Source of the DNA: Craterostigma plantagineum
Taxonomy: Eukaryota > Streptophyta > Magnoliopsida > Lamiales > Linderniaceae
Length of the DNA: 64,000 nucleotides
Reading direction: 5' to 3'
NCBI GenBank assembly: GCA_027422505.1
Contig: JAPQWV010000018.1
Location: 11,426,001-11,490,000, forward strand
In this document: piece by piece, positions 1 to 64,000 of the stretch
How positions within the stretch are numbered: position 1 is the first letter of the stretch
Layout of the letters: each line of letters starts with the position of its first letter
Position numbers and translations under genes: made by a program
Notes under the pieces: model-generated
What the model was told of the DNA's origin: nothing
Seen by the model: only the letters and a program-made list of their open reading frames with translations
The model's database searches: none

Positions 1-490
1 AAATTCAAACTTGCGAAATTTTTTCCAGCTTGAAAACTCTCTCTAACTGCGAAAATTTAATACCGTTTTTAGAACAAATTTTCTCTGCGAAATTTTTGGA
101 ATACATGCGAAAATTTGGACAACTTGCGAGATTTCTCACTTGCGAAAATTTTCCATACTTGCAAAATATTACTCAATCTGCGAAAATTTCTCACGACGTG
201 TCGATGTGCTATAACTTGCGAAAATTTTTATACATGCGAAATTTTACTTTGAATGCGCAATCTTCTTGATATGCGAAACTTTTACTGTACATGCGAAATT
301 TTCCTCTGAATGCAAAATTTCCTTATTTTCGCAACTCACTCTCACAACGAAATTTCTCGGGACAACATTTTTCGCACATTTCACACACCATTTTTCGCAC
401 CCCCCGAGAAATTTGCACCCAACCTTTAAACTTGATCCAAACACACCTTATAGCTTCAAATCTTGCAAAAATCACTCTTTAAAAATACAC
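1..490 (+). repeat. Element A leader: degenerate TGCGAAAATTTT array
   Basis: The stretch is dominated by irregular copies of a short unit close to TGCGAAAATTTT, spaced roughly 15-25 bp. Its last part (about 360-490, with CACCCCCCGAGAAATTTGCACC) closely matches 43620-43740 in element L, where the same sequence follows an LTR and a PBS. I therefore read it as the untranslated leader of element A, whose 5' LTR lies outside the window. Short reading frames here are composed of the repeat and are not credible genes. Confidence 0.7.
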
Positions 491-818
491 TTAAACGTTT
501 TTGACCACCAAAAAAATTCTGGCCCCCCCTCGGATTAAATAAGGTTTTAAGGAGAAAAAAAAAAAAAAAAAGCCAAACTTTTGGTATATTATACCCACGA
601 TCGACCTAGGACGGTTTAGGCATATTATAGAAAAAGTTTTGGTAATACTCACGAAGTTTTCGAAATCATTTTATAAAATTTTTCGGTATCCACCAAAAAT
701 TTCGACACTCACGTTTTTTCGAAACTTCACGATATTTCTCGACGAACCAAACTTTTCGGAGTAAAAATTTTCCAAAGCCATTTTTTCTTTTTTATTTAAA
801 ATATTTTTGAAAACAAAA
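491..818 (+). other. Element A leader, 3' part
   Basis: Non-coding stretch between the repeat array and the Gag ORF. It holds a run of about 18 A at 556-573 and the phrase CATATTATAGAAAAAG, which recurs in the leader of element K near 37762. No start codon with a credible frame occurs before position 819. Confidence 0.55.
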
Positions 819-2033
819 ATGGATGCTCAAGCAAGGACAATCGCGAAATTAGAAGCACAATATGCTAATAATTACGCATTGTTAGAGATAAAATTGACGG
901 AGCTAGCTGTAGCTAATGACGCTTTGGCTTCCGCTAAAGGAACATTAGTATCCTTCAAGTCAATTTTGACTAGCTTGGAATCTAAGGTAGCAATGAGTGA
1001 AAAGAGAGTCTGCGATCTAACTAAAAGCTTAGATATTTGCAAAGGTGAGCGAGATTGCCTCTCTTTGCAATATCAAATGCTCTTAGAGGAACGCAATACA
1101 TCTTCAAACTTAGATTCGAACGGGGAAAATAATTTACATTCTGAAAAACCTATTCCATGTGATATCCCGGAGACTCTTCGTAAATTGAAAGATTTGCAAG
1201 AAACTCTGGAATTCGAAAGAATAAGTTTTGGCGCGGAAAAGAAAAAGCTTTTAGAGAAGATTTCTAATCTCGAAAATTCGTTTGAGTCTGAAAAGGAAAT
1301 ATTTTTAAATGAGATTTCAAATCTTAAAAATTCCCCGTCTTTACCTGTCTCCAATGATCTTTTAAAAGATACATCTTCCTCGAAACAGGTAAAGAAAAGA
1401 AAGTCAAGCATCTTTGTTCCAAAAATTAAAACTGCTTTTTCTACAAATTCTGAGTCACCTTTGACTGATACTGATATGTTTAGTAAAAGCAAAGCGCTTA
1501 AATTTTCAAAGGAACAATTAAAAGAAAAAATAAAGAGAGAAAAATCGACTTTCTTTTTGAAAAACTTGAACAAAAATTTTAATGATTGCCCCTCTTCGAC
1601 TCCTATTAAAAGGAGAGCATGCGAAGAAGTTCAAAGCTCAAGCAAGCGAACTTCTCAAACTACACCCCTTCATCATTATAGAGTGAATGATGTGAACTCT
1701 TGTAGGCAATACAACTCATCATCCAATGACGCATATAGCGCCATAAGCTCATATTCCTACTTGAAATACCCAGTCCAGATTTATTCTAGAAAGCATCTTA
1801 TGCGACTGGCTAGGGAGAAAATCTTTAGGTCTTCTACACCTAGGCACACACTCACCTGCGCTGAATTGTCATTTCCCTCTAAGGTTCACCAAACTTGGAT
1901 TCCTAAATCACAAATCAAATTGGATAGGACTTTAAAGGATGATTTAGGATCAATAGCTGAACCAAATGTGCTTAACTTGTTTTCTGCTAACAAGGGAGGA
2001 CCCATCCAAAAATGGGTACCAAAGTCCCAATAA
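819..2033 (+). CDS. Sirevirus-type Gag C-terminal coiled-coil ORF (element A)
   Basis: An open frame of 404 codons. I place the start at the ATG in AAAATGGA (819) because the matching ORF in element K starts in the same context; upstream in-frame codons give only a TTG. Residues about 5-190 are rich in Lys, Glu, Leu and Ser with coiled-coil character. A basic Ser/Thr-rich middle follows, and the tail carries YSYLKYPV, KHLMRL and a final WVPKSQ. This tail is typical of the end of Gag in plant sireviruses, just before protease. The N-terminal Gag core and CCHC zinc knuckle, both present in element B, are absent. Similar sequence recurs at 37957-39318, 43741-44450, 56341-57646 and, inverted, 4712-6062. 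It is probably a structural or RNA-binding protein of a non-autonomous element; function is inferred from position. Confidence 0.75.
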   Translation: MDAQARTIAKLEAQYANNYALLEIKLTELAVANDALASAKGTLVSFKSILTSLESKVAMSEKRVCDLTKSLDICKGERDCLSLQYQMLLEERNTSSNLDSNGENNLHSEKPIPCDIPETLRKLKDLQETLEFERISFGAEKKKLLEKISNLENSFESEKEIFLNEISNLKNSPSLPVSNDLLKDTSSSKQVKKRKSSIFVPKIKTAFSTNSESPLTDTDMFSKSKALKFSKEQLKEKIKREKSTFFLKNLNKNFNDCPSSTPIKRRACEEVQSSSKRTSQTTPLHHYRVNDVNSCRQYNSSSNDAYSAISSYSYLKYPVQIYSRKHLMRLAREKIFRSSTPRHTLTCAELSFPSKVHQTWIPKSQIKLDRTLKDDLGSIAEPNVLNLFSANKGGPIQKWVPKSQ

Positions 2034-2313
2034 AGTTTTTGCAGATTCCCAGCATGAGTAGGTACTAAGAAAGCTGCTCCACACTCATGACTGGTATGCG
2101 ACGAGGGCAGCTAATTTTATCCCAGCATGTATGGTACCCGGGTTGCTCCACATACATGACTGGTACACGACGTGAGCAACCACCCCCCGGAATGAATGGT
2201 ACAAGGGTTGCTCCACATTCATGACCGGTATGCACTGCGAGCAACCAACCCCATCATGCACGTTACACGGATTGCTCCACGTGCATGAAGGGATGTCAGA
2301 GAAGCGAGCAATC
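2031..2313 (+). promoter_or_regulatory. Gag stop, TTTTGCAG and four tandem pseudoknot units (A1-A4)
   Basis: After the Gag stop (TAA 2031-2033) comes TTTTGCAG (2037-2044), then four related units of about 65 bp. Each has stem 1 (S1) and stem 2 (S2) interleaved. A1: CATGAGT 2053 with ACTCATG 2083; AGCTGC 2072 with GCAGCT 2107. A2: CATGTATG 2126 with CATACATG 2151; GGTTGCTC 2141 with GAGCAACC 2174. A3: ATGAATG 2192 with CATTCAT 2216; GGTTGCTC 2206 with GAGCAACC 2239. A4: CATGCACG 2255 with CGTGCATG 2280; GATTGCTC 2270 with GAGCAATC 2306. The stems differ between units but pairing is kept. The units derive from the sequence encoding the protease active site, no longer in frame. Confidence 0.8.
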
Positions 2314-2603
2314 ATCATGACTTCTGTACAATCAGTGGGCGCGCCATCCAATCTCGATGCTTAGGCGATGTGGATCTCATGTACCAGACTCCACCGTCCA
2401 CCCACTGCCATCCATTCCACCATGGTGCGCTACATGGAGACGTCCTAAGCCACCGTGATCCTCTTTACGCCCTCACCACCACTTCCACCAGACGAGTCTC
2501 AGAAGTGTCTGATCAACAGTTTTGGGCCACCCTCGTCGACATCACTCGTGGTCGCCTTTCAACGCGATCACGCCACGCCACCATAGTTCCCATGGATCAG
2601 TGA
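2314..2603 (+). pseudogene. Remnant of the sirevirus 3' extra ORF, N-terminal part (element A)
   Basis: Pol is missing: sequence passes from the repeated protease region straight to a frame at 2370-2603 containing QQFWATLVD. This matches the YLQQFWGCI region of the long 3' ORF of element Q (51428 onward). The rest of the fragment is divergent. I regard it as a decayed piece of that ORF; the start is not defined. Confidence 0.45.
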
Positions 2604-3497
2604 AACCCCCCTGATCCTAACCCAGGAACGAGCCTACCCTAGCCTCTCTAGTCTAGGTCTAGGTCGCGCGACATCCTCCTCCACGCAAAGATCCAATCAA
2701 CGATCTCGGGAGGATGAAGTAAGTCGCTTGCAGGAGTTGCGAACCAACGACGACATGATCGCACTCCTCTGTCATATCTCACCATAACCCGGACCTCGCC
2801 CTTAGGTACAGGAGACGACTCGTTCGTTTCCCGAGTAGAAGTCGCGGCATCTGGTCCAACCGCGCAATTAACCCCTCCCAACCACTCAGCTATCCTTTCA
2901 CAGATAGCTGTTTCATTCGCACAAGAGGAACCACGTTAGCCATCACCGCCCCACTTGGAGACGGTTGATGTTGAACATGCAGTGCCCCGCCTCTCACTGC
3001 ACCTCTTCCACCCACATAGAGTCTAGTGTCCTCACCCACCGAAATTTTCAACTTTCTAGGACACAAACACTCTTTACGCACCGCAGGTTCTTTGTGAACT
3101 TGCCCGAACGCTTGATGACGTCCTTGTGACCGAGAGCGGAAGACCCACGACAGCCACCCTCAGCACAACTGTCGATGGGCCACGGATACGAGCTTGTCTC
3201 ATCGTCCGTGCGAACGGAAAGCCTTTGTGGCTCTCCGGTTCTTTTTGTCCTGTGCAAACAGGCGGCACATCGGACACATGTTTCGATGTTGTGACGACGG
3301 AGCGTCTTTGTGACCCCCGTCTGGTTAGTTACACCGTTCGTGATGGAGCCCCGACTCATAGCAATCAGCGAGGAACTTACACATTCCATGCCGCGCTCAA
3401 CGAGGATCTATGAAGGAAAAGGTCCCATCACCGACACCACTCCACCACGCCTACGCCTACGCCACCACATGCTGCTCCGTCTCTCCAGTGTTCAAAA
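2604..3497 (+). other. Conserved non-coding remnant of element A 3' region
   Basis: No convincing coding frame. Blocks match 40540-40900 of element K, including GGAACCACGT followed by ATCACCGC and the region around TGTCCTCAC, so it is shared inheritance between A and K. A hairpin AGCTATC/GATAGCT occurs at 2887-2908; the K counterpart near 40643 keeps only CTATC/GATAG. The block at 3210-3245 (GCCTTTGTGGCTC) matches K at 41024. Confidence 0.5.
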
Positions 3498-3935
3498 TTG
3501 AACCCGGAGGAACACCAATTGCTGCTACTCCTGAGAATCCCACTTGATTGCCTCACTCAACACCATACCACACCATCATCACCACCAGCAACACCAGAGA
3601 CAGACTCGTCCCACGGACGACGTGACGATCCCGAAGACGGAGATCATCTCAAGGGGGAGCAAAGGAGAAGAAATGAGTTGAAGATCGTACAGCAGCATCA
3701 GCAGCAACCATCATCCACCTCCACTCACACCACCTATGCCACCTCTCACAACACCTACTCCACCTCCTCCACCAACTACGCCCCGCCGGAGGCTTCCACT
3801 ACCTCCGCGCACATTCTTATGTGTCAGGCTATTATGTTCATAATGGAACACTCGAAGGAGCCACGGCACATCTCATCCACCACATTCCGCCACTACTGCG
3901 CTGACCACTCTGAAGACCGGGCTCCCTGCTCTTGA
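3498..3935 (+). pseudogene. Remnant of the sirevirus 3' extra ORF, C-terminal part (element A)
   Basis: A 145-codon frame whose central segment RRDDPEDGDHLKGEQRRR aligns with RHDDPDDQDHHEGEKRPR in the 3' ORF of element Q (about 53460-53510). A Thr/Ser/His/Tyr-rich low-complexity tail follows, as in Q. It is a fragment of the same ORF, separated from the QQFW fragment by non-coding decay. The coding strand also carries purine runs such as CAAGGGGGAG that resemble a PPT. Confidence 0.55.
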
Positions 3936-4222
3936 AAGTCACATTTCAATGGAGCCTTGGCACATTCTTTACGCCCCACGCCTACCTTCTTCTGGAGCCA
4001 GACGAGTCATTTTCGAGGCTGAACCAGACAACTTCCATTCGAAGACGACAAATCCGGCGCCAAGAAGAAGAAGATTGGAGAATCTTAACAAGTGAGTCCT
4101 AGCCGAGCCATCAATGCCTCCGCAAGAAGAGGAGATATCCCATGTAGGGGGAGTTTGCTAGGAATCGAGATCTCCAATATGCCCAACAAAGATATCCCGC
4201 GCTGAACTGAAGATTGAACACT
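3936..4222 (+). other. Element A 3' untranslated region with PPT-like tracts
   Basis: Short non-coding stretch ending at the PPT. It contains a second purine tract (TAGGGGGAG, about 4144-4152) besides the functional one at the LTR edge. Several purine tracts upstream of the 3' LTR recur in this group, for example near 39616, 39689 and 39761 in element K. Confidence 0.5.
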
Positions 4223-4233
4223 AAGGGGGAGAT
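4223..4233 (+). promoter_or_regulatory. Polypurine tract of element A
   Basis: AAGGGGGAGAT lies directly before the TG of the 3' LTR, the expected site of plus-strand primer formation. The same motif precedes the K 3' LTR at 41859-41868. Confidence 0.8.
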
Positions 4234-4557
4234 TGTTAGGAAATATTTTGTAGTGTTCAATTTCATTATATTATCTTTGTTGGTTAGCTTTATTAAACTT
4301 TGGGCTAGCTCTTAGTTGGGTTAGTTCTTAGTTATTCATGTAATGGGCCTTCACAAGAAGCCCACCTATTATATACCAACTTGTGGTATAAATAGGAAAA
4401 CCCTAACACATAGTTAGGTGTGCTTGTGTGTGAAAATCAAAGATCAAAAAGCTAAAATTCGTTTTCACACACTACACACACTACAAGGTGAGAAATTCTC
4501 CCTTTTCATTCCATCTAGCTTCTTTGATTCCTTGTTTGGTGCATTTCGGGACCAACA
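4234..4557 (+). mobile_element. 3' LTR of element A (sirevirus-like, 324 bp)
   Basis: It starts TGTTAGGAAATATT and ends GGGACCAACA, and is homologous to the 5' LTR of element L (42569-42904), which is followed by a tRNA-Met PBS. A TATA box (TATAAATA 4387-4394) overlaps the right arm of a palindrome TATACCA (4372-4378)/TGGTATA (4384-4390). The LTR ends inside the protease region of element B, so A was inserted into B; the other target duplication lies left of the window. Confidence 0.85.
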
Positions 4558-4711
4558 CACCCGTTCCTAGCATGGATGCAGATTGACCGTTTCCGAAGTA
4601 GACCTTCCCGAGGAATCCTTCAGAGAAGTTGCTCAACAGCTCTTTGTTTCCAGTCATGTGTGAGGAGCAACCTGAATCTAAGTACCACATATGACGGACC
4701 TGCAAAAAGAA
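4558..4711 (-). pseudogene. Sirevirus protease, N-terminal part (element B)
   Basis: On the minus strand the frame reads HMWYLDSGCSSHMTGNKELL followed by a FLGKVYFGNG segment. The DSG triad is that of copia-type aspartic protease, and the CSSHMTG extension is typical of plant copia Pol. The frame is cut at 4557 by the LTR of element A; what follows is LTR sequence. A Gag stop (TGA) and TTTTTGCAG (4700-4708) lie immediately upstream. The protease matures Gag-Pol inside virus-like particles, but this copy lacks its C-terminal part. Confidence 0.8.
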
Positions 4712-4714
4712 TCA
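4628..4714 (-). promoter_or_regulatory. Gag stop, TTTTTGCAG and pseudoknot unit (element B)
   Basis: Read on the minus strand: TGA (4714-4712), TTTTTGCAG (4708-4700), then S1 CATATGTG (4693-4686) with CACACATG (4662-4655), one A.C mismatch in eight. S2 GGTTGCTC (4672-4665) pairs over seven bases with GAGCAAC (4634-4628). The two stems interleave as in an H-type pseudoknot. The element overlaps the codons for His-Met-Trp, Gly-Cys-Ser and Ser-His-Met around the protease active site. Confidence 0.7.
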
Positions 4715-5123
4715 AGTAACTTTTGGCACCCATTTATAGATGGGTCCTCTTTTGATAGCAGGTGTAGTAGATTTCTTGTTCGTTGCTAGATTTAATTCTT
4801 TGCTAGGTTGTTGTGTAGCTGGTTTGAGAGTCCAAGCGTGATGATTTCCTATAGGATGCAGTTGAGATTTCGGAATCCAAATCTGTTTTGGACTTAATTT
4901 CTTGCTTGGCTTGGTCTTGTAGATGTTGTGTTTCTTTACTTTAGATTTAGTAGTATGATTGGACGGCGTGGGAGATGTGTTCTTAGAACGAGCGCTATGC
5001 GATTTGGAAACGCTATTGCTGAATTGACTGTCATGAGGATGGGAAAGTACATCATTGTTGACATGACAGAACTTTGATTTTAGGGAATGAAATAACGAAA
5101 CACGTTCTGCGACTTACAAGAAG
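4712..5123 (-). pseudogene. Gag C-terminal tail of element B
   Basis: Minus-strand translation gives a basic Ser/Lys-rich tail with PKQIWIPKSQLHP and a final GPIYKWVPKVT before a TGA. This matches the ends of the Gag ORFs in elements A and P. It joins the coiled-coil part upstream after a frame break near 5124. Confidence 0.6.
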
Positions 5124-6062
5124 TCACTTTTGGAAATGCAAAAGATTTTGAAACATGAGAAGAAATTTGGAGACTGGTCTCTTCTTCTTATCAGGGATTG
5201 TTGTCTTCTTAGCTGAGCCAGGTTGAACCTTCTTCGCTTCCTTAGATCTCACGCCTTTGTCTGTGAGCACATGCGATACCAAGTTAGTGTGAGATAAAGG
5301 TATTTTCTTTGTAGTTTGCTTGCATTTACATGTAAATGATTCTGGAATAGGACGGGAGGTGGAAGGTTTGTAAGCATCAGGAATGTTTTCAAGAGTATAA
5401 ATTTTGCTCAACAAAATAGTTCTCTCTTCTTCGTGAGCTTTCTTTTCCGACTCTAGAGAGGCTGTCAAGGAACCTATTTTGCGTATAATTTCTGGAATAT
5501 ATATGAATGAATAAATAGATTTAGTCTGTTCGTCAGTGCCTTCGGGTCCAAATTGTGACATGAAATCATCAGGGAGCGTTATCTCTCTTGTTTTGTAGCT
5601 ATTATTGAGTTCGTCGTAGTTACACATGATTTGAGCCCATTCTTTGTTCTTCCGCCTTTGTTCATCAGATTCAGTCACCTCACTTGATCCGACGAAGGGC
5701 ATTAGTCGTTCGATGCTTAACCCAAAACGTTTGATGTTGTACAGAGAGTCTACTTTATCTGCTTCAGGGTTAGTGGTGGGCTCAAATCCCAATCCTTCGC
5801 GGGGATTATAAAATTCAACATCTTTAGGTTGGCTAAGAAACATGGTTCGTTCACTTTGACCTCTTTTGGTGTTGATGTCCTCTAATTCCTTGATTTTCTT
5901 GTATAGTCGTACACGTTCGTTGGTGATTAGTTCGTATTGAGACGCTACACTTACACATTCTTCCTCGCTGTCTTTCAATCTTCTACTCATATTGCTAATT
6001 TCTATTTCCTTGTTTTCTATATGATCTTCTAAAGTCTTCACTTTAGTTTCAGACAAGATCAA
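5124..6062 (-). pseudogene. Gag coiled-coil region of element B
   Basis: A 312-codon stretch that continues the Gag of element B. Residues 1-70 are coiled-coil (repeated Glu/Lys/Leu heptads). A conserved block SQPKDVEFYNPREGLGFEP follows, and a second coiled-coil lies near 205-235. The block recurs in element P (about 56345-56420). This central-to-C-terminal part is what elements A, K and L keep as their only ORF. It is separated from the zinc-knuckle part by a stop near 6065-6079. Confidence 0.65.
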
Positions 6063-6079
6063 GGATTCATTAAGAATGG

Positions 6080-6922
6080 TTATTTCTTCTGTTGTTTGTT
6101 TAACAGGGCATAATTTTTGTCGAAATTGCTTTGGAGTTCTGAGTGATTTTTACGATGCATGGAGAGTTCGGCTATCCTACGTTCTAGTTTAACGAAATCA
6201 TGTAGGGATGGAGTGTATACCTCCAGGTTGGATGATGAAACATCTATCCTGTCTGATCCGATGGCTGGCTCATCCTCGTCGGAGTCATCTTCTATGCTTT
6301 TCACCATGAAGGCCATTTCTTCTTCCTCCTCGTCAGATGTGTCCTCCAGCCATTCCTCTTCCTCAGCTACCAAGACTATTCCCGCTTCCTTGCGCTGTGA
6401 GAGCTGAAATTTTTTCTTGTAGTATTCAGTGTTTTTCTTCTTGGGTCTGAAGCATTCCGAAGCAAAGTGACCCGGCTTGCCACAGTTGAAGCACTTCTTC
6501 ACTATTTCAGATTTCTTAGTTTCAGTCTCTTCAGGGGCAATGTACTTCTGTTTCCCGCCCGAGGTTCGTTGTTTGTTGAAGGAAGAAGATGATTTCTTGG
6601 CGCTCATCTTATTGACGGTATCTGAAATCATTGCCAGCTTCTTTCTGATGGATTCGAGTTCGTCCTCTGATTCTTGGTCAGATTCGGTGTTGTCAGAGGT
6701 GTCAGATGGTACGACCTGCTTTCCTTTAGAAGTCTTCGAGCTCCTGTTGCTTGACTTAGAAGTTACGAGTGCAATTGGTTCCATTTCAACGTTTGGCTTT
6801 CCTTCGTTCTTAATTTCTTTGGCATATTGCGAGTATTGTGAGAGATTATCGTGTAGGGAATGAATATCCATCGCATCCAGATCTTTGTTCTGTTGCTTAA
6901 CCAGAACTGCAATTCGTCCCAC
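6080..6922 (-). pseudogene. Gag zinc-knuckle region of element B
   Basis: Residues about 142-155 are CFNCGKPGHFASEC, a CX2CX4HX4C retroviral-type zinc knuckle that binds RNA in Gag. A Ser/Asp/Glu-rich segment precedes it, and an acidic run (EEEEEW...SDEEEEEMAF) follows. The order (core, acidic linker, knuckle, acidic stretch, coiled-coil) matches gag block R at 54365-55901. It overlaps the preceding frame by about 160 bp, so Gag is broken by frameshift. Expected role: genome packaging in cytoplasmic particles. Confidence 0.75.
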
Positions 6923-7426
6923 TCAGGTTGAAGTGTGGAGAGGAACTTGATGTTGTGTTCGAGATTGGAGCCCTGGATGTTAATCTTTCTCATCTCGTTG
7001 ATGATGGTTAAGAAGCGAAGGTAAGCATCTCGAAGTTCTTCCCCCTCCTTAGCCTTGAAGGAGTCATAGGCAGTAAGGATACTGGATTTCTTGGACAAAG
7101 TACTAACTTCTGTTCCGACCATCATCTTGCAGACTTCGTCCCAAATTTCCTTTGCAGTGACCATTGCATCTACTTGCTTGTAGACATCATTTGGTGGAGC
7201 CTGAAGTAGATAGTGTCGAGCAAGCTTGTCCGCTCTGGCTCGTGCTTTCTCAGCATCGTTGTATCGACTAGGATCCTTAGGAGTTCTCCTTTCTGGAAAG
7301 CATGTCATTTGCGAGGTCTCCATCCTTGATTTCTATGAAATTTATGAATCGTTGCTTCCATATGCCGTACTCTCCTCATCTCAGTAGTGGTGCACGGTTG
7401 TCAGATCCAATAGCAAGACCGTCCAT
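6763..7426 (-). pseudogene. Gag N-terminal core (UBN2-type) of element B
   Basis: The likely Gag start is the ATG at 7426-7424 (MDGLAIGSDN...), by alignment with MSTTNDISTVGSD in block R. An in-frame stop and a frameshift separate it from the main stretch at 7323-6763. That stretch has the copia Gag core features TAKEIWDEVCKMMVGTE, LRDAYLRFLTIINEMR and FLSTLQPEWDE. These build the capsid-like shell. Two frame breaks make this copy non-functional. Confidence 0.75.
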
Positions 7427-8565
7427 GTTAATGTTTGGTAATGATCGTTAACGCGAGATATATCTGCGAAACGGAACACTTTAGTTTTGAAAGAAATGTA
7501 GTCAAGTTTGAGTAATTTCTAGTGTTGAGTCTAAGTAGGTCTTAGTGAATTCTGTCGATATATAAGAGTTTGATGAATTTAGTGTACTACTCGAGGATGG
7601 AACAATTGGTGTTAAGTGAGATTGAGAATTTTGTTCTACTCAATATGAGTGCTTGATCGACTCTAGTATGATATGAAAATAAGCTCAACGATTAGTCCAA
7701 AGAGTTGAGAGTCGGGCAATCGAAACTAAGTTTAGATTGAAGATTCGGGCGAAAGTGTGAATTGAGCGAAAGAGTTTTGAAATTGTTAGTTTCGATCGAA
7801 AGATGGAATTCGATTTTGATTTGAATAAATAGTTTCGATCGAAAGATGGAATTCGATTTTGATTTGAATAAATAATTTCGATCGTCTGATATTGAAATTG
7901 ACTAAGTGGAGAATAAAGTTAAAAGCGAAACAGTTAGAACATTGGACTTTCGCCGAGATGTGTATCGATCGAAAATGTGAAATTGTGCACTGTAGCGTTC
8001 GAGATGTGTATCGATCGAAACTGTGAGATTGTGCACTGTAGCGTTTCGGGCAAAAAAGATTGGCCTTTCGCCGAGAATTGTATCGATCGAACCCTGTGAA
8101 ATTGGTGGAAATTCGTCGAAACTCAAATCGATTAACTTTCAGGCGAAACAATTGGACTTTCGCCGAGAAACCTTTCGAGCGAAACTGTAAAAAAAAGGCA
8201 AAAAAATTCCCGAAATTAAAATTGATTGAATCTCCTCACAGTGAGTTTCGGTCGAAACCTTCAAACTCAATGGTACTGTTCAATTCGTTGCTCGAAAGTG
8301 ATGTCCAGTTTAGTGAAAAATAGATTTTTTCAGACTCGTTTTTGCTTAAATCTGACTCAAACTTGACTGGAATCGACCTGAAAGAACCTAAATGTACTCA
8401 ATATCAGTTTTCTAATGTCCTAGGAGTAAAGAATCACTGAAAAGCGATTTGAAAACATCTAAAACAGTGAAAAAACAGAGAATGAGTTTTCAAGCAAAAA
8501 TCTTCGTCAAATCACGTCGAAATCGAGCAAAACTGGATTCAAATGGAAGATATTGATCCGCGTTA
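7427..8565 (-). repeat. Leader of element B with TTTCGATCGAAA palindromic repeats
   Basis: Non-coding leader between Gag and PBS. Between about 7740 and 8200 it carries many copies of TTTCGATCGAAA, TTTCGCC and GTATCGATCGAA, including an exact doublet of about 57 bp at 7791-7876. A similar array type occurs in other leaders (37380-37930, 49740-51200) and in LTR N. Confidence 0.65.
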
Positions 8566-8578
8566 GGCTCTGATACCA
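8566..8578 (-). promoter_or_regulatory. Primer binding site of element B (tRNA-iMet type)
   Basis: On the minus strand TGGTATCAGAGCC, the usual copia PBS complementary to initiator tRNA-Met, lies two bases inside the LTR edge. Confidence 0.9.
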
Positions 8579-8580
8579 CT

Positions 8581-8894
8581 TGTTGGCCCTTATATTACCA
8601 AACAAGGATCAAAAGAAGGGTTTGAATGTATTAAACGTGAAGAACACCTTGAGTGTGTGTGTTAGTGTGTGTTTTCTCAATCTAACGTGCAAGGTGGCTT
8701 ACCTTTCAATTCTTTTGATAAATCCTAATTAGGGTAATTTGGGCTTTATATACCACAATTGTTTGGTATATTAAAGCCCAATACAAAACTATGACTTAAT
8801 ATCATAAGTCACCCCAAACTACTACAACCCACTAAATAAAACATATTAACCCAAGATTACACAAATCAAATGATGCTACAAAATATTCCTAACA
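8581..8894 (-). mobile_element. 5' LTR of element B (314 bp)
   Basis: On the minus strand it starts TGTTAGGAATATTTTG and ends GGGCCAACA, followed by the PBS. A TATATAAA box sits at the right arm of a TATACCA...TGGTATA palindrome (plus coordinates about 8749-8771), as in the A, K and L LTRs. The 3' LTR is not in the window. Confidence 0.85.
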
Positions 8895-9472
8895 CAATCG
8901 AGTCATCACATTTAAACATAAATATGCATTCAAAACTTTCTTTACAACCTCTTTCTCTTTATGCACTTACCTTGACGAAAATTATACTCTTTAGTTGTCT
9001 ACTACTATGGATGATTCGGATTATGTTTCCGTTTCCTCTTGCCGATGAGATTCCTCCTTGTTCCAACTCACAATATCCTAAAGTTAGCCATCACACAAGC
9101 GAATTACCATTACATGCAAATGTCGTAGTCATTTTTACAAGCAGTTGGCGGGCATAAACTCCTAAGGCTTTTATGACCTCATTGGTGTATCTCTTCCCCA
9201 ATCTCGAATCCACCTAGGAATGTGTTAGATCAAGACGATTAAAAAATAAGCTTTTCTTAATAACTTTGAAGAGAATTAGCAAAAACAAGCAAATAAGTCT
9301 ACTCTGATAACTCTCACAAGAACAAGTCTCGTATCTTACACTATTTTCCATGCATGCCTCAAGACACCAATCTAAGTCCCTCTTATAATAATATAATCTA
9401 TCTACACAAATCCCACTAGTCAACAATAAATCCACCCAATGGGTGAGATATGATATGATATGCTTGATATGC
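8895..9472 (-). mobile_element. Probable 3' LTR of chromovirus C1, part 1
   Basis: No coding frame of note. On the minus strand a TATTATAAGAGGG box, then TGCATGC and a T-rich end, look like the transcribed part of an LTR. By position it lies downstream of the C1 chromodomain, interrupted by the element at 9473-10337 and cut by the LTR of B. The assignment rests on position. Confidence 0.4.
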
Positions 9473-10337
9473 TAGGGCTGGGGAAAAATACCGAAATACC
9501 GAAATACCGTCCTTATCGTATCGAATCGTATCGAAAATATCGAAAATTTTGGTATACCGAAGTTTTTGGTAAGGTATGATACCGTACCGAAATGAAAGTT
9601 TTTAAAATTAGGTATACCGATTATACCGAATACCGAAATTCTAAAATTTTTAATATATTTTATATATATATATACACACCTATATATATTATATTATTTA
9701 AAAAAATATAAAATGAATAATTAAGGATCTTCATAAACTTATTTAACCCATAAATTATTAACTTATACACAACTTTCTAATATTAGGCCCACAATATTTA
9801 CTTATGTAACTCAAGTAACGTTTAATTTTTGCCTTTTTTTAATGTTTTTTCATGATTTTTTAAAGCCTGAAGATGCAATGTAATTACTTTTTGCTAATCT
9901 TCACTAATTTTTTAAATATAGCCGCTTCGTTCTACTTAGTCTGTATATAAAGTTGTAATTTGTGGTTATGTAAAGTTTTTTGTCTTACTAAGGAGGCTAG
10001 CTAAAATATGTAAATTATTTAAGGTTAAAAAATCTTTTTATTTTGAAAAATTTGGTATTATAATCTATCTTATTGGGGCCTAAGGAGTTTGAATTGATTA
10101 AAAATTCCAAAATAGCGAATTAACGAGTCACGAGACATGCATGGTAAAAAGCCTTCCGATGAATGGTATAGAAGGTATGATACCGATACCATATCAAAAT
10201 TTCGGTATGATACCGTACCGAAAGTTAAGGTATACCGAAATTTTGGTACGGTATTGGTATGATTTTGGATACCGAAATTTCTGTACGGTATACGGTATCA
10301 CAGTTTTGGTACGGTATACCGTACCGAACCACCCTTA
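9473..10337. mobile_element. hAT-like non-autonomous element with GGTATACCGAA arrays
   Basis: The ends are imperfect inverted repeats (TAGGGCTGGGG...ATACCG and CGGTAT...CCACCCTTA), and both are rich in ATACCGAAAT/GGTATACCG repeats pointing inward. The interior is AT-rich and non-coding. Flanks share GATATG on both sides, consistent with a decayed target duplication. The terminal GGGCTGG/CCACCC style is common in hAT-derived MITEs, but the class is inferred. Confidence 0.5.
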
Positions 10338-10406
10338 GATATGATATTCTGTAAATGTTGAAGATATGATGTAAATGCTGTCTGTTGACTTAATCTTCCA
10401 ATTGAT

Positions 10407-10637
10407 TCAGCTCAAATTGCCTCGGCCCACTTTGGCTTTTATATGGTACACTTTAATTTGGCTTGGTGAAACCTTGGTGCTAACATTACCTCCCTCTTCG
10501 AAATGAGCCTCGTCCCTAAGGTGAAAACAAGGAAATTGGCGCTGTAGTTCGTTCGCAGCCATCCATGTGGCATCGTGCTTTTCTCGACCTGACCATTTCA
10601 CCAAAATTTGACGCCCATGACCATTTTCTGTGGTCAC
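10407..10637 (-). pseudogene. Chromovirus integrase C-terminus with chromodomain (C1)
   Basis: A minus-strand frame reads GRQILVKWSGREKHDATWM, then ELQRQFPCFHLRDEAHFEEG. The VKWSG...ATWM core is the chromodomain fused to integrase of Ty3/gypsy chromoviruses, which directs integration to marked chromatin. It continues the integrase of C1 at 16258-17259; copia element D was inserted between the two parts. The flanks of D are in one frame when a single target copy is counted, which confirms this. Confidence 0.8.
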
Positions 10638-10641
10638 ATAG

Positions 10642-11073
10642 TAACAAACCTAAGGTGTTTGAGTGTTTTGAGCAAGAAGCAAGTAACGTGGTTCAGATCT
10701 TGAATGATCCTACATCCACGGATTGAATTATCTTCTTATTAATTCAATCAAGATTCGCACAGTACATAGAGAGCTCACACTAGCTCGATGATTTTTACAG
10801 AGAGGAATTAAAAACCGAAGAAGTAGCACATAATGAAGAAAGCTCCGATCAGCGTTTATATTCAAAATTCCCGCGAGAAGCTAGTTGCAACGTTTCTTCT
10901 CTTTCTCTCACAGAAGTCGCTGGCGCCATCCATGTTTCAATAAGTGATAACCCGCTATTAACTAAGAAGCGCCTTTATTCAAACTTCTTCATTCCTCGTT
11001 TTTCCTTTCTTCTTCATCAAATATGAGTTACCAGCCTTATTCAGATTAGCTCCATTCAGCTCACATTTTAACA
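10642..11073 (-). repeat. 3' LTR of element D
   Basis: 432 bp, homologous to 15818-16257. On the minus strand it starts TGTTAAAATG and is preceded by a PPT-like GCGGGAGG (plus 11074-11081). Confidence 0.85.
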
Positions 11074-11461
11074 CCTCCCGCAATATGGAAGGCATAGATT
11101 TATCACTGACATCTTGACCAATAGCCTTTGCAACGCGGGTCCTGAGAGAAGTTTTGTGAAAAGGTCTGCCAACTGGTTTTCGGACTTCACAGGCAGAAGC
11201 TTAACTAATCCACATGAAATGTGATGCCTAATGAAATGATAGTCTATTTCTATGTGTTTGGATCTTTCCCTGAATTTGGGATTGGAGGCCAACTTTAGCG
11301 CAGACTGGTTATCACAACACACGACTGGTATTTGTCGGCTGCCAAGGTTTAGCTCTTGTAGCAGCTACCTAATCCACAGAATCTCAGAAACTGCTGATCC
11401 TAATGACCTTTATTCGCCTCAGTCGAAGATCTTGACATGGTTTCCTGTTTTTTGGCTTTCG
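11068..11461 (-). pseudogene. RNase H C-terminal part of element D
   Basis: A minus-strand frame with CCDNQSALKLASNP, KHIEIDYHFIRH and ENQLADLFTKLLSG, the standard end of copia RNase H. The DNQSA motif holds one catalytic Asp. The N-terminal half lies beyond the MITE at 11462-11848. The enzyme removes RNA from the RNA-DNA hybrid during reverse transcription. The final residues run past the PPT into the LTR. Confidence 0.8.
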
Positions 11462-11848
11462 TAGAGCTGTCAAACGTTCTCCTTGGGCGGGTCGCAGGCC
11501 TGACGGGCTTAGCCCGCCAAAAATAAAAAAAAAATTAAAAAGAGAAAAAATTAAAAAGAGGAAAAAATTTACAAAAGAATATTTTAATTTGGAAAGTATT
11601 TGTAATTTAATCCTAAGTATATAATAATAATAATTTGTTTATTTTATTAAACTAAATTAAACTTAATTCGAACTAAAATTATAATTACTAATATAAAAAA
11701 TCGTACATAAGTTATTTATAGATATATTAAATAATATAAAAAATTATTTTTTTTATTTGGGCGGGCCCGTCGGGCTAGCCTTCAGGCGGGCCTAGTGGCA
11801 GGGTGGGGCGGGCCGGGCCGCGGGCTTTGGGCTTTTTCGACAGCTCTA
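11462..11848. mobile_element. hAT-like MITE inside element D
   Basis: 387 bp with terminal inverted repeats TAGAGCTGTC.../...GACAGCTCTA, and flanks GGCTTTCG (11454-11461) and GGCTTTCC (11849-11856): an 8 bp duplication with one change, as hAT transposases make. Subterminal GGGCGGG/CCCGCC segments add secondary structure. No coding capacity. Confidence 0.85.
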
Positions 11849-11859
11849 GGCTTTCCAGG

Positions 11860-12548
11860 TTACCATTGAATCTCCCAGGAAGGTGCAATACCCTGTAATG
11901 GACTTCCTCGTGTCCTTGCAAGCACCCAATCCACATCAGAGAATGCCTTGAGCTGTAAGTCTGTGGTTGCACTCATGATTATGCCTTGCCCTGGGGTTGC
12001 TTTGATATATCTGAGTAAATGATAAGCTGCCATTAGGTGTGCTGTCCTTGGTGCTGACATATACTGGCTCAGTTTATGCACAAAGAAGGCAATATCAGGT
12101 CTAGTAAATGTTAGGTAAAGTAATCTTCCCAATAGTCTTCGATACTTGAATGGATCAGTGAGAAGGTTTCCGTCATTGATGGTCATCTTGTCACTTGGGT
12201 TCATGGGAGTTGTCAAGGGCTTAGCTTCGAGATAGCCTGTGTCCTCAAGAAGTTGTAGAGCATACTGCCTCTGACTGAGGCAGATACCATCCTTGCTTCT
12301 CACAACTTCAACGCCGAGAAAGAATCTCAAACTTCCCAAGTCCTTGATTTTGAAACAGGTACTCAAAAAGTCCTTTGCTTCTTGTATCTCAAGGGCCTGC
12401 TAGGATGATATCATCCACATAAACTAATAAGATGACTAGATGATCTGCTTTCCCTTTTATGAAGAGGGTATGAGCTGATTGAGTCTGTAAGAAGCCACAT
12501 TCCATCACAGCCTCTGTAAACTTCTTATCCATTGCCTAGAGGATTGCT
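11860..12548 (-). pseudogene. RT C-terminal part and RNase H start of element D
   Basis: The minus strand encodes the copia RT second half: LVYVDDIIL (the YVDD codons at 12410-12421), then CFKIKDLGSLRFFLGVEVV, YALQLLEDTGYLEAKP, YRRLLGRLLYLTFTRPDIAF and LRYIKATPGQGI. A stop between YVDD and the next block breaks the frame. The YVDD catalytic pair is present. RNase H begins with AFSDVDWV. Confidence 0.85.
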
Positions 12549-12930
12549 TCAAGCCATAAATTGATTTGTGTAATTGATAACCATCCTCCGAGGTTCCGAT
12601 CTGTTGTAATTCTTGTAAAAAACATCCGGCAATTCAATATAAACTTCCTCTGCCAATTCTCCATTTAAAAAGGCATTGTTCATATGCATTTGTTCAAGGT
12701 TCCATTTGACTTTTGCTGCCAATGCCAAGATGATCATAATTGTGCCTGGTTTGGCTACTGGAGCAAAGGTATCAATGAAGTCCACCCCTCTATTTCATCA
12801 AATCCTTTAGCCACCAAGCGTGCTTTGTGTTTCTCTAGTTACCCAGCTGAGTTGACCTTGATCTTATACACCCAACGACTTCCAATTGGCCTTCTGCCTT
12901 TAGGGAGCTGAACAAGTGACCAGGTGTGAC
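12549..12930 (-). pseudogene. RT N-terminal part of element D
   Basis: Minus-strand reading gives RRPIGSRWVYKIKVNS, then DTFAPVAKPGTI and QMHMNNAFLNGELAEEVYI. In active copia RT the last motif is normally D-V-x-x-A-F-L with a catalytic Asp; here the equivalent position reads His, so the first catalytic carboxylate is lost. A frameshift separates the two blocks near 12790. Confidence 0.8.
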
Positions 12931-14300
12931 TTTTCTTCCAAGGCTTTGAATCATTCATTGATTCCACACAGCTCTTAGATGTGGAGGCCTGAGCAAAAGT
13001 TTTGGGTTCTTGTGCTAAGGCAACACTGGAAAGTAAGGCCTGATACTGCAGGGTGAACTTGTGATATGACAAGAACTGGGTCAGAGGGTAAATGACCTTG
13101 CTGTCAGCCATTTTATTGCAGTCCCTCAAATAGCCCGGTTGTTTTGGAACTCTAGCTAACTTCCTTGGCTGTTGATCTTGTGGTTGAGATTGTCTGAAGG
13201 TCCACCGCATTTTCCATGCCAGTGACATTGTCTTCTGTCTCAGTGGGTGTTATGTCCTCAGAAGTGTGACCAGTCTGCCAAGGGATCAATGTCTGCTCAG
13301 GGTCCAATGCCTCCCCATCAACCACAAGATCTGCATCATACATTCTTGGGAGAATCAGTGTTGAGAATGGATCCTCTGAGGCAGAAAAACAATTTGATTT
13401 TTGGAATGGGAACTCATCCTCTCAGAACTTTACATCCCTTGAGATCTCTGGTTTTGATGTCCATGACCTTATAGCCTCTCATGCCATTAGGGTAGCCATT
13501 GAATATACAGGCTCTTGCTCTTGGATCAAACGTTTTCCTGTGACCTGCAAGGGTGAAACAAAACACAAAGATCCAAAAGCTCGCAGTTGATTATAGTTCA
13601 TAGTCTTATTGAATAACAACTCATAAGGTGATTAATTGCCTAAATTTACTTAGGGGGTCCTATTGATAAGAAATGTAGCAGTCAAAACACACTCAGTAGA
13701 CCAGACTGGAATAACAAAGACCTTGCAACATTTAATAGGTGTTGATGCTTTTGTTCAACCACCGAATTTTGTTGTGGTGTTCGTACACATGATAAGTGGT
13801 GAATGATACCTCTGCTCATGGACAAATCACTAAGGCTAAATTCTTTCGCATTGTCTGTTCTTATTGTCTAAAACTTTACATGAAAACTGTGTTTCTACCA
13901 AGCTCAAGAAATATAAGCCAAGACCGAACTCACTTTTGATTTTTGTTTAATCATAAAAAGCCAGATAAACCTGGAATGGTCATCTACTATGGTAATAAAC
14001 TATCTGTGTCCTAGAGAGAAGGTATATGAAACGGACCCCAGACATCACAATGCAACAAATCAAACACAGAGCATTTTGTTTTATTACGATGTGGAAATGA
14101 GTTTCTCCTCTGTCTTGCAAGAGGAGAGATTTTACAGAAACTTTTCTCCCCTAAAGCCATCACTCAAAGAACTACAAAGAATCTCTTACACCTTATCAGA
14201 AGGGTGCTCCATTCTATTGTGCCAGAGAGTAGATGATGACAACTTATTCAGAAAAACATGGTTATTTCTAGCATGCAACTGATCACTAGCTACACTCTGC
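12931..14300 (-). pseudogene. Integrase region of element D
   Basis: Fragmented minus-strand coding. Recognisable are the integrase core with SMSRGI near 13810-13880 and the C-terminal GYKVMDIKT stretch near 13440-13490. Stops and shifts are frequent and I cannot define single frames. The segment 12960-13350 is the variable linker before RT. Confidence 0.6.
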
Positions 14301-15005
14301 ATTACATATAGTCCTGCAATCAGATCACCCCTGCCAATCATTTGCCGAAAATTGTCCTGCAACACAAATCCATCAGCTCCGAAAGAAAAGTATAAACCAC
14401 TGCTATTAGCTAACCAACTAACGGAAATGAGATTGAAGTGAAAATGTCGTTACAGAACTTCTGTCAATGTAATAAATTTATTTATCATCACAGAGCCTGC
14501 CCTATTTACCTTCATAACTGCCTTATTAGGCAATATAACATTTGAAACCTCTATTTCATGCAAGTCATATAAGAGCTCTTGATTGCCACACACATGTCTC
14601 GTGGCACCCGAGCTACCAGCCACATTACATGACTGGTCAGACTTGGTAAATTATGAGCTAGATAAATACCTGTTCTTTTCTCCATCTGTTGAGGTAAATC
14701 ATCATTGGCAGTAGAGGGAATGCCATTGCCAACAGGTTGGTTGATTAAGGCCCTGGGACTTTGGAGTTGGAAAGGTGTAAGCTGAAGCTGGACCAAAGAC
14801 TCATCTGCTGATATTCTATGTGCTTAGTGTTTGATTCAGTCAGTGCCTGGTTGATCCTTGTTCCTCTGATCTTGACCTTGCCTAAAACCTGGCGGGTAAC
14901 CATGCACCTGATAATAGGTGTCCACAGTATGGCCCTTCTTTTGGCAGTGAGTTCATAGAGGTTTGACATCATCCTTTCTCTGATTATAAATACCCTTTCT
15001 GCCAA
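14301..15005 (-). pseudogene. Protease and Gag-Pol linker of element D
   Basis: Translations in shifting frames show GATRHVCGN, the sequence just after the protease active site, near 14575-14640, with the DSG itself degraded. Upstream, 14745-15005 holds the Gag C-terminal linker. I see no zinc knuckle here. Confidence 0.5.
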
Positions 15006-15767
15006 ACTCTTTATCAGACTTGGCGGATAACATGGCCATATTATTGCTCTGGTCTTCTGAAGTCTTGTGAGTGGTTGTGGCCATTGATATCTGTTTTTCT
15101 TCTTGGGGTAATATGAGAAAAGCCTTGTTGATCGAAGGCAATGGATCCATTAGTAAAATTTGCCCTCTTACCTGTGAGTATGTATCATTCAAACCTATAA
15201 AAAAGGTCAGAATATACTCCTCATTCAGATAGTCCTTAATCTTGTTTATGTCTCCACATTCACAGGCAGGTCTGTAATGGCTCAACTCGTCCCATAATGT
15301 CTTTAGTTTGGTGTAGTAAACAGACATACTGCTCGAACCCTGTGCAACATTAATTAACTCCTTCAATTGAAAGACTCTTGGCCTATTCGTCTAACCAAAT
15401 CTCTCTTGCAAGTCCAGCCATACTTCCTTTGCAAAGCTATAAAGGATACTTGCAGAGATTTCTTTTGATACAGAGTTGATAATCCAGGAAACTCCACGCT
15501 ATTGTTTCGTTTCCAAGCACTCAATTGATTCTGACTCCCGGTCTGATCTTGAGCATCAGCGATTGGCGCCTTGAGATCACCGTTAACAAACCCCTCCTTA
15601 TTACTTCCTATCAGGGCGATCATCATCGCTCGGCTCCATGTGGCGTAATTATCTCCAACCAATTTTTCAAGCACGAGGAGCTGACCCGAAGTGTCGTTGT
15701 TATTGAGGAAGTAGGGACCGTTGATCAAGACAACTGAGCTTGAGGAAGGTGTACAAATCGCAGCCAT
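14953..15767 (-). pseudogene. Gag of element D (copia, UBN2 type)
   Basis: The start ATG (15767-15765) lies 50 bp inside the 5' LTR. The first frame has PYFLNNNDTSGQLLVLEKLVG, NYATWSRAMMIALIGSNKEGF and GDLKAPIADA. After a shift at about 15363, the second frame has SVYYTKLKTLWDELSHYRPACECGDI and FFIGLNDTYSQVRGQILLMDPLP. These are the copia Gag core motifs of the Ale/Retrofit type. Gag forms the particle shell. Confidence 0.8.
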
Positions 15768-15800
15768 GGTGTTGATTCAATGCCCCCAATATTCAACCAA

Positions 15801-15817
15801 AGAATGCTCTGATACTA
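15801..15817 (-). promoter_or_regulatory. Primer binding site of element D
   Basis: The minus strand reads TAGTATCAGAGCATTCT next to the LTR edge, matching a methionine-tRNA type PBS. Confidence 0.7.
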
Positions 15818-16257
15818 TAACAAAACTAAGGTGTTTGCGTGCTTTGAACAAGAAGCTTAACGTGGTTCAGATCTTGAATGATCCTACATCCAAGGATTGA
15901 ATTCTCTTCATAATTCAATCAAGATTCGCACAGTACATAGAGAGCTCACAGTAGCGCGATGAATTTTATAGAGGGAAATTAAAAACTGAAGAAGTAGCAC
16001 ACAATGAAGAAAGCTCCGATCAGCTTTTTATATTCAAAATTCCGCGAGAAGTTAGTAGCAATGTTTCTTCTCTTTCTCTCACAGAAGTCGCTGGCGCCAT
16101 CCACGTTTCAATAAGTGATAACCCGCTTTTAACTAAGATGCGCCTTTTTATTCAAACGTCTTCATTTTTCCTTTCTTCTTCTTTTTCTTCTTCTTCTTCT
16201 TCAGATATGAATTACCAGCTTTATTCAGATCAGCTCCATTCAGCTCACATTTTGACA
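15818..16257 (-). repeat. 5' LTR of element D
   Basis: 440 bp, homologous to the left LTR, ending on the plus strand in TTTTGACA before the CATAC target copy. A CTT-rich microsatellite lies at about 16175-16200. Confidence 0.85.
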
Positions 16258-17259
16258 CATACCGCTCCTCTAACACCTGATTCGGATCCACATAACTGAT
16301 CAGCTACTCCTATTAAGGCCCGGGGAAGTTCGACTTCTAATGCATTGTTCCCAATAACCTTATTTAATTGTGAGACTTGAACACCGGATGTATGTGGCTA
16401 GAGGTAGGAAGTTGTAAATGATTGGCCACTGCTCTGATCCTCTCAACCACCTTGAACGTCCCATAAAAGAGAGCTGCTAATTTCTGACTAAACTGTTGCG
16501 TAACCGAATGCTGACGGTATGGACGAAGTTTAAGAAAATGGCATCACCCACATTGATGAACTTCGCGTCGATGTTTATTGACTACCTTTACCATATGTTG
16601 TCGGGCAAGAGTTAAGTTATTCTTGAGTTGTCAAAGAATCTCATTGCGATCGCCCAACACTTCGGAGACTGCTGCAACTCTACATTCGCCCGGTAAAAAT
16701 TGCATCAAATTTGGGGGGTCCTTACCATAAACCGCTTGGAAAGGTGTGGATCCTGTCGAAGCATGGAAGGTTGTATTATACCAACGAACCACATGATGCA
16801 CAAACTGATGAGCTACCTTACGTGTAGTGTAGGGGTGTTTTAAAGGGACAAAATGACCGTACTTAGAGAAATGATCAACCACGACCATGACGCAGCCGTA
16901 CCCTTATGATTTCAGAAGTCCGTTTAGAATATCCATTGCAATATCCTCCCAAACTTGTTGTGGAATTGATAATGATTGAAGTAGTCCCGCTGAAGACATA
17001 ACAGCATATTTATCCGTTTGACATATTAAAGAGGTGACAACATAAGCTTGTACTTGTTTCATCATACCTCGCCAAAACAGTGTAGCAGCCAAGCGACGAT
17101 ACAGTGACCTCCCATTGGCGTTGAATGAAATTCTTCCAAAATGCGAGGAATCCAAGCCGATTCAGTTGTTATCACCAAGCGCCTCTGCAGCACAACCAAC
17201 CTCCAACTAACGTGTACGGAGGTCGTGGGGTTAGATAGTAATGATTCTTTGATAGGTCC
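16258..17259 (-). pseudogene. Chromovirus integrase of C1
   Basis: The minus strand encodes a region with LFWRGMMKQVQAYV and CQTDKY (the integrase zinc-finger part), SIPQQVWEDIAMD, then VVVDHFSKYGHFVPLKHPYT. The text then jumps to VVRWYNTTFHASTGSTPFQAVYG, so the middle of the catalytic core, including the second acidic residue, is deleted. The remainder toward 16263 has LARQHMVK and leads to the chromodomain at 10637. It is truncated at 17259 by the Athila LTR. Confidence 0.8.
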
Positions 17260-19131
17260 TGATAAATGAAATCTATATCGTATTTTATACCCCGTAAAAG
17301 CGTAATATGGGTTGTTATTTATATGAATTTCCCTCGAATATCATACATATACGTTTCCGGGAATATTAGGGCTTGAATTAATTTGAAGAACCGTCGAACC
17401 AAATATCGGCCCAAAAACAATTGGGCCGAAGAGTAAAATTCAGCCCATCAGTTCCAGCACACAAAAAAGTCCAAGCCCACACAAAGATATAGTAGATAGA
17501 CAATACACACATGCTCACACACGTACAAATGAAGAATGGAGACCCACCCGCAGACACACACACACACAAGGTGAAGAAAAAAAGAAGAAGCTCACGGCTC
17601 AAGGAACAAATACAATCTCACGTCGTTATTGGAGCAGCCAAACAAGATTTTGTCTCCCCTCCATCATCTATAAATAAAGCGACAAAGACGAGCACAGGGG
17701 GGAGGTGGAGACGAGGCCATATAGACGTAAGCCACGTTACTCACAAGGAAGTAACTCAAGGGGGCCTTGCGTGAATTGGAGCGAGCAAGGTAGTGGTCTG
17801 CATGAACTGGAGCAAGCGAGGAAGCCGTGTGTAGGAGAGAGGTGAGAGGGCAGCCGTGTGTAGGAGTGCAGCAAGCGATTAGTGCAAAAGAAGGGCAAGG
17901 AAAGGTTGAAGCTGATCGCCCACCTCCTGTTCGACGAAATCCGTCAACGAAGGATTAACCCCGAAGGCGAAATTCAGGGAAGTAATTGTTTTTCTCTTTG
18001 TTATTTACGCTTCTCGTCGTGTTAATGCTTCATATGAGTAGCTAAATCCCGCAGTATTTGAGATTAGATGAACCCTAGCGAGTTCGTACGCGTTTTTAAA
18101 GTATTGTTGTGTTGCTATTATTACGACTTGGTTATGAATTATGATATTGTTTTGATTATATCTATGTGATTAAGATAATATTTGGGAAATCGCAAGCTAC
18201 GCTCTAGATTGGGTCTAACGATTAGACCACTCGTAAACGAGCGGAATAAACTCATCGCTAGAGATAGGTTGAATTACCCTGCCAGATTAGAGTCAAATCT
18301 AGTAGTGCGATTCATCGTGTTTTAATGCGATCTGTGGTTGACTAGTTAGGGAACCTTGCCCAGCTATTTAAGTCATAGATTAGTTATTTATGATTCTAAT
18401 ATGATAAGACGCAGTTTCGTTAGTCGAATAAATTCGTACGCATACTCTACGAATCCTCACGGTCTAATAGTTAGCTAATGTCGTTTGGTCGAGCTAGGGG
18501 GATTCGAAGTCTCAAATAAGTTCGCTTTCATAAAGTCGTCCAACCCCGTTATCGATCTTTTATCAAATTTTTATTTTTGTGTTAATCGTGTATTTAGTTT
18601 ATCGTTATTTATATTTTTTATCAAATCAAAATATTTACTAGGATATTTAAACGACGGTTTTCTAAGGTATATCGGATGGGATCCTCTGTCCAAACCCATG
18701 TCCCAATGTGCGTACCAAATCACCGGATGTTGACACTTGTCAAATCATGTGGTTTAGAAATTGTTTTAATTATTTTTTAAATGTTTTAGTTACATAATCT
18801 ATCAAGTTATAAAATAATTCTTATTTCATGTCATTTATATGATAAAAACAAATAAACAACACTAATAATTCTTTGTTTCATCAAGATCAAATTGATATCC
18901 ATATCTTATATTTTTCGACATCTATAAAAATTATTTTTTCATATATTCTACAATCTGGTACACACATTGGGACAGGGTTTGGGACAGAGGATCCCATCCG
19001 AAGGTATATAGTTCCTTTGGGTTCGATACTCAAATACTTGCCATTTCTATACTGTTTTCGATAGACTTGCCTGTTGAGAGTAGGATAGTTCGTCGATAAT
19101 CCTTTTATTTATTACTCGATCCGCTCGATCA
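17260..19131 (+). mobile_element. Athila-type LTR (E), plus orientation
   Basis: It runs from TGATAAATGAAATC to CGATCA and is followed by a tRNA-Asp type PBS. It is homologous, inverted, to 21133-22525 and 62961-64000. It carries a MITE (18673-19000). Relative to the F copy it keeps a segment (about 18010-18580) that F has lost. Small frames inside are not supported. It is the presumed promoter-bearing LTR of a Ty3/gypsy Athila/Tat element. Confidence 0.75.
18673..19000. mobile_element. Mutator-like MITE in LTR E
   Basis: 328 bp with long inverted ends (CGGATGGGATCCTCTGTCC/GGACAGAGGATCCCATCCG) and a perfect 9 bp flank duplication AAGGTATAT (18664-18672 and 19001-19009). Nine-base duplications are the hallmark of Mutator-like elements. 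It is absent from the F copy of the same LTR, confirming insertion. Confidence 0.85.
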
Positions 19132-19138
19132 AGTTTTC

Positions 19139-19156
19139 GGCGCCGTTGCTGGGGAA
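19139..19156 (+). promoter_or_regulatory. PBS of element E (tRNA-Asp type)
   Basis: GGCGCCGTTGCTGGGGAA matches the PBS common to Athila/Tat elements, complementary to the tRNA-Asp 3' end, a few bases after the LTR. Confidence 0.8.
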
Positions 19157-19383
19157 CTATTGATATTTGAAAAACTTTAGTTTATTACTCTAGCTCTATT
19201 ATTATTAATTATTATTAGTAATATATGATTATTATTATTATTTACGAGTATTTTTTCCCCTCTTTTATTCTAGGTAAATCGCATGCAAAGTAATCGCCGG
19301 AAATGTATGACGTTACCGAGACAACCGCGTTCCACGCTAAGCTCGACGCCCTACAACAACAAATTACATCGGCCGGCCTTTGA
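19157..19383 (+). other. Leader of element E with ATT-rich repeats
   Basis: AT-rich leader with TTATTATTA runs. The same sequence is found inverted at about 21010-21117 behind the F PBS. Confidence 0.6.
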
Positions 19384-20586
19384 ATGCAGACCTTAACAAA
19401 TTTGTTCTTAACGAATCTTGTATCAAAGCAATCCGTTAACGAGGTACAGTTGCAGGCTCACCCCTTTACCCTTATAGCTGTTGCGCCTCCTTTCACATAC
19501 CCGATGTATGTCCCGCCATGCAATATCTGCATTGGAGGCCACGATGCATCTCAATGTCCATCCACTCTCTCAATTGACTGTGTTGAGTATATGGGGAACT
19601 ACCAAGAGGAGCAAATTTTTCCCCGAGTTCATCCGAACCTGATCTACAGAAATAATCAACAAGCTCCTCTAATATTTCAAAATCAAAGAGCTCAACCATA
19701 CCAAGACGTAATTGCTAAGGATGATCCCAAAACTCGTTTAGATAAGCTCGAAGACATGTATCTGGTGCTGATGGAGAAGCTTGATTCTCGCTTGCATAGT
19801 CAAGAAGTTCGGCTGAAAAATGCCGAATCTTCATCGAGAGCATTAGAGAAGCAAGCTGGAGAACTAGCTGAAACTATCCATCAACGCAAGCTAGGTGCAT
19901 TACCTATCAATACGGAGACAAAACCAAAGGAGTATTGCCATGATGTTACACCAAGGAGTAGGGAGGAGGTTGCCCCAAGATCACCGATCAACGTTTATAA
20001 ACCAAATATTCCATTTCCGGCAGCTCTAACACGGGGAATACCAAAAGATCTATTTGGAAAATATCTTTCCGAGAAGAGCGTCAAGAAAGAAGCTGCGAAG
20101 AAAAACGATAAGATCCATGAGGAGAAAGTAGAAGAGCAAGTGAACAAAGTCGTGGTGAATAGCGTGACGGAAGTAGCTCATGTCAAGGAAGAACCAGTTG
20201 ACAAAGAAAAAGAGATCACGACTAAGCCCCCTGTCAAGTCGAATCAACTGGAGATCCCATACCCAACTATGCTAAACAAGGATATGGTTTTCGATGAGTA
20301 CGGTAAATTTCTATCTTGTCTCAAGCAAATACATATTAACTTACCGCTTGTCAAAGCTCTTGCACAGGTAGCCCAATATGTGAAATACCACAAGGACTTA
20401 CTCCCGAACAAATGCAAGCTCGATGTTGTTTCTAATATTTGTCCTCGAAGGGAAGTGCTAGTAGCAAGTGATAGATTTCCCGTAAGTTTCATTATTTTTT
20501 ATTTGGAAGAGGTTGAGCATTTACCCTTGATCTTTGAGGGATCATTTTTAGCCGCAAACATGGTAGATGTTAAGAATGGTAGTTGA
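19384..20586 (+). CDS. Athila-type Gag C-terminal part and protease-linker ORF
   Basis: A 400-codon frame. Residues about 45-60 hold CNICIGGHDASQCP, a CX2C...HX4C zinc-knuckle-like motif of Athila Gag. A helix with MYLVLMEKLDSRL and LEKQAGELAETIHQR follows, then LGALPINTETKPKEY, typical of this group. Two repeats of Pro-rich plus Lys/Glu-rich sequence come next, and FLSCLKQIHINLPLVKALAQ and YVKYHKDLLPNK lie before the protease. Protease and the rest of pol are absent, so the element is non-autonomous or deleted. The ATG is the first in frame, but the N-terminal Gag core is missing upstream, so the true start may be lost. Confidence 0.7.
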   Translation: MQTLTNLFLTNLVSKQSVNEVQLQAHPFTLIAVAPPFTYPMYVPPCNICIGGHDASQCPSTLSIDCVEYMGNYQEEQIFPRVHPNLIYRNNQQAPLIFQNQRAQPYQDVIAKDDPKTRLDKLEDMYLVLMEKLDSRLHSQEVRLKNAESSSRALEKQAGELAETIHQRKLGALPINTETKPKEYCHDVTPRSREEVAPRSPINVYKPNIPFPAALTRGIPKDLFGKYLSEKSVKKEAAKKNDKIHEEKVEEQVNKVVVNSVTEVAHVKEEPVDKEKEITTKPPVKSNQLEIPYPTMLNKDMVFDEYGKFLSCLKQIHINLPLVKALAQVAQYVKYHKDLLPNKCKLDVVSNICPRREVLVASDRFPVSFIIFYLEEVEHLPLIFEGSFLAANMVDVKNGS

Positions 20587-20940
20587 AGTCTAGGGTGGAT
20601 GGAGAGAAAGTAATATTTAGCACTCCGGATAATAATTGCAAGCATGATTATGAGTGTTACTTTTTAGACGTAAGGAGGATGATAAAGAGAGGTGTTCCTT
20701 CGAGGGACCGCCATGTTTGGAGCTTAAGCGACCCGGTGGTCGTATCGTCAATCTTTATATTGCTTGAACCACCTTGAAACCACTAAACGATGTCTAGCTA
20801 AAAGACATTAAAGAAACCGCTACTTGGGAGGCAATCCAAGGTTATCATACGTATTCTTTTATCTTTATATTCGCACTTTCAGTTTTAATGTTTGTGTTTT
20901 AAGTGATCGCAATGAATTCAAAATCACAAGTGTGGGGAGG
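20587..20940 (+). other. 3' region of element E with PPT-like tract
   Basis: Non-coding. The phrase CTACTTGGGAGGCAATCCAAGG (20820-20841) is a landmark of Athila 3' regions, and AAGTGTGGGGAGG (20928-20940) is a PPT identical in core to the PPT of LTR F. Pol has been lost between the Gag ORF and this block. Confidence 0.6.
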
Positions 20941-21117
20941 AGCCGTACAAAGCATGCACGTCGGACCATTCAAGGATACTTACCATTTCTTTTACACTTT
21001 AGTATTTCCTCTTCCTTGTATTGCATAATTGTTACGTTAATTAATAATAATAATAATAATAAATACTAATAATACAGCTAGAATAATCAAGTAAAGTTTT
21101 CCAAATGTCAATAGTTT
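20941..21117. other. Junction between convergent halves of the Athila element
   Basis: Left part is plus-oriented 3' sequence. From about 21010 the sequence is the inverted leader (AATAATAAT runs, AAAGTTTTCCAAATG) belonging to the minus-oriented LTR F. The exact switch point is not resolved. Confidence 0.5.
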
Positions 21118-21132
21118 CCGGGCAACGGTGCC
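21118..21132 (-). promoter_or_regulatory. PBS of LTR F (minus orientation)
   Basis: CCGGGCAACGGTGCC is the reverse complement of GGCACCGTTGCCCGG, the tRNA-Asp type PBS seen in E with a few changes. Confidence 0.75.
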
Positions 21133-22525
21133 GAAAACTTTATCGAGCGGATCGAGTAATAAATAAAACGAATATCGTCAAACTATCCTACGCTCAACAG
21201 GCAAGTGTACCTATCGAAATAGTATAGAAATGGTAAGTATTCGAGTATCGAACCCAAATGAACTATAAACCTTAGAAAACCGTCGTTTAAATATCCTCGT
21301 ACATATTTTTGATTTGATAAAAAATATAAATAACGATAAACTAAATAAACTAAAACACAATTTCTTCCCTGAATTTCGCCTTTCGGGTTAATCATTCGTT
21401 GAGGAATTTCGTCGAACAGGAGGTAGGCGATCAGCTTCAACCTTTCCTTGCCCTTCGTTTGTACTACCCGCTCGCTGCCCTCCTACACACGGCTGCCATC
21501 TCGCTACTCTCCTACGCACGACTACCTCGCTCGATCAAATTCACGCAGACCACTGCCTTGCTCGCTCCAATTCACGCACGGCTGCCTTGAGTTGATTCCT
21601 TGTGAGTAACGTGACTTTTTGGTGTGGTGAGTAACGTGCGTGAAGTGGGAGGTGATTGCTCTAGGTGTGTAGACCACCACCTCCCATGTACGTGTAGATG
21701 GCCTCGTCTCCCCCCTTGTGCTCGTTTCCGTCTTTATAGATGATGGACGGGAGACAAAATCTTTGTTTGGCTGCTCCACGAACGGCATGAGATTGCATTT
21801 CTTCCTTGAGCCGTGAGCTTCTTCTTTTTTCTTCACCTTGTGTGTGCGTGTGTAACGCACGGCTGCCTCGCTCGCTCCAATTTACGCAGACCACTGCATT
21901 GCTCGCTCCAATTCATGCACGGCTGCCTTCAGTTGCTTCCTTGTGAGTAACGTGGCTTTTTGGTGTAAGGTGAGTAACGTGCGTGAAGTGGGAGGTGATT
22001 GCTTTAGGTGTGTGCAGACCACCACCTTCCGCTGTACGTGTATATGGCCTCGTCTCCCCCCTTGTGCTCGTTTCCGTCGCTTTATTTATAGATTATAGAG
22101 AGGAGACAAAATCTTTGTTTGGCTGCTCTAAGAACGACGTGTTCTTCCTTCAGCCTTGAGCTTCTTCTTTTTTTCTTCATCTTGTGTGTGCGTGTGTCTG
22201 CGGGTTGGTCTAGATTCTTCATTTGTACGTTTGTGAGCATGTGGATATTGTGTATCTATTATATCATTGGTGGGCTTGGACTTTTTTGTGGGCTGGAACT
22301 GACAGGCTGAATTTTACTCTTTGGCCCGATTGTTTTGGGTCGATATTTGGTTCGACGGTTCCTCAAATTAATTCAAGTCCGAATATTTCCGGTTGTAGTT
22401 ATTTTTCCGAATATCTGTCAAAAATCAAATATAAACGTATACGTATGAAATTTGAGGGAATTCAAATAAACAACAACCGATATTATGCTTTTACAAGGTA
22501 CAAGATACGAGGATTTCATTTACCA
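21133..22525 (-). mobile_element. Athila-type LTR (F), minus orientation
   Basis: Homologous to LTR E in reverse. On the minus strand it starts TGGTAAATGAAATC, preceded by a PPT (22526-22540), and ends at the PBS. It contains an internal duplication: the segment around 21540-21790 recurs at 21870-22125 (GCACGGCTGCCTTNAGTTG, GTAACGTG, CACCACCT). It lacks the E segment 18010-18580. Confidence 0.75.
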
Positions 22526-22540
22526 AGTCTCCCCACACTT
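22526..22540 (-). promoter_or_regulatory. PPT next to LTR F
   Basis: On the minus strand AAGTGTGGGGAGACT directly precedes TGGTAAATG, the LTR start. LTR F thus has a PPT on one side and a PBS on the other. Confidence 0.7.
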
Positions 22541-23112
22541 AAGCGTTTACTTGCCCTCAGGCAAAGAAAAACAAATGGCATACAAAGAGGATAAAAGCAT
22601 GCAACGTATCAATCAAGAACAAATTCATGTAGGAGATAATGCAAGCAAATTCGAAGAGCACATTTAAGTCAACGACTAACTACACGATTTTCTTTAGCAA
22701 TACCTATCAAAATCCGTACCTCACAAGGATTCACTCAAATTACTACGTGTTTGTGGTAAATTGTCGGTAAAATCTCCCGGGTCATACACTAATCTAATCT
22801 CTACCATAAGCTTGCAAGTGATTCGTAACTCTACTACTCTCCGTGATATAGCGTGAATCGAAAAGGTCTTTTCCGGGTTATAAAATGGCTGAGATATGTA
22901 AGAAATGTGGAGAATAAGCTCAAAAGGATATGAGCTGTAGTCGTGTCGGACTCATGCAATCATCTGAAAAGCACCAATGATTCTCCCCTTTTTTCAACTC
23001 TTTCCATTTCTCGTCATTTTTTATACTAAGCCCTTATTCTTTCAACCTATCGGTCAAGAAAATAGGCAATATGCGGATTATCGGAGGAAGAGTTCTTAAC
23101 TGACTAATTTAA

Positions 23113-23165
<53 letters not shown>

Positions 23166-23756
23166 CTTTTTTTTTTCGACGCTCAGTTGTTGTGTTTATC
23201 GGGAAATTGGCGGGGGTTGCGCTCTTTGACTTCGGCATTCATCCTCCACCGCCACTATGCTCCGATGGATTTATTTCTAAAGGCTTTTTAGGTTCGGCAA
23301 TTTGTAATCCGGTTTTCACAAATAAAAGGCTCAAGCTCAAAGTGTATAACTACGGTGATCAAGCGTGGTCGGATACTTTGGCTATGGGCTGAGTTTTTAA
23401 TGCCTTCCTCATTTTCACACAATCTCACTTTAAGTAGTTTCAACATGTAATAGACAAGCAAGTTCTGAAGAGAAATAAATTAAGCATGATTCACACAATC
23501 GAAGAAATGAGCAAAAAGCTCGTAGGCACAAAATTCTCACAAACATAGGGTTATGTGTATGGATCTCTCAAGTATCGCCAAGTTAATCATGTAAGAAAGA
23601 AATAGAATACACATATGTATCTTAATTACTCATACAATTTCTAACATGCAATCATCCTTTGATCGATAAACATGATTTTCGAAAAAAATTGTGCCAGTTT
23701 TCGAAAATTTATACCAAACCCAAGCCATGCGCCTTTATAACATGTCCGCATTAATT
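22541..23756 (-). other. Athila 3' internal region with (TC)n microsatellite
   Basis: Non-coding sequence upstream of the PPT of F on the minus strand. It contains a long pure CT run (about 23113-23162) followed by T-rich sequence. I see no credible frame. Its right edge is the start of chromovirus C2. Confidence 0.55.
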
Positions 23757-24196
23757 TCGTCAAAATTCCCCTTGGCGTTGAATGGAGACATAGCCGCATA
23801 TATTTCCATTTGACATATTAAACAGGCGACAACATAATCTTGTACTTGTTTCATCATACCTCGCCAAAACAATGTAACAGCCAAGCGACGATACGTCCAT
23901 AAGGCGTCTGAGTGATTCAGTTGGTATCACCAAGCGCCTCGGTAGAACAACCAACCTCCAACTAGCGTGTACGGAGGTCGTGAATTGGGGTCAGATAGTA
24001 ATGATTCTTTGATAGGTCCTAAGGTTGCATCCTGGCTCACTTTTGGAAGGAGAACGTCTTTATCCAGCCAACTCGGTATGGTGACCGCGCCTAAATGTAG
24101 CTCCTCATGACGTCGTGATAATGCATCAGCAGCGTGATTCGTAACGCCCAGTTTGTACTCCACATCGAACGATAAACCAAGAGTTTTGCCACCCAC
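23757..24196 (-). pseudogene. Chromovirus C2, RNase H to integrase junction
   Basis: The minus strand reads VEYKLGVTNHAADALSRRHEE, the standard RNase H end (NxxADALSR), then LVGGWLFYRG at the integrase start and further zinc-finger-region fragments. It is about 260 bp homologous to C1 at 17000-17259, so C1 and C2 are separate copies of one family. Confidence 0.75.
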
Positions 24197-24520
24197 ACTT
24201 GTTGGACTGGTGCGCGACTTTGATGGAGTAGGGATCGCAAACTTCGACGGTCAGTTCGAACTTTGAAGTGTTGTCCGAGAAAGTATGGCCTCTAGGGTTG
24301 TATAGCCAAACTAATGCCATTAGTTCTTTCATATAGCTGGATTATCATTTGATCGATTCGAGAGCCCTTTGCTAAAGTAAGCAATCTGTTGGTTACCTTG
24401 CATGAGAACCGCCCCAATGCCGGTACCCGACGCGTCGCACTCTATGGTAAAGGATTTGGAAAAATCAGACATTACTAAGACTGGAGCCGTCACAAGAGCT
24501 TGCTGGAAAAATCAGACATT
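24126..24520 (-). pseudogene. RNase H of chromovirus C2
   Basis: The minus strand near 24360-24450 gives CDASGTGIGAVLMQ, the gypsy RNase H opening with its catalytic Asp. MKELMALVW and a degraded HTFSDN block follow. Frame breaks are frequent. It would degrade template RNA after reverse transcription. Confidence 0.7.
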
Positions 24521-24616
24521 GCTAAGACATTTCATGAAGACGTCATCCCATATGAATTTCCCGATCGTCGTTTTCTTCAACATGTCGTCAATGGTTGTGC
24601 TATTTTCCCCTAATCT

Positions 24617-25450
24617 TTAATAAATCTTCTGTAATACTCGGCCAACCCCGAGGACCCTCGAACTCCCTTGACATTTAGGACGTGGCCACCGCAACACCGC
24701 AGCGATTTTTCCCGCGTCCATTGCTACTCGTCCCGAAAATATTATATGTCCCAAGTATTCGACTTTCCGCTTCCCAAACTGACACGTTTTCTTGTCCACA
24801 TGGAACTGATGGTTTGTCAAAGTCTCCGTGACTCGCGATAGATGCTGGAAATTCAACTCCCACGTAGTACTATATATTAGGATATCGTAAAAAAAACGCA
24901 CACCTTTGGGAAGAAAGGCTGAATGATGTCGCTCATAATTGCTTGGAAGATGACCGGTGCATTTAAGAGGCCGAATGGAAAACTACGAACTCATAGTGCC
25001 CATCATGTGTTCGAAATGCTGTCTTCGCGATGCCGACAGCCGTTACCTTGATTTAATGGTAGCCGGAACGAAGACCTAGCTTGGTGAAGTATTCAGCCCA
25101 GCAGAGTTCATCCAAGAGTTCTTGAATTATCGGGATTGGATACTTATCGAGAATAGACACCCGATTTAGCTCACGGTAGTCCACAAAAAAACCTCCAACT
25201 GGCATCCTTCTTTCGAACTAGTAGGACGGGGCTCGAAAATGGACTGGAACTCAGACGGATCAGACCCGCCGCAAGCATCTCTCTCACCAAGCGCTCAATT
25301 TCATCTCTTTGGACGTGGCCGTACCGGTAAGGGCGCACAGACACTGCCTTGCTGCCCGGAATTAGCTCAATGCGGTGGTTGTCGCTCTTGCCGGGGGTAG
25401 CTTGGCTGATTTTGTAAAGATATGTGGAAATTTCTGTATAACTTCTCTCA
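24617..25450 (-). pseudogene. Reverse transcriptase of chromovirus C2
   Basis: Minus-strand pieces include VDYRELN (about 25165-25195), [34 protein letters not shown] and, at the active site, FYDILIYS where gypsy RT normally has FYDDILIYS. One catalytic Asp codon is missing. HFHVDKKTC-like and VEYLGHIIF blocks follow. Frameshifts occur around 24900 and 24960. Confidence 0.8.
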
Positions 25451-25542
25451 ATTCTCTTTGTTGTTCTGCTAAAAGTTCACTTGGAAGTCCGTTGGTTTTT
25501 TCTCATTTTGGTCAGCCACAAAACAACCTTGAATTGACCCTG

Positions 25543-25950
25543 TCAGACTTTATTCATGGCCTTGAAACTTTTTGGAGCGCGTGAGAGGGTAGTGTCTCCT
25601 TGGAGCTGCCCGTTCCATGTGAACCTCATCTCAGACGTCGCCCAATTAATCTTCACCTCCCTTAATTGTCTCAACCAATCAACACCAAGTATGATGTCTA
25701 TGCTCTCCAATTCGAACGCAAAAAGGTTTGTTGTGATAGAGCATGTCCCAAGTTGAAGAGTGACTGGTTGACATTGGCCTTGTCGCAGATTTTCTCCCAC
25801 ATCCCAATCGAACCTTGAATTTCTGGTCAGGGGTGCGCGGAAGTGAAAGGTGGTTGGCCATTAAAACCGAGATGAAGTTGTGACTTGCACCGCTATCAAT
25901 CATAACCACCAGTCCACCACCTCCTCTCCAAGAATGTGACAACGAAGTTT
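25543..25950 (-). pseudogene. Aspartic protease of chromovirus C2
   Basis: The minus strand encodes VVMIDSGASHNFISVLMA with the DSG active site, and after a shift DIILGVDWLRQL, the conserved C-terminal motif of gypsy proteases. Two overlapping frames carry the halves. It would process Gag-Pol. Confidence 0.8.
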
Positions 25951-26295
25951 AAGGGTTTGAAGTCCTGATATGCCCCTAATTGCAAATAAGGGTATATCGA
26001 GCATGGTGAGATTTCCGTCTCGGCTATCCGAAAGTGTGGCCCCTTGACTCTGTTCAGTAACGCCCAAATCCTTGATCTTGTCATTTAATAACTGATCTTC
26101 TTCCCCTCCGATGAGCATCCGTAACTCCTTATTTGGGCAGACGTGTCCGCAAACGTAAGGTTGACAGCAGCGCAAGCACAACCCCTTCGCCCACAGTTTT
26201 TGCAACTCTTTATCTGAGATCTTGCGTTGGCCGATCCTGGTGGCAAGGCAAGGTAGCGTCCTTTCGGAATTATGCCACCGTGCGGAGGTATGTAG
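25900..26295 (-). pseudogene. Gag C-terminus with zinc knuckle of chromovirus C2
   Basis: Minus strand: LWAKGLCLRCCQPYVCGHVC, a variant of the chromovirus zinc knuckle (CX2C...GHXC), then KELRMLIGGEED. Upstream is MPHYIPPHGG, where the solo LTR H interrupts Gag; the frame resumes at 29102. Confidence 0.75.
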
Positions 26296-29101
26296 TGTGG
26301 CACCCCGCTATCTACTACGCGTTTACGATCCTAATTTACGTGGCTATCGATGATAACAAATAGAAAATATATGAAAATGCATATCAAAATTTTCCTTTTA
26401 TATAAAGGAATTCCTGTACAAGACAAAATATTGTCCGGATCCTAGTTACATGGGATGGTACATAACGCTGCAAATTAAATCTAAAGCCCACCGCAAAGGT
26501 TGCATCCATGTACTCACCACCCTCAAAAGTCGCTGGAAGCTTCAAAAGATAAGCCATGCCATCAGAAGCGATCACGTACCGTGGTCACGCACACCTACAA
26601 CACATAAAGTAAGGGGTGAGCTATAAAGCTCAGTAAGCAGGAATATGCAATGTCGTGCAGGCGTAAACCCCGCAAAGGCATCCACGCCAATGCATCTCAA
26701 CCCTTATAGAATCAAACTCAAACTCATATCTCTCAGGGCCCTCGGCTAACTTACTATGTACCATACTGAGCTCACATCTGGATAAATGTGACAGCGACCT
26801 ACGCTGGGTGGCCTACGTCAGGTTTTCCTGGGTCGCCCCTTCCCAGGTCGTCCCCTCTGCCACGAGGTAGCCCACGTAGGTAGCCCACGGTTGTTAGCCT
26901 ACGCTAGGATTTCCCCTAGCTCGCTCCTTCCAGGTCGCTCCTCACCGCTAACAGGGTAGTTGCCTACGCCAATTAGCATACACTAGCATAGCTTGGTCGC
27001 TCCTTACTGGGTCACTCCTCCTACCTAAATAAATATAACCGACGGCATACCACGCCGTCATGGTGCCCTAGAAGTAGCCATGACTCACTGCGAGTCGACA
27101 TCAGATGCCCACATCGGCAAATATCGTTCACTCAAAGGCGATCATACACTATGCATGCTCATATCCCAAAACCCCCAAGTGAATCGTGGATGCACATGAA
27201 AATGTACGTGAACAGTGCAAATAATCCTTACCATGCAATCGTAGGTAACAAGTAATTCACGTCACGTAGTAACATCACATAATTTCATTGAAGCAGATAG
27301 TCACGTAAAATAAGCACACAATTTAGTTTACGTGTTGTAGTTGAAATTCCCACTTACCTGGTGTCCTGAATTCATTTGCTAATATCTGATAATTTTCCTA
27401 ATATCTCTACCCTTAGTCACGAAAAGTTACAAAGTCAGTGTATAAGCTAAGTTAGCTGTCTATATAAATTTTCGAAATGTCTAAGTGCTGAAATGTTGTG
27501 TTTCGAAATATGGTGCTGAAAATATGCAAGCTTTGAAACTCTGTTCGAAAATACATACAGTTTGAAATTGGACAAAGTTCGAAAGTTTCTTTCAAAATTA
27601 ATGGAGTTCAAAAATTGGTTCGAAATTGGGTTCGAGAATTTGTTCAAAAAAATGGTTTCGAAACTTTGTTCGGAAGTTGATTCGCAAATGTGCTCGAAAA
27701 TCAGAAAGGTTTCGAAAATTTGGTATTGCGAAAATTGACTGAATTGTGAAAGATTTTGCGAAAGATTTTTCGAAATACACAGTTGTGAAAACTTTTGGCT
27801 TGTTTCGATATTTTTGTTTCGAAAATTCTTTCGATTTTTTTGTTCGAAAACTGTTTGATTGCAAAAAAAATCAATTTCGGCCCGACCCCTGTCTCTAATG
27901 TGAAAACCCTTTTTGACCTGCGAACACTTTAAACTTGGCCCGAAATGAATTGCCAACTCTTTCAAAAATCGATTAAACTTTAAATCATATCGAAAACTTT
28001 ATTTAACACCGAAAACTTTTAGTTCGCAAAAACCCAACTTTCGAAAATTATAAATTTGCGAAAACTAATCTAGCGAAAATCTCCTTTTACCTGAAATTTG
28101 ACCAAACTTCCCAAAAACTTTATATGTTCGAAAATCAATTGCCGAAAACTTTAATAATCATGAAAACTTTTCTCAGGCTGAAAATCAATTGTGAAAACCT
28201 AATTGGAATTTTGAAATCTTTCTTTCGAAAACTAATCCTATGAAATTCTTACCTTTCGAAAATCGTCATGCGAAAATTTGATCCTACAAAAACACTTATT
28301 TATTCGAAAATCACCATCACCTTCGATCAAATTTTATTACTCAAGAACAAGATGAATATCGTAACATCGTCAAGGCATGTTTATCCTTCGTAAAAACCGA
28401 AATCTATTTATAACATGCAGTTATGAAATTTTCGTGCATGCTAACACATAAGAAATGTTAAATCTTAAACTTAAAACGAGAAATTAAGATAAGAATTTAT
28501 ACCCCTTTGAAATTCTTAGGTTCGTCCATTGTTTGAGCTATCCTTCTTCTTTCGACCCTTAGTTTTCGAAAGTTTTCTTATGATATAGATTATTTTTCCT
28601 TCTTATCGTATTCTATCTTTGCGTATGTTCAGGAACAATTGACATCGACACTTGGTAGTGTTTATCTTAACTCCAAGTAATACCTACTATAATATTATAA
28701 TAGCTTTTCCTTCATAGTTAGGTTTTCGAAACCTTGTTTCGAAGGCCCTCTAGTTGCGAAAATTTTCTTATTCGAAAATCTCAATTTTCGAAATCTATCC
28801 CTATTGAATTTGTGTGACTTCGAAAATCTCTAATTTTCCCAATTTGCTACCTATTGAAATCCAATACTTCACAATTCCGTCTATCGAAAATTTGTTCTTT
28901 CGAAAATCTTAACTCACTCTTTCGAAAAATTGCTCTACTTTATCTCTAAATTTTTGTAGGTCCCATATCTAGTTTTCACATAAATGTTAGATACCACATA
29001 GGCACACAATTCACATAAATATCGAAAATGTATAGTCATATAAGCACGTAACATGCATGCAAATTTATTGGCCAACTTATCTGCGGGACTAGGGTATTAC
29101 A
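26296..29101 (-). mobile_element. Solo LTR H of a chromovirus (2806 bp)
   Basis: On the minus strand it starts TGTAATACCC and ends GGTGCCACA. Both flanks carry TGTAG (26291-26295 and 29102-29106), a perfect 5 bp duplication, with no internal region: a solo LTR left by LTR-LTR recombination. It is inserted in the C2 gag. It contains a TTTCGAAAA-rich array (about 27460-28350 and 28730-28940) and a candidate intron (27357 to 26595) also found in LTRs M and N. Confidence 0.9.
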
Positions 29102-29615
29102 TGTAGCGGCCAATAGGGATTGGATCACGTCGTATCGTTTAGGTGCGAACTTCTGTACTTATCGCGGGACGCCGATATGTTTTATTTGGCGTCGTTGATC
29201 GGGTGACAACTACAGTGTAGTCCCTATCCTTGCAGCCAGTAGTTTACGTTCGACTCCTTTCGCCAATTCATACGCCTCCTCGAGATTCCTCGGTTTTAGA
29301 ACCTCCACTTCTATTCGTAGGACCGGATGCATTCCAAGCAGTGAACACAAAGTGTTTGGTGCGTTGGAATATCCTGCAAGTTCATTCACGCCTACGAACT
29401 CATAGAAATTTTCTTGAATTAGGTTGGCCTGCTTGATGCTCGTAATTACTTCCAGTTGATTGACGTGGTACTTATCTTCGAAAGTCGTCAGTGTTCCCTT
29501 AGATCGCTCCACGTTATCAAGGGAATGGTTGCCTATAACCATTGAACCCACGGTTGTGCGTCGCCCTCCAAACATATCATCATTGCACATGATATTTTAT
29601 GGTATTCTGGGCCGG
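29102..29615 (-). pseudogene. Gag core fragment of chromovirus C2
   Basis: A minus-strand frame (29590-29210) with GTLTTFEDKYHVNQLEVITS, FYEFVGVNELAGY and EVEVLKPRNLEEAYELAKGVE. The last motif is typical of the end of the gypsy Gag capsid-like core. The N-terminus is cut at 29615 by LTR J. Confidence 0.7.
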
Positions 29616-30969
29616 TGTGACGACACCCATTTTCTAACTATTATTATTGGCGGGTTTTCGCAACGAAAGCCACGAAAAACCCATTTCACAAAAAAAATTA
29701 TCTTACATGCGAATAGGTTTTACACACATCTTATCTTACAAAGGTCGTAGCCCCAAACATCAAAATATTTTAAAACACACTAAAGACTCTCCACATGTCT
29801 TCATTCATGTACAACCTCTCCCTCAAAAGTCCGTGGAGCACCGCAACCAGCCGCCTCAGTCTTGATGTGCCTCAACGTCGGACTCATTCATACCTACAAC
29901 ACGTAAACACTGAGCTCATTGCTCAGTATTATGCGTGAAGCAAGTGTTCACTCAATGCGAAACCCAATTGCTCTCATTGTGATGTACACGCTCTCTTTTC
30001 CCCACACTTATTCTCATTTCACGAATCATGGCCCTAGGTTAGACTCGACACTTCATGCACCCATAACAGTCGCAGTAGCCTACGCTGATAACGTTTAGAC
30101 GTTAATGCTATTGCCCTATCTGGTCGTTTCTTCCACGATAACAATATAAAAGACGGTTTTGCACTACGGACATTCACGCCGGGTAGATAGATCATTCACG
30201 CCTATCTGCCGTCAGGTGTCAATGAGTACTAACCTCGACTCCTCCACGAGTCATAAATCAAAGTAATCATAATCTACCCCGTTCATGAATATCTCAAAAT
30301 GTTATCGTTCCGCACGATTTACACATTCCTCACTCTGGTATGAAATGCATATGCCATGCATATAACGTGTAAACACAAATACTATATAATATATGTAAAA
30401 CACATATTTTTGGTCCATGAGTGTTAGAGAGTTTTTATGATCGATGTAATTGTAATGACGTTAGGTCTATAAATTAAGCAATTCAATTTGTGATTAACAT
30501 AACGTCTAAGTTCATGATAATATTCGACCATGCATTATATATGAGCTTAAACTGATTAAATTGCTGAATAGTTGATTCGCATATGAGTTTGTGATTTGTT
30601 GATGAGACTATGTGATCGCATGTTATAGACAGCCCATGTGATAGGATATATCGTAATGTGCTATATATGGAAATTGCACATGAGATATCCTGCCGAGCTA
30701 TATATGGAAAATATGTTGTTTATATATGGAAAGTTATATATCCGTTGATACTTGTTTATTCCTGGACGAAAATCACATAACCGACTCTTCCATGCTTTCC
30801 ACCGAATTTAATGTGAAATATTAAGTTGATAACTTTCCGTATACTGATTAGGATATTATATTTAGGAAAGAATCGATTTATTGACTTTTTGGATAAGATG
30901 CAATATTATATGGTATATGATATAAACGGAAGTAATCTCTCAAATTAGGAAAGTTTTGCCATGAGATGA
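29616..30969 (-). mobile_element. Chromovirus LTR fragment J
   Basis: On the minus strand it ends GGTGTCGTCACA at 29616. Like H, M and N it carries the TTGTAG|GTA candidate 3' splice site (minus strand, 29894-29899) preceded by ACGTG. The other end is cut at 30969 by the LTR of element K. No coding frame. A stretch near 30838-30900 recurs at 63940-64000. Confidence 0.55.
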
Positions 30970-31223
30970 TGTTGGAACTATTTAATTGTATTCAATTAAT
31001 ATAGTTGTCTTAGTCTTGCTATGCAAATTAGTAGTCTTGGGCTAAATTGTAATTAGTCATTGTATAGGACTAGTTGTGTAAATATACCACGAGGTGGTAT
31101 ATAAGTGAACTCCTAAAAAAATTAGGAGTGCGCTTAGTAGGATTTTACAGATTGAAAATTAGAATCGAAAATTTTAGAGAGAAAAATTCGCCAACCCTTA
31201 CTTGTTCTACACGTTTTCTAACA
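30970..31223 (+). repeat. 5' LTR of element K (254 bp)
   Basis: It starts TGTTGGAACTATTT and ends TTTTCTAACA. TATATAAG (31098-31105) overlaps the right arm of the palindrome TATACCA (31083)/TGGTATA (31095). Closely similar to 41869-42118. Confidence 0.85.
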
Positions 31224-31225
31224 AT

Positions 31226-31238
31226 TGATATCAGAGCC
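31226..31238 (+). promoter_or_regulatory. PBS of element K
   Basis: TGATATCAGAGCC, one base from the usual initiator tRNA-Met PBS, lies two bases after the LTR. Confidence 0.8.
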
Positions 31239-32355
31239 GAGCGTGTTAGAATTTGGACTGAAATTTTTAATTTTGAAACTGTTTTTTTAACTTCACGTCG
31301 CTGTTCATCGACATAATTAGGGATGATTCTTCAAAATTGGATATGATGCTGTTTTTAGGCTTCGATCAACTGTTCTATATTAGTCTGAGCTGAATTTTGA
31401 TTGATCCAATCATGATGTTGAGTGAATTTTGAGGATTTGAGCCATTGTGTTCTTCGAGCTGTTCTCAACATTTTTGACCTGATTTTTCCAAATTCGGTTT
31501 ATCTTGCTGCTGATTGTTCAACGATTGTGTGTTTCTATTTTATCTGAGCTCATTTCCGATCGATCGAATGAATTTCTGAGCGAAGTTTGGAAATCTGAGC
31601 TGAAGTGTTCTTAGCGTTCCTAATCTGTTTTTTCTTAGGATTTGATCGATTTTGCTTTTATTTTGCTAAATTGATTGTTTGTTCTTGTTAATTGCTTGAT
31701 TTTGATCAATAACCCAAGCCAAATTCGAACAATTTCGTGTTTGGATCGAGATTTCGGGTGTTTTTTTCGCTTGCGTCTGTTGGCTCTACTCTTCTCTGTT
31801 CTTCAGTGTTCTTCGCTGATTCTGGTGAGATTCGTCGATCGAGAAACTTGCCGATGCGAAATCAGTTCTCGAGAAATAATTTCAACGCGAGAAACATCGA
31901 TCAACGCTCACAAAATCCGGTCGAGAAACGTTTACGATCGAAAAAATTTGGATCAAGTTTCTCATTTTTTTCTTGCGGCTAAGTCTCTGTTCGTCAAGCT
32001 CATTGTCGAAAAATTTTCACGATCGAGAATTGGGGTCAACTCGAGAAACTTCAGTCAATCCTCGCAAAATCCATTAGAGAAAGCTTTTCGATCGGAAAAA
32101 TCGTACGGAGTTTACTTTTTTCTCGATCGTGAAATCTGCCCTTCATCGTCTTCGTCGTTGATTACCCATAGATACACGATACTTACATCTTATTTCCAGG
32201 GATAATTACATTTCGAACCCAGAAATATTATTTCAATCCCTGTAGTTTTATTTTGGTCCTAATTTATCGATTTAGTCCTGAAAAGTTCTGATCTAGTCCA
32301 AAATTTTCAATTTAACCCCAAAACTTTCAATTGTATTGATTTCTCACTCAGTTAC
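31239..32355 (+). other. Leader of element K, part 1
   Basis: Long T-rich leader without a credible protein. It includes many GATCGAGAAA and TTTCTCGATCG-like motifs (31820-32130). 31455-31860 is nearly identical to 42150-42568. The frame at 31675-32205 is composed of this low-complexity sequence and I do not call it a gene. GTTAC (32351-32355) is the target copy of M. Confidence 0.6.
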
Positions 32356-34548
32356 TGTAATACCCGTAAAGTTAATACGGGATAGAATGTAACTATCTGG
32401 TAAATATCTAAATGGAATTAAAATTAGAATGGGTCCAAATGAGGAACTTGGCCAATTAAAATTTGACCCAAATGAATTGACCCAAATTCAATGGAAATTA
32501 ATAAATAAAATAGACTAAATTAGTATTAGAGCCCAAATAAATTAAGGCCAAGTCGAATTTTAATGTTAGCCAAACAAATATAGCGTTTGAATAAATTAGT
32601 TCAAAATAATGGAAATTCAATAATTAATAAATGTTAGAATGGCAAGGCCCAAATGAAGGGTGAAACAATATTAAAGCTCCAAATGATTAAAGTTCAAATA
32701 TTTAATAAATGGTCTAGAAATTACATACTTAGAATAAAATCTATAAGGTTCAAATCAATTATTTTATAATGGGTTGCTTCACCTTTAAGAAAACCACGTG
32801 AACTAAGCCCCACTTACAAGTCACTCTTCTCGATTTTTCAACCATAATACATATTCATTAAGATTAAGAAAGCCAATACAATTAATACTCTTTAAGAAAA
32901 GGACGAATGAAACCAAGAAAATAATTCATAGGAGACGAAATTTTGCTTACCTTGGAGGACTCGTAAACCACTCCCACTTCACACATAAAGTTCCAAAGCT
33001 TGTCCTATCTTCGTTGTTTTCCCAAGCCTTAAGACCTTGTATATCGAAAACAGAAGAAACAACCATTTTGAGAAGGAGCAAGGGCCGAATGCTAAAGCAG
33101 GTGAAGAAGGAGAATATTAGCGAGCTTAGGGTTCTTAACAATTCGAAAATCAGAACTCCGAAGGGAGGGAGGTAATAACCTTAACTATAATATATAAATC
33201 TCTTAGATCTAGTAGGATTTTAGGTTTCGAACACCTTACATACGATCGTGTGGTTAGGTGGACGGGTCAGATATAGCTAAGAGTTTGGATTATGGAGTTT
33301 TAATCCATGTCGTGTGTGCTTATAGATTTATCTGTGTGACTTTCGAATATTATGGTTCTTGAGAGTTTTGGTTGTCCGTATGTTCTAATATTTTGGAGTT
33401 TAAGGAGATTTTTGAAATGTTTATAGTGATTAGAAAACTTAGAATTTTCGAGTTGTCCATATTTATCGTGCTTGTAGATTAATAGGGGAGATTGGTGATT
33501 TTCGAATTTATGGTGTTCTTCTTTTGAAATTTCGGAGGTTTTACCATGTTAAGTTTAAAGAGATTTTTGAAAGGTCCTAGTTAGTTGGTATGAAGCCTTA
33601 AGAGTTTAATGAGTTTTGGGTGATATTTGTTGTTCTTTAGGGTTTTGAGTATTTTCGAAAGATCTTATACTTTACGGATGATTTTTGAAGAAGATTACGG
33701 TGATATGAGTTTAGGTGATTTACATGATCGATTTTAAATTATGTCCACGTAGGTATAGATTTTTTGTTTGGAGTTGATTAGGGTTTGAATATTTTCGGAT
33801 GCCTTACTGTTTTTGAAAAGATTTTCTAAATATTATAGGATAAATTCTCTGATCGTTTTTGGGTTTAGGATTATTTTCGAAATGTTAAAGATATGATTTT
33901 CGAAAGATACGATGCTAAATATTCGAAAGGTTGTTTTCAAAATAAGTTTTCGTAAGATAGAAAAGTTTTTCGCAAGTTTCGCATGTATGAGTTTTATTTT
34001 GAAACCAAGTTATTTTCGAAAGAATTTTCGAAAGAGTTTTCGAACTGGCCATTCGAAAATTGTTTCGAAATCTCTTCCGAGAATTATTTTCGAAACTAAC
34101 TGAATTCGCAATTATCTAATTTTCGAAAGACAATTTTGAAGCAAGTCCAATGTCGAAACTTAGTTAAATATGATAGGTAATTTCGATACTTAAGCAAATT
34201 TCGAATATTATATATTTTCGAAGAGTTTCAAAACTTTCATATTTTTCATATGATATTTTCACACAAGTCTTGTAGCATTTACGTAGTTTGCATATTTTTA
34301 ATAGTTATCTAATTTAACTAGCACACTGATTGTATGGTATTTTTATAATTAAGGTCCGACAATATAGGAGGTTCACGAGACTGCTAGGCAAATAAATCTC
34401 GGACGACAGGTAAGTGGAAATCTCAACTACAATACATAAATTGCATGTTTGTATTCGAATTATGTGGTTATCTGCATTGTATGATTTTACGTGACGTGAA
34501 TTATGTGAAATACGTGATTATATGGCAACATGTGTTGGTTGTTTTACG

Positions 34549-35443
34549 CAATGTTTTAAAAAGTGTATTGCGTACCTCTCGTTTTGGTTTCGATAGCGCG
34601 TAGCGTAAAAAGCGTAGCGCATCGCGTGAGTATTTAGGGCAATCCCCTTATAATCTAAAAATTTATAATGTATTATAATTATAAATGAATATAGTAGTTA
34701 AATTAACTAATATGATATTAATTATCATTAGTTTAAAAAATTATCATCAGATCAAATAAATTAATCAAGTAAAATGGGGAACTAAATATACTAAACAACA
34801 CGTAAGTCAAACAAAAACAACGACAATTATATCTAAAAATTGAAATGAAAAAAATATTAAAGTAAATATTAAATAAAGAAAAGATAAAAGATTTTAGTTT
34901 AAATAATTGTTATTTCTGTTTTTTATAGCTCGAACGTTAGTTTATGTATCTAGTTTCATATTTCAGTTTTAAAACATTTCATTTCAGTTTTTTAATATAT
35001 TCTTATTTCAGTTGATTTTTTGTCTTATATCGATCAAATCAAAGCATTGGTAAGCTGATAGTTGTCCCACATCGGTTATCATGAGTGAAGAAGCTGATAA
35101 ATCTTCTATATATAGGGCTTTGTTCCCTCCTACTCACATCAGCTCTAAGTGGTTTGCCTACCTTTGTGGGCCTTGATCTTGTAAATTCTTATTTGGGTTT
35201 CTAATGGGCTTAAAATAAGGCCGATTAGCCCAAACAGTTGACCGAATTTTACAATGTTCTGTATATCCAAAAAGCGTGGGTAATACTGTGAATAGCGCAT
35301 TTTAGCGTGAATAGCGCAATTTAGCGTAATTATAGCGTGCCACGTCATAAATAGCGTACGCTATTCGGGTAAAACGCTATATTTAATGCGCTTTGTCGCG
35401 TTTTTTAGTTAAAACACGCTATAGCGCGCTTTTTAAAACATTG
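34549..35443. mobile_element. hAT-like non-autonomous element inside LTR M
   Basis: 895 bp. Ends CAATGTTTTAAAAAG and CTTTTTAAAACATTG are inverted repeats, with a perfect 8 bp duplication GTTTTACG (34541-34548 and 35444-35451). Subterminal regions are rich in AGCGTA/TAGCGC motifs. The interior carries an snRNA-type promoter motif pair at 35064-35114. Confidence 0.85.
35064..35114 (+). promoter_or_regulatory. snRNA-type USE plus TATA box
   Basis: GTCCCACATCG (35064-35074) matches the plant snRNA upstream sequence element RTCCCACATCG exactly, and TATATATA starts 33 bp further at 35107. That spacing fits the Pol II type of plant U-snRNA promoter. No recognised snRNA follows. Confidence 0.5.
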
Positions 35444-37386
35444 GTTTTACGTGAGGGATTTTACGTGACGTGAATTATGTGAAATTATGTGGTTATGTGG
35501 CAACCTGTATTGGTTGTTTTACGTGAGGTGCTTCTGGTTAGGTAATTTCGATACTTAAGCAAATTTCGAATATTATATATTTTAGTTTCAAAACTTTCAT
35601 ATTTTTCATATGATATTTTCACACGAGTCTTTCAGCATTTAGGTAGTTTGCATATTTTTAATAGTTATCTAATTTAACTAGCACACTGATTGTATGGTAT
35701 TTTTATAATTAAGGTCCGACAATATCGGAGGTTCACGAGACTGTTAGGCAAATAAATCTCGGACGACAGGTAAGTGGAAATCTCAACTACAATGCATAAA
35801 TTAGATGTTTGTATTCGAATTATGTGGTTAGCTGTGTTGTATGATTTTACGTGACGTGAATTATGTGAAATACGTTATTATATGGCAACATGTGTTGGTT
35901 GTTTTACGTGAGGGATTTTACGTGACGTGAATTATGTGATTATGTGGCAACCTGTATTGGTACACCATATCATAGTATATTATGTGCACGTTTGGATTTA
36001 ATGTTATTTTGGGAAGGTGAACGCGCATTGCATTTGTCGCTTGTAGGCGAGCATGGTATGTATGCATGGCATCATTCATATGGCATGAGCATGTTCATAT
36101 ACGGAATATATGAGGATTTGCATTTGAGTATGCACAGTATACAATCATATGAGAACGAATATTATAGCTACTTCTACAAAGGCACCACGACGGGATGTAA
36201 GCCGTCTAATATATTATGTGAGGCAGGAGGAGCGACCTAGGTAGGGGCGACCTAGGGAAACTTAGCGTAGGCCGCCCAGTGTGGAGCAACTGTCCGACAG
36301 GAGGAGCGACCTGGGTAGGGGCGACCTAAGGAGACCTAGCGTAGGCCACCCAGTGTAGCAACTGTCATTGTCATTAGCGAACGAGGGTCACCTGGACGAG
36401 ACACATGGCGTAAGCCAGAGTGCCAGGAAAGTAACCGCAATGGAAAAAGGGCGATCGTCAGATAGAGGGGCGACCTGGTGAATGGAAAAACTGGAGATAA
36501 ACCCTAGTTTTGTCCTAGCCAGAGTGGTCCAACTATCGTATTTTTATCCGTATAGGATTTGAGCTCATGTTATGGTGGTGCGAGTAGTAAGTTAGTTATG
36601 GGCCCTGATAAAAATTAAAAAAAATGAGAAAGAAATAAGAATGATATGTGTATGTGAGTATTAGAAAGCACAGGCGCGGATGCCTTTGCTAGTTTACACG
36701 TGAATACATGCATATTTCCACTTACTGATCTTTATAGCTCATTCCACGTTTTGTGTTGTAGGTACGAACGAGTCGGACGTTGAGACACGTCACGAATAAC
36801 GCAGATGGCGGTGACTCCACGTACTTTTGGGGGCTGGGCGTACATGGATGCGACCTGAAGGGTGTTATTAGTGTGTTTTAAATATTTAAATATATTGGGC
36901 TATGGTCTTTTAAATTATAATTTTTGCATAACAGGACGTGTGCGAAGTAAATGTGTGCGATTGTGTAATATTTAAATTATTAAATAAGAGTGTTTTTTTT
37001 GTTAAATTGGGTCTTCCGCAGCTTACCGTTTTGATGGGATCCGGTGCATTAGTGCTGGTATGATCGCAACCATTTATTTTGTCGCGCATAGTTGTTTTGT
37101 TTGTACGTGCAATTAATATTGCTAATTTTTTAGAAAATAAATTATATTATTAATTTTATTAATTAAGTTAGGTATTTTGATTCCAAAAAGTGCCGGCGCG
37201 AACACCGGTATTTTCGAAAACCTGTCCACACAAACAAGTATCGATCCGAACCCTCAGGTCCGGGGTAAAGCAGTGATAAAGTCCATCGAAACCGACTTTT
37301 CTCACTGGTAGCCGACACCGAGGCCATTAACCGGTTGCGAAAAATCCGTCAAACTAGTTATAGGAAAAGTGGGTCGTGACAGTTAC

Positions 37387-37956
37387 GTGATTTTTCGTTC
37401 ACAAATTACTGTATCTATTTTTACAGGTGGTCGTCGCAAAACCAGTTTTTCGCTCGCAAAATATTTCGCAATCAAAAAACTTGATTTTAAAGGTTTCGAT
37501 ATTAAACATCTCAAAACGATGACGTTTTATCAAATCGCAAACTTTTACGATCGAAAATCAATACGTAGCTGTTTGAAATTCAAAACTATTTTCTAAAAAC
37601 AGTACCTTGTCGAAAAATTTCACAATCGAAAACAGTGGTCCACGTATTCACTCGAAAAACTTTTAATCGAGAATTATTTTCGATCGAAAACAGTGCTTTA
37701 TATTGACATTAAAAAAAATTAATTAAATTTTTTTTCGATTGAAAACTGTAACTATCGGCACATTATAGAAAAAGCTTTTGGTATATACTATTAAATTTTT
37801 AAATCAAACTTTATAAACCAAAATCTTTTCGAAACTGAAATTTTAAAAGCCAAATATTTTAATCAGTATTAAGAAAATCCAAATCACAAAACACGTTAAA
37901 GACCAAATATCCAACAAAATTTTAGAAATAAATAAATAAAAATATTAAAAACCAAA
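37387..37956 (+). repeat. Leader of element K, part 2
   Basis: Continues the leader after LTR M. Rich in TTTTCGATCGAAAA-like motifs, ending in A/T-rich sequence directly before the ATG of the Gag-like ORF. Confidence 0.6.
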
Positions 37957-39318
37957 ATGGACACCTACTCAATTACTCGATCTGATGACACTAGCTCTGA
38001 CGACTTTAGCTCCGACATTGATGAACAACTGAAGGAGTTTGGGCGTCAACTACGATTAATTGAGAAGTAGTTAAAGAAGAAGTCCACAAAGACCAAGTCA
38101 CGCTCGAAGAAGCAAGAGAGCACATGCTCCGAACAATCGACGAACTTGGCTTTGATGGCATCCCATGAAGAGGAGACTAACATATCTTCTACAGAGGTAG
38201 TTATTCCTAACTCTACATTGTTTAACGTGTTAGAATCCTTACAAACTAGGTATGCTAACATGAAAAATGAGCAGAAAAGTACAAAAGAGTTAGAAGAAAA
38301 ATTATCTAAGTCTGAGGAGAAAATAGCTAGTCTTGAATTAGAACTTAGAAGCTCTAATGCGAAAATAGATGAACTACGAGCTTGAGAATTAGTGAGATTA
38401 AGACGCCACAGCTTGAGACACATAGCTAAAAAATTAGGGAATTAGAAGTCAGGCTAGAAAATAATTACAATTGTTTGGTTAGGAACCTCGACGAGAAAGC
38501 TAGCCTCAATTGTAGATTAAGAAATGCCAACTCTAAGATCACTAGTCTAGAATCTCAATTAGAAAATTCTAATGCTAAGAGATTAGTGAATTGACCAAGA
38601 GTTTAAACAAAAGAATACGCTTTTATTGGAAATATCTAATCTCAAAACTTCCTCACAAGAAAAGTTAATATTTAAGCAGGTTAAGAAAGAGAGAGAGGCT
38701 TTGAGCACCAATACATCAAATACTCCAATTTCTAAAGCCGTTACTTCTACATGTTCGTTAAAGCCTATCAATTTTAGAAGTACAAACTTTGAAAGTGGCT
38801 CTTCCTCCACCAAGAAAATTTTTCACGAAAGTAATTCAAGTTCTAGCGCACAAACTTCATCGTGTGTTTCAAATGATTCTACTAACTTTTCACTTAAAAA
38901 GCCTAGACTTGAAAATAATTTTCGAAATTCTTATTCTCATGTGTGCACTCTCTACCTAAGAATTACGACACTTCTACTTTACATGCTTATCACTCTATTT
39001 GCTCGTATTCTTACATGAAGTACCCAGTCAATATTCGTTCCGAAAAGCATTTATTACGACTAGGTACTGGGAAGACCTTTACAAGTACACATTCTAGGAG
39101 CACATATTCACATGCTAGAATTGCTTATCCGTGTAAAATCAAGCAAAAATGGATTCCTAAGTCGGATATCAAGTCACAAAGTCCTAGTCAAATATGGACT
39201 CCTAAGACTATATCTTCGACCAACTTAGGCTCAATTTAATTTTACACGATTTATGACTAACTCGTTTTCTGCTAATAAGGGAGCACCCATACGACAATGG
39301 GTACCAAAGTCCCGATAG
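37957..39318 (+). pseudogene. Gag-like coiled-coil ORF of element K, broken
   Basis: The start ATG has the AAAATGGA context of element A. The N-terminus is acidic (MDTYSITRSDDTSSDDFSSD), then coiled-coil (YANMKNEQKSTKELEEKL, LELELRSSNAKIDEL), then a Ser/Lys/Thr-rich part and SYMKYPVNIRSEKHLLRLG, and finally QWVPKSR before TAG (39316-39318). Premature stops at 38068 and 38386 and shifts around 38600, 38940 and 39237 break it. It lacks the zinc knuckle. About 38610-39318 closely matches 43738-44450. Confidence 0.7.
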
Positions 39319-39397
39319 TTTTGCAGATTTCCCTCATGTACGGAATTCGACGTAGTGGCTCCACGTACATGATAAAGGGATGAGGCGTGAGCTACTA
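39316..39397 (+). promoter_or_regulatory. Gag stop, TTTTGCAG and pseudoknot unit (element K)
   Basis: TAG (39316-39318), TTTTGCAG (39319-39326), S1 CATGTACG (39335-39342) with CGTACATG (39364-39371), S2 TAGTGGCTC (39353-39361) with GAGCTACTA (39389-39397), nine pairs including one G.U. The stem sequences differ from those in A and B yet pair. The protease frame is lost here. Confidence 0.75.
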
Positions 39398-40229
39398 CAA
39401 CTAAGTTTCAACGAGGTTTATTTCAAACTTACATATACATACGAGTTTCGTCGAAAAAAAAAATATATACCTATTTTCTTTGAAACTTGTCAAATTTTAC
39501 ATTTTCGATATGCATTTCAGCGCTTTAAATGAGTTTTAAAATTTTCAAATGCATCTTACGAACGAAAACGATAAATATCATTTTTCGATTAATACTTTCA
39601 AATGAGCTTTAATTGAGGGGGAGCTACTCATTATTTTAATGAGGAGCAACCTTTATATTTTTAAGGAAGCACAAATTTTAATTTTTGAGGGGGAGAAAAC
39701 TTACAATCAGCGATTTAAGGAAACGATATTCTTAATATTCGTCAAACTACGCAAATTTCTAGGGGGAGAAAATTTATTTTCGAAGCATTGTTTTTGGGGA
39801 GATATAAATATAATACTACTATATTAATAATGTACATATATATATATACATACATATACATATATCCAAAAAAAGGGGGGGAAATATGAAAAAAGTGAGA
39901 TATGAAAAAAAAGAAGAAAAAAAGGGGAAATATGAAAAAAGTGAGATATAAAAAAGAAAAAGAAAAAAAATGAAATATGAAAAAAAGGAGATAAAAGAAA
40001 AAGAAAAAAAGAGAGGAAAGTACATTATTGCCTCATATGATTTATATGCTTTCTTTTCCAAGATTGTGTAGCTACACAGTTCAGTTTGTGAGCCCAATAT
40101 TTAATTTTTTTCCTCTTCAATTGTTGGTGATGATAGAAAAAAAATAAAAAAAAGATAAAAACAAAAAAAAAAGAAGAAAACAAAAAAAAGATAGACGAAA
40201 AAAATGAGAGAGATAAAATAAACAAATCA
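39398..40229 (+). other. Element K non-coding region with PPT-like and A-rich tracts
   Basis: Pol is missing. Three purine tracts of the PPT type (GAGGGGGAG near 39616 and 39689, AGGGGGAG near 39762), TATA-rich repeats (39834-39860) and long GAAAAAAAG runs (39870-40015, 40134-40210). Opposite-strand hydrophobic frames arise from these runs and are not genes. Confidence 0.55.
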
Positions 40230-41445
40230 AATTTGTTTGATATGCTTCCCGGTGTTATTCTCAAACGGACAAATATTTCTAAAGACGACGGTGAAGATCG
40301 AAATGAAGATCAAATGCTCCGTATTTTCATCGACCGGCTCCGGCTTGCTAATTCAACTAGAGCAACACTTCTCACATACCCCGGAATAACGGATTCATGT
40401 TCCTATGGTTCAGTCTAATCCGACTTGATCCTACCTCGGAACGCGTTCGAGCATTTGAGACCAAGCAAGATTATTTCGATGATGCCTACGAAGTCTTTGA
40501 AGATACATCACTCCATTATCTCACATAATTTTCGGACCCAACCCCTATAGGTACAGGTGCTAATTTTAATTAGCTCCCGGGTAGAAGTCGTCGCATTAGG
40601 TCCAACGGCGCATGCACAACCGAGCCTTACCCAATCGTCTATCTCTCAAAAGATAGGTGTTTTATAAATCACGGGGAACCACGTATGCTATCACCGCTTC
40701 ACTCGGAAACGGGAGATATTGAACTAAGTGGTATTCCTCCGCGTACCACGCTTTTATTGATTCACTCGCGTATAGTGTGTCCTCACTCCCCAAAATTTTC
40801 AAATTTTTATGACACATACACTTTTTAATACACCTAATCTTTGTGATTACGTTAGAACTTCCGTAGACATGTTCTTTTAAAAGACATGCTTCAAGGATCG
40901 GAAGGAAGTTCGGCCGTTGCAACATCAAAGCAACAACAGTTTCGGCCATCTTCTACGATCTTTGCTCCTAGTTGATGTCAGTGGGACGCCTATGTGGCCC
41001 CGGTACTCATTTCGACGGATTGCCTTTGTGGCTCCGTCCGGTTATTACTCTCACTGACCTTTTGGTATTGTCCTTACCTACCTCGAAATTAACATGCCGA
41101 CATCGTTCAGACGATTCGCCATGAGGGGGAGAAGGGGCTATGCATACACAATCGGTCGGTCCACCCACCAAATTCCACCGTGCTTACCACTCTGAAATCG
41201 GGATCTCTCACAACGCCACATTCAAAGGAAGCTCGGTACAACCAAAAAAAATCAAAGAAAGAGACGACCTACGTTCTTCTGGAACTAGAGACGCTTCTTC
41301 GAGGCCGAACCAGACAACTTCCATTCAGAGAAGACGAATCTGGCAAAACGAAGAAGATGGCTAAAACCCTGAGCCCCCTCCTCGACTTTCTCAAGCCCCT
41401 TGCTTCCGGAAGAAGAAGCAAGGACCGAGGACAGAACGACACATG
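40230..41445 (+). pseudogene. Decayed 3' extra ORF of element K
   Basis: Blocks align with element A (2780-3260) and, near 41390-41430 (CTCAAGCCCCTTGCTTCCGG...AGAAGAAGCAAG), with the 3' ORF of element Q near 53706-53738. Purine tract GAGGGGGAGAAGG lies at 41123. No continuous frame survives. Confidence 0.5.
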
Positions 41446-41858
41446 ATTCAAGCATCATCAAGGACTGAAGTTGCCAACCGTGTCCACTACATCAAGGACC
41501 TAAGTTGCCAATTGTGTCCACTGCATCAATGATCGAAGTTGCCAACCGTGTTCACCTCTCCAAACCTCACATCGGACGCCCCGATCTCAACACAAGGTTG
41601 ACCCAAATAGGGGAGTTTCGAGTTTCGTGTGCTTTCAACGGGAGAAATGGAATGCGGACTTTCTAAATCCGGCAAGAATACTTCGTACATCTTACGGCAT
41701 TTAGGAGAAGAACTTCAAAAGAATAATCGAAGAAAACGCCGATGCCTAGAAGACCTGGTGAGCTTGAAGATTTTCTAAAGAGGAGATTTTAAGGACTCGA
41801 GGACTCTTTCCACTTGCAAGACGAAGACAACCCGCGCTATATTGGAAATTGAATACAA
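41446..41858 (+). repeat. Element K 3' untranslated region with three 45 bp tandem repeats
   Basis: Three degenerate copies of CATCAAGGACTGAAGTTGCC plus AACCGTGTCCACT run from about 41449 to 41560. The rest is non-coding up to the PPT. Confidence 0.6.
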
Positions 41859-42118
41859 AGGGGGAGATTGTTAGGACTATTTAATTACATTCAATTAATA
41901 TAGTTGTCTTAGTCTTGCTATGCAAATTAGTAGTCTTGGGCTAAATTGTAATTAGTCATTGTATAGGACTAGTTGTGTAAATATACCACGAGGTGGTATA
42001 TAAGTGAACTCCTAAGAAAATTAGGAGTGCGCTTAGTAGGGTTTTACAGATTGAAAATTAGGAGCGAAAATTGTAGAGAGAAAAATTCGCCAACCCTTAC
42101 TTGTTCTACAAGTTTTCT
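41859..42118 (+). mobile_element. PPT and 3' LTR of element K
   Basis: AGGGGGAGAT (41859-41868) precedes TGTTAGGACTATTT (41869). TATATAAG (41997-42004) with TATACCA (41982)/TGGTATA (41994). Similar to the 5' LTR up to TTCTACAAGTTTTCT; the last bases and the PBS are replaced by other sequence. Confidence 0.8.
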
Positions 42119-42568
42119 CTCCCAATCTTCAACGAAGGTAAATCTCATACGTAAGCTTCGAGCTGTTCTTAACATTTTTGACCTGATTTTTCCAAATTCG
42201 GTTTATCTTGCTGCTGATTGTTCAACGATCGTGTGTTTCTATTTTATCTGACCTCATTTCCGATCGATCGAATCAATTTCTGAGCGAAGTTTGGAAATCT
42301 GAGCTGAAGTGTTCTTAGCGTTCCTAATCTGATTTTTCTTAAAATTTGATCGATTTTGATGTTATTGTGCTAAATTGATTGTTTGTTCTTGTTAATTGCT
42401 TGATTTCGATCAATAACCAAAGCCAAATTCGAACAATTTCGTGTTTGGATCGAGATTTCGGGTGTTTCTTTCGCTTGCGTCTGTTGGCTCTGCTCTTCTC
42501 TGTTCTTCAGTGTTCTTCACTGATTCTGGTGAGATTCGTCGATCGAGAAACTTGCCGATGCGAAATCA
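42119..42568 (+). other. Second K-type leader fragment (K')
   Basis: From about 42150 it is nearly identical to 31455-31860, the K leader. It follows the K 3' LTR directly, as if that LTR also served as the 5' LTR of a second copy in tandem. It ends where LTR L is inserted after GCGAAATCA. Confidence 0.65.
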
Positions 42569-42904
42569 TGTTAGGAAATATTTTGTAGTGTTCAATTTCA
42601 TTGTATTATCTTTGTTGATTTGCTTTATTAAACTTTGGGCTAGTTCTTAGTTGGGTTAGTTCTTAGTTATTCATGTAATGGGCCTTCACAAGAGGCCTAC
42701 CTATTATATACCAACTTGTGGTATAAATAGGAAAACCCTAGCACATAGTGCAAGTGCTTGTGTGTGTAGATAAAATAAACATATGTTAGAGAGAGAGAGC
42801 CTCCTCAAGAACACCACCAAGCCCCACGCCCGTTCTCGATTCGATCTATTAGGCGTGTTTAATCCGTCCGAAGTTGTTCGTTTGGGTGAAACTCGGGACC
42901 AACA
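42569..42904 (+). mobile_element. 5' LTR of element L (336 bp)
   Basis: It starts TGTTAGGAAATATT and ends GGGACCAACA; same family as the A LTR. TATAAATA (42722-42729) with palindrome TATACCA (42707)/TGGTATA (42719). Confidence 0.85.
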
Positions 42905-42906
42905 AT

Positions 42907-42919
42907 TGGTATCAGAGCC
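42907..42919 (+). promoter_or_regulatory. PBS of element L (tRNA-iMet type)
   Basis: TGGTATCAGAGCC, exact initiator tRNA-Met PBS, two bases after the LTR. Confidence 0.9.
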
Positions 42920-43740
42920 CAACGCGACCGGATTTGCGTGTTTTAAGCAAGATTTGAGTGAAAAATTGCTTGAAAATATTTTTCGTCACTTTCAGTTTTT
43001 GGGCGATTTCGACCTCGTTTTGTTGTTTAGACATCCCAAAGGTTGATTATGTGTTTAGGAATGCCTTTCTGAAGTTTTGGAACAAGCTTCGTCGATTTTG
43101 AGTGAGATTTGAGCGAAAACGAGTTGATTTTCCTGGTATAAGTCGCGCAGCCTATCCAACAGTACACTGTTCTTGGCCGAGAAATTTCATAGCCGAGAAA
43201 TTTTTTTCTCAGGCTGAGAAATTTCAAAACCGAGAAACTTTCTTTCGCAGGGTGAGAAATTTCGAAACCGAGAAACTTTCTTTCTCAGGCTGAGAAATTT
43301 CGAAACTGAGAAACTTTCTTTCTCAGGCTGAGAAATTTCGAAACCGAGAAACTTTCTTTCTCAAGCTGAGAAATTTCGAAACCCGGGAAATTTTGTTTTC
43401 CAGGTTGAGAAATTTCGAAACCGAGAAATTTTCTTTCTCAGGCTGAGAAATTTCTATCCGAGAAACTTTTCAGTTGCGAAACTTTCTCAGTTCACACTTC
43501 ACGATTTTTTCGCGGTCTCTCTCACACAGCTGCTTTTTCTCACCCGCGAATTTTTCAACCTGAGAAACTTTTAAAACTGAGAAATTTTTTCAAGCTGAGA
43601 AATTTTTCGGAACTTCGAAATTTTCGCGACTCACTCTCTCAACGAAATTTCTCGACACACATCATTTTTTGCACCCCCCGAGAAATTTGCACCCCGACCT
43701 TTAAACTTGATCCAAAATCACTCTTTAAAATTACACTTAA
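42920..43740 (+). repeat. Leader of element L with GAGAAATTTC tandem array
   Basis: From about 43178 to 43620 there are many copies of GAGAAATTTC(G)AAACC and GAGAAACTTTCTTTCTCAGGCT, period about 35-40 bp. The array end (43620-43740) matches element A 360-490, so this is the same type of leader with a sharper repeat. Confidence 0.75.
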
Positions 43741-44450
43741 ATGCTTTTATTGGAAATATCTAATCTCAAAGCTTCCTCACAAGAAAAGTTAATCTTTAAG
43801 CAGGTTAAGAAAGAGAAAGAGGCTTTGAGCACCAATAGATCAAATACTCCAATTTCTAAAGCCGTTACTTCTACATGTTCGTTAAGGCCTATCAATTTTA
43901 GAAGTACAAACTTTGAAAGTGGCTCTTCCTCCACCAAGAAAAATTTTCACGAAAATAATTCAAGTTCTAGCGCACAAACTTCATCGTGTGTTTCAAATGA
44001 TTCTACTAACTTTTCACTTAAAAAGCCTAGACTTGAAAATAATTTTCGAAATTCTTATTCTCATGTGAAAAATGTGCACTCTCTACGTAAGAATTACGAT
44101 ACTTCTACTTTACATGCTTATCACTCTATTTGCTCGTATACTTACATGAAGTACCCAGTCAATATTCGTTCCGAAAAGCATTTATTACGACTAGGTACTG
44201 AGAAGACCTTTACAAGTACACATTCTAGGAGCACATATTCACATGCTAGAATTGCTTATCCGTGTAAAATCAAGCAAAAATGAATTCCTAAGTCGGATAT
44301 AAAGTCACAAAGTCCTAGTCAAATATGGACTCCTAAGACTACATCTTCGACCAACTTAGGCTCACAATATAATTTTACACGATTTACGACTAACTTGTTT
44401 TCTGCTAATAAGGGAGACCCATACGACAATGGGTACCAAAGTCCCGATAG
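43741..44450 (+). pseudogene. Gag-like coiled-coil fragment (K type) downstream of leader L
   Basis: The frame starts inside the Gag and is nearly identical to 38614-39318 of element K. It contains SFSTSTLHAYHSICSY-type text, YMKYPVNIRSEKHLLRLG and IKQK, where a TGA (44281-44283) replaces a Trp codon. After a one-base shift it reaches WVPKS-type sequence and TAG (44448-44450). The N-terminal part is missing, so the leader of L and a K-type gag are joined at about 43738. Confidence 0.7.
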
Positions 44451-44528
44451 TTTGCAGATTTCCCTCATGTACGGAATTCGACTTAGTGGCTCCACGAACA
44501 TGATAAAGGGATGAGGCGTGAGCTACTA
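44448..44528 (+). promoter_or_regulatory. Gag stop, TTTGCAG and pseudoknot unit (element L/K')
   Basis: TAG (44448-44450), TTTGCAG, S1 CATGTACG (44466-44473) with CGAACATG (44495-44502; one mismatch), S2 TAGTGGCTC (44484-44492) with GAGCTACTA (44520-44528). Close relative of the K unit. Confidence 0.65.
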
Positions 44529-44707
44529 CAACTAAGTTTCAACGAGGTATATTTCAAACTTACATATGCATATGAGTTTCGGCGAAAAAAAAATATATAC
44601 CTATTTTCTTTGAAAACTTGTCAAATGATACATTTTCGATATGCATTTCAGCGCTTAAAACGAGTTTAAAATTTTCAAATGCATCTTACGAACGAAAACG
44701 ATAAATA
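44529..44707 (+). other. K-type non-coding sequence after the pseudoknot
   Basis: Matches 39398-39565 of element K; similarity stops at about 44707. Confidence 0.55.
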
Positions 44708-46812
44708 AATGCGATAAATAAATAACACCCAAATGTTTGAGTTAGACGTCTGATTCTCGTGGGAACGAGAGAGGAGACACCGGACGATCCTTAATCTCAA
44801 CATTAAATAAAAAGTCCGTAAGTCTAAGGATTCTAGGTGAGTGACTAGATATCCGAATATGACTTATCCATTGACGACCACATAGTATTGGTATTGTCAC
44901 CGATTACCTGAGAGGTTGTGGGTCGTGATGGAGATATTGGTCATCGGAGAGATCGCGTATTTGGACATTCGGCTCGTATTCGTCTCAATCACATGGCTAG
45001 GATGTTGTCAATGATTGAACGAATGACTATAGCAGCCTCAGACCGATAGGGTCATTGACGGATTTGCTTTCGCGATTTCGGTTTGTCGCTAGTTGGCTAG
45101 GCTCGTAAGTGTTCATAAATGAGACACGGGTCAGCGACGAAACGCAACCGACTTTACGGAGGTGATTGCCGGGCTTTGACGGCTATCGGGATTCACTGCC
45201 TATATTCGTATAGGTTAATGTCCTACGAGGTAATCGGAGAGCGACGATTATAAATCCTTCGGCCGAAGCTTGGAAAACTTGCTTGTATTAGATACGGAGC
45301 GGAGTTTAAATAATCGGTTCGGTCTCGATTATAACATAGTGTTAGGTTAGTGAGTTTGACATTTGCATGGCTCTCACCTAACCGGGACGCAAGTGAAAGG
45401 CGTAAGAAGTATTTAAATGTATACACTATAGTCGGTTCGCCCGAATTTCGATTAGATCAAAATTCGTTCTCAACTGGGATCTGTCCGGTACCGCGGGATT
45501 GGCTAGGCGAATACCGGAACTCGTGGATTCCTCCCATGCCAGTTGAGACGGACCTAGAGAGTCGCGCTTAAAAATGGTAATGAACTTGAACGAAAACGGC
45601 GGGCTTTTCTCTCGAACCTAACGAATGGGATTCGTTGAGGTAGTGGCATAGTTGATACGAGGTGTCGACGACTTAGTTAAATTTCAGTGACGATCACGGA
45701 AATAATTAGGACTTGAGATTGTCTTAAATGCTTAATTAATTAACTAAGTGGGCTCAATTATATTAAAATAATTAAATTGGATTTAATTATTTTATTATTT
45801 AAAATTGAGGGACTAAATTGAGAATTTAGAAACCTCAAGGGCCAAAATGAAATGATCATAAAAAAATAGAAAACTCTACACATCCCAACGTGGGATGTGT
45901 AGAATATATGACTCATGGTGTGAGTCATTAACAAGTGTCTAAGTTGACACTTGTTTGTCTCAATAAATAAGTAAAAAAAAATAAACTATAAAAAGGAGCA
46001 TAAAACGTGAGATGCAAGAGAGGTAGATGGGAATTTTTGCTTCATTACACAAATAAGAAACAAAAGAAGAAAAGAAGTAGAATTTGTAGAACTTCTCAAG
46101 CCACTTTGAACCCACGCGATCGTTCGACGAACCCGACGCCCGAGCCGAGCTGCGTCTAGCCATCGGGAGCAGTCTCGGAGGTTCACTCAGGGTCATACCG
46201 GCGTGATGATCTAGCCCGGAGGCCCCGGGATCCAGACGAGGGGTAGCCACATCCATCCGAGGCGACAACAGAAGAAATCTTGTTCACCGAAGGTATACCT
46301 CGAACTCTAACTATTTGATTTACAAAAAATACCAAACGATATCGGAATAATTCACAAGACCCCTCGTTGCGAACGATGGGAAGTGTAGAAATATTTTGGA
46401 AAATTTTGTGAAAAATACCAAACGACGTCGGAATTATTCGAAAGACCTATCGTTGGGAACGTTGGGAAGTGTAGAATTATTCTGGAAAATTTGGTATTGA
46501 TCAAAAATCATTTCAGTCTCCAAATAATCGAAAAACTACTGGTTGCCGCTTTGTTCGATTAGTTTGGATCTAAATTATTAATTCGAAATAAATTTCAAAT
46601 AAACTCGAATTTTGATAATTCGAATTAACCACGATCTCCCGAGGCTTAAGGCAGTATCTCAGACCCTCGGGAGAAGCCGAATGGCGTAAGGTTGAATTTA
46701 GATATTAAAAGTCGAAAATTTGCCACCCTGTGCCGCTCGGTACAAACCGCGCTTCCGCTATAGCCACGTTGTGCTGTTCGGGGGCCGGCATCGATTAATC
46801 GGGCCCACCTCA
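44708..46812. mobile_element. Unidentified LTR-like insertion
   Basis: Non-coding and unlike its neighbours. A TATAAAAAGG box (45987-45996), three hairpins just upstream, and a directly repeated block of about 86 bp (46325-46410 and 46411-46497, AAAATACCAAACGA...) suggest a Ty3/gypsy-type LTR. I could not fix its ends or a target duplication. Confidence 0.4.
45875..45955 (+). promoter_or_regulatory. Cluster of three strong hairpins upstream of a TATA box
   Basis: Hairpin 1: CTACACATCCCA-ACG-TGGGATGTGTAG (45876-45902). Hairpin 2: ATGACTCA-TGGTG-TGAGTCAT (45908-45928). Hairpin 3: AACAAGTGTC-TAAGTT-GACACTTGTT (45930-45955). All arms are perfect. The TATA box starts 31 bp after the last one. Confidence 0.75.
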
Positions 46813-47530
46813 ACAGAAAATACATCAAGGATATTCTGAAGAAATTCCATCAAGATCAGAGCAAGCCGCTTAGCACTCCTATGTCACCAAGCTGCAAGTT
46901 GGATGCCGATCCCACTGGAAAGCCGGTCGACGTCACACTATATCGCAGTATCATTGGATCTTTTCTCTACCTCACTTCGAGCCAGACATCATGTTTGCCA
47001 CGTGCTTATATGCCCGATTTCAAGCCGATCCCAAAGAATCCCATATGCTCGCGGTCAAAAGGATTCCGCGTTACCTTAAGGGCACTTCTACCCTCGGACT
47101 ATGGTATCCAAAGTACGAACTTCAATCTTATCAGCTATATTGACGCTGATTATGCATGTCGCCGAATGGACAGGAAAAGCACGTCCGGTGGCGCTCAATT
47201 TCTAGGCGAAAAGCTGGTCTGCTGGTCATCCAAAAAGCAGAACTGTGTGTCAACTTCGACGGCCGAAGCGGAATACGTGGCTGCCACCAGTTGTTGCTCC
47301 CAGATGCTGTGGATGTGGACTCAGCTTCGCGACTATGGGTACAGTTTAAATAATTATATAGTGATAGTCAAAGTGCCATCGCTATTACTTGCGATCCTGT
47401 TCATCACTCACGCACAAAACACATAGACAATAGATATCACTTTATCAAAGATCATGTAGAAAAAGGCACCATAGATATGTATTTCGTGAACACGGAGTAC
47501 CAACTAGCGGAAAATTATGCATGTTGAATT
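46813..47530 (+). pseudogene. Copia RT end and RNase H of sirevirus Q
   Basis: Plus-strand translation begins with QQKYIKDILKKF, then LSTPMSPSCKLDADPTGKPV and YRSIIGSFLYLTSS. A shifted segment and ISYIDADYACRRMDRKSTSGG (first RNase H Asp) follow, then WSSKKQNCVSTSTAEAEYVA (catalytic Glu), MLWMWTQLRDYG, and, after another shift near 47360, SDSQSAIAI and KHIDNRYHFIKDH. Order and motifs are those of sirevirus Pol. At least two frameshifts disable it; upstream Pol is missing. Confidence 0.8.
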
Positions 47531-48240
47531 TTCCGTAATAAGTGCTTTACCTGATCTTCTGTGCTACTAAATGTTCTATGCTATGTGTTTTCTTGGCTTT
47601 ATATGCTTTATCTTGCGTGAAGTTAATAACTAAATAAAAATTTTAATACATATAGAAATACTATACATATACCTATAATATAGGGGGATGAAGAAATTCT
47701 TTAGGATGCTTTGATCTAAAGTCACTTAGAATTTTACCCTGACATGCGATTGATTTAATTGCTTAATTTTGTCAGTCTAAGTCGCATTCTTGTGTCTAAA
47801 GGTCATTAGGATGCTCCACTAGACACAAAGCCACTATACATACGTGAGGTCTCAAGCCTTGTTTATTTCTTTCTTTGGATCTATTTCTCGAGTGAGTCAC
47901 ACATCAATTGCTTGTCTTAACTAGTGATACTTGGCTTCATACTCACCTTGCCTAAGACCGTTAGGAAAATGATAAGGGCGCTTGGGTTATACCTCAATCA
48001 GCCTTATAAAATTTTTTCCTCTTATTCATAAGCCCTTAGTCATCCAATTTGAGCCTTCTCCGTCGTCATTTTCTTCCTTTGAATCCCATTCTCAGCCTTC
48101 AACTGTATTCTATACTCTTCGGATGGTTATTCAAACGAAAAAAGGAGGAGGAGAAAATAAGGAGGATGATGACAAAAGAAGGCATTGCTCAACGCGCAAT
48201 CAGCCCAAAGGAACATGCCTTCTGTTTTTTTTAGACGGTG
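47531..48240 (+). other. Non-coding region after Q RNase H
   Basis: AT-rich sequence with a PPT-like TAGGGGGATG near 47682 and a repeated theme of AAAGTCACTTAG/GTCTAAAGGTCATTAGGATGC. I see no gene. Confidence 0.45.
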
Positions 48241-48550
48241 GCATGGATCCTGCTGTGAACTTCTCCAACGATAATCTCGTACGCTCGTCAGAACGACTGG
48301 AAAGAGGAGCACCTCGAAGTGAACTTCTCCAACGATAATCCGGTCTTCTATCGGGAAACGAGAAGAGGAGCGCAGCCTCGGGTATGAATTCCATAACCGT
48401 GAACTTTTCCAAATAGGTAATCTCTGTAACCTCTCTAGGGATTAAGAGAAGAGGAGCACGGTATCGGCCCGAGAACCAACAAGAAGAACTTCGCCTATGA
48501 TAATCTCCTATAGCCTCGTGGAGAAGCGGAGCTTCAACTTGGGCATAGCA
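48241..48550 (+). repeat. Tandem repeats derived from integrase-coding sequence
   Basis: Four degenerate units of about 65-90 bp. They start GTGAACTTCTCCAACGATAATC (48257, 48317), GTGAACTTTTCC (48401) and GAACTTCGCC, and share GAGAAGAGGAGCNCGG. The unit at 48330-48380 aligns with 58890-58930, where it encodes the integrase core after DDYPRYSWTKFL. The last unit has a GAAGC-GGA-GCTTC hairpin. Confidence 0.65.
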
Positions 48551-49068
48551 TAGAAAGGGATAATTCTTAAAAGAAAAAGAGGGAGAAAAGATCGAAAAAA
48601 AGGAAGACGCCGAAAAACAAAAGGAGACGGACATAGAAATGGAAGATGACGAAGAAATAAGCTCACTTTCCTCTAAATTCCTTCCCTTCTAAGTCCTAGC
48701 CAAACTAAAACCCTTACAACCCTTTGATTCCAATCGACGGTCTCTCGCTTGGTGAAATGATTAAAAAATGCCTCAATCACAGGTAAGTTGACATAAAATT
48801 GCTTGTGTTGACTTGAGCGATATAAATATAAAAATCCCAAGTTAGAAATTATTGAGTGCAAGAGCGAACCTAGTGAGAGTTGTCGATATGGACCAGTCTA
48901 TGAACTTAGCACTTTAGTTTGATGACATGACTTGGGAACATTTTCTTCTTTCAAATGTCTCGTAAAACTTTAGATGTGACGATTGATCGAAGGAAAATAA
49001 TCTGACCCCATATTATAATAATAGTAATATAAACAAATTTAAATATACATATATAAACAAATAATATA

Positions 49069-49120
<52 letters not shown>

Positions 49121-49430
49121 CTTGAAAAAGAAAAAATTCGAACATTTTGACATGAAATGTTATATTTCATATGCGTTGAATTGACTAAATGCGAATTTAT
49201 TTTATTATCGTACATTCTAAATGTAATTCTCAATTGCATCGGCACTCAATTATTTAAATGAGAAAATTTTTTTTCATTGCTCTTACCCTCACACGATACC
49301 TTTAGTACATGTTTTCGGGAACCATGTATATGTGCTTACTAGGCAAAATTGTGTGTAATATGCTCGTGAAGTGAATTGATTTCATATGCTTGCATATTTA
49401 GTCAATTTTTGCGTATTATTTGAGGGGGAG
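48551..49430 (+). other. Non-coding region with (AAT)n microsatellite
   Basis: Purine-rich then AT-rich. A run of AAT triplets lies at about 49068-49113. No gene visible. Confidence 0.55.
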
Positions 49431-49735
49431 CAAATATAAAAATAGTACATTAGCTCCAAATATTCTTGACGCTCTTCACTAAGTGTTTCAGATTCCTTCA
49501 AACAAAATTAAGGAGTCAGACGTCGACACTACAAGGAACGGAGCTAATCACAGACCAAATTAACTCCATTATTTCTAACATCTTTCTTTCTAAGTGGTAC
49601 GTTTTTTTTTATTTCAGCCAGGGAAGCTAGACGTTACTGCACAGAAAATACAGGGAGTTGATTGCATTTATTTTAATTCTGAGGGGGAGCTTTGCAATGT
49701 GGTTGTTTCTGAAAAAAGGGGGTCAATCTTAAAAT
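49431..49735 (+). other. Spacer with PPT-like tracts
   Basis: GAGGGGGAG occurs at about 49420 and 49681. Sirevirus-like elements A and K have the same tract repeated upstream of their LTRs. No coding frame. Confidence 0.5.
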
Positions 49736-51427
49736 TTTAGAAGTACTTACTGTCGAGAAACTGACGCAGTCATAAGTGTCTCGATCGTAAAATAGTGTTG
49801 GGAACAATTTTTGATTAACCGCGACAATTTGCGATCGAGAAAATTGAATTGAAGAGCAATTTTCGAATCGAAAATTTCTCGAGCGCAAATAGTAATGGGC
49901 CTGTTCCATTTAATCGCAAAACGTCAAATCGGAAACCCAACATTGAATTACATCGAGTAAATAAAAGTTCATCTTTGTGTCAGTCGAAAGACTTTTTTCT
50001 CACGCAACCCTAAATCGCAAAAAATTCTCTGGCGAAAAACTTTCACAGATAGTTCAAATCACTCACAAATCCTTCCATTTTCAACTCAAAATTGTCTGTT
50101 TAAGGTAGAATTGAGAATCTGTTGATTGTTGCGTGTGATTTAACGTCGTTAACATCTGCTTTTTGAAGTTTTTTGCATGTTTAAGTTTAGATTTCCGTCT
50201 GTTCTTCAAAACTGAGAAATCGTATACTCTTTTATAGTGATTTAGGCTTGATTATGAGTGTTCTCTGAGATTAATGCCTGCACTTAACATAGTTTCGGTG
50301 TTCTTGATGAATCTGGTAGTATAAATCTTCGGAAAATCTGCATCTTTGACTGAGATTTGAGTTTCAATAAAACTGGGTTTTTGAATGTTTAAAGGTATCG
50401 AAGAACTTTGTCGATCGCAAACAATCTTAATTGAATTCCGATTCAATTGAGATACTGTTTGTGTCAAATTAGTTCTCGATCGATAAAAATCTGACTTAGT
50501 CTTTAAGATAGATGATTTTGAACGAAAATTTACTTACCATCGAGAAATCTAATTAGGATTTTCTGTGAGCGAAAAACTTAAGCATTGAATAGACAATTTA
50601 GATGCCAATTTTATCGAGCGCAAAACTTACTATTGCAAAATAGAATTTTCGTTTTAATTGGGATTTTGGTCGCAAAAATTTAGCCTTTTCAGCAAAAATT
50701 AATTTTTCCACGCTTAATTTTTCGATCGTAAAATTCGCCGCTTAGGACTTAATTGCTTGAAGAATTTCTCGATGGTTGACTTAGTCTTTCGTTGACTAAT
50801 TTCTCGATAGAAATATATCGCAGCGAAAAAAATGTTACTTACAATCGAAAATCACATACCGCTCGACAAATTTCAAATCGAACATTTTATTCAATCGAGC
50901 AAAAATTTCTCGATAGTAAATTTACCTGAGAAATAATTTCTCGATCGTAAATTTACACGGAATTTTTCTCGATCGTAAAATTGTCGACTACAGTCTCGAT
51001 TTCAACTTCAACACTTAGCCAAATTTTCTCTAAGTCTTTTACCTTGTAGCGAACATTAGCGAATAAAATATTTTCGATCAAAAAAATTAAACTGAGTCAT
51101 TACAATTGAAATCAATGCATAGGAAACCAATTTGAAAAGCAATTTTATCGAGCGAAAAATTTCTCGGCATGAACAGTGACATTGCTCGCGATTAACACTT
51201 AGAAAATTTTCAAACTATTTTTCACGCGTTAGGTGTTTAACTCGAAATTACCATCATGCCATTACATTTTTTTTCAAAATCGAAATTCCTATATGCATAT
51301 CATACGATTTCAATTCAAAATTCATCAAACATGTCATGACTTGATACTATATTATAGTTTGATGAAATTAAATTCATTCTCGACCAATATAAAAAATTAT
51401 GAACTAATGATATGTTATATTTCTTAT
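49736..51427 (+). repeat. Upstream region of the 3' ORF with TTTCTCGATCGTAAA motifs
   Basis: Many copies of CTCGATCGTAAA, GATCGAGAAA and CGAGCGAAAA in AT-rich sequence. It resembles 61866-62960 in layout. No supported gene; the array ends before the ATG at 51428. Confidence 0.6.
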
Positions 51428-52298
51428 TTTTTTTTATGATGGATCGCTATCCAAGATATAATCACATATACGACCACAACCTGTATCTGAAGGTCCAGAA
51501 TACAAATTTCCAGCTCGATCTGAGCACCTTTCGACGCCAGGCCGAGATCATTGTCTCTATCCTGAGAGGCCACCCCATCTGGCACGCATTGACGGTCACC
51601 GCCTCTGTGCCAATGGTCTATCTCCAACAATTCTGGGGATGTATACAAGGAGTTGTGGCAAATGGAGCATTCTCCTTCACAACCAGAATCGGGACGTGGC
51701 ATGTTAATATGGACGAGAACCAGTTCGGGATGATACTGTACTTGCCATACAGCACAAATCACGACCCCCTCCTGTCAGACGCAGACATGGTCCAGGACTT
51801 CATGCAGATGGGATATCAACCGCAGCTCACAAAGTTAGCTCAGGTCCAGAGCAGCGGTATCCCTCATCCCTGGAAGACACTGTTCGGGATCGTGAACAAG
51901 TGTCTATCACCCAAGCATGCTGTCTTCGACAAGGGCAACGACAATATACTGCGGATTTTTTACTGACATGCTTTCTCCAGAAATTGCGATTCGTGCAGCT
52001 AATCTGGAATGATCTGGCTGAACAGATTCGGCTGAAGGAGAATCGAAGATCGAAGAATGTGCCCTATGCTCGATGGTTCGACGTGATCATCAGGGAGTTC
52101 ATGGAGTTACACGCGGAGAATATTCCTCAGTTGCCTCCTGGAGGAAACTACCAGCCGCCAAGGCTAAAATTCTTCCATAATCCACGGCTGACGGACTTGG
52201 ACCAACCGTTGATGCCAATTCCGCTCCACCTACTCAGGCTCGCCGATCCCGCGGGAGTTGAGTATCAGAGATTCTGCCGCGAACACAATCTAACCTAG
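51428..52298 (+). pseudogene. Sirevirus 3' extra ORF, N-terminal part (element Q)
   Basis: The frame from ATG 51428 (MMDRYPRYNHIYDHN or one codon later) carries FRRQAEIIVSILRGHPIWHAL, TASVPMVYLQQFWGCI, MDENQFGMILYLP and PWKTLFGIVNKCLSPKHA. After a shift at about 51900-51960 it continues with ENRRSKNVPYARWFDVIIREF and a Pro-rich part ending HNLT. The LQQFW block recurs in element A. The ORF lies downstream of RNase H, where sireviruses carry an extra (sometimes called env-like) ORF. I see no signal peptide or membrane segment in this part. Function unknown. Confidence 0.6.
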
Positions 52299-52954
52299 GA
52301 AATGATTAGTGGGCCCCCGGCTGATGCACATATGAGCCCTCCCCAACCGCAACATCACCAAAGCCCTGACGACGCGATGATAGATGTTTCGCCGAGGAGC
52401 TTCAACAGGAGTCTCCATTGGTCGAAGGGCATTGGAGTCTCCATTGGTCGAAGAGCCAATGCCCGACGTAGATGATACATTGATAAATGTCGTGGCTACT
52501 GAGATGGCGCTCGAGGCTCCTGCACATGTATATCAAGTGGAAGTGCCCGTTAATGTTGGCGTGCTCGAAGAAACCTTTGAGGAGGTTCTTCAACCTATAG
52601 CACAACCCGAAGTAGAAATGGGGTCAAAGCTCTCTTCCACCGGCGACGGATCAGGCACTGGAGGACGTCCATCGTGACCTCACTCCTCACACGGCTACCC
52701 CGTCTTACACAGAGTCTGACAAGGAAATACGTCTGATAAGGAGGACTCCCAGGAGACTTAGCAATTCAGCTGGAGTCCCTCTTCCCGGCCGTCACCAACG
52801 CACCAGATACTACGTTGACCACATCTACAAGTGTTGTTGGCACTTCTTCGCTCAATCTAGAGCCGCAATCGAATCTCGTGGTGTCTGGTTCGCAGGCGCA
52901 ACCCGAGCCTGCCACAACGCCCATAGAGCCGAATCTTCAAGATTCGACTAAGGA
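52299..52954 (+). pseudogene. 3' extra ORF, divergent middle (element Q)
   Basis: Several frames carry the continuation (SFNRSLHWSK, PMPDVDDTLINVVATEMALE, VEVPVNVGVLEETFEEVL), acidic and Val-rich. A direct repeat, GGAGTCTCCATTGGTCGAAG, occurs at 52410 and 52435, so local duplication caused frame breaks. Confidence 0.5.
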
Positions 52955-54316
52955 TTGGGTGGAAGTCTCATACAGTCACAACCTCAAGTGACTGTGAGCC
53001 AACGTGAAGAGACGTTGTCTACTCAAGGGTTGATAACAGGCGAAATCAGTCGTCCTGGTCCATCCAAGGAGACGTCCGCACCTTTTGTGATGAACGAGCA
53101 GTTCCAGGCCGCTCTCTCTGCCGCTGTACAGTCCGTGGAAGACAAAATCAGTGAGAGAGTACTCCAAGCAATTGAGACATCCCGAAGAGATACCGAGAAA
53201 GCACATGTCTCTGAAGGCACCTCGTCACAACCGAACCTCACACCTCCACAACCCACACCCACCGACCCTCTACAACACTCTTCCATCCTAATCAACCCAT
53301 ACACTATCCCAATCACCGAGCTCTATGACATCCTTCTGGCCCGCCTCATCGGTCTTACCATACGGTCGCCTCAGGAAGAGTCCCTCTATAGGCGACTGGT
53401 AGACCATCCAAAGCCACCTACCCAATCATGCCGAGGCCAAAGCTCCCACTCCCGGCGCAGACATGACGATCCTGACGATCAGGACCATCATGAGGGGGAG
53501 AAGAGGCCAAGGACATCTACAACTGGCCAAGGACAAGGCTCGGGCGCTACGCAGACAAGCGCTGGAGCTGGTGAAATCCAAACTACCCACCAAACCCAAA
53601 CACAAACCACCCAAATCCAAACTACCCAAACCACGCACCGCACCGCCCACATCGACCCACCAACCTTTCACCTCGGGGCGCCTCCGCCCACACCACTGAT
53701 CTACTCAAGCCCCTTGCTTTCGGAAGAAGAAGCAAGTGCTGCGATGCTTGTAGCTCTAGCAGCTACCCAAGCCACTCCCTTCGCCGCTCCAGACCAACCG
53801 GGACCCTCTGGACATGGCGTCAATCCACACGAGGTCCTAGACAAGTATATTTTCGAAGGACAGTGGATGACCCATTCCATGCCCCAGGAGCATCAAAGAC
53901 GACGGCTTCACGATGTTCGGCGCTTTCTACAACAAGCATCTGTAGACCTCGTGATCATAGAAGACGACGGGCTTCAGGAAGGTGAAGACTACGAGCGAGA
54001 TATCCCAAGGCTACCAAAGTTAATCGCTCAACGGGCGGTTCCCTCTACAAGGCTAATGCCAGGGACTGTTCGGATTGACACGCCATGGGAGAACATCCGA
54101 ATAGAAATCCCCTTCCTAGAAGAAGTTCGTGAGAACATTTGGAGGTCTCCGGACAGAGCTTTGGATGCTGACCAAACTAAGGCACAAGCCAAGAGCCATT
54201 ATAAGAGTCTCTCTCCAATAAGCCAACTACTCAGCGTCTACTGTGACAAAGGAGGACTTCCAACACCTCATTACACCATTGAGCGCGTAGATAGAACTCG
54301 AGAAGATCTACGCTAG
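52955..54316 (+). CDS. 3' extra ORF, C-terminal part (element Q)
   Basis: 453 codons open. The region FQAALSAAVQSVEDKISERVLQ is amphipathic and may be helical. A Pro/Thr-rich stretch, LYDILLARLIGLTIRSPQE, and RRRHDDPDDQDHHEGEKRPR follow; the latter is the block kept in element A. A Gln/Thr-rich repeat (QTQTTQIQTTQ) leads to PPPTPLIYSSPLLSEEEAS. The end has RPEIPFLEEVRENIW-like and SLSPISQLLSVYCDKGG text. The start shown is only the first ATG of this frame; the true N-terminus lies upstream through broken frames. No known enzyme motif is visible. Confidence 0.6.
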   Translation: MGGSLIQSQPQVTVSQREETLSTQGLITGEISRPGPSKETSAPFVMNEQFQAALSAAVQSVEDKISERVLQAIETSRRDTEKAHVSEGTSSQPNLTPPQPTPTDPLQHSSILINPYTIPITELYDILLARLIGLTIRSPQEESLYRRLVDHPKPPTQSCRGQSSHSRRRHDDPDDQDHHEGEKRPRTSTTGQGQGSGATQTSAGAGEIQTTHQTQTQTTQIQTTQTTHRTAHIDPPTFHLGAPPPTPLIYSSPLLSEEEASAAMLVALAATQATPFAAPDQPGPSGHGVNPHEVLDKYIFEGQWMTHSMPQEHQRRRLHDVRRFLQQASVDLVIIEDDGLQEGEDYERDIPRLPKLIAQRAVPSTRLMPGTVRIDTPWENIRIEIPFLEEVRENIWRSPDRALDADQTKAQAKSHYKSLSPISQLLSVYCDKGGLPTPHYTIERVDRTREDLR

Positions 54317-54364
54317 AGCGACCTACCGTACATCCCTGCTGAAGAAGTTTACAACTTATATCAG

Positions 54365-55030
54365 CTATATGTGGAAAAGTACAAAGGTCCTTAAGGCTTC
54401 ATCAAGGGTCTCAAGGGTCTCTACCGGTTCATGATGCGCCAAGTCAAGTACTATGCCGCGCACGACCTTCAGATGGCTCTGGAGAGCAACATGAAGAAGG
54501 TAGCTTAGTTCATCATAGTCCCTAGCGTCTACGGTGGGTTTCTTAATGGTGTGTCGGTGATTAAAAACATCATCGAGTTGTGAGATTCGTACCTCAGACT
54601 CGGCGTTGGTGGGAGTCTTAGCTGTGTTCTCACTACTGTCAACCATCTCCTCGTCCTCGTCCTGTTCGACCAGCCTTGCCATGCAGCAATCTTCATCCTT
54701 AGGCTCCTCGTCTTCTGAAGTGTCGTTCACCCACTTAGCCTCTTCGGTGAGAAGAACTTTCCCACTTTCCATTTTGCGGGTCAATCTGGCCTTACGGTCG
54801 TAGTAGCCAGAGTCCTTGACGCGTGGTGCGTGGCATTCCTTGGCAAAGTGGCCTGACTTTCCACATCGAAAGCACTTCACAGACTTCTGAGGTGCTGATT
54901 CTTCCTCTTTCTTTGTCGGCTTGACTTCCTCCGTGGGGGTGGTCTTTTTGGTGCCGCTATAGGTTCTTTGGCGATTGGAGGAGGGTGAGAATTTTTTCCC
55001 GATCTTCTTTGCGACCAGCTTAGTGAGCAT
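54365..55030 (-). pseudogene. Gag zinc-knuckle region of inverted block R
   Basis: A minus-strand frame with KCFRCGKSGHFAKECHAPR, a CX2CX4HX4C zinc knuckle, then an acidic stretch (TSEDEEPKDEDCC, EQDEDEEMVDSS) and EVRISQLDDVFN. This order matches element B. It ends at 54365 where the Q sequence stops, before the coiled-coil part. Confidence 0.8.
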
Positions 55031-55901
55031 TTCCAGTTGCTTGCGTAGATCACGAACATCTTCATCAGACTCTGTATCAGCTTCGGATCCTGAAGAGGTG
55101 TCAGATACAGTAACTGGTAGCTTCCCTTTGTTCTGTTTGGTCTTAGTGGCGGAAGATCGTTCATTGGTCTTGTTCGAGAGGAGGGCCAGTGGGTCGACTC
55201 GAGTGTTAGTGGACTGGGGTGCACGTAAGGAGCATAGGCTGACAGACTGTCATAGAGAGCATGGATGGAAGTGTTGGAGAGGTCCTTACTCTGAATCATC
55301 ATCACGATTGCATTGCCCCAATGTGGTTTGAAGCTACCAAGGAAGCGGTTGTTGATATCGAATTTGTCCCTCGAGATCCTGGCTTTCTTGAGTTCATTGA
55401 TGACCTTCAAGTATCGGAGGTATGTGTCACGCAGTTCCTCTCCTTCATAGTCCTGAAAGTGTTCATACTGCGAGAGACATGCTGATTTCCTCCCTTGAGC
55501 ACTCTCAGTTGTGCCTGCCATAATTTCCACGAGTTCATCCCATATTTCCTTAGCAGTTGTGCAGCACTCAATGTGAGCGTAGACCTCGTTTCCCATAGCT
55601 TGGAAGAGATATCCTTTGGCAGTCTAATCAGCCTGTACGCGAGCCTGTTCATCCTCATTAATGGGACCTCTTGGAGTGCAGCGTTCATCCATGGGAGGGT
55701 TTGCGTTTGGCTTGCAGGGATGGTAGTCCAGAACTGTGGTGGGCCGTTGAAGATGGAGTCTAGAAGGTATTGAGAGAGTGGTGCGCCTTTGTTCCTGATG
55801 AACGTGAGGAACCGGTTTGTCCATATACTGTAGTCGCCTTGTCGCAGCATCGGAGGCCTGGTGTCGGAGCCCACTGTTGAGATGTCATTCGTGGTAGACA
55901 T
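54877..55901 (-). pseudogene. Gag N-terminal core of inverted block R
   Basis: The start ATG (55901) gives MSTTNDISTVGSD, PPMLRQGDYSIWTNRF and FIRNKG. After a shift near 55600 it continues GNEVYAHIECCTTAKEIWDEL, LRDTYLRYLKVINELKKARI and FLGSFKPHWGNAIVM; a second shift lies near 55200. This is the same Gag core as element B, broken by frameshifts. The capsid-like role is inferred from family. Confidence 0.75.
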
Positions 55902-56340
55902 GGTTGGTGCAGTCGAATCGTCCGTGGTTTTGATCTTGTATAGACAAGAGAGTTAGTAACGAACGAACGAGATGAGAAATATAAGTTTTGAGAAAAAAAA
56001 TTGTTTAAAGAATTTCTTAGAACTAAGTGAGCGTGTGTGATGGTCGATAATGTATGAAGGAAAAATATATCTTTAAATTAGGAGAAGTTCTAGAAACTTT
56101 AAAAACGAGATTTGAGGCGAGAAAAAAAATTTATGTCAAAAGTGGTCTAGGGTGATAAGACTAAAGTGTAAGGATCAAATCTTAAATAAGTTTGAGAAAA
56201 ATTTACCCCGAGAAAATTTTAACACGAGGAAAAATTCGCAGGTAGAGACGTGATTGTATGAAGGATTATCCGAGAAATTTTGTGTTGAGAAATTTCGGTG
56301 TTTGTGAGTTTTAAAGAGAAATTCTCGGAAGAAAAATTCT
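55902..56340 (-). other. Leader of block R
   Basis: Non-coding sequence upstream of the R Gag on the minus strand, with GAGAAATTT-like motifs (56200-56340). It abuts plus-strand gag sequence of P at about 56340. Confidence 0.55.
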
Positions 56341-57646
56341 CAGATGAAGACAAACAGAACAACCATTTTCCTAAATCAGCCCAAGGATATAGAATTCTAT
56401 ATCCCATGGAAGGCTTAGGTTTCACTAACCGTCGTGTTTTAAAGAAGAAAGAAGCTAATGATATAAAATAGATGGGTTTAGGTGTAACCACTCGTATGAA
56501 CTTTACTAAAGCAGACGATCTAGGTGCTTTAGAGTTAGCTAAGAGAAGAGCCACACATAGGGCCCAAATCCCCTTCGACTATAAAGAACATAATGACAGC
56601 AACAAATCTAGGGAAATACCCTTGACGTCAGTCTGTGATTTAGTTCAACCTCCTGAGTCTCAACCTGAAGTCGGGGAAGCCAAAAACATACATTCTAAAA
56701 AGTCTCCTTACAAACCTACTATCGTGAAGCAGATAGATGAATTACAAGCTGCATTAGATAAAGAAAGAGAGAATTTTGAAGCTGAAAAGAAAACATTCCT
56801 AAAAGAGATGGAATATCTCAAAGCTTTCTCCATCGCAAAAGCTATTCTCATGCATCTCCTTCAAGTGAAAATATCATTCTGAAAAGCCTGAAGAAAGAAA
56901 GAGTGCCTTCGAATGATCAAAAATGCAAAAATAATACTTCAAAAATTCTAACTCTAATCATGTTTCGCTTACGTCTACGGAGCGTAGAGCCAGCATTAGA
57001 GTTGAAGGCGGAAGTGTGTAGTCTAAAAATAGAGAAGGAGCCTGTTGATCTGATTGCTTCTAACAATAGATCTCCATCTGTAAAAATAAAAGAAACTCTT
57101 AGAAAAAAAAGAGTTGTTTCCTCTCTCAAAATAATTGTTTCTACTTGCTTCTTAAAGCTTACCACATTTAGAAGCACCAATTTCTAAATAGGCTCCACTT
57201 CAACCATAAAAACTGATTATTCTAAGACAAATGCTCTAGGATGACCCATAGGAAACTAGATCCAGCCATAAAGAAAGCGTATGGCGCTATTCATGCTTGT
57301 TCTCACCTAAGGTATTCCTTTAAGATCGAATGCCCCAAGCACCTTAGGAGACTATCCAACGAAAAGATCTATTCCACGCTCAAGCCTACTAAAGCATTTG
57401 TCCGCGCTGAAATTAATCTTCCCTACAAGGTTCAACCCAAATGGGTTCCTAAATCCCGCCTAAAAAGACCAAAGCTGTAAAGGCCAAGTCTTCTACAAAG
57501 GGCACACCCAAATCAACTTCTATGAAGATGACTTGGGCTGTCAAAGCTTCTACTAACACTAATTTAGGAATCATATCTGAACCAACATCTAAATCTGCTA
57601 ATATGAGAGGACCCATGTATAAGTGGGTACCTAAAGCTCTCTAAAT
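56341..57646 (+). pseudogene. Gag coiled-coil and tail of sirevirus P
   Basis: Plus-strand translation starts within NQPKDIEFY and GLGFTNRR, matching the middle of the Gag of element B. DELQAALDKERENFEAEKKTFLKEMEYLKA (coiled-coil, 56727-56820), a Lys/Ser-rich part, HLRRLSNEKIYSTLKPTK, and VQPKWVPKSRLKRP follow, and finally KWVPKAL before TAA (57644-57646). Frameshifts lie near 56830, 56883, 57190 and 57480. The N-terminal half is absent here but present, inverted, in block R. Confidence 0.7.
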
Positions 57647-57713
57647 TGTTTTTGCAGATCCATCATCTGTGGTACCTCGACTCTGGTTGCACCACACACA
57701 TGACGTGAGCAAC
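57644..57713 (+). promoter_or_regulatory. Gag stop, TTTTTGCAG and pseudoknot unit (element P)
   Basis: TAA (57644-57646), TTTTTGCAG (57650-57658), S1 CATCTGTG (57664-57671) with CACACATG (57695-57702; one mismatch), S2 GTTGC (57686-57690) with GCAAC (57709-57713). It overlaps the WYLDSGC codons. Weakest of the eight units. Confidence 0.55.
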
Positions 57714-58535
57714 TATCAAAACCGACCGAACGGAAAGGTCAGATTTGGGAACAACGACTCAGCTCCCATTTTAGGATTGGGTAAAATGCATATAACCCCT
57801 CGTGATTTCACCGGAATGCACATAAACCCCCGTGGTTTTTTTATTGCACGGTACTCCCTCGTGGTTTAAATATTGTTGCACCGTAACCCCGAGCAGCAGT
57901 TTTTGCCCGAAATTGGATCACACGCGCTCTTACTGCATGTGGGCTAAGCTTGGACCATATTATTTACTGTTAAATTATCCGAGTAGCCCCAACTATTCAC
58001 CTTCTTTTCGAATGATAACCGTCGGACAGCAGTTTTTGCCCGAAATTGGATTATAAACGCTCAAATGACCATATTATTTACAGTTAGATGACCAGAATAA
58101 CACCAACTATTCACCTTCTCGACAATTAGCGTAAATAATATGATCCAAGCTTAACTCACATGCAGTAAGAGCGCATGTAATCCAATTTCGGGCAAAAGCT
58201 GCTGCCCGGGGGGTACGGTGCAACATTAGTTAAACCACGAGGGAGTATCGTGCAATAAAAAAACTACGGGTGTTTATGTGCATTTCGCCGAAACCACGAG
58301 GGGGTTGTATGCATTTTATCCTTTAGGATTTGGGGAATATAATTCTGGAAAATCTGACAATAAAGAATGTCTCTTACGCCGAAGGTCTCCGCCATAACTT
58401 GTTCAGCATAGGTCAATTCTGCGATAAAGGATTCCATGTAGTCTTCTTGCTGACCGGTGTAGAATATTGGACAGTTAGAACAACGAACTCCTCCAAGGAC
58501 TTCGGAAATCCAATCTTTACACGATTAATCTGACA
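57660..58535 (+). pseudogene. Protease and integrase start of sirevirus P, split by a MITE
   Basis: LWYLDSGCTTHMT, with the DSG active site, is followed by a deletion, then KVRFGNNDSAPILGLG up to the MITE at 57779. After it GNIILENLTIKNVSYAEGLRHNLFSIGQFCDKGFHVVF is the protease end and pre-integrase linker of sireviruses. The MITE and the deletion disable the frame. Confidence 0.75.
57779..58321. mobile_element. Mutator-like MITE in protease of P
   Basis: 543 bp with long inverted ends (GGGTAAAATGCATATAACCCC and GGGGTTGTATGCATTTTATCC) and a perfect 9 bp flank duplication TTTAGGATT (57770-57778 and 58322-58330). Inverted similarity continues inward (CCTCGTGGTTT, GGTGCAACA/TGTTGCACC) for well over 100 bp per arm. 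No transposase. Confidence 0.9.
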
Positions 58536-58920
58536 TCCGTGTGGACCGCGGCAGCTGTTTACCTCATCTCCCAGATTACGATTCAGAGGAACAGCTTATG
58601 CATCAACGTGTGTCTCATCCAAACATCAAAGCTCTTCAACGATTATCAACGAAAAAGTTGGTTCACGGTCTACCAACCATTATTCTACAAAAGAGCATCA
58701 ATGTTCGGCGTGCCAACTAGGAAAAATGAAGCGAGCATCTCATCACATAAAACAGATTGCCTCTACTTCACGACCGTTGGAATTTCTTAACATTGACCTC
58801 TGTGGACCAATGCAAACACAGAGTATCAATGGACGCAAGTACATTCTGGTCATTGTTGATGATTACCCTCGCTACTCATGGACGAAGTTTCTGGTCTTAT
58901 ATCGAGACAACGAGAAAAGG
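58536..58920 (+). pseudogene. Integrase N-terminal part of sirevirus P
   Basis: Broken frames show SSTIINEKV, then EHQCSACQLGKMKRASHH (second half of the HHCC zinc finger), PLEFLNIDLCGPMQ (first catalytic Asp region) and GRKYILVIVDDYPRYSWTKFL. After about 58900 the text leaves the integrase core: the second Asp and the Glu are missing, as are RT and RNase H. Confidence 0.75.
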
Positions 58921-59203
58921 AGCACGGCCTTGGGTTCGACTTCCATAACTGTGAACTTCTTCAAATCGATAATCTCTGAAACCTCGCTAGGGATTAAGAG
59001 AAAAGGAGCACGGTATCGGCCCGAGAACCAACAAGAATAACTTCGCCATAGATAATCTCTCAGCCTCGTAGAGAAGCGGAGCTTCAGCTTGAGCAAGTGT
59101 AGAAAATTTACAAAAGATAAAAGGATGAACAAGACAAGAAGACAAAAAATGCCGAAGAAAAGGAGAATGACAAAGATCTTTAGTCCACGATTCCTAAATA
59201 TTT
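58900..59203 (+). repeat. Integrase-derived tandem repeat, P copy
   Basis: GAGAAAAGGAGCACGGCC (58912), GTGAACTTCTTCAA (58952), GAGAAAAGGAGCACGG (58999) and GAAGCGGAGCTTCAGC (59075) match the repeat block at 48241-48550 unit by unit. It runs on to purine-rich sequence ending at LTR N. Confidence 0.6.
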
Positions 59204-61865
59204 TGTAGGACCCGAGTCCCCGCAAACTAGGACGGCCAATAAATTATGTATATGACCTAAGTAATTACGTGCTAATTAATGTACATGTTATATGTTTATG
59301 TGATTTTACGAATTTCGTTCTTATATATTACGTGAATTTCGTGCAATTACGTGCCAAGGATATGTACTTATGATGACCCCAAGCTCATGAGAGGGATTTT
59401 CGAAAATAGTGAGGGGAAAGACTTAATGATAGTCAAATGAGAGTTGGGCTAGAAGTTACTTTGGGCTAGGAATTTAATTACCTTGGGCTAGAACTTAACA
59501 ATTAGGGCCAATGTAAGCAAAGTAAGGTGGGAGACAACATTCCTCAAAATGAGGAAGACCCACGCCTAACCTATGTTCCATTAACCTTATTTAAAGAAAA
59601 ATATCTAACCTAACAATTGAACTCCATACCCAACTTAAGAAAAACATCGAAAATCAAGAGGAAGAAAAAGAGAATGAGCTGAGACGATTTCCAAACCAAA
59701 AAGCACCCCAAGTAGCTTGAGGATCAAAGTTGGGACGAGAAACTACTACCTTAAGCTATTACGGTCTTTAGTCATAGTATAAAGCATGTTTAGGATTGAG
59801 TAGCTTCAAGAAATTTGTGTGTAAAGTCATAGCCGAGGGTTTTCCCTGGAAACTTGGTAGGTTTAGACTAGCCAAACTTGTTTTAGGGTTTAGCACTTTA
59901 ACACTTGATGATCTTAGGATGATAATAGACGTTGTGGGTTGAAGGAAAACCATAGAAATTAGGAAATCTGGGCAGCCAATTTGGGAATTTAGTTTCGATG
60001 GGATGAACGTTGAGACATTCGATCGAAAGTGGGCAAGGAATTTGAGTTTCGATCGAATGTAGCTAACCAAGGGATTTTCGAGCGAAAGTAGAAATATTAT
60101 CTAAGGGTTTCGATCGAAAGTAAATAGCAAATAGGACTTTCGATCGAAAGAGATTAGGAAAAGGAGTTTCGGGCAAAATTAGGGTTTGATACAAGTAAGT
60201 TTCAATCAAAATTTAGGAAATTAGCCGATACAAATTTCAAAAATTTATTCATGTAAGAATCGACCGAAACCCCACCCCAAATCCATGCAATCAATCGAAA
60301 GTGGATAACCACTATGCATAGCATCGAGCGAAACCTAGATGACGTCATGATGACGTATGACGCGGCGAAACTCACTTACACACACATGCAACGTGGGGCG
60401 AAATCGGGGTGATGTCATGATGATGAAACCGCACGGCGAAACCCATTCCACAATCGGGCGAAACCCTTGGATCGGCCGAAAGCAACCCTTCCCTATGCAT
60501 GGTATCGAACGAAACGAGGTGACAAAATGATGACGTCAGACACGACGAAACTCATTCCTTACTATGCTCAATCGGGCGAAACTAAGCAATGACAACCATC
60601 GATCGAAACTAGGATTCAACATACAACAATTGGACGAAACTTGATTCGGGCGAAACCTTGTAAACCAAATGAATTTCGCCGAGACTTTCACATTAAGGAT
60701 TTTAGTACCTTAGTTTAAAATTAATTTTTGGGGCCGTGACTTACTTAGGTGGAATCGAGCACTTTGAACCTTCGGTCGAAACGAAATCCTAACTTAGTGA
60801 ACATTCGCCGAGATGTGTGATTGGATCTCAATTGGACTCTAACATAATTTAAAGTAGAAACCTAAGGGCTTAGGAAATTCAATGAGACAAATCGAATGGA
60901 TTGGAGTCTAGGGAATTAATACAAGTCTAAATAACCAGTATGACGAAAATTAGTTATCTCGACAAGTTAGGTAAGGAAGGCAAGGTACTAATATTATAAC
61001 TTTTTTTATTTAAAGGTCGTACGTTAGGGACGTTACGAGGAAGTACGCTAGTTAAAGCTTGGACGACAGGTAAGTAGAAATTCAACTACGACGCGTAACT
61101 TACCTGCGCATGATTATGTGATACGTGCTTATGTGACTCTATGTGAACCTTGTACGATATGATACGCAAGTCATGATATGCATCTTTATATGAACATGAC
61201 ATGAGCATTTGCACGCATAAGTAGTACGAAAGACATGAGGTACGAGCGTACATAAGATCGCCTGTGTGCGATGGATATTCACCGATATTGGCATCTGTTG
61301 TCGACTCAATGAAGAGTCACGGCTCTTCTATGCGACCATGGTGATACGATGCCAATTTACCTGTTATGATAGGTAGGGGAATACCCCATATGCGGGAGAT
61401 GCAACCTGGAGGATGCGACTCGAGGTATGCACTACACAGAGGGAACCTCCGGGGTTAGTGACCTCGGTGTTGGCTACAGTGAGCAGCGTAGAGAGCCGAA
61501 GGCCCATATGACGTATGAGTCTAAAAGAGTATGAGCATTAGTAAGCGCGGCGTGGATTGCCGATCGTTAGGACACGTGCATACATGCATTATTTCGGCTT
61601 ACTGAGACACGGTGGCTCATTCCTTACGTTACGTATTGTAGGTACTAGCGATCACGGTACGGGATCTGTTATGGTGCAAGGCCTATCTTTTGGAGCTTCC
61701 GGCTGCTTTTGGGGTGGAAGTGTGTGTATGGATGACAACTTGTGAAGGCCGGGCGCATAGGAGTTTTTGGTGTGCATGTACACAAGTTCCTTATAAATAG
61801 GACTTGAAGGAATGTAGAAAGACTTAAGAAATTCTTTTGACTTGTATGTATGACTTCTAAGTTAA
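59204..61865 (+). mobile_element. Chromovirus LTR N, 3'-truncated
   Basis: It starts TGTAGGACCC after TATTT. Shared with M and H: GGACGACAG|GTAAGT (61061 onward) and TTGTAG|GTAC (61636-61645), a candidate intron of 572 bp. A dense array of TTTCGATCGAAA and GGGCGAAAC motifs lies at 59990-60800. Compared with M it lacks the last 300 bp or so, and no target duplication is found at the right edge. Confidence 0.65.
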
Positions 61866-62960
61866 AAATGGAAAAAAAATTTATCGAGTGAAATTTAAGC
61901 AGCAACCAAAGGAAATTTCTCGATCGTAAAAAGTAATTGGCCTAGAAATTGTTAAATATCTGAAAATGTCTAATCAGCCATTTAGCGAAATTAATGCTTG
62001 CAGTCGAAAATGCCCAAACACACGCAAAACCCTCAAGCGCAAAACTCAACAGACGATAATTATTCTCTCGCGGAAAACTTTTTCCGCAAAGACGAAAGTC
62101 GAAATGTTACAAAATCTTAGGGACGAAAAACTTTCACTAAATCTTCGTCTTTGAGAGGTAGATTCGACAAACTTTAGGGATTTTTGTGTGTTTAAACTCT
62201 GTTTGCATCTGTTTTCTGCAATCTTTCGCACGATTTGATGATAATTTCTCGTCTGTTCATAATATGGAAACACGAATGCTACTTTGCAGTGGTTAAAGAC
62301 CAGTCTCTAAGCATAATCTAGGTTAAAAATTGCATATTAAGATAGTTTCGAAGTTTCCTGAATGTGTTTTAGGGTAGATTGTTTTGATTTTATGCGTTAT
62401 TATAGTTCGATTGAAAGATAGACTAAACTGGGTTTTTCACGTTTAAATTGAATTTGAATTGATCTACTGTTTGCATTGTAAAAGTTTTCCGATCGGTAAG
62501 CTTTTGACTTAGTCGCTAAGTTAGATAATGTAGATTGAAAAATAATTACAATCGAGAAAATGAATTTTGATTTTATGCGAGCGCAAAGATTACTGAACGA
62601 AATAGATCAAATAGGTGCAAGATAAGTTTCGAGCGCAAAACTTACAATTGCAAAAAGTAATTTGGATTTCAATTTCGTTCTCTGTCGAAAACTTTAGCGG
62701 CGATAAAATTAATTTTTCGACGATAAAATTTCTCTATCGTAAAAGCACGCAGCGACAATATTGATCGATCGAAAATTTTCTCGATGTTTGACTTAGTTTC
62801 TCCTTGAAAATTTTCTCGATCGTGAATTTCGCATCAAAAATCCTTTTTAAAAATCGAAATACTTTCTCGCACGATAACTTTCACGGCGAAAATTTTATTC
62901 ATGCGCGAAAAATTTCTCGATCGTAAATTTACACGGAAATCAATTTTCTCGATCATAAAT
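61866..62960 (+). repeat. CTCGATCGTAAA-rich region of element P
   Basis: Resembles 49736-51200, the region before the 3' extra ORF of element Q: CGAGCGCAAAACTTAC, TTTCTCGATCGTAAA and similar motifs recur. No gene. It is cut by LTR G at 62961. Confidence 0.55.
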
Positions 62961-64000
62961 TGATCGAGCGGATCGAGTATTAAAATAAAACGAACACTAA
63001 CGAACTGTCCTACGCTCAATAGGCAAGTGTACTATCGAAATAGCATAGACGTAGCAAGTATTCGAGCATCGAATCCCAAGAGAACTATCTACCTTAGAAA
63101 ACAAATTTTGCTTAAATATCCTAGTACATATTTTGGTGGTTGAAACGGTAAATACCAATACTTTAGAAAATACGACGTAATAAAATGGTACGGAGAGGAA
63201 ACCCTTATGGAAACAAACGTATTTGAGACTTCGAATCCAACTAGCTCGACCCAAACAAATATCAAGTGTACGTCAATAAAGCGATCATTAGACCGTCGAG
63301 TTCCTACTACATGCATACGAGTTATATAGCTGACTAAACTGCGCCTTACCATATAATAATCGCAAACAACTAATCAACGAATTAAATAGCCGGGCAAGCT
63401 TCCCTAGCTAGTTAACAGATGATTGCTTTAAAAACACGGTGAATCCTGCTATTAGATTTGACTCTAATCCGGCGGGGTAGTCCAACCTATCTCTAGTGAT
63501 GGGTTTATTCCGCTCGTTTACGAGTGGTTTAATCGTCCGCGCCTCTCTCGAGCGTAGCGTACGATTTCCCGCACTATGTTAACTTAATCACATAGACATG
63601 ATTGAGCTAACTAGACAATTTAAATCACATAACGTAATCAAAATCACATGCTTCATAACGTAATCAAAATCACATACTCTATCCATGGTTAAAGTTTAAG
63701 GTCCATCGGACATTGTTTACCGCATGATCAATGAGAAATAAGAAACTGTCGCAAAACTTAATCACATAGACATGATTGAGCTAACTAGACAATTTCAATC
63801 ACATAACGTAATCAAAATCACATACTCTAAGCGAAATTCTCTCTTGAGCTGTCAACGAATGTTTTCGATCGAAATTCGTTTCTTAGTAATTCTAATCAAT
63901 TGCCTTAGACAATTCATGTCTATGATCATATAGTTGATTAACATATACTGATTAGAATATTATATTTAGGAAAGATTTGATTTTATTGACTTTGTGGATA
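62961..64000 (-). mobile_element. Athila-type LTR fragment G
   Basis: Inverted relative to LTR E and homologous to it: TGATCGAGCGGATCGAGTA (62961) corresponds to the E end, and 63395-63560 to E 18190-18390. A duplication CACATAGACATGATTGAGCTAACTAGACAATTT occurs at 63590 and 63763 together with ACGTAATCAAAATCACAT repeats. The other end lies outside the window. Confidence 0.65.

Follow-up and report, generated by a model that had tools for sequence, protein, structure and literature searches.

A compact pseudoknot beside a Gag-coding intron in Sirevirus-like retrotransposons

Introduction

How retrotransposons of the Sirevirus lineage express Pol past an out-of-frame gag stop is listed among the open questions of the field (“Puzzles awaiting resolution abound,” in the review PMC5009743). 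These elements account for about 21% of the maize nuclear genome, as summarized in PMC3599292. In a window of 64,000 nucleotides from Craterostigma plantagineum (contig JAPQWV010000018.1), an earlier reading of the letters pointed to two interleaved inverted repeats just after the gag stop at five loci (A, B, K, L, and P). What does this structure do? The preliminary description proposed an H-type pseudoknot that may control “readthrough, splicing or packaging.” The published boundary structure of sireviruses is a 27-nt motif with a covariant 11-bp stem (Gao et al., 2003, as reported in PMC5009743 and PMC2829016). According to these accounts it is a simple hairpin that precedes the stop and was read as a bypass or internal-entry signal, whereas the pseudoknot described here lies downstream of the stop, in exon 2. 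No published description of the pseudoknot was found in PMC full text, a scope outside which Gao et al. (2003), Steinbauerova et al. (2008), and Oberlin et al. (2017) fall.

Elements and Pseudoknot Units in the Window

Judged by their sequence, the host elements are SIRE-lineage (Sirevirus-like) Ty1/copia retrotransposons. The ORFs of locus B match a copia-type gag (PF14223, 4.2e-13) and a CCHC knuckle (PF00098, 2.6e-07), and a long Gag extension follows the knuckle, in which a coiled coil was judged by eye. In locus A, the ORF matches Gag only over the stretch that an intron encodes in pol-bearing families (see below), again with a coiled coil judged by eye. An inverted repeat at the gag/pol boundary is conserved in the sites examined. 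This hairpin, GGACCCAT...ATGGGTACC, is found directly 5′ of the gag stop; sharing lineage and place with the published motif, it is very likely identical to it. It sits between a branch-point-like site and a 3′ splice site.

All eight units were found at the five loci where they had been reported, in the helix order S1-S2-S1′-S2′ (Table 1). S1 pairing is complete in units 1, 2, and 4 of locus A and in locus K, while unit 3 of locus A lacks only the outer pair. The statement that S1 arms differ yet stay paired thus holds for these units, but loci B and L each carry a single mismatch and the unit of locus P is decayed, with an S1 mismatch, S2 arms that read GTTGCAC versus GAGCAAC, and a third loop that is mostly lost. 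Long stretches of loci K and L are about 98% alike, and the two represent one family. The overlap with the protease active-site codons in loci B and P was correctly described, as was the retention of the pseudoknot where protease coding is lost. Two neighbors had been omitted: a U-run followed by GCAG (a 3′ splice site) between the stop and the pseudoknot, and the hairpin before the stop. At the gathering threshold of Rfam, the window gave no match.

Table 1. Features of the five loci in the window (slashes separate helix arms or mark exon-intron boundaries).
Locus	Feature	Position (strand)	Details
A	ORF	819..2033 (+)	ATG to TAA; no Pfam match
A	Hairpin before gag stop	1994..2028 (+)	
A	3′ splice-site-like sequence	2035..2044 (+)	GTTTTTGCAG; CTAAC site upstream, 1983-1996
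A	Pseudoknot unit 1	2053..2112 (+)	S1 CATGAGT/ACTCATG; S2 AGCTGC/GCAGCT
A	Pseudoknot unit 2	2126..2181 (+)	S1 CATGTATG/CATACATG; S2 GGTTGCTC/GAGCAACC
A	Pseudoknot unit 3	2191..2246 (+)	S1 ATGAATG/CATTCAT; S2 GGTTGCTC/GAGCAACC
A	Pseudoknot unit 4	2254..2313 (+)	S1 TCATGCACG/CGTGCATGA; S2 GATTGCTC/GAGCAATC
B	Exon 1	6221..7323 (-)	Copia-type gag (PF14223) and CCHC knuckle (PF00098); frame broken
B	Intron by homology	4700..6220 (-)	1521 nt; GAG/GTATAC ... CTTTTTGCAG/GTC; phase 0 on both sides
B	Hairpin before gag stop	4725..4748 (-)	
B	Pseudoknot	4626..4694 (-)	Overlaps protease active-site codons; one S1 mismatch (CATATGTG/CACACATG)
K	Candidate intron	38197..39326 (+)	1130 nt; GAG/GTAGTT ... TTTTGCAG
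K	Hairpin before gag stop	39279..39313 (+)	
K	Pseudoknot	39334..39398 (+)	S1 TCATGTACG/CGTACATGA; S2 TAGTGGCTC/GAGCTACTA with one G-U
L	3′ splice-site-like sequence	44449..44457 (+)	AGTTTGCAG
L	Pseudoknot	44465..44529 (+)	Near copy of K; one S1 mismatch (CGAACATG)
P	Hairpin before gag stop	57605..57641 (+)	
P	3′ splice-site-like sequence	57648..57657 (+)	GTTTTTGCAG
P	Pseudoknot	57663..57715 (+)	Decayed

Compensatory Change in Both Helices

The pseudoknot is real. We analyzed 67 distinct sites, comprising loci from two genome searches, others picked for diversity from the lists of these searches, and the window; TTTGCAG was required in all of them. When the 95 nt following TTTGCAG were searched freely for interleaved helices, 61 sites scored at least 13 and three gave nothing, as against 29 of 1005 dinucleotide shuffles of these regions that scored as high. 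The two interleaved helices measure 6-9 bp and are joined by compatible loops (usually 7-15 nt for L1, 2-5 nt for L2, and 15-20 nt for L3), as in an H-type fold.

Across 23 distinct S1 arm pairs, in which the unit of locus P is absent as it failed to match the pattern, 161 of 184 cells are paired. Only 20-114 of 184-216 cells pair when the 3′ arm is slid by 1-3 bases either way, and none of 20000 arm shuffles reached 161 (maximum 159). Since the arms were located by CATG-like anchors, the information is carried by pairs 5, 6, 7, and 8, which are paired in 22, 18, 20, and 15 of the 23 arm pairs, respectively. Pair 5 occurs as A-U, U-A, C-G, and G-C, and arms pair better with their own partner than with swapped ones (7.0 versus 6.4 of 8). 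Paired variants were also found at pairs 1-4 of S2, where the contrast between own and swapped arms is small (7.74 versus 7.33 of 8). The earlier claim of an H-type pseudoknot with compensatory change is supported.

An explanation devoid of any RNA function would invoke the coding constraint of the protease active site together with recent duplication, with copies lacking the intron described below as an old single-ORF lineage. The stems do coincide with conserved codons in pol-bearing families, and loci K and L are indeed near copies. However, compensatory change is also present in pol-less families, and synonymous differences between coding families are fewer in the stems (19/134) than in the loops (55/126) or downstream (132/213). 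Chance or coding alone is ruled out as the origin of the structure by the shuffles, the S1 pairing, and this deficit of synonymous changes; the explanation as a whole, to which the tree presented below is also opposed, appears extremely improbable.

An Intron Whose Removal Is Recorded in Genomic DNA

The gag stop lies inside an intron. It has the phase-0 boundaries GAG/GTA...GCAG/, spans about 1.5-1.8 kb and encodes the end of Gag with its stop. In sites with the usual helices, S1 begins 4-9 nt after GCAG. Of the non-B sites, 53 of 57 have a CTAAY site 49-67 nt 5′ of the AG and the hairpin between the two, as do 0 of 10 B-type sites. At the 5′ end, GAG/GTA occupies the equivalent position in 9 of 9 P-type stretches, 4 of 5 F2-type stretches (plus L019 and L038), and 3 of 3 B-type stretches (plus locus B of the window), as well as in L104 of the L064 family. 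The K stretches gave no GAG/GTA match: one starts inside the intron (L105), one has other sequence (L106), and one has GC for GT (L107). Three other readable K copies lack the 5′ GT, and no 5′ splice site was identified in locus A. The pol-less A and K families keep the 3′ site and the pseudoknot, while exon 1, or the 5′ GT in these three K copies, has been lost. Two further candidate 5′ sites in the window were set aside, namely GAG/GTACGA of element E (minus strand, 54593), which has no 3′ site nearby and was not counted, and GTGTCA, 2560 nt upstream in locus P, which was taken as noise.

Splicing is recorded in the genomic DNA, as the intron is defined by its GT-AG boundaries and by many copies that lack exactly this stretch. 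A pattern for the exon 1/exon 2 junction has 172 matches in the genome (0 in the reversed control), and the pattern of the unspliced 5′ site has 2551 (19 in the control). Exact junctions were read in 17 of 20 and in 6 of 6 fetched places, and in L082, L083, and L075, giving 26 intronless copies. They belong solely to P-type subfamilies and to one divergent family (L123), and the families concerned are related to locus B. Other candidates were discarded: the three B- or F2-type junction matches that were read are unspliced copies with CAG changed to GAG, L079, L084, and L085/L086 carry deletions ending at or near an AG with no matching GT, and L080 and L081 are decayed unspliced copies.

These intronless copies are, by strong inference, reverse-transcribed spliced RNAs. 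In a tree from which L119 was excluded, its upstream part being unlike the others, they are mixed among intron-bearing copies, with 8 label changes as against a mean of 8.6 after shuffling, and a single origin was recovered in 0% of the bootstrap trees; inner support is low, and the starred branches alone force two changes. Due to this mixing we rejected the view that the intronless copies are an old single-ORF lineage.

The Gag Stop and the Pol Frame

The position of the pseudoknot first suggests a recoding or stop-codon element, acting in readthrough, frameshifting, bypass, or protection from nonsense-mediated decay. The first unit indeed begins 15-19 nt 3′ of the gag stop in the window loci, as had been reported, and bypass or internal entry was considered for sireviruses by Gao et al. 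(2003), according to PMC5009743 and PMC2829016. Readthrough or frameshifting would go along with a fixed frame relation between the gag stop and pol, yet all three phases (0, 1, and 2) occur, in 4, 6, and 4 of the 14 sites with an open pol; these are the sites among the 67 whose pol lacks a stop over its first 600 nt, and single-base indels of individual copies are included in the counts. It is only to GCAG that the frame of pol keeps a constant relation. As the stop, in addition, lies inside a removable intron, the link to the Gag stop looks incidental, and the earlier suggestion of readthrough control is not supported. Pseudoknot units also occur away from the gag end, and we regard recoding in general as very unlikely.

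Pseudoknots Away From the Gag End

Seven loci contain pseudoknot units without a gag-end hairpin within 700 nt upstream, and six of them also lack TTTGCAG there. In five of the seven no gag or pol match was found in the fetched DNA, while in L002 a same-strand, pol-like match follows about 1.1 kb downstream. All 19 units scored at these loci reach 13, versus 13 of 380 shuffles; the seven loci are a non-random sample with unmapped LTRs. Some apparently non-coding elements stack the pseudoknot in tandem. Units that occur without this hairpin suggest that the pseudoknot is a cis-acting RNA element.

The same loci bear on a second possibility, that the pseudoknot modulates use of the neighboring 3′ splice site and with it the ratio of Gag to Gag-Pol; a role of this kind has been proposed for segments 7 and 8 of influenza (PMC3369869). 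The short distance from GCAG to S1 and the CTAAY-hairpin arrangement of the non-B sites would suit such a role. The influenza A pseudoknots likewise belong to alternatively spliced RNAs and are located at a 3′ splice site, but there the splice site is inside the structure, whereas here it is a few nucleotides upstream and the knot also occurs without a splice site. Furthermore, the pol-less A and K families keep the pseudoknot with no Pol to express. Of the functions named in the preliminary description, splicing is thus real here, but a packaging or other RNA-level role fits better than splice control, which we consider rather unlikely.

A third possibility is a nuclear export element for unspliced or intronless element RNA, by analogy with the transport element of musD, which is reported to contain pseudoknot and kissing-loop motifs (PMC12786077). 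It would account equally well for the non-coding RNAs, as these need export too, and for units at loci without the hairpin and mostly without the 3′ site. The four units in locus A meet no obvious need in export, however, and spliced copies keep the pseudoknot as well, though it is also coding there. Export is an unlikely alternative.

A Putative Packaging Tag

Our preferred explanation, which we judge to be evenly poised between right and wrong, combines an alternatively used, Gag-coding intron with a pseudoknot that serves as cis tag for packaging or dimerization. The unspliced RNA would encode a long Gag (capsid, zinc knuckle, and coiled-coil end) that stops just 5′ of the 3′ splice site. 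In the spliced RNA the end of the knuckle region would be joined in frame to the protease, presumably yielding Gag-Pol irrespective of the frame in which gag stops. Which proteins are made, and in what ratio, is likewise a matter of inference. As the first structure of exon 2, the pseudoknot would be present in both RNAs, most likely bound by Gag. The pseudoknot is probably a tag required for copying of the RNA, not a device acting on the Gag stop. Packaging or dimerization is our best guess for its role, with export and splice control as rivals; its fixed place beside the 3′ splice site counts against packaging, as it would then be mere ancestry. Pol-less derivatives that rely on the proteins of other elements would have to keep the tag, and some would have multiplied it. 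As the tag would survive splicing, spliced RNA may occasionally be packaged and copied, giving rise to intronless copies. The more specific version, in which a modular pseudoknot in the protease frame is the packaging tag, Gag-Pol arises by splicing out the coiled-coil end, and parasites multiplied the tag to compete for particles, remains tentative and falls somewhat short of an even chance.

Parts of this scheme have counterparts elsewhere. In Ogre (Ty3/gypsy), some of the transcripts are spliced so that the gag-side ORF is linked to the pol-side ORF (PMC6317226), but superfamily and position differ, and the present intron contains coding sequence of its own, for the end of Gag, and has its 3′ boundary between two RNA structures. 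The Ty1/copia elements copia, BARE1, and EVD splice near the end of gag (PMC3735527, PMC12786077); there, splicing favors a Gag-only RNA, whereas here the unspliced RNA would give Gag and the spliced RNA Gag-Pol. In barley, DNA copies derived from spliced BARE RNA could reportedly not be amplified, in contrast to the junction matches in the present genome. A pseudoknot near the 5′ end of Ty1 helps Gag to recognize Ty1 RNA (PMC8396678), but it is long-range, while the one described here is compact, located in exon 2, and in tandem in some pol-less elements. The intron would solve the puzzle of Pol expression for this lineage, and it has left a countable record in DNA. If the pseudoknot is a packaging signal, packaging of plant LTR retrotransposons becomes directly testable and parasites become easier to find.

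Relatives in Other Genomes

Searches for relatives yielded 0 and then 2 stretches among viral contigs and 36 among genome contigs; in one of them (L152) a crude protease pattern follows the match, apparently by chance. Among the best 120 of 627 matches of a protein search, 8 span the region. Some of their joins hint at an older intron, to the extent that gene models, which are not RNA, can do so. Protein P0004 lacks the E/V join, the Ipomoea gene model P0093 reads EEE/VTSQ, and of three Cuscuta campestris gene models two (P0076 and P0090) read ...DADQE/VTSQ... and one (P0030) has ...DVDQE joined to EAAKYPGVWYLDSG.

Sampling of gag-pol boundaries

The five window loci were examined by direct reading, and re-checking of coordinates confirmed all eight pseudoknot positions of the preliminary description. 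In the 1.71-Gb genome of the host plant, of which the window covers 64 kb, a stem-blind pattern combining the gag end with TTTGCAG (U-run plus GCAG) gave 3603 + 3678 matches, while its reversal gave 3 + 1. The sample consists of 67 distinct sites, drawn from the window and from retrieved loci, with locus choice weighted to diversity and TTTGCAG required in every site.

Gag stop and phase of pol

Readthrough at the gag stop, one of the functions proposed earlier, finds no support. Pol has no stop in its first 600 nt in 14/67 sites; its phase relative to the gag stop is 0, 1 and 2 in four, six and four of these, a spread to which single-copy indels may contribute. Since all three phases occur, no single fixed recoding event would work for all sites. 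The constant feature is a U-rich stretch closing in GCAG, with pol starting after it in phase 0.

An intron at the gag-pol boundary

Searching the exon-2 start of the P-type family without the U-run yielded copies in which the gag frame continues into pol at the AG of GCAG. Intron-bearing relatives (L086, L087 and the 5' part of L006) have GAG/GTA (slash, splice point) at the joining point. The same motif occurs in other intron-bearing stretches of the P-type (8/8), F2-type (4/5) and B-type (3/3) families and in L104 (L064 family); the F2 copies L019 and L038 have GTAAGT and GTAAGC as 5' site. In 53/57 non-B but 0/10 B-type sites, a CTAAY site lies 49-67 nt upstream of the AG and is separated from it by the gag-end hairpin; these family labels are rough.

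GAG joined to exon 2 was found at 121 + 124 genome places (control 0). Junctions were exact in 17 of 20 places read and in 6/6 further ones; the other three (B, F2, B type) were rejected as unspliced copies in which GAG has replaced CAG. We read 26 intronless copies, including L082, L083 and L075; they come from several subfamilies of P and from one family that is divergent (L123). A more stringent pattern for the junction matched 82 + 90 = 172 places (control 0) and its unspliced counterpart 1265 + 1286 = 2551 (control 11 + 8). From these two patterns, which are of unequal length, the intronless share among copies having such exon ends is estimated at about 6%.

On a tree built from the exon-1 ends of 19 intronless and 10 intron-bearing copies, eight label changes are needed against a shuffled mean of 8.6, and the starred branches alone require two; inner support is low, and no bootstrap tree gives a single origin of intronless copies. 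We take these copies as products of repeated reverse transcription of spliced RNA, as the mixed labels on the tree suggest. In copia, BARE1 and EVD, splicing reportedly favours Gag-only RNA (passages in PMC3735527, PMC12786077); in Ogre it is reported to join ORFs (passage in PMC6317226). PMC full-text searches returned no report of splicing in SIRE elements.

Gene models from Cuscuta and Ipomoea (P0030, P0076, P0090, P0093) have E/V at the position matching the 5' site, and in one of the Cuscuta models this point is joined to protease. In L079, L084, L085 and L086, deletions end at the AG of the 3' site or close to it and have no GT at their opposite end; a single deletion is shared by L085 and L086.

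Families without pol

Of the Gag ORF, locus A retains just the later part, followed by hairpin, stop, GCAG and four pseudoknots; a 5' splice site was looked for there and none was found. With GCAG left free, the A-type pattern matched 303 + 308 places (control 0); among the matches listed, reading found GCAG kept in 93/100 and AG in 98/100, the exact flanks favouring well-kept copies. Window locus K has GAG/GTAGTT at the 5' site, but in three further K copies that could be read (L107, L166, L167) GC replaces GT; these copies keep 3' site and pseudoknot.

An acceptor-like CCAG precedes several A-type units and units of L002, L072 and L074; it is absent from the pol-bearing copies inspected.

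Covariation of the pseudoknot

The pseudoknot was described as covarying, and this is borne out: its stems differ between families yet pair, with arm-shuffle and free-search counts above chance. When the 95 nt following GCAG were searched freely for a pair of interleaved helices, 61/67 sites scored at least 13, versus 29/1005 shuffles. Pol-bearing families usually have TCATGTGTG/CACACATGA with TGGTTGCTC/GAGCAACTA. In pol-less families both stems are varied but paired, the first being CATGAGT/ACTCATG, CATGGGT/ACCCATG, CATGTATG/CATACATG, CATGCACG/CGTGCATG or CATGTACG/CGTACATG and the second AGCTGCTC/GGGCAGCT, AGTGGCTC/GAGCCACT or GATTGCTC/GAGCAATC.

Across 23 distinct arm pairs of the first helix (S1), 161/184 cells are paired, the CATG half being fixed by search anchors; none of 20000 arm shuffles attained this value (maximum 159). 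Pairs 5, 6, 7 and 8 are formed in 22, 18, 20 and 15 of the 23; at pair 5 each of the four Watson-Crick types occurs. For the second helix (S2), own and swapped arms form 7.74 versus 7.33 of 8 pairs, a small contrast because the best offset was permitted in both; its support comes from variants that are paired, seen at pairs 1 to 4, with one A-C cell against. Synonymous differences at same-amino-acid codons affect 19/134 positions in stems, 55/126 in loops and 132/213 downstream, as counted in non-independent pairwise comparisons of six family representatives, with some copies decayed.

Pseudoknots without a gag end

At seven loci one to four units occur, and the 700 nt upstream contain no gag-end hairpin. 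These are L002, which stood among the first entries of an earlier genome match list (L003 covers the same stretch), and L072, L073, L074, L076, L077 and L078, chosen from that list for unusual letters. L075, the seventh locus chosen in this way, is an intronless copy with pol. Within the same 700 nt, TTTGCAG occurs once in L072 and in none of the other six. All 19 units scored reach 13 (shuffles, 13/380); in L073 the best-scoring helices differ from the usual ones, and a decayed fourth unit in L072 was missed by the unit regex. Upstream sequence resembles the leader of A in L002, L074, L076, L077 and L078. Five protein queries (1e-4) gave no gag or pol match in L072, L074, L076, L077 and L078, a gag-like match on the opposite strand in L073, and in L002 a same-strand pol-like match about 1.1 kb downstream.

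The pseudoknot is present where gag end, hairpin and mostly also the splice site are missing, and pol-less elements have multiplied it. The cis needs remaining for such RNAs are export, packaging, dimerisation, priming and integration. We favour packaging or dimerisation, inferred by analogy with Ty1 (passages in PMC8396678) and because spliced RNA, which retains exon 2, is evidently copied; export and splice control are less likely rivals. The intron is a firmer result than this role.

Other window features

Element E is a second copia-type gag fragment; no 3' splice site or protease was found downstream of it. Its neighbour and an inverted repeat are listed below.

Coordinates of features in the window
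Feature	Position	Strand	Remarks
Locus B intron			1521 nt; GAG/GTA at joining point
CCAG before A-type units	2043-2253		
Inverted repeat	17729-18002 and 21344-21617		274 nt; 86% complementary; 3.3 kb apart
Inner pair of the repeat	19062-19224/21047-21209		
400-aa ORF	19384-20586		Between the repeat arms
Element E	54365-55596	minus	CCHC knuckle; GAG/GTACGA after 54593
453-aa ORF	52955-54316	plus	Opposite strand to element E, downstream of it
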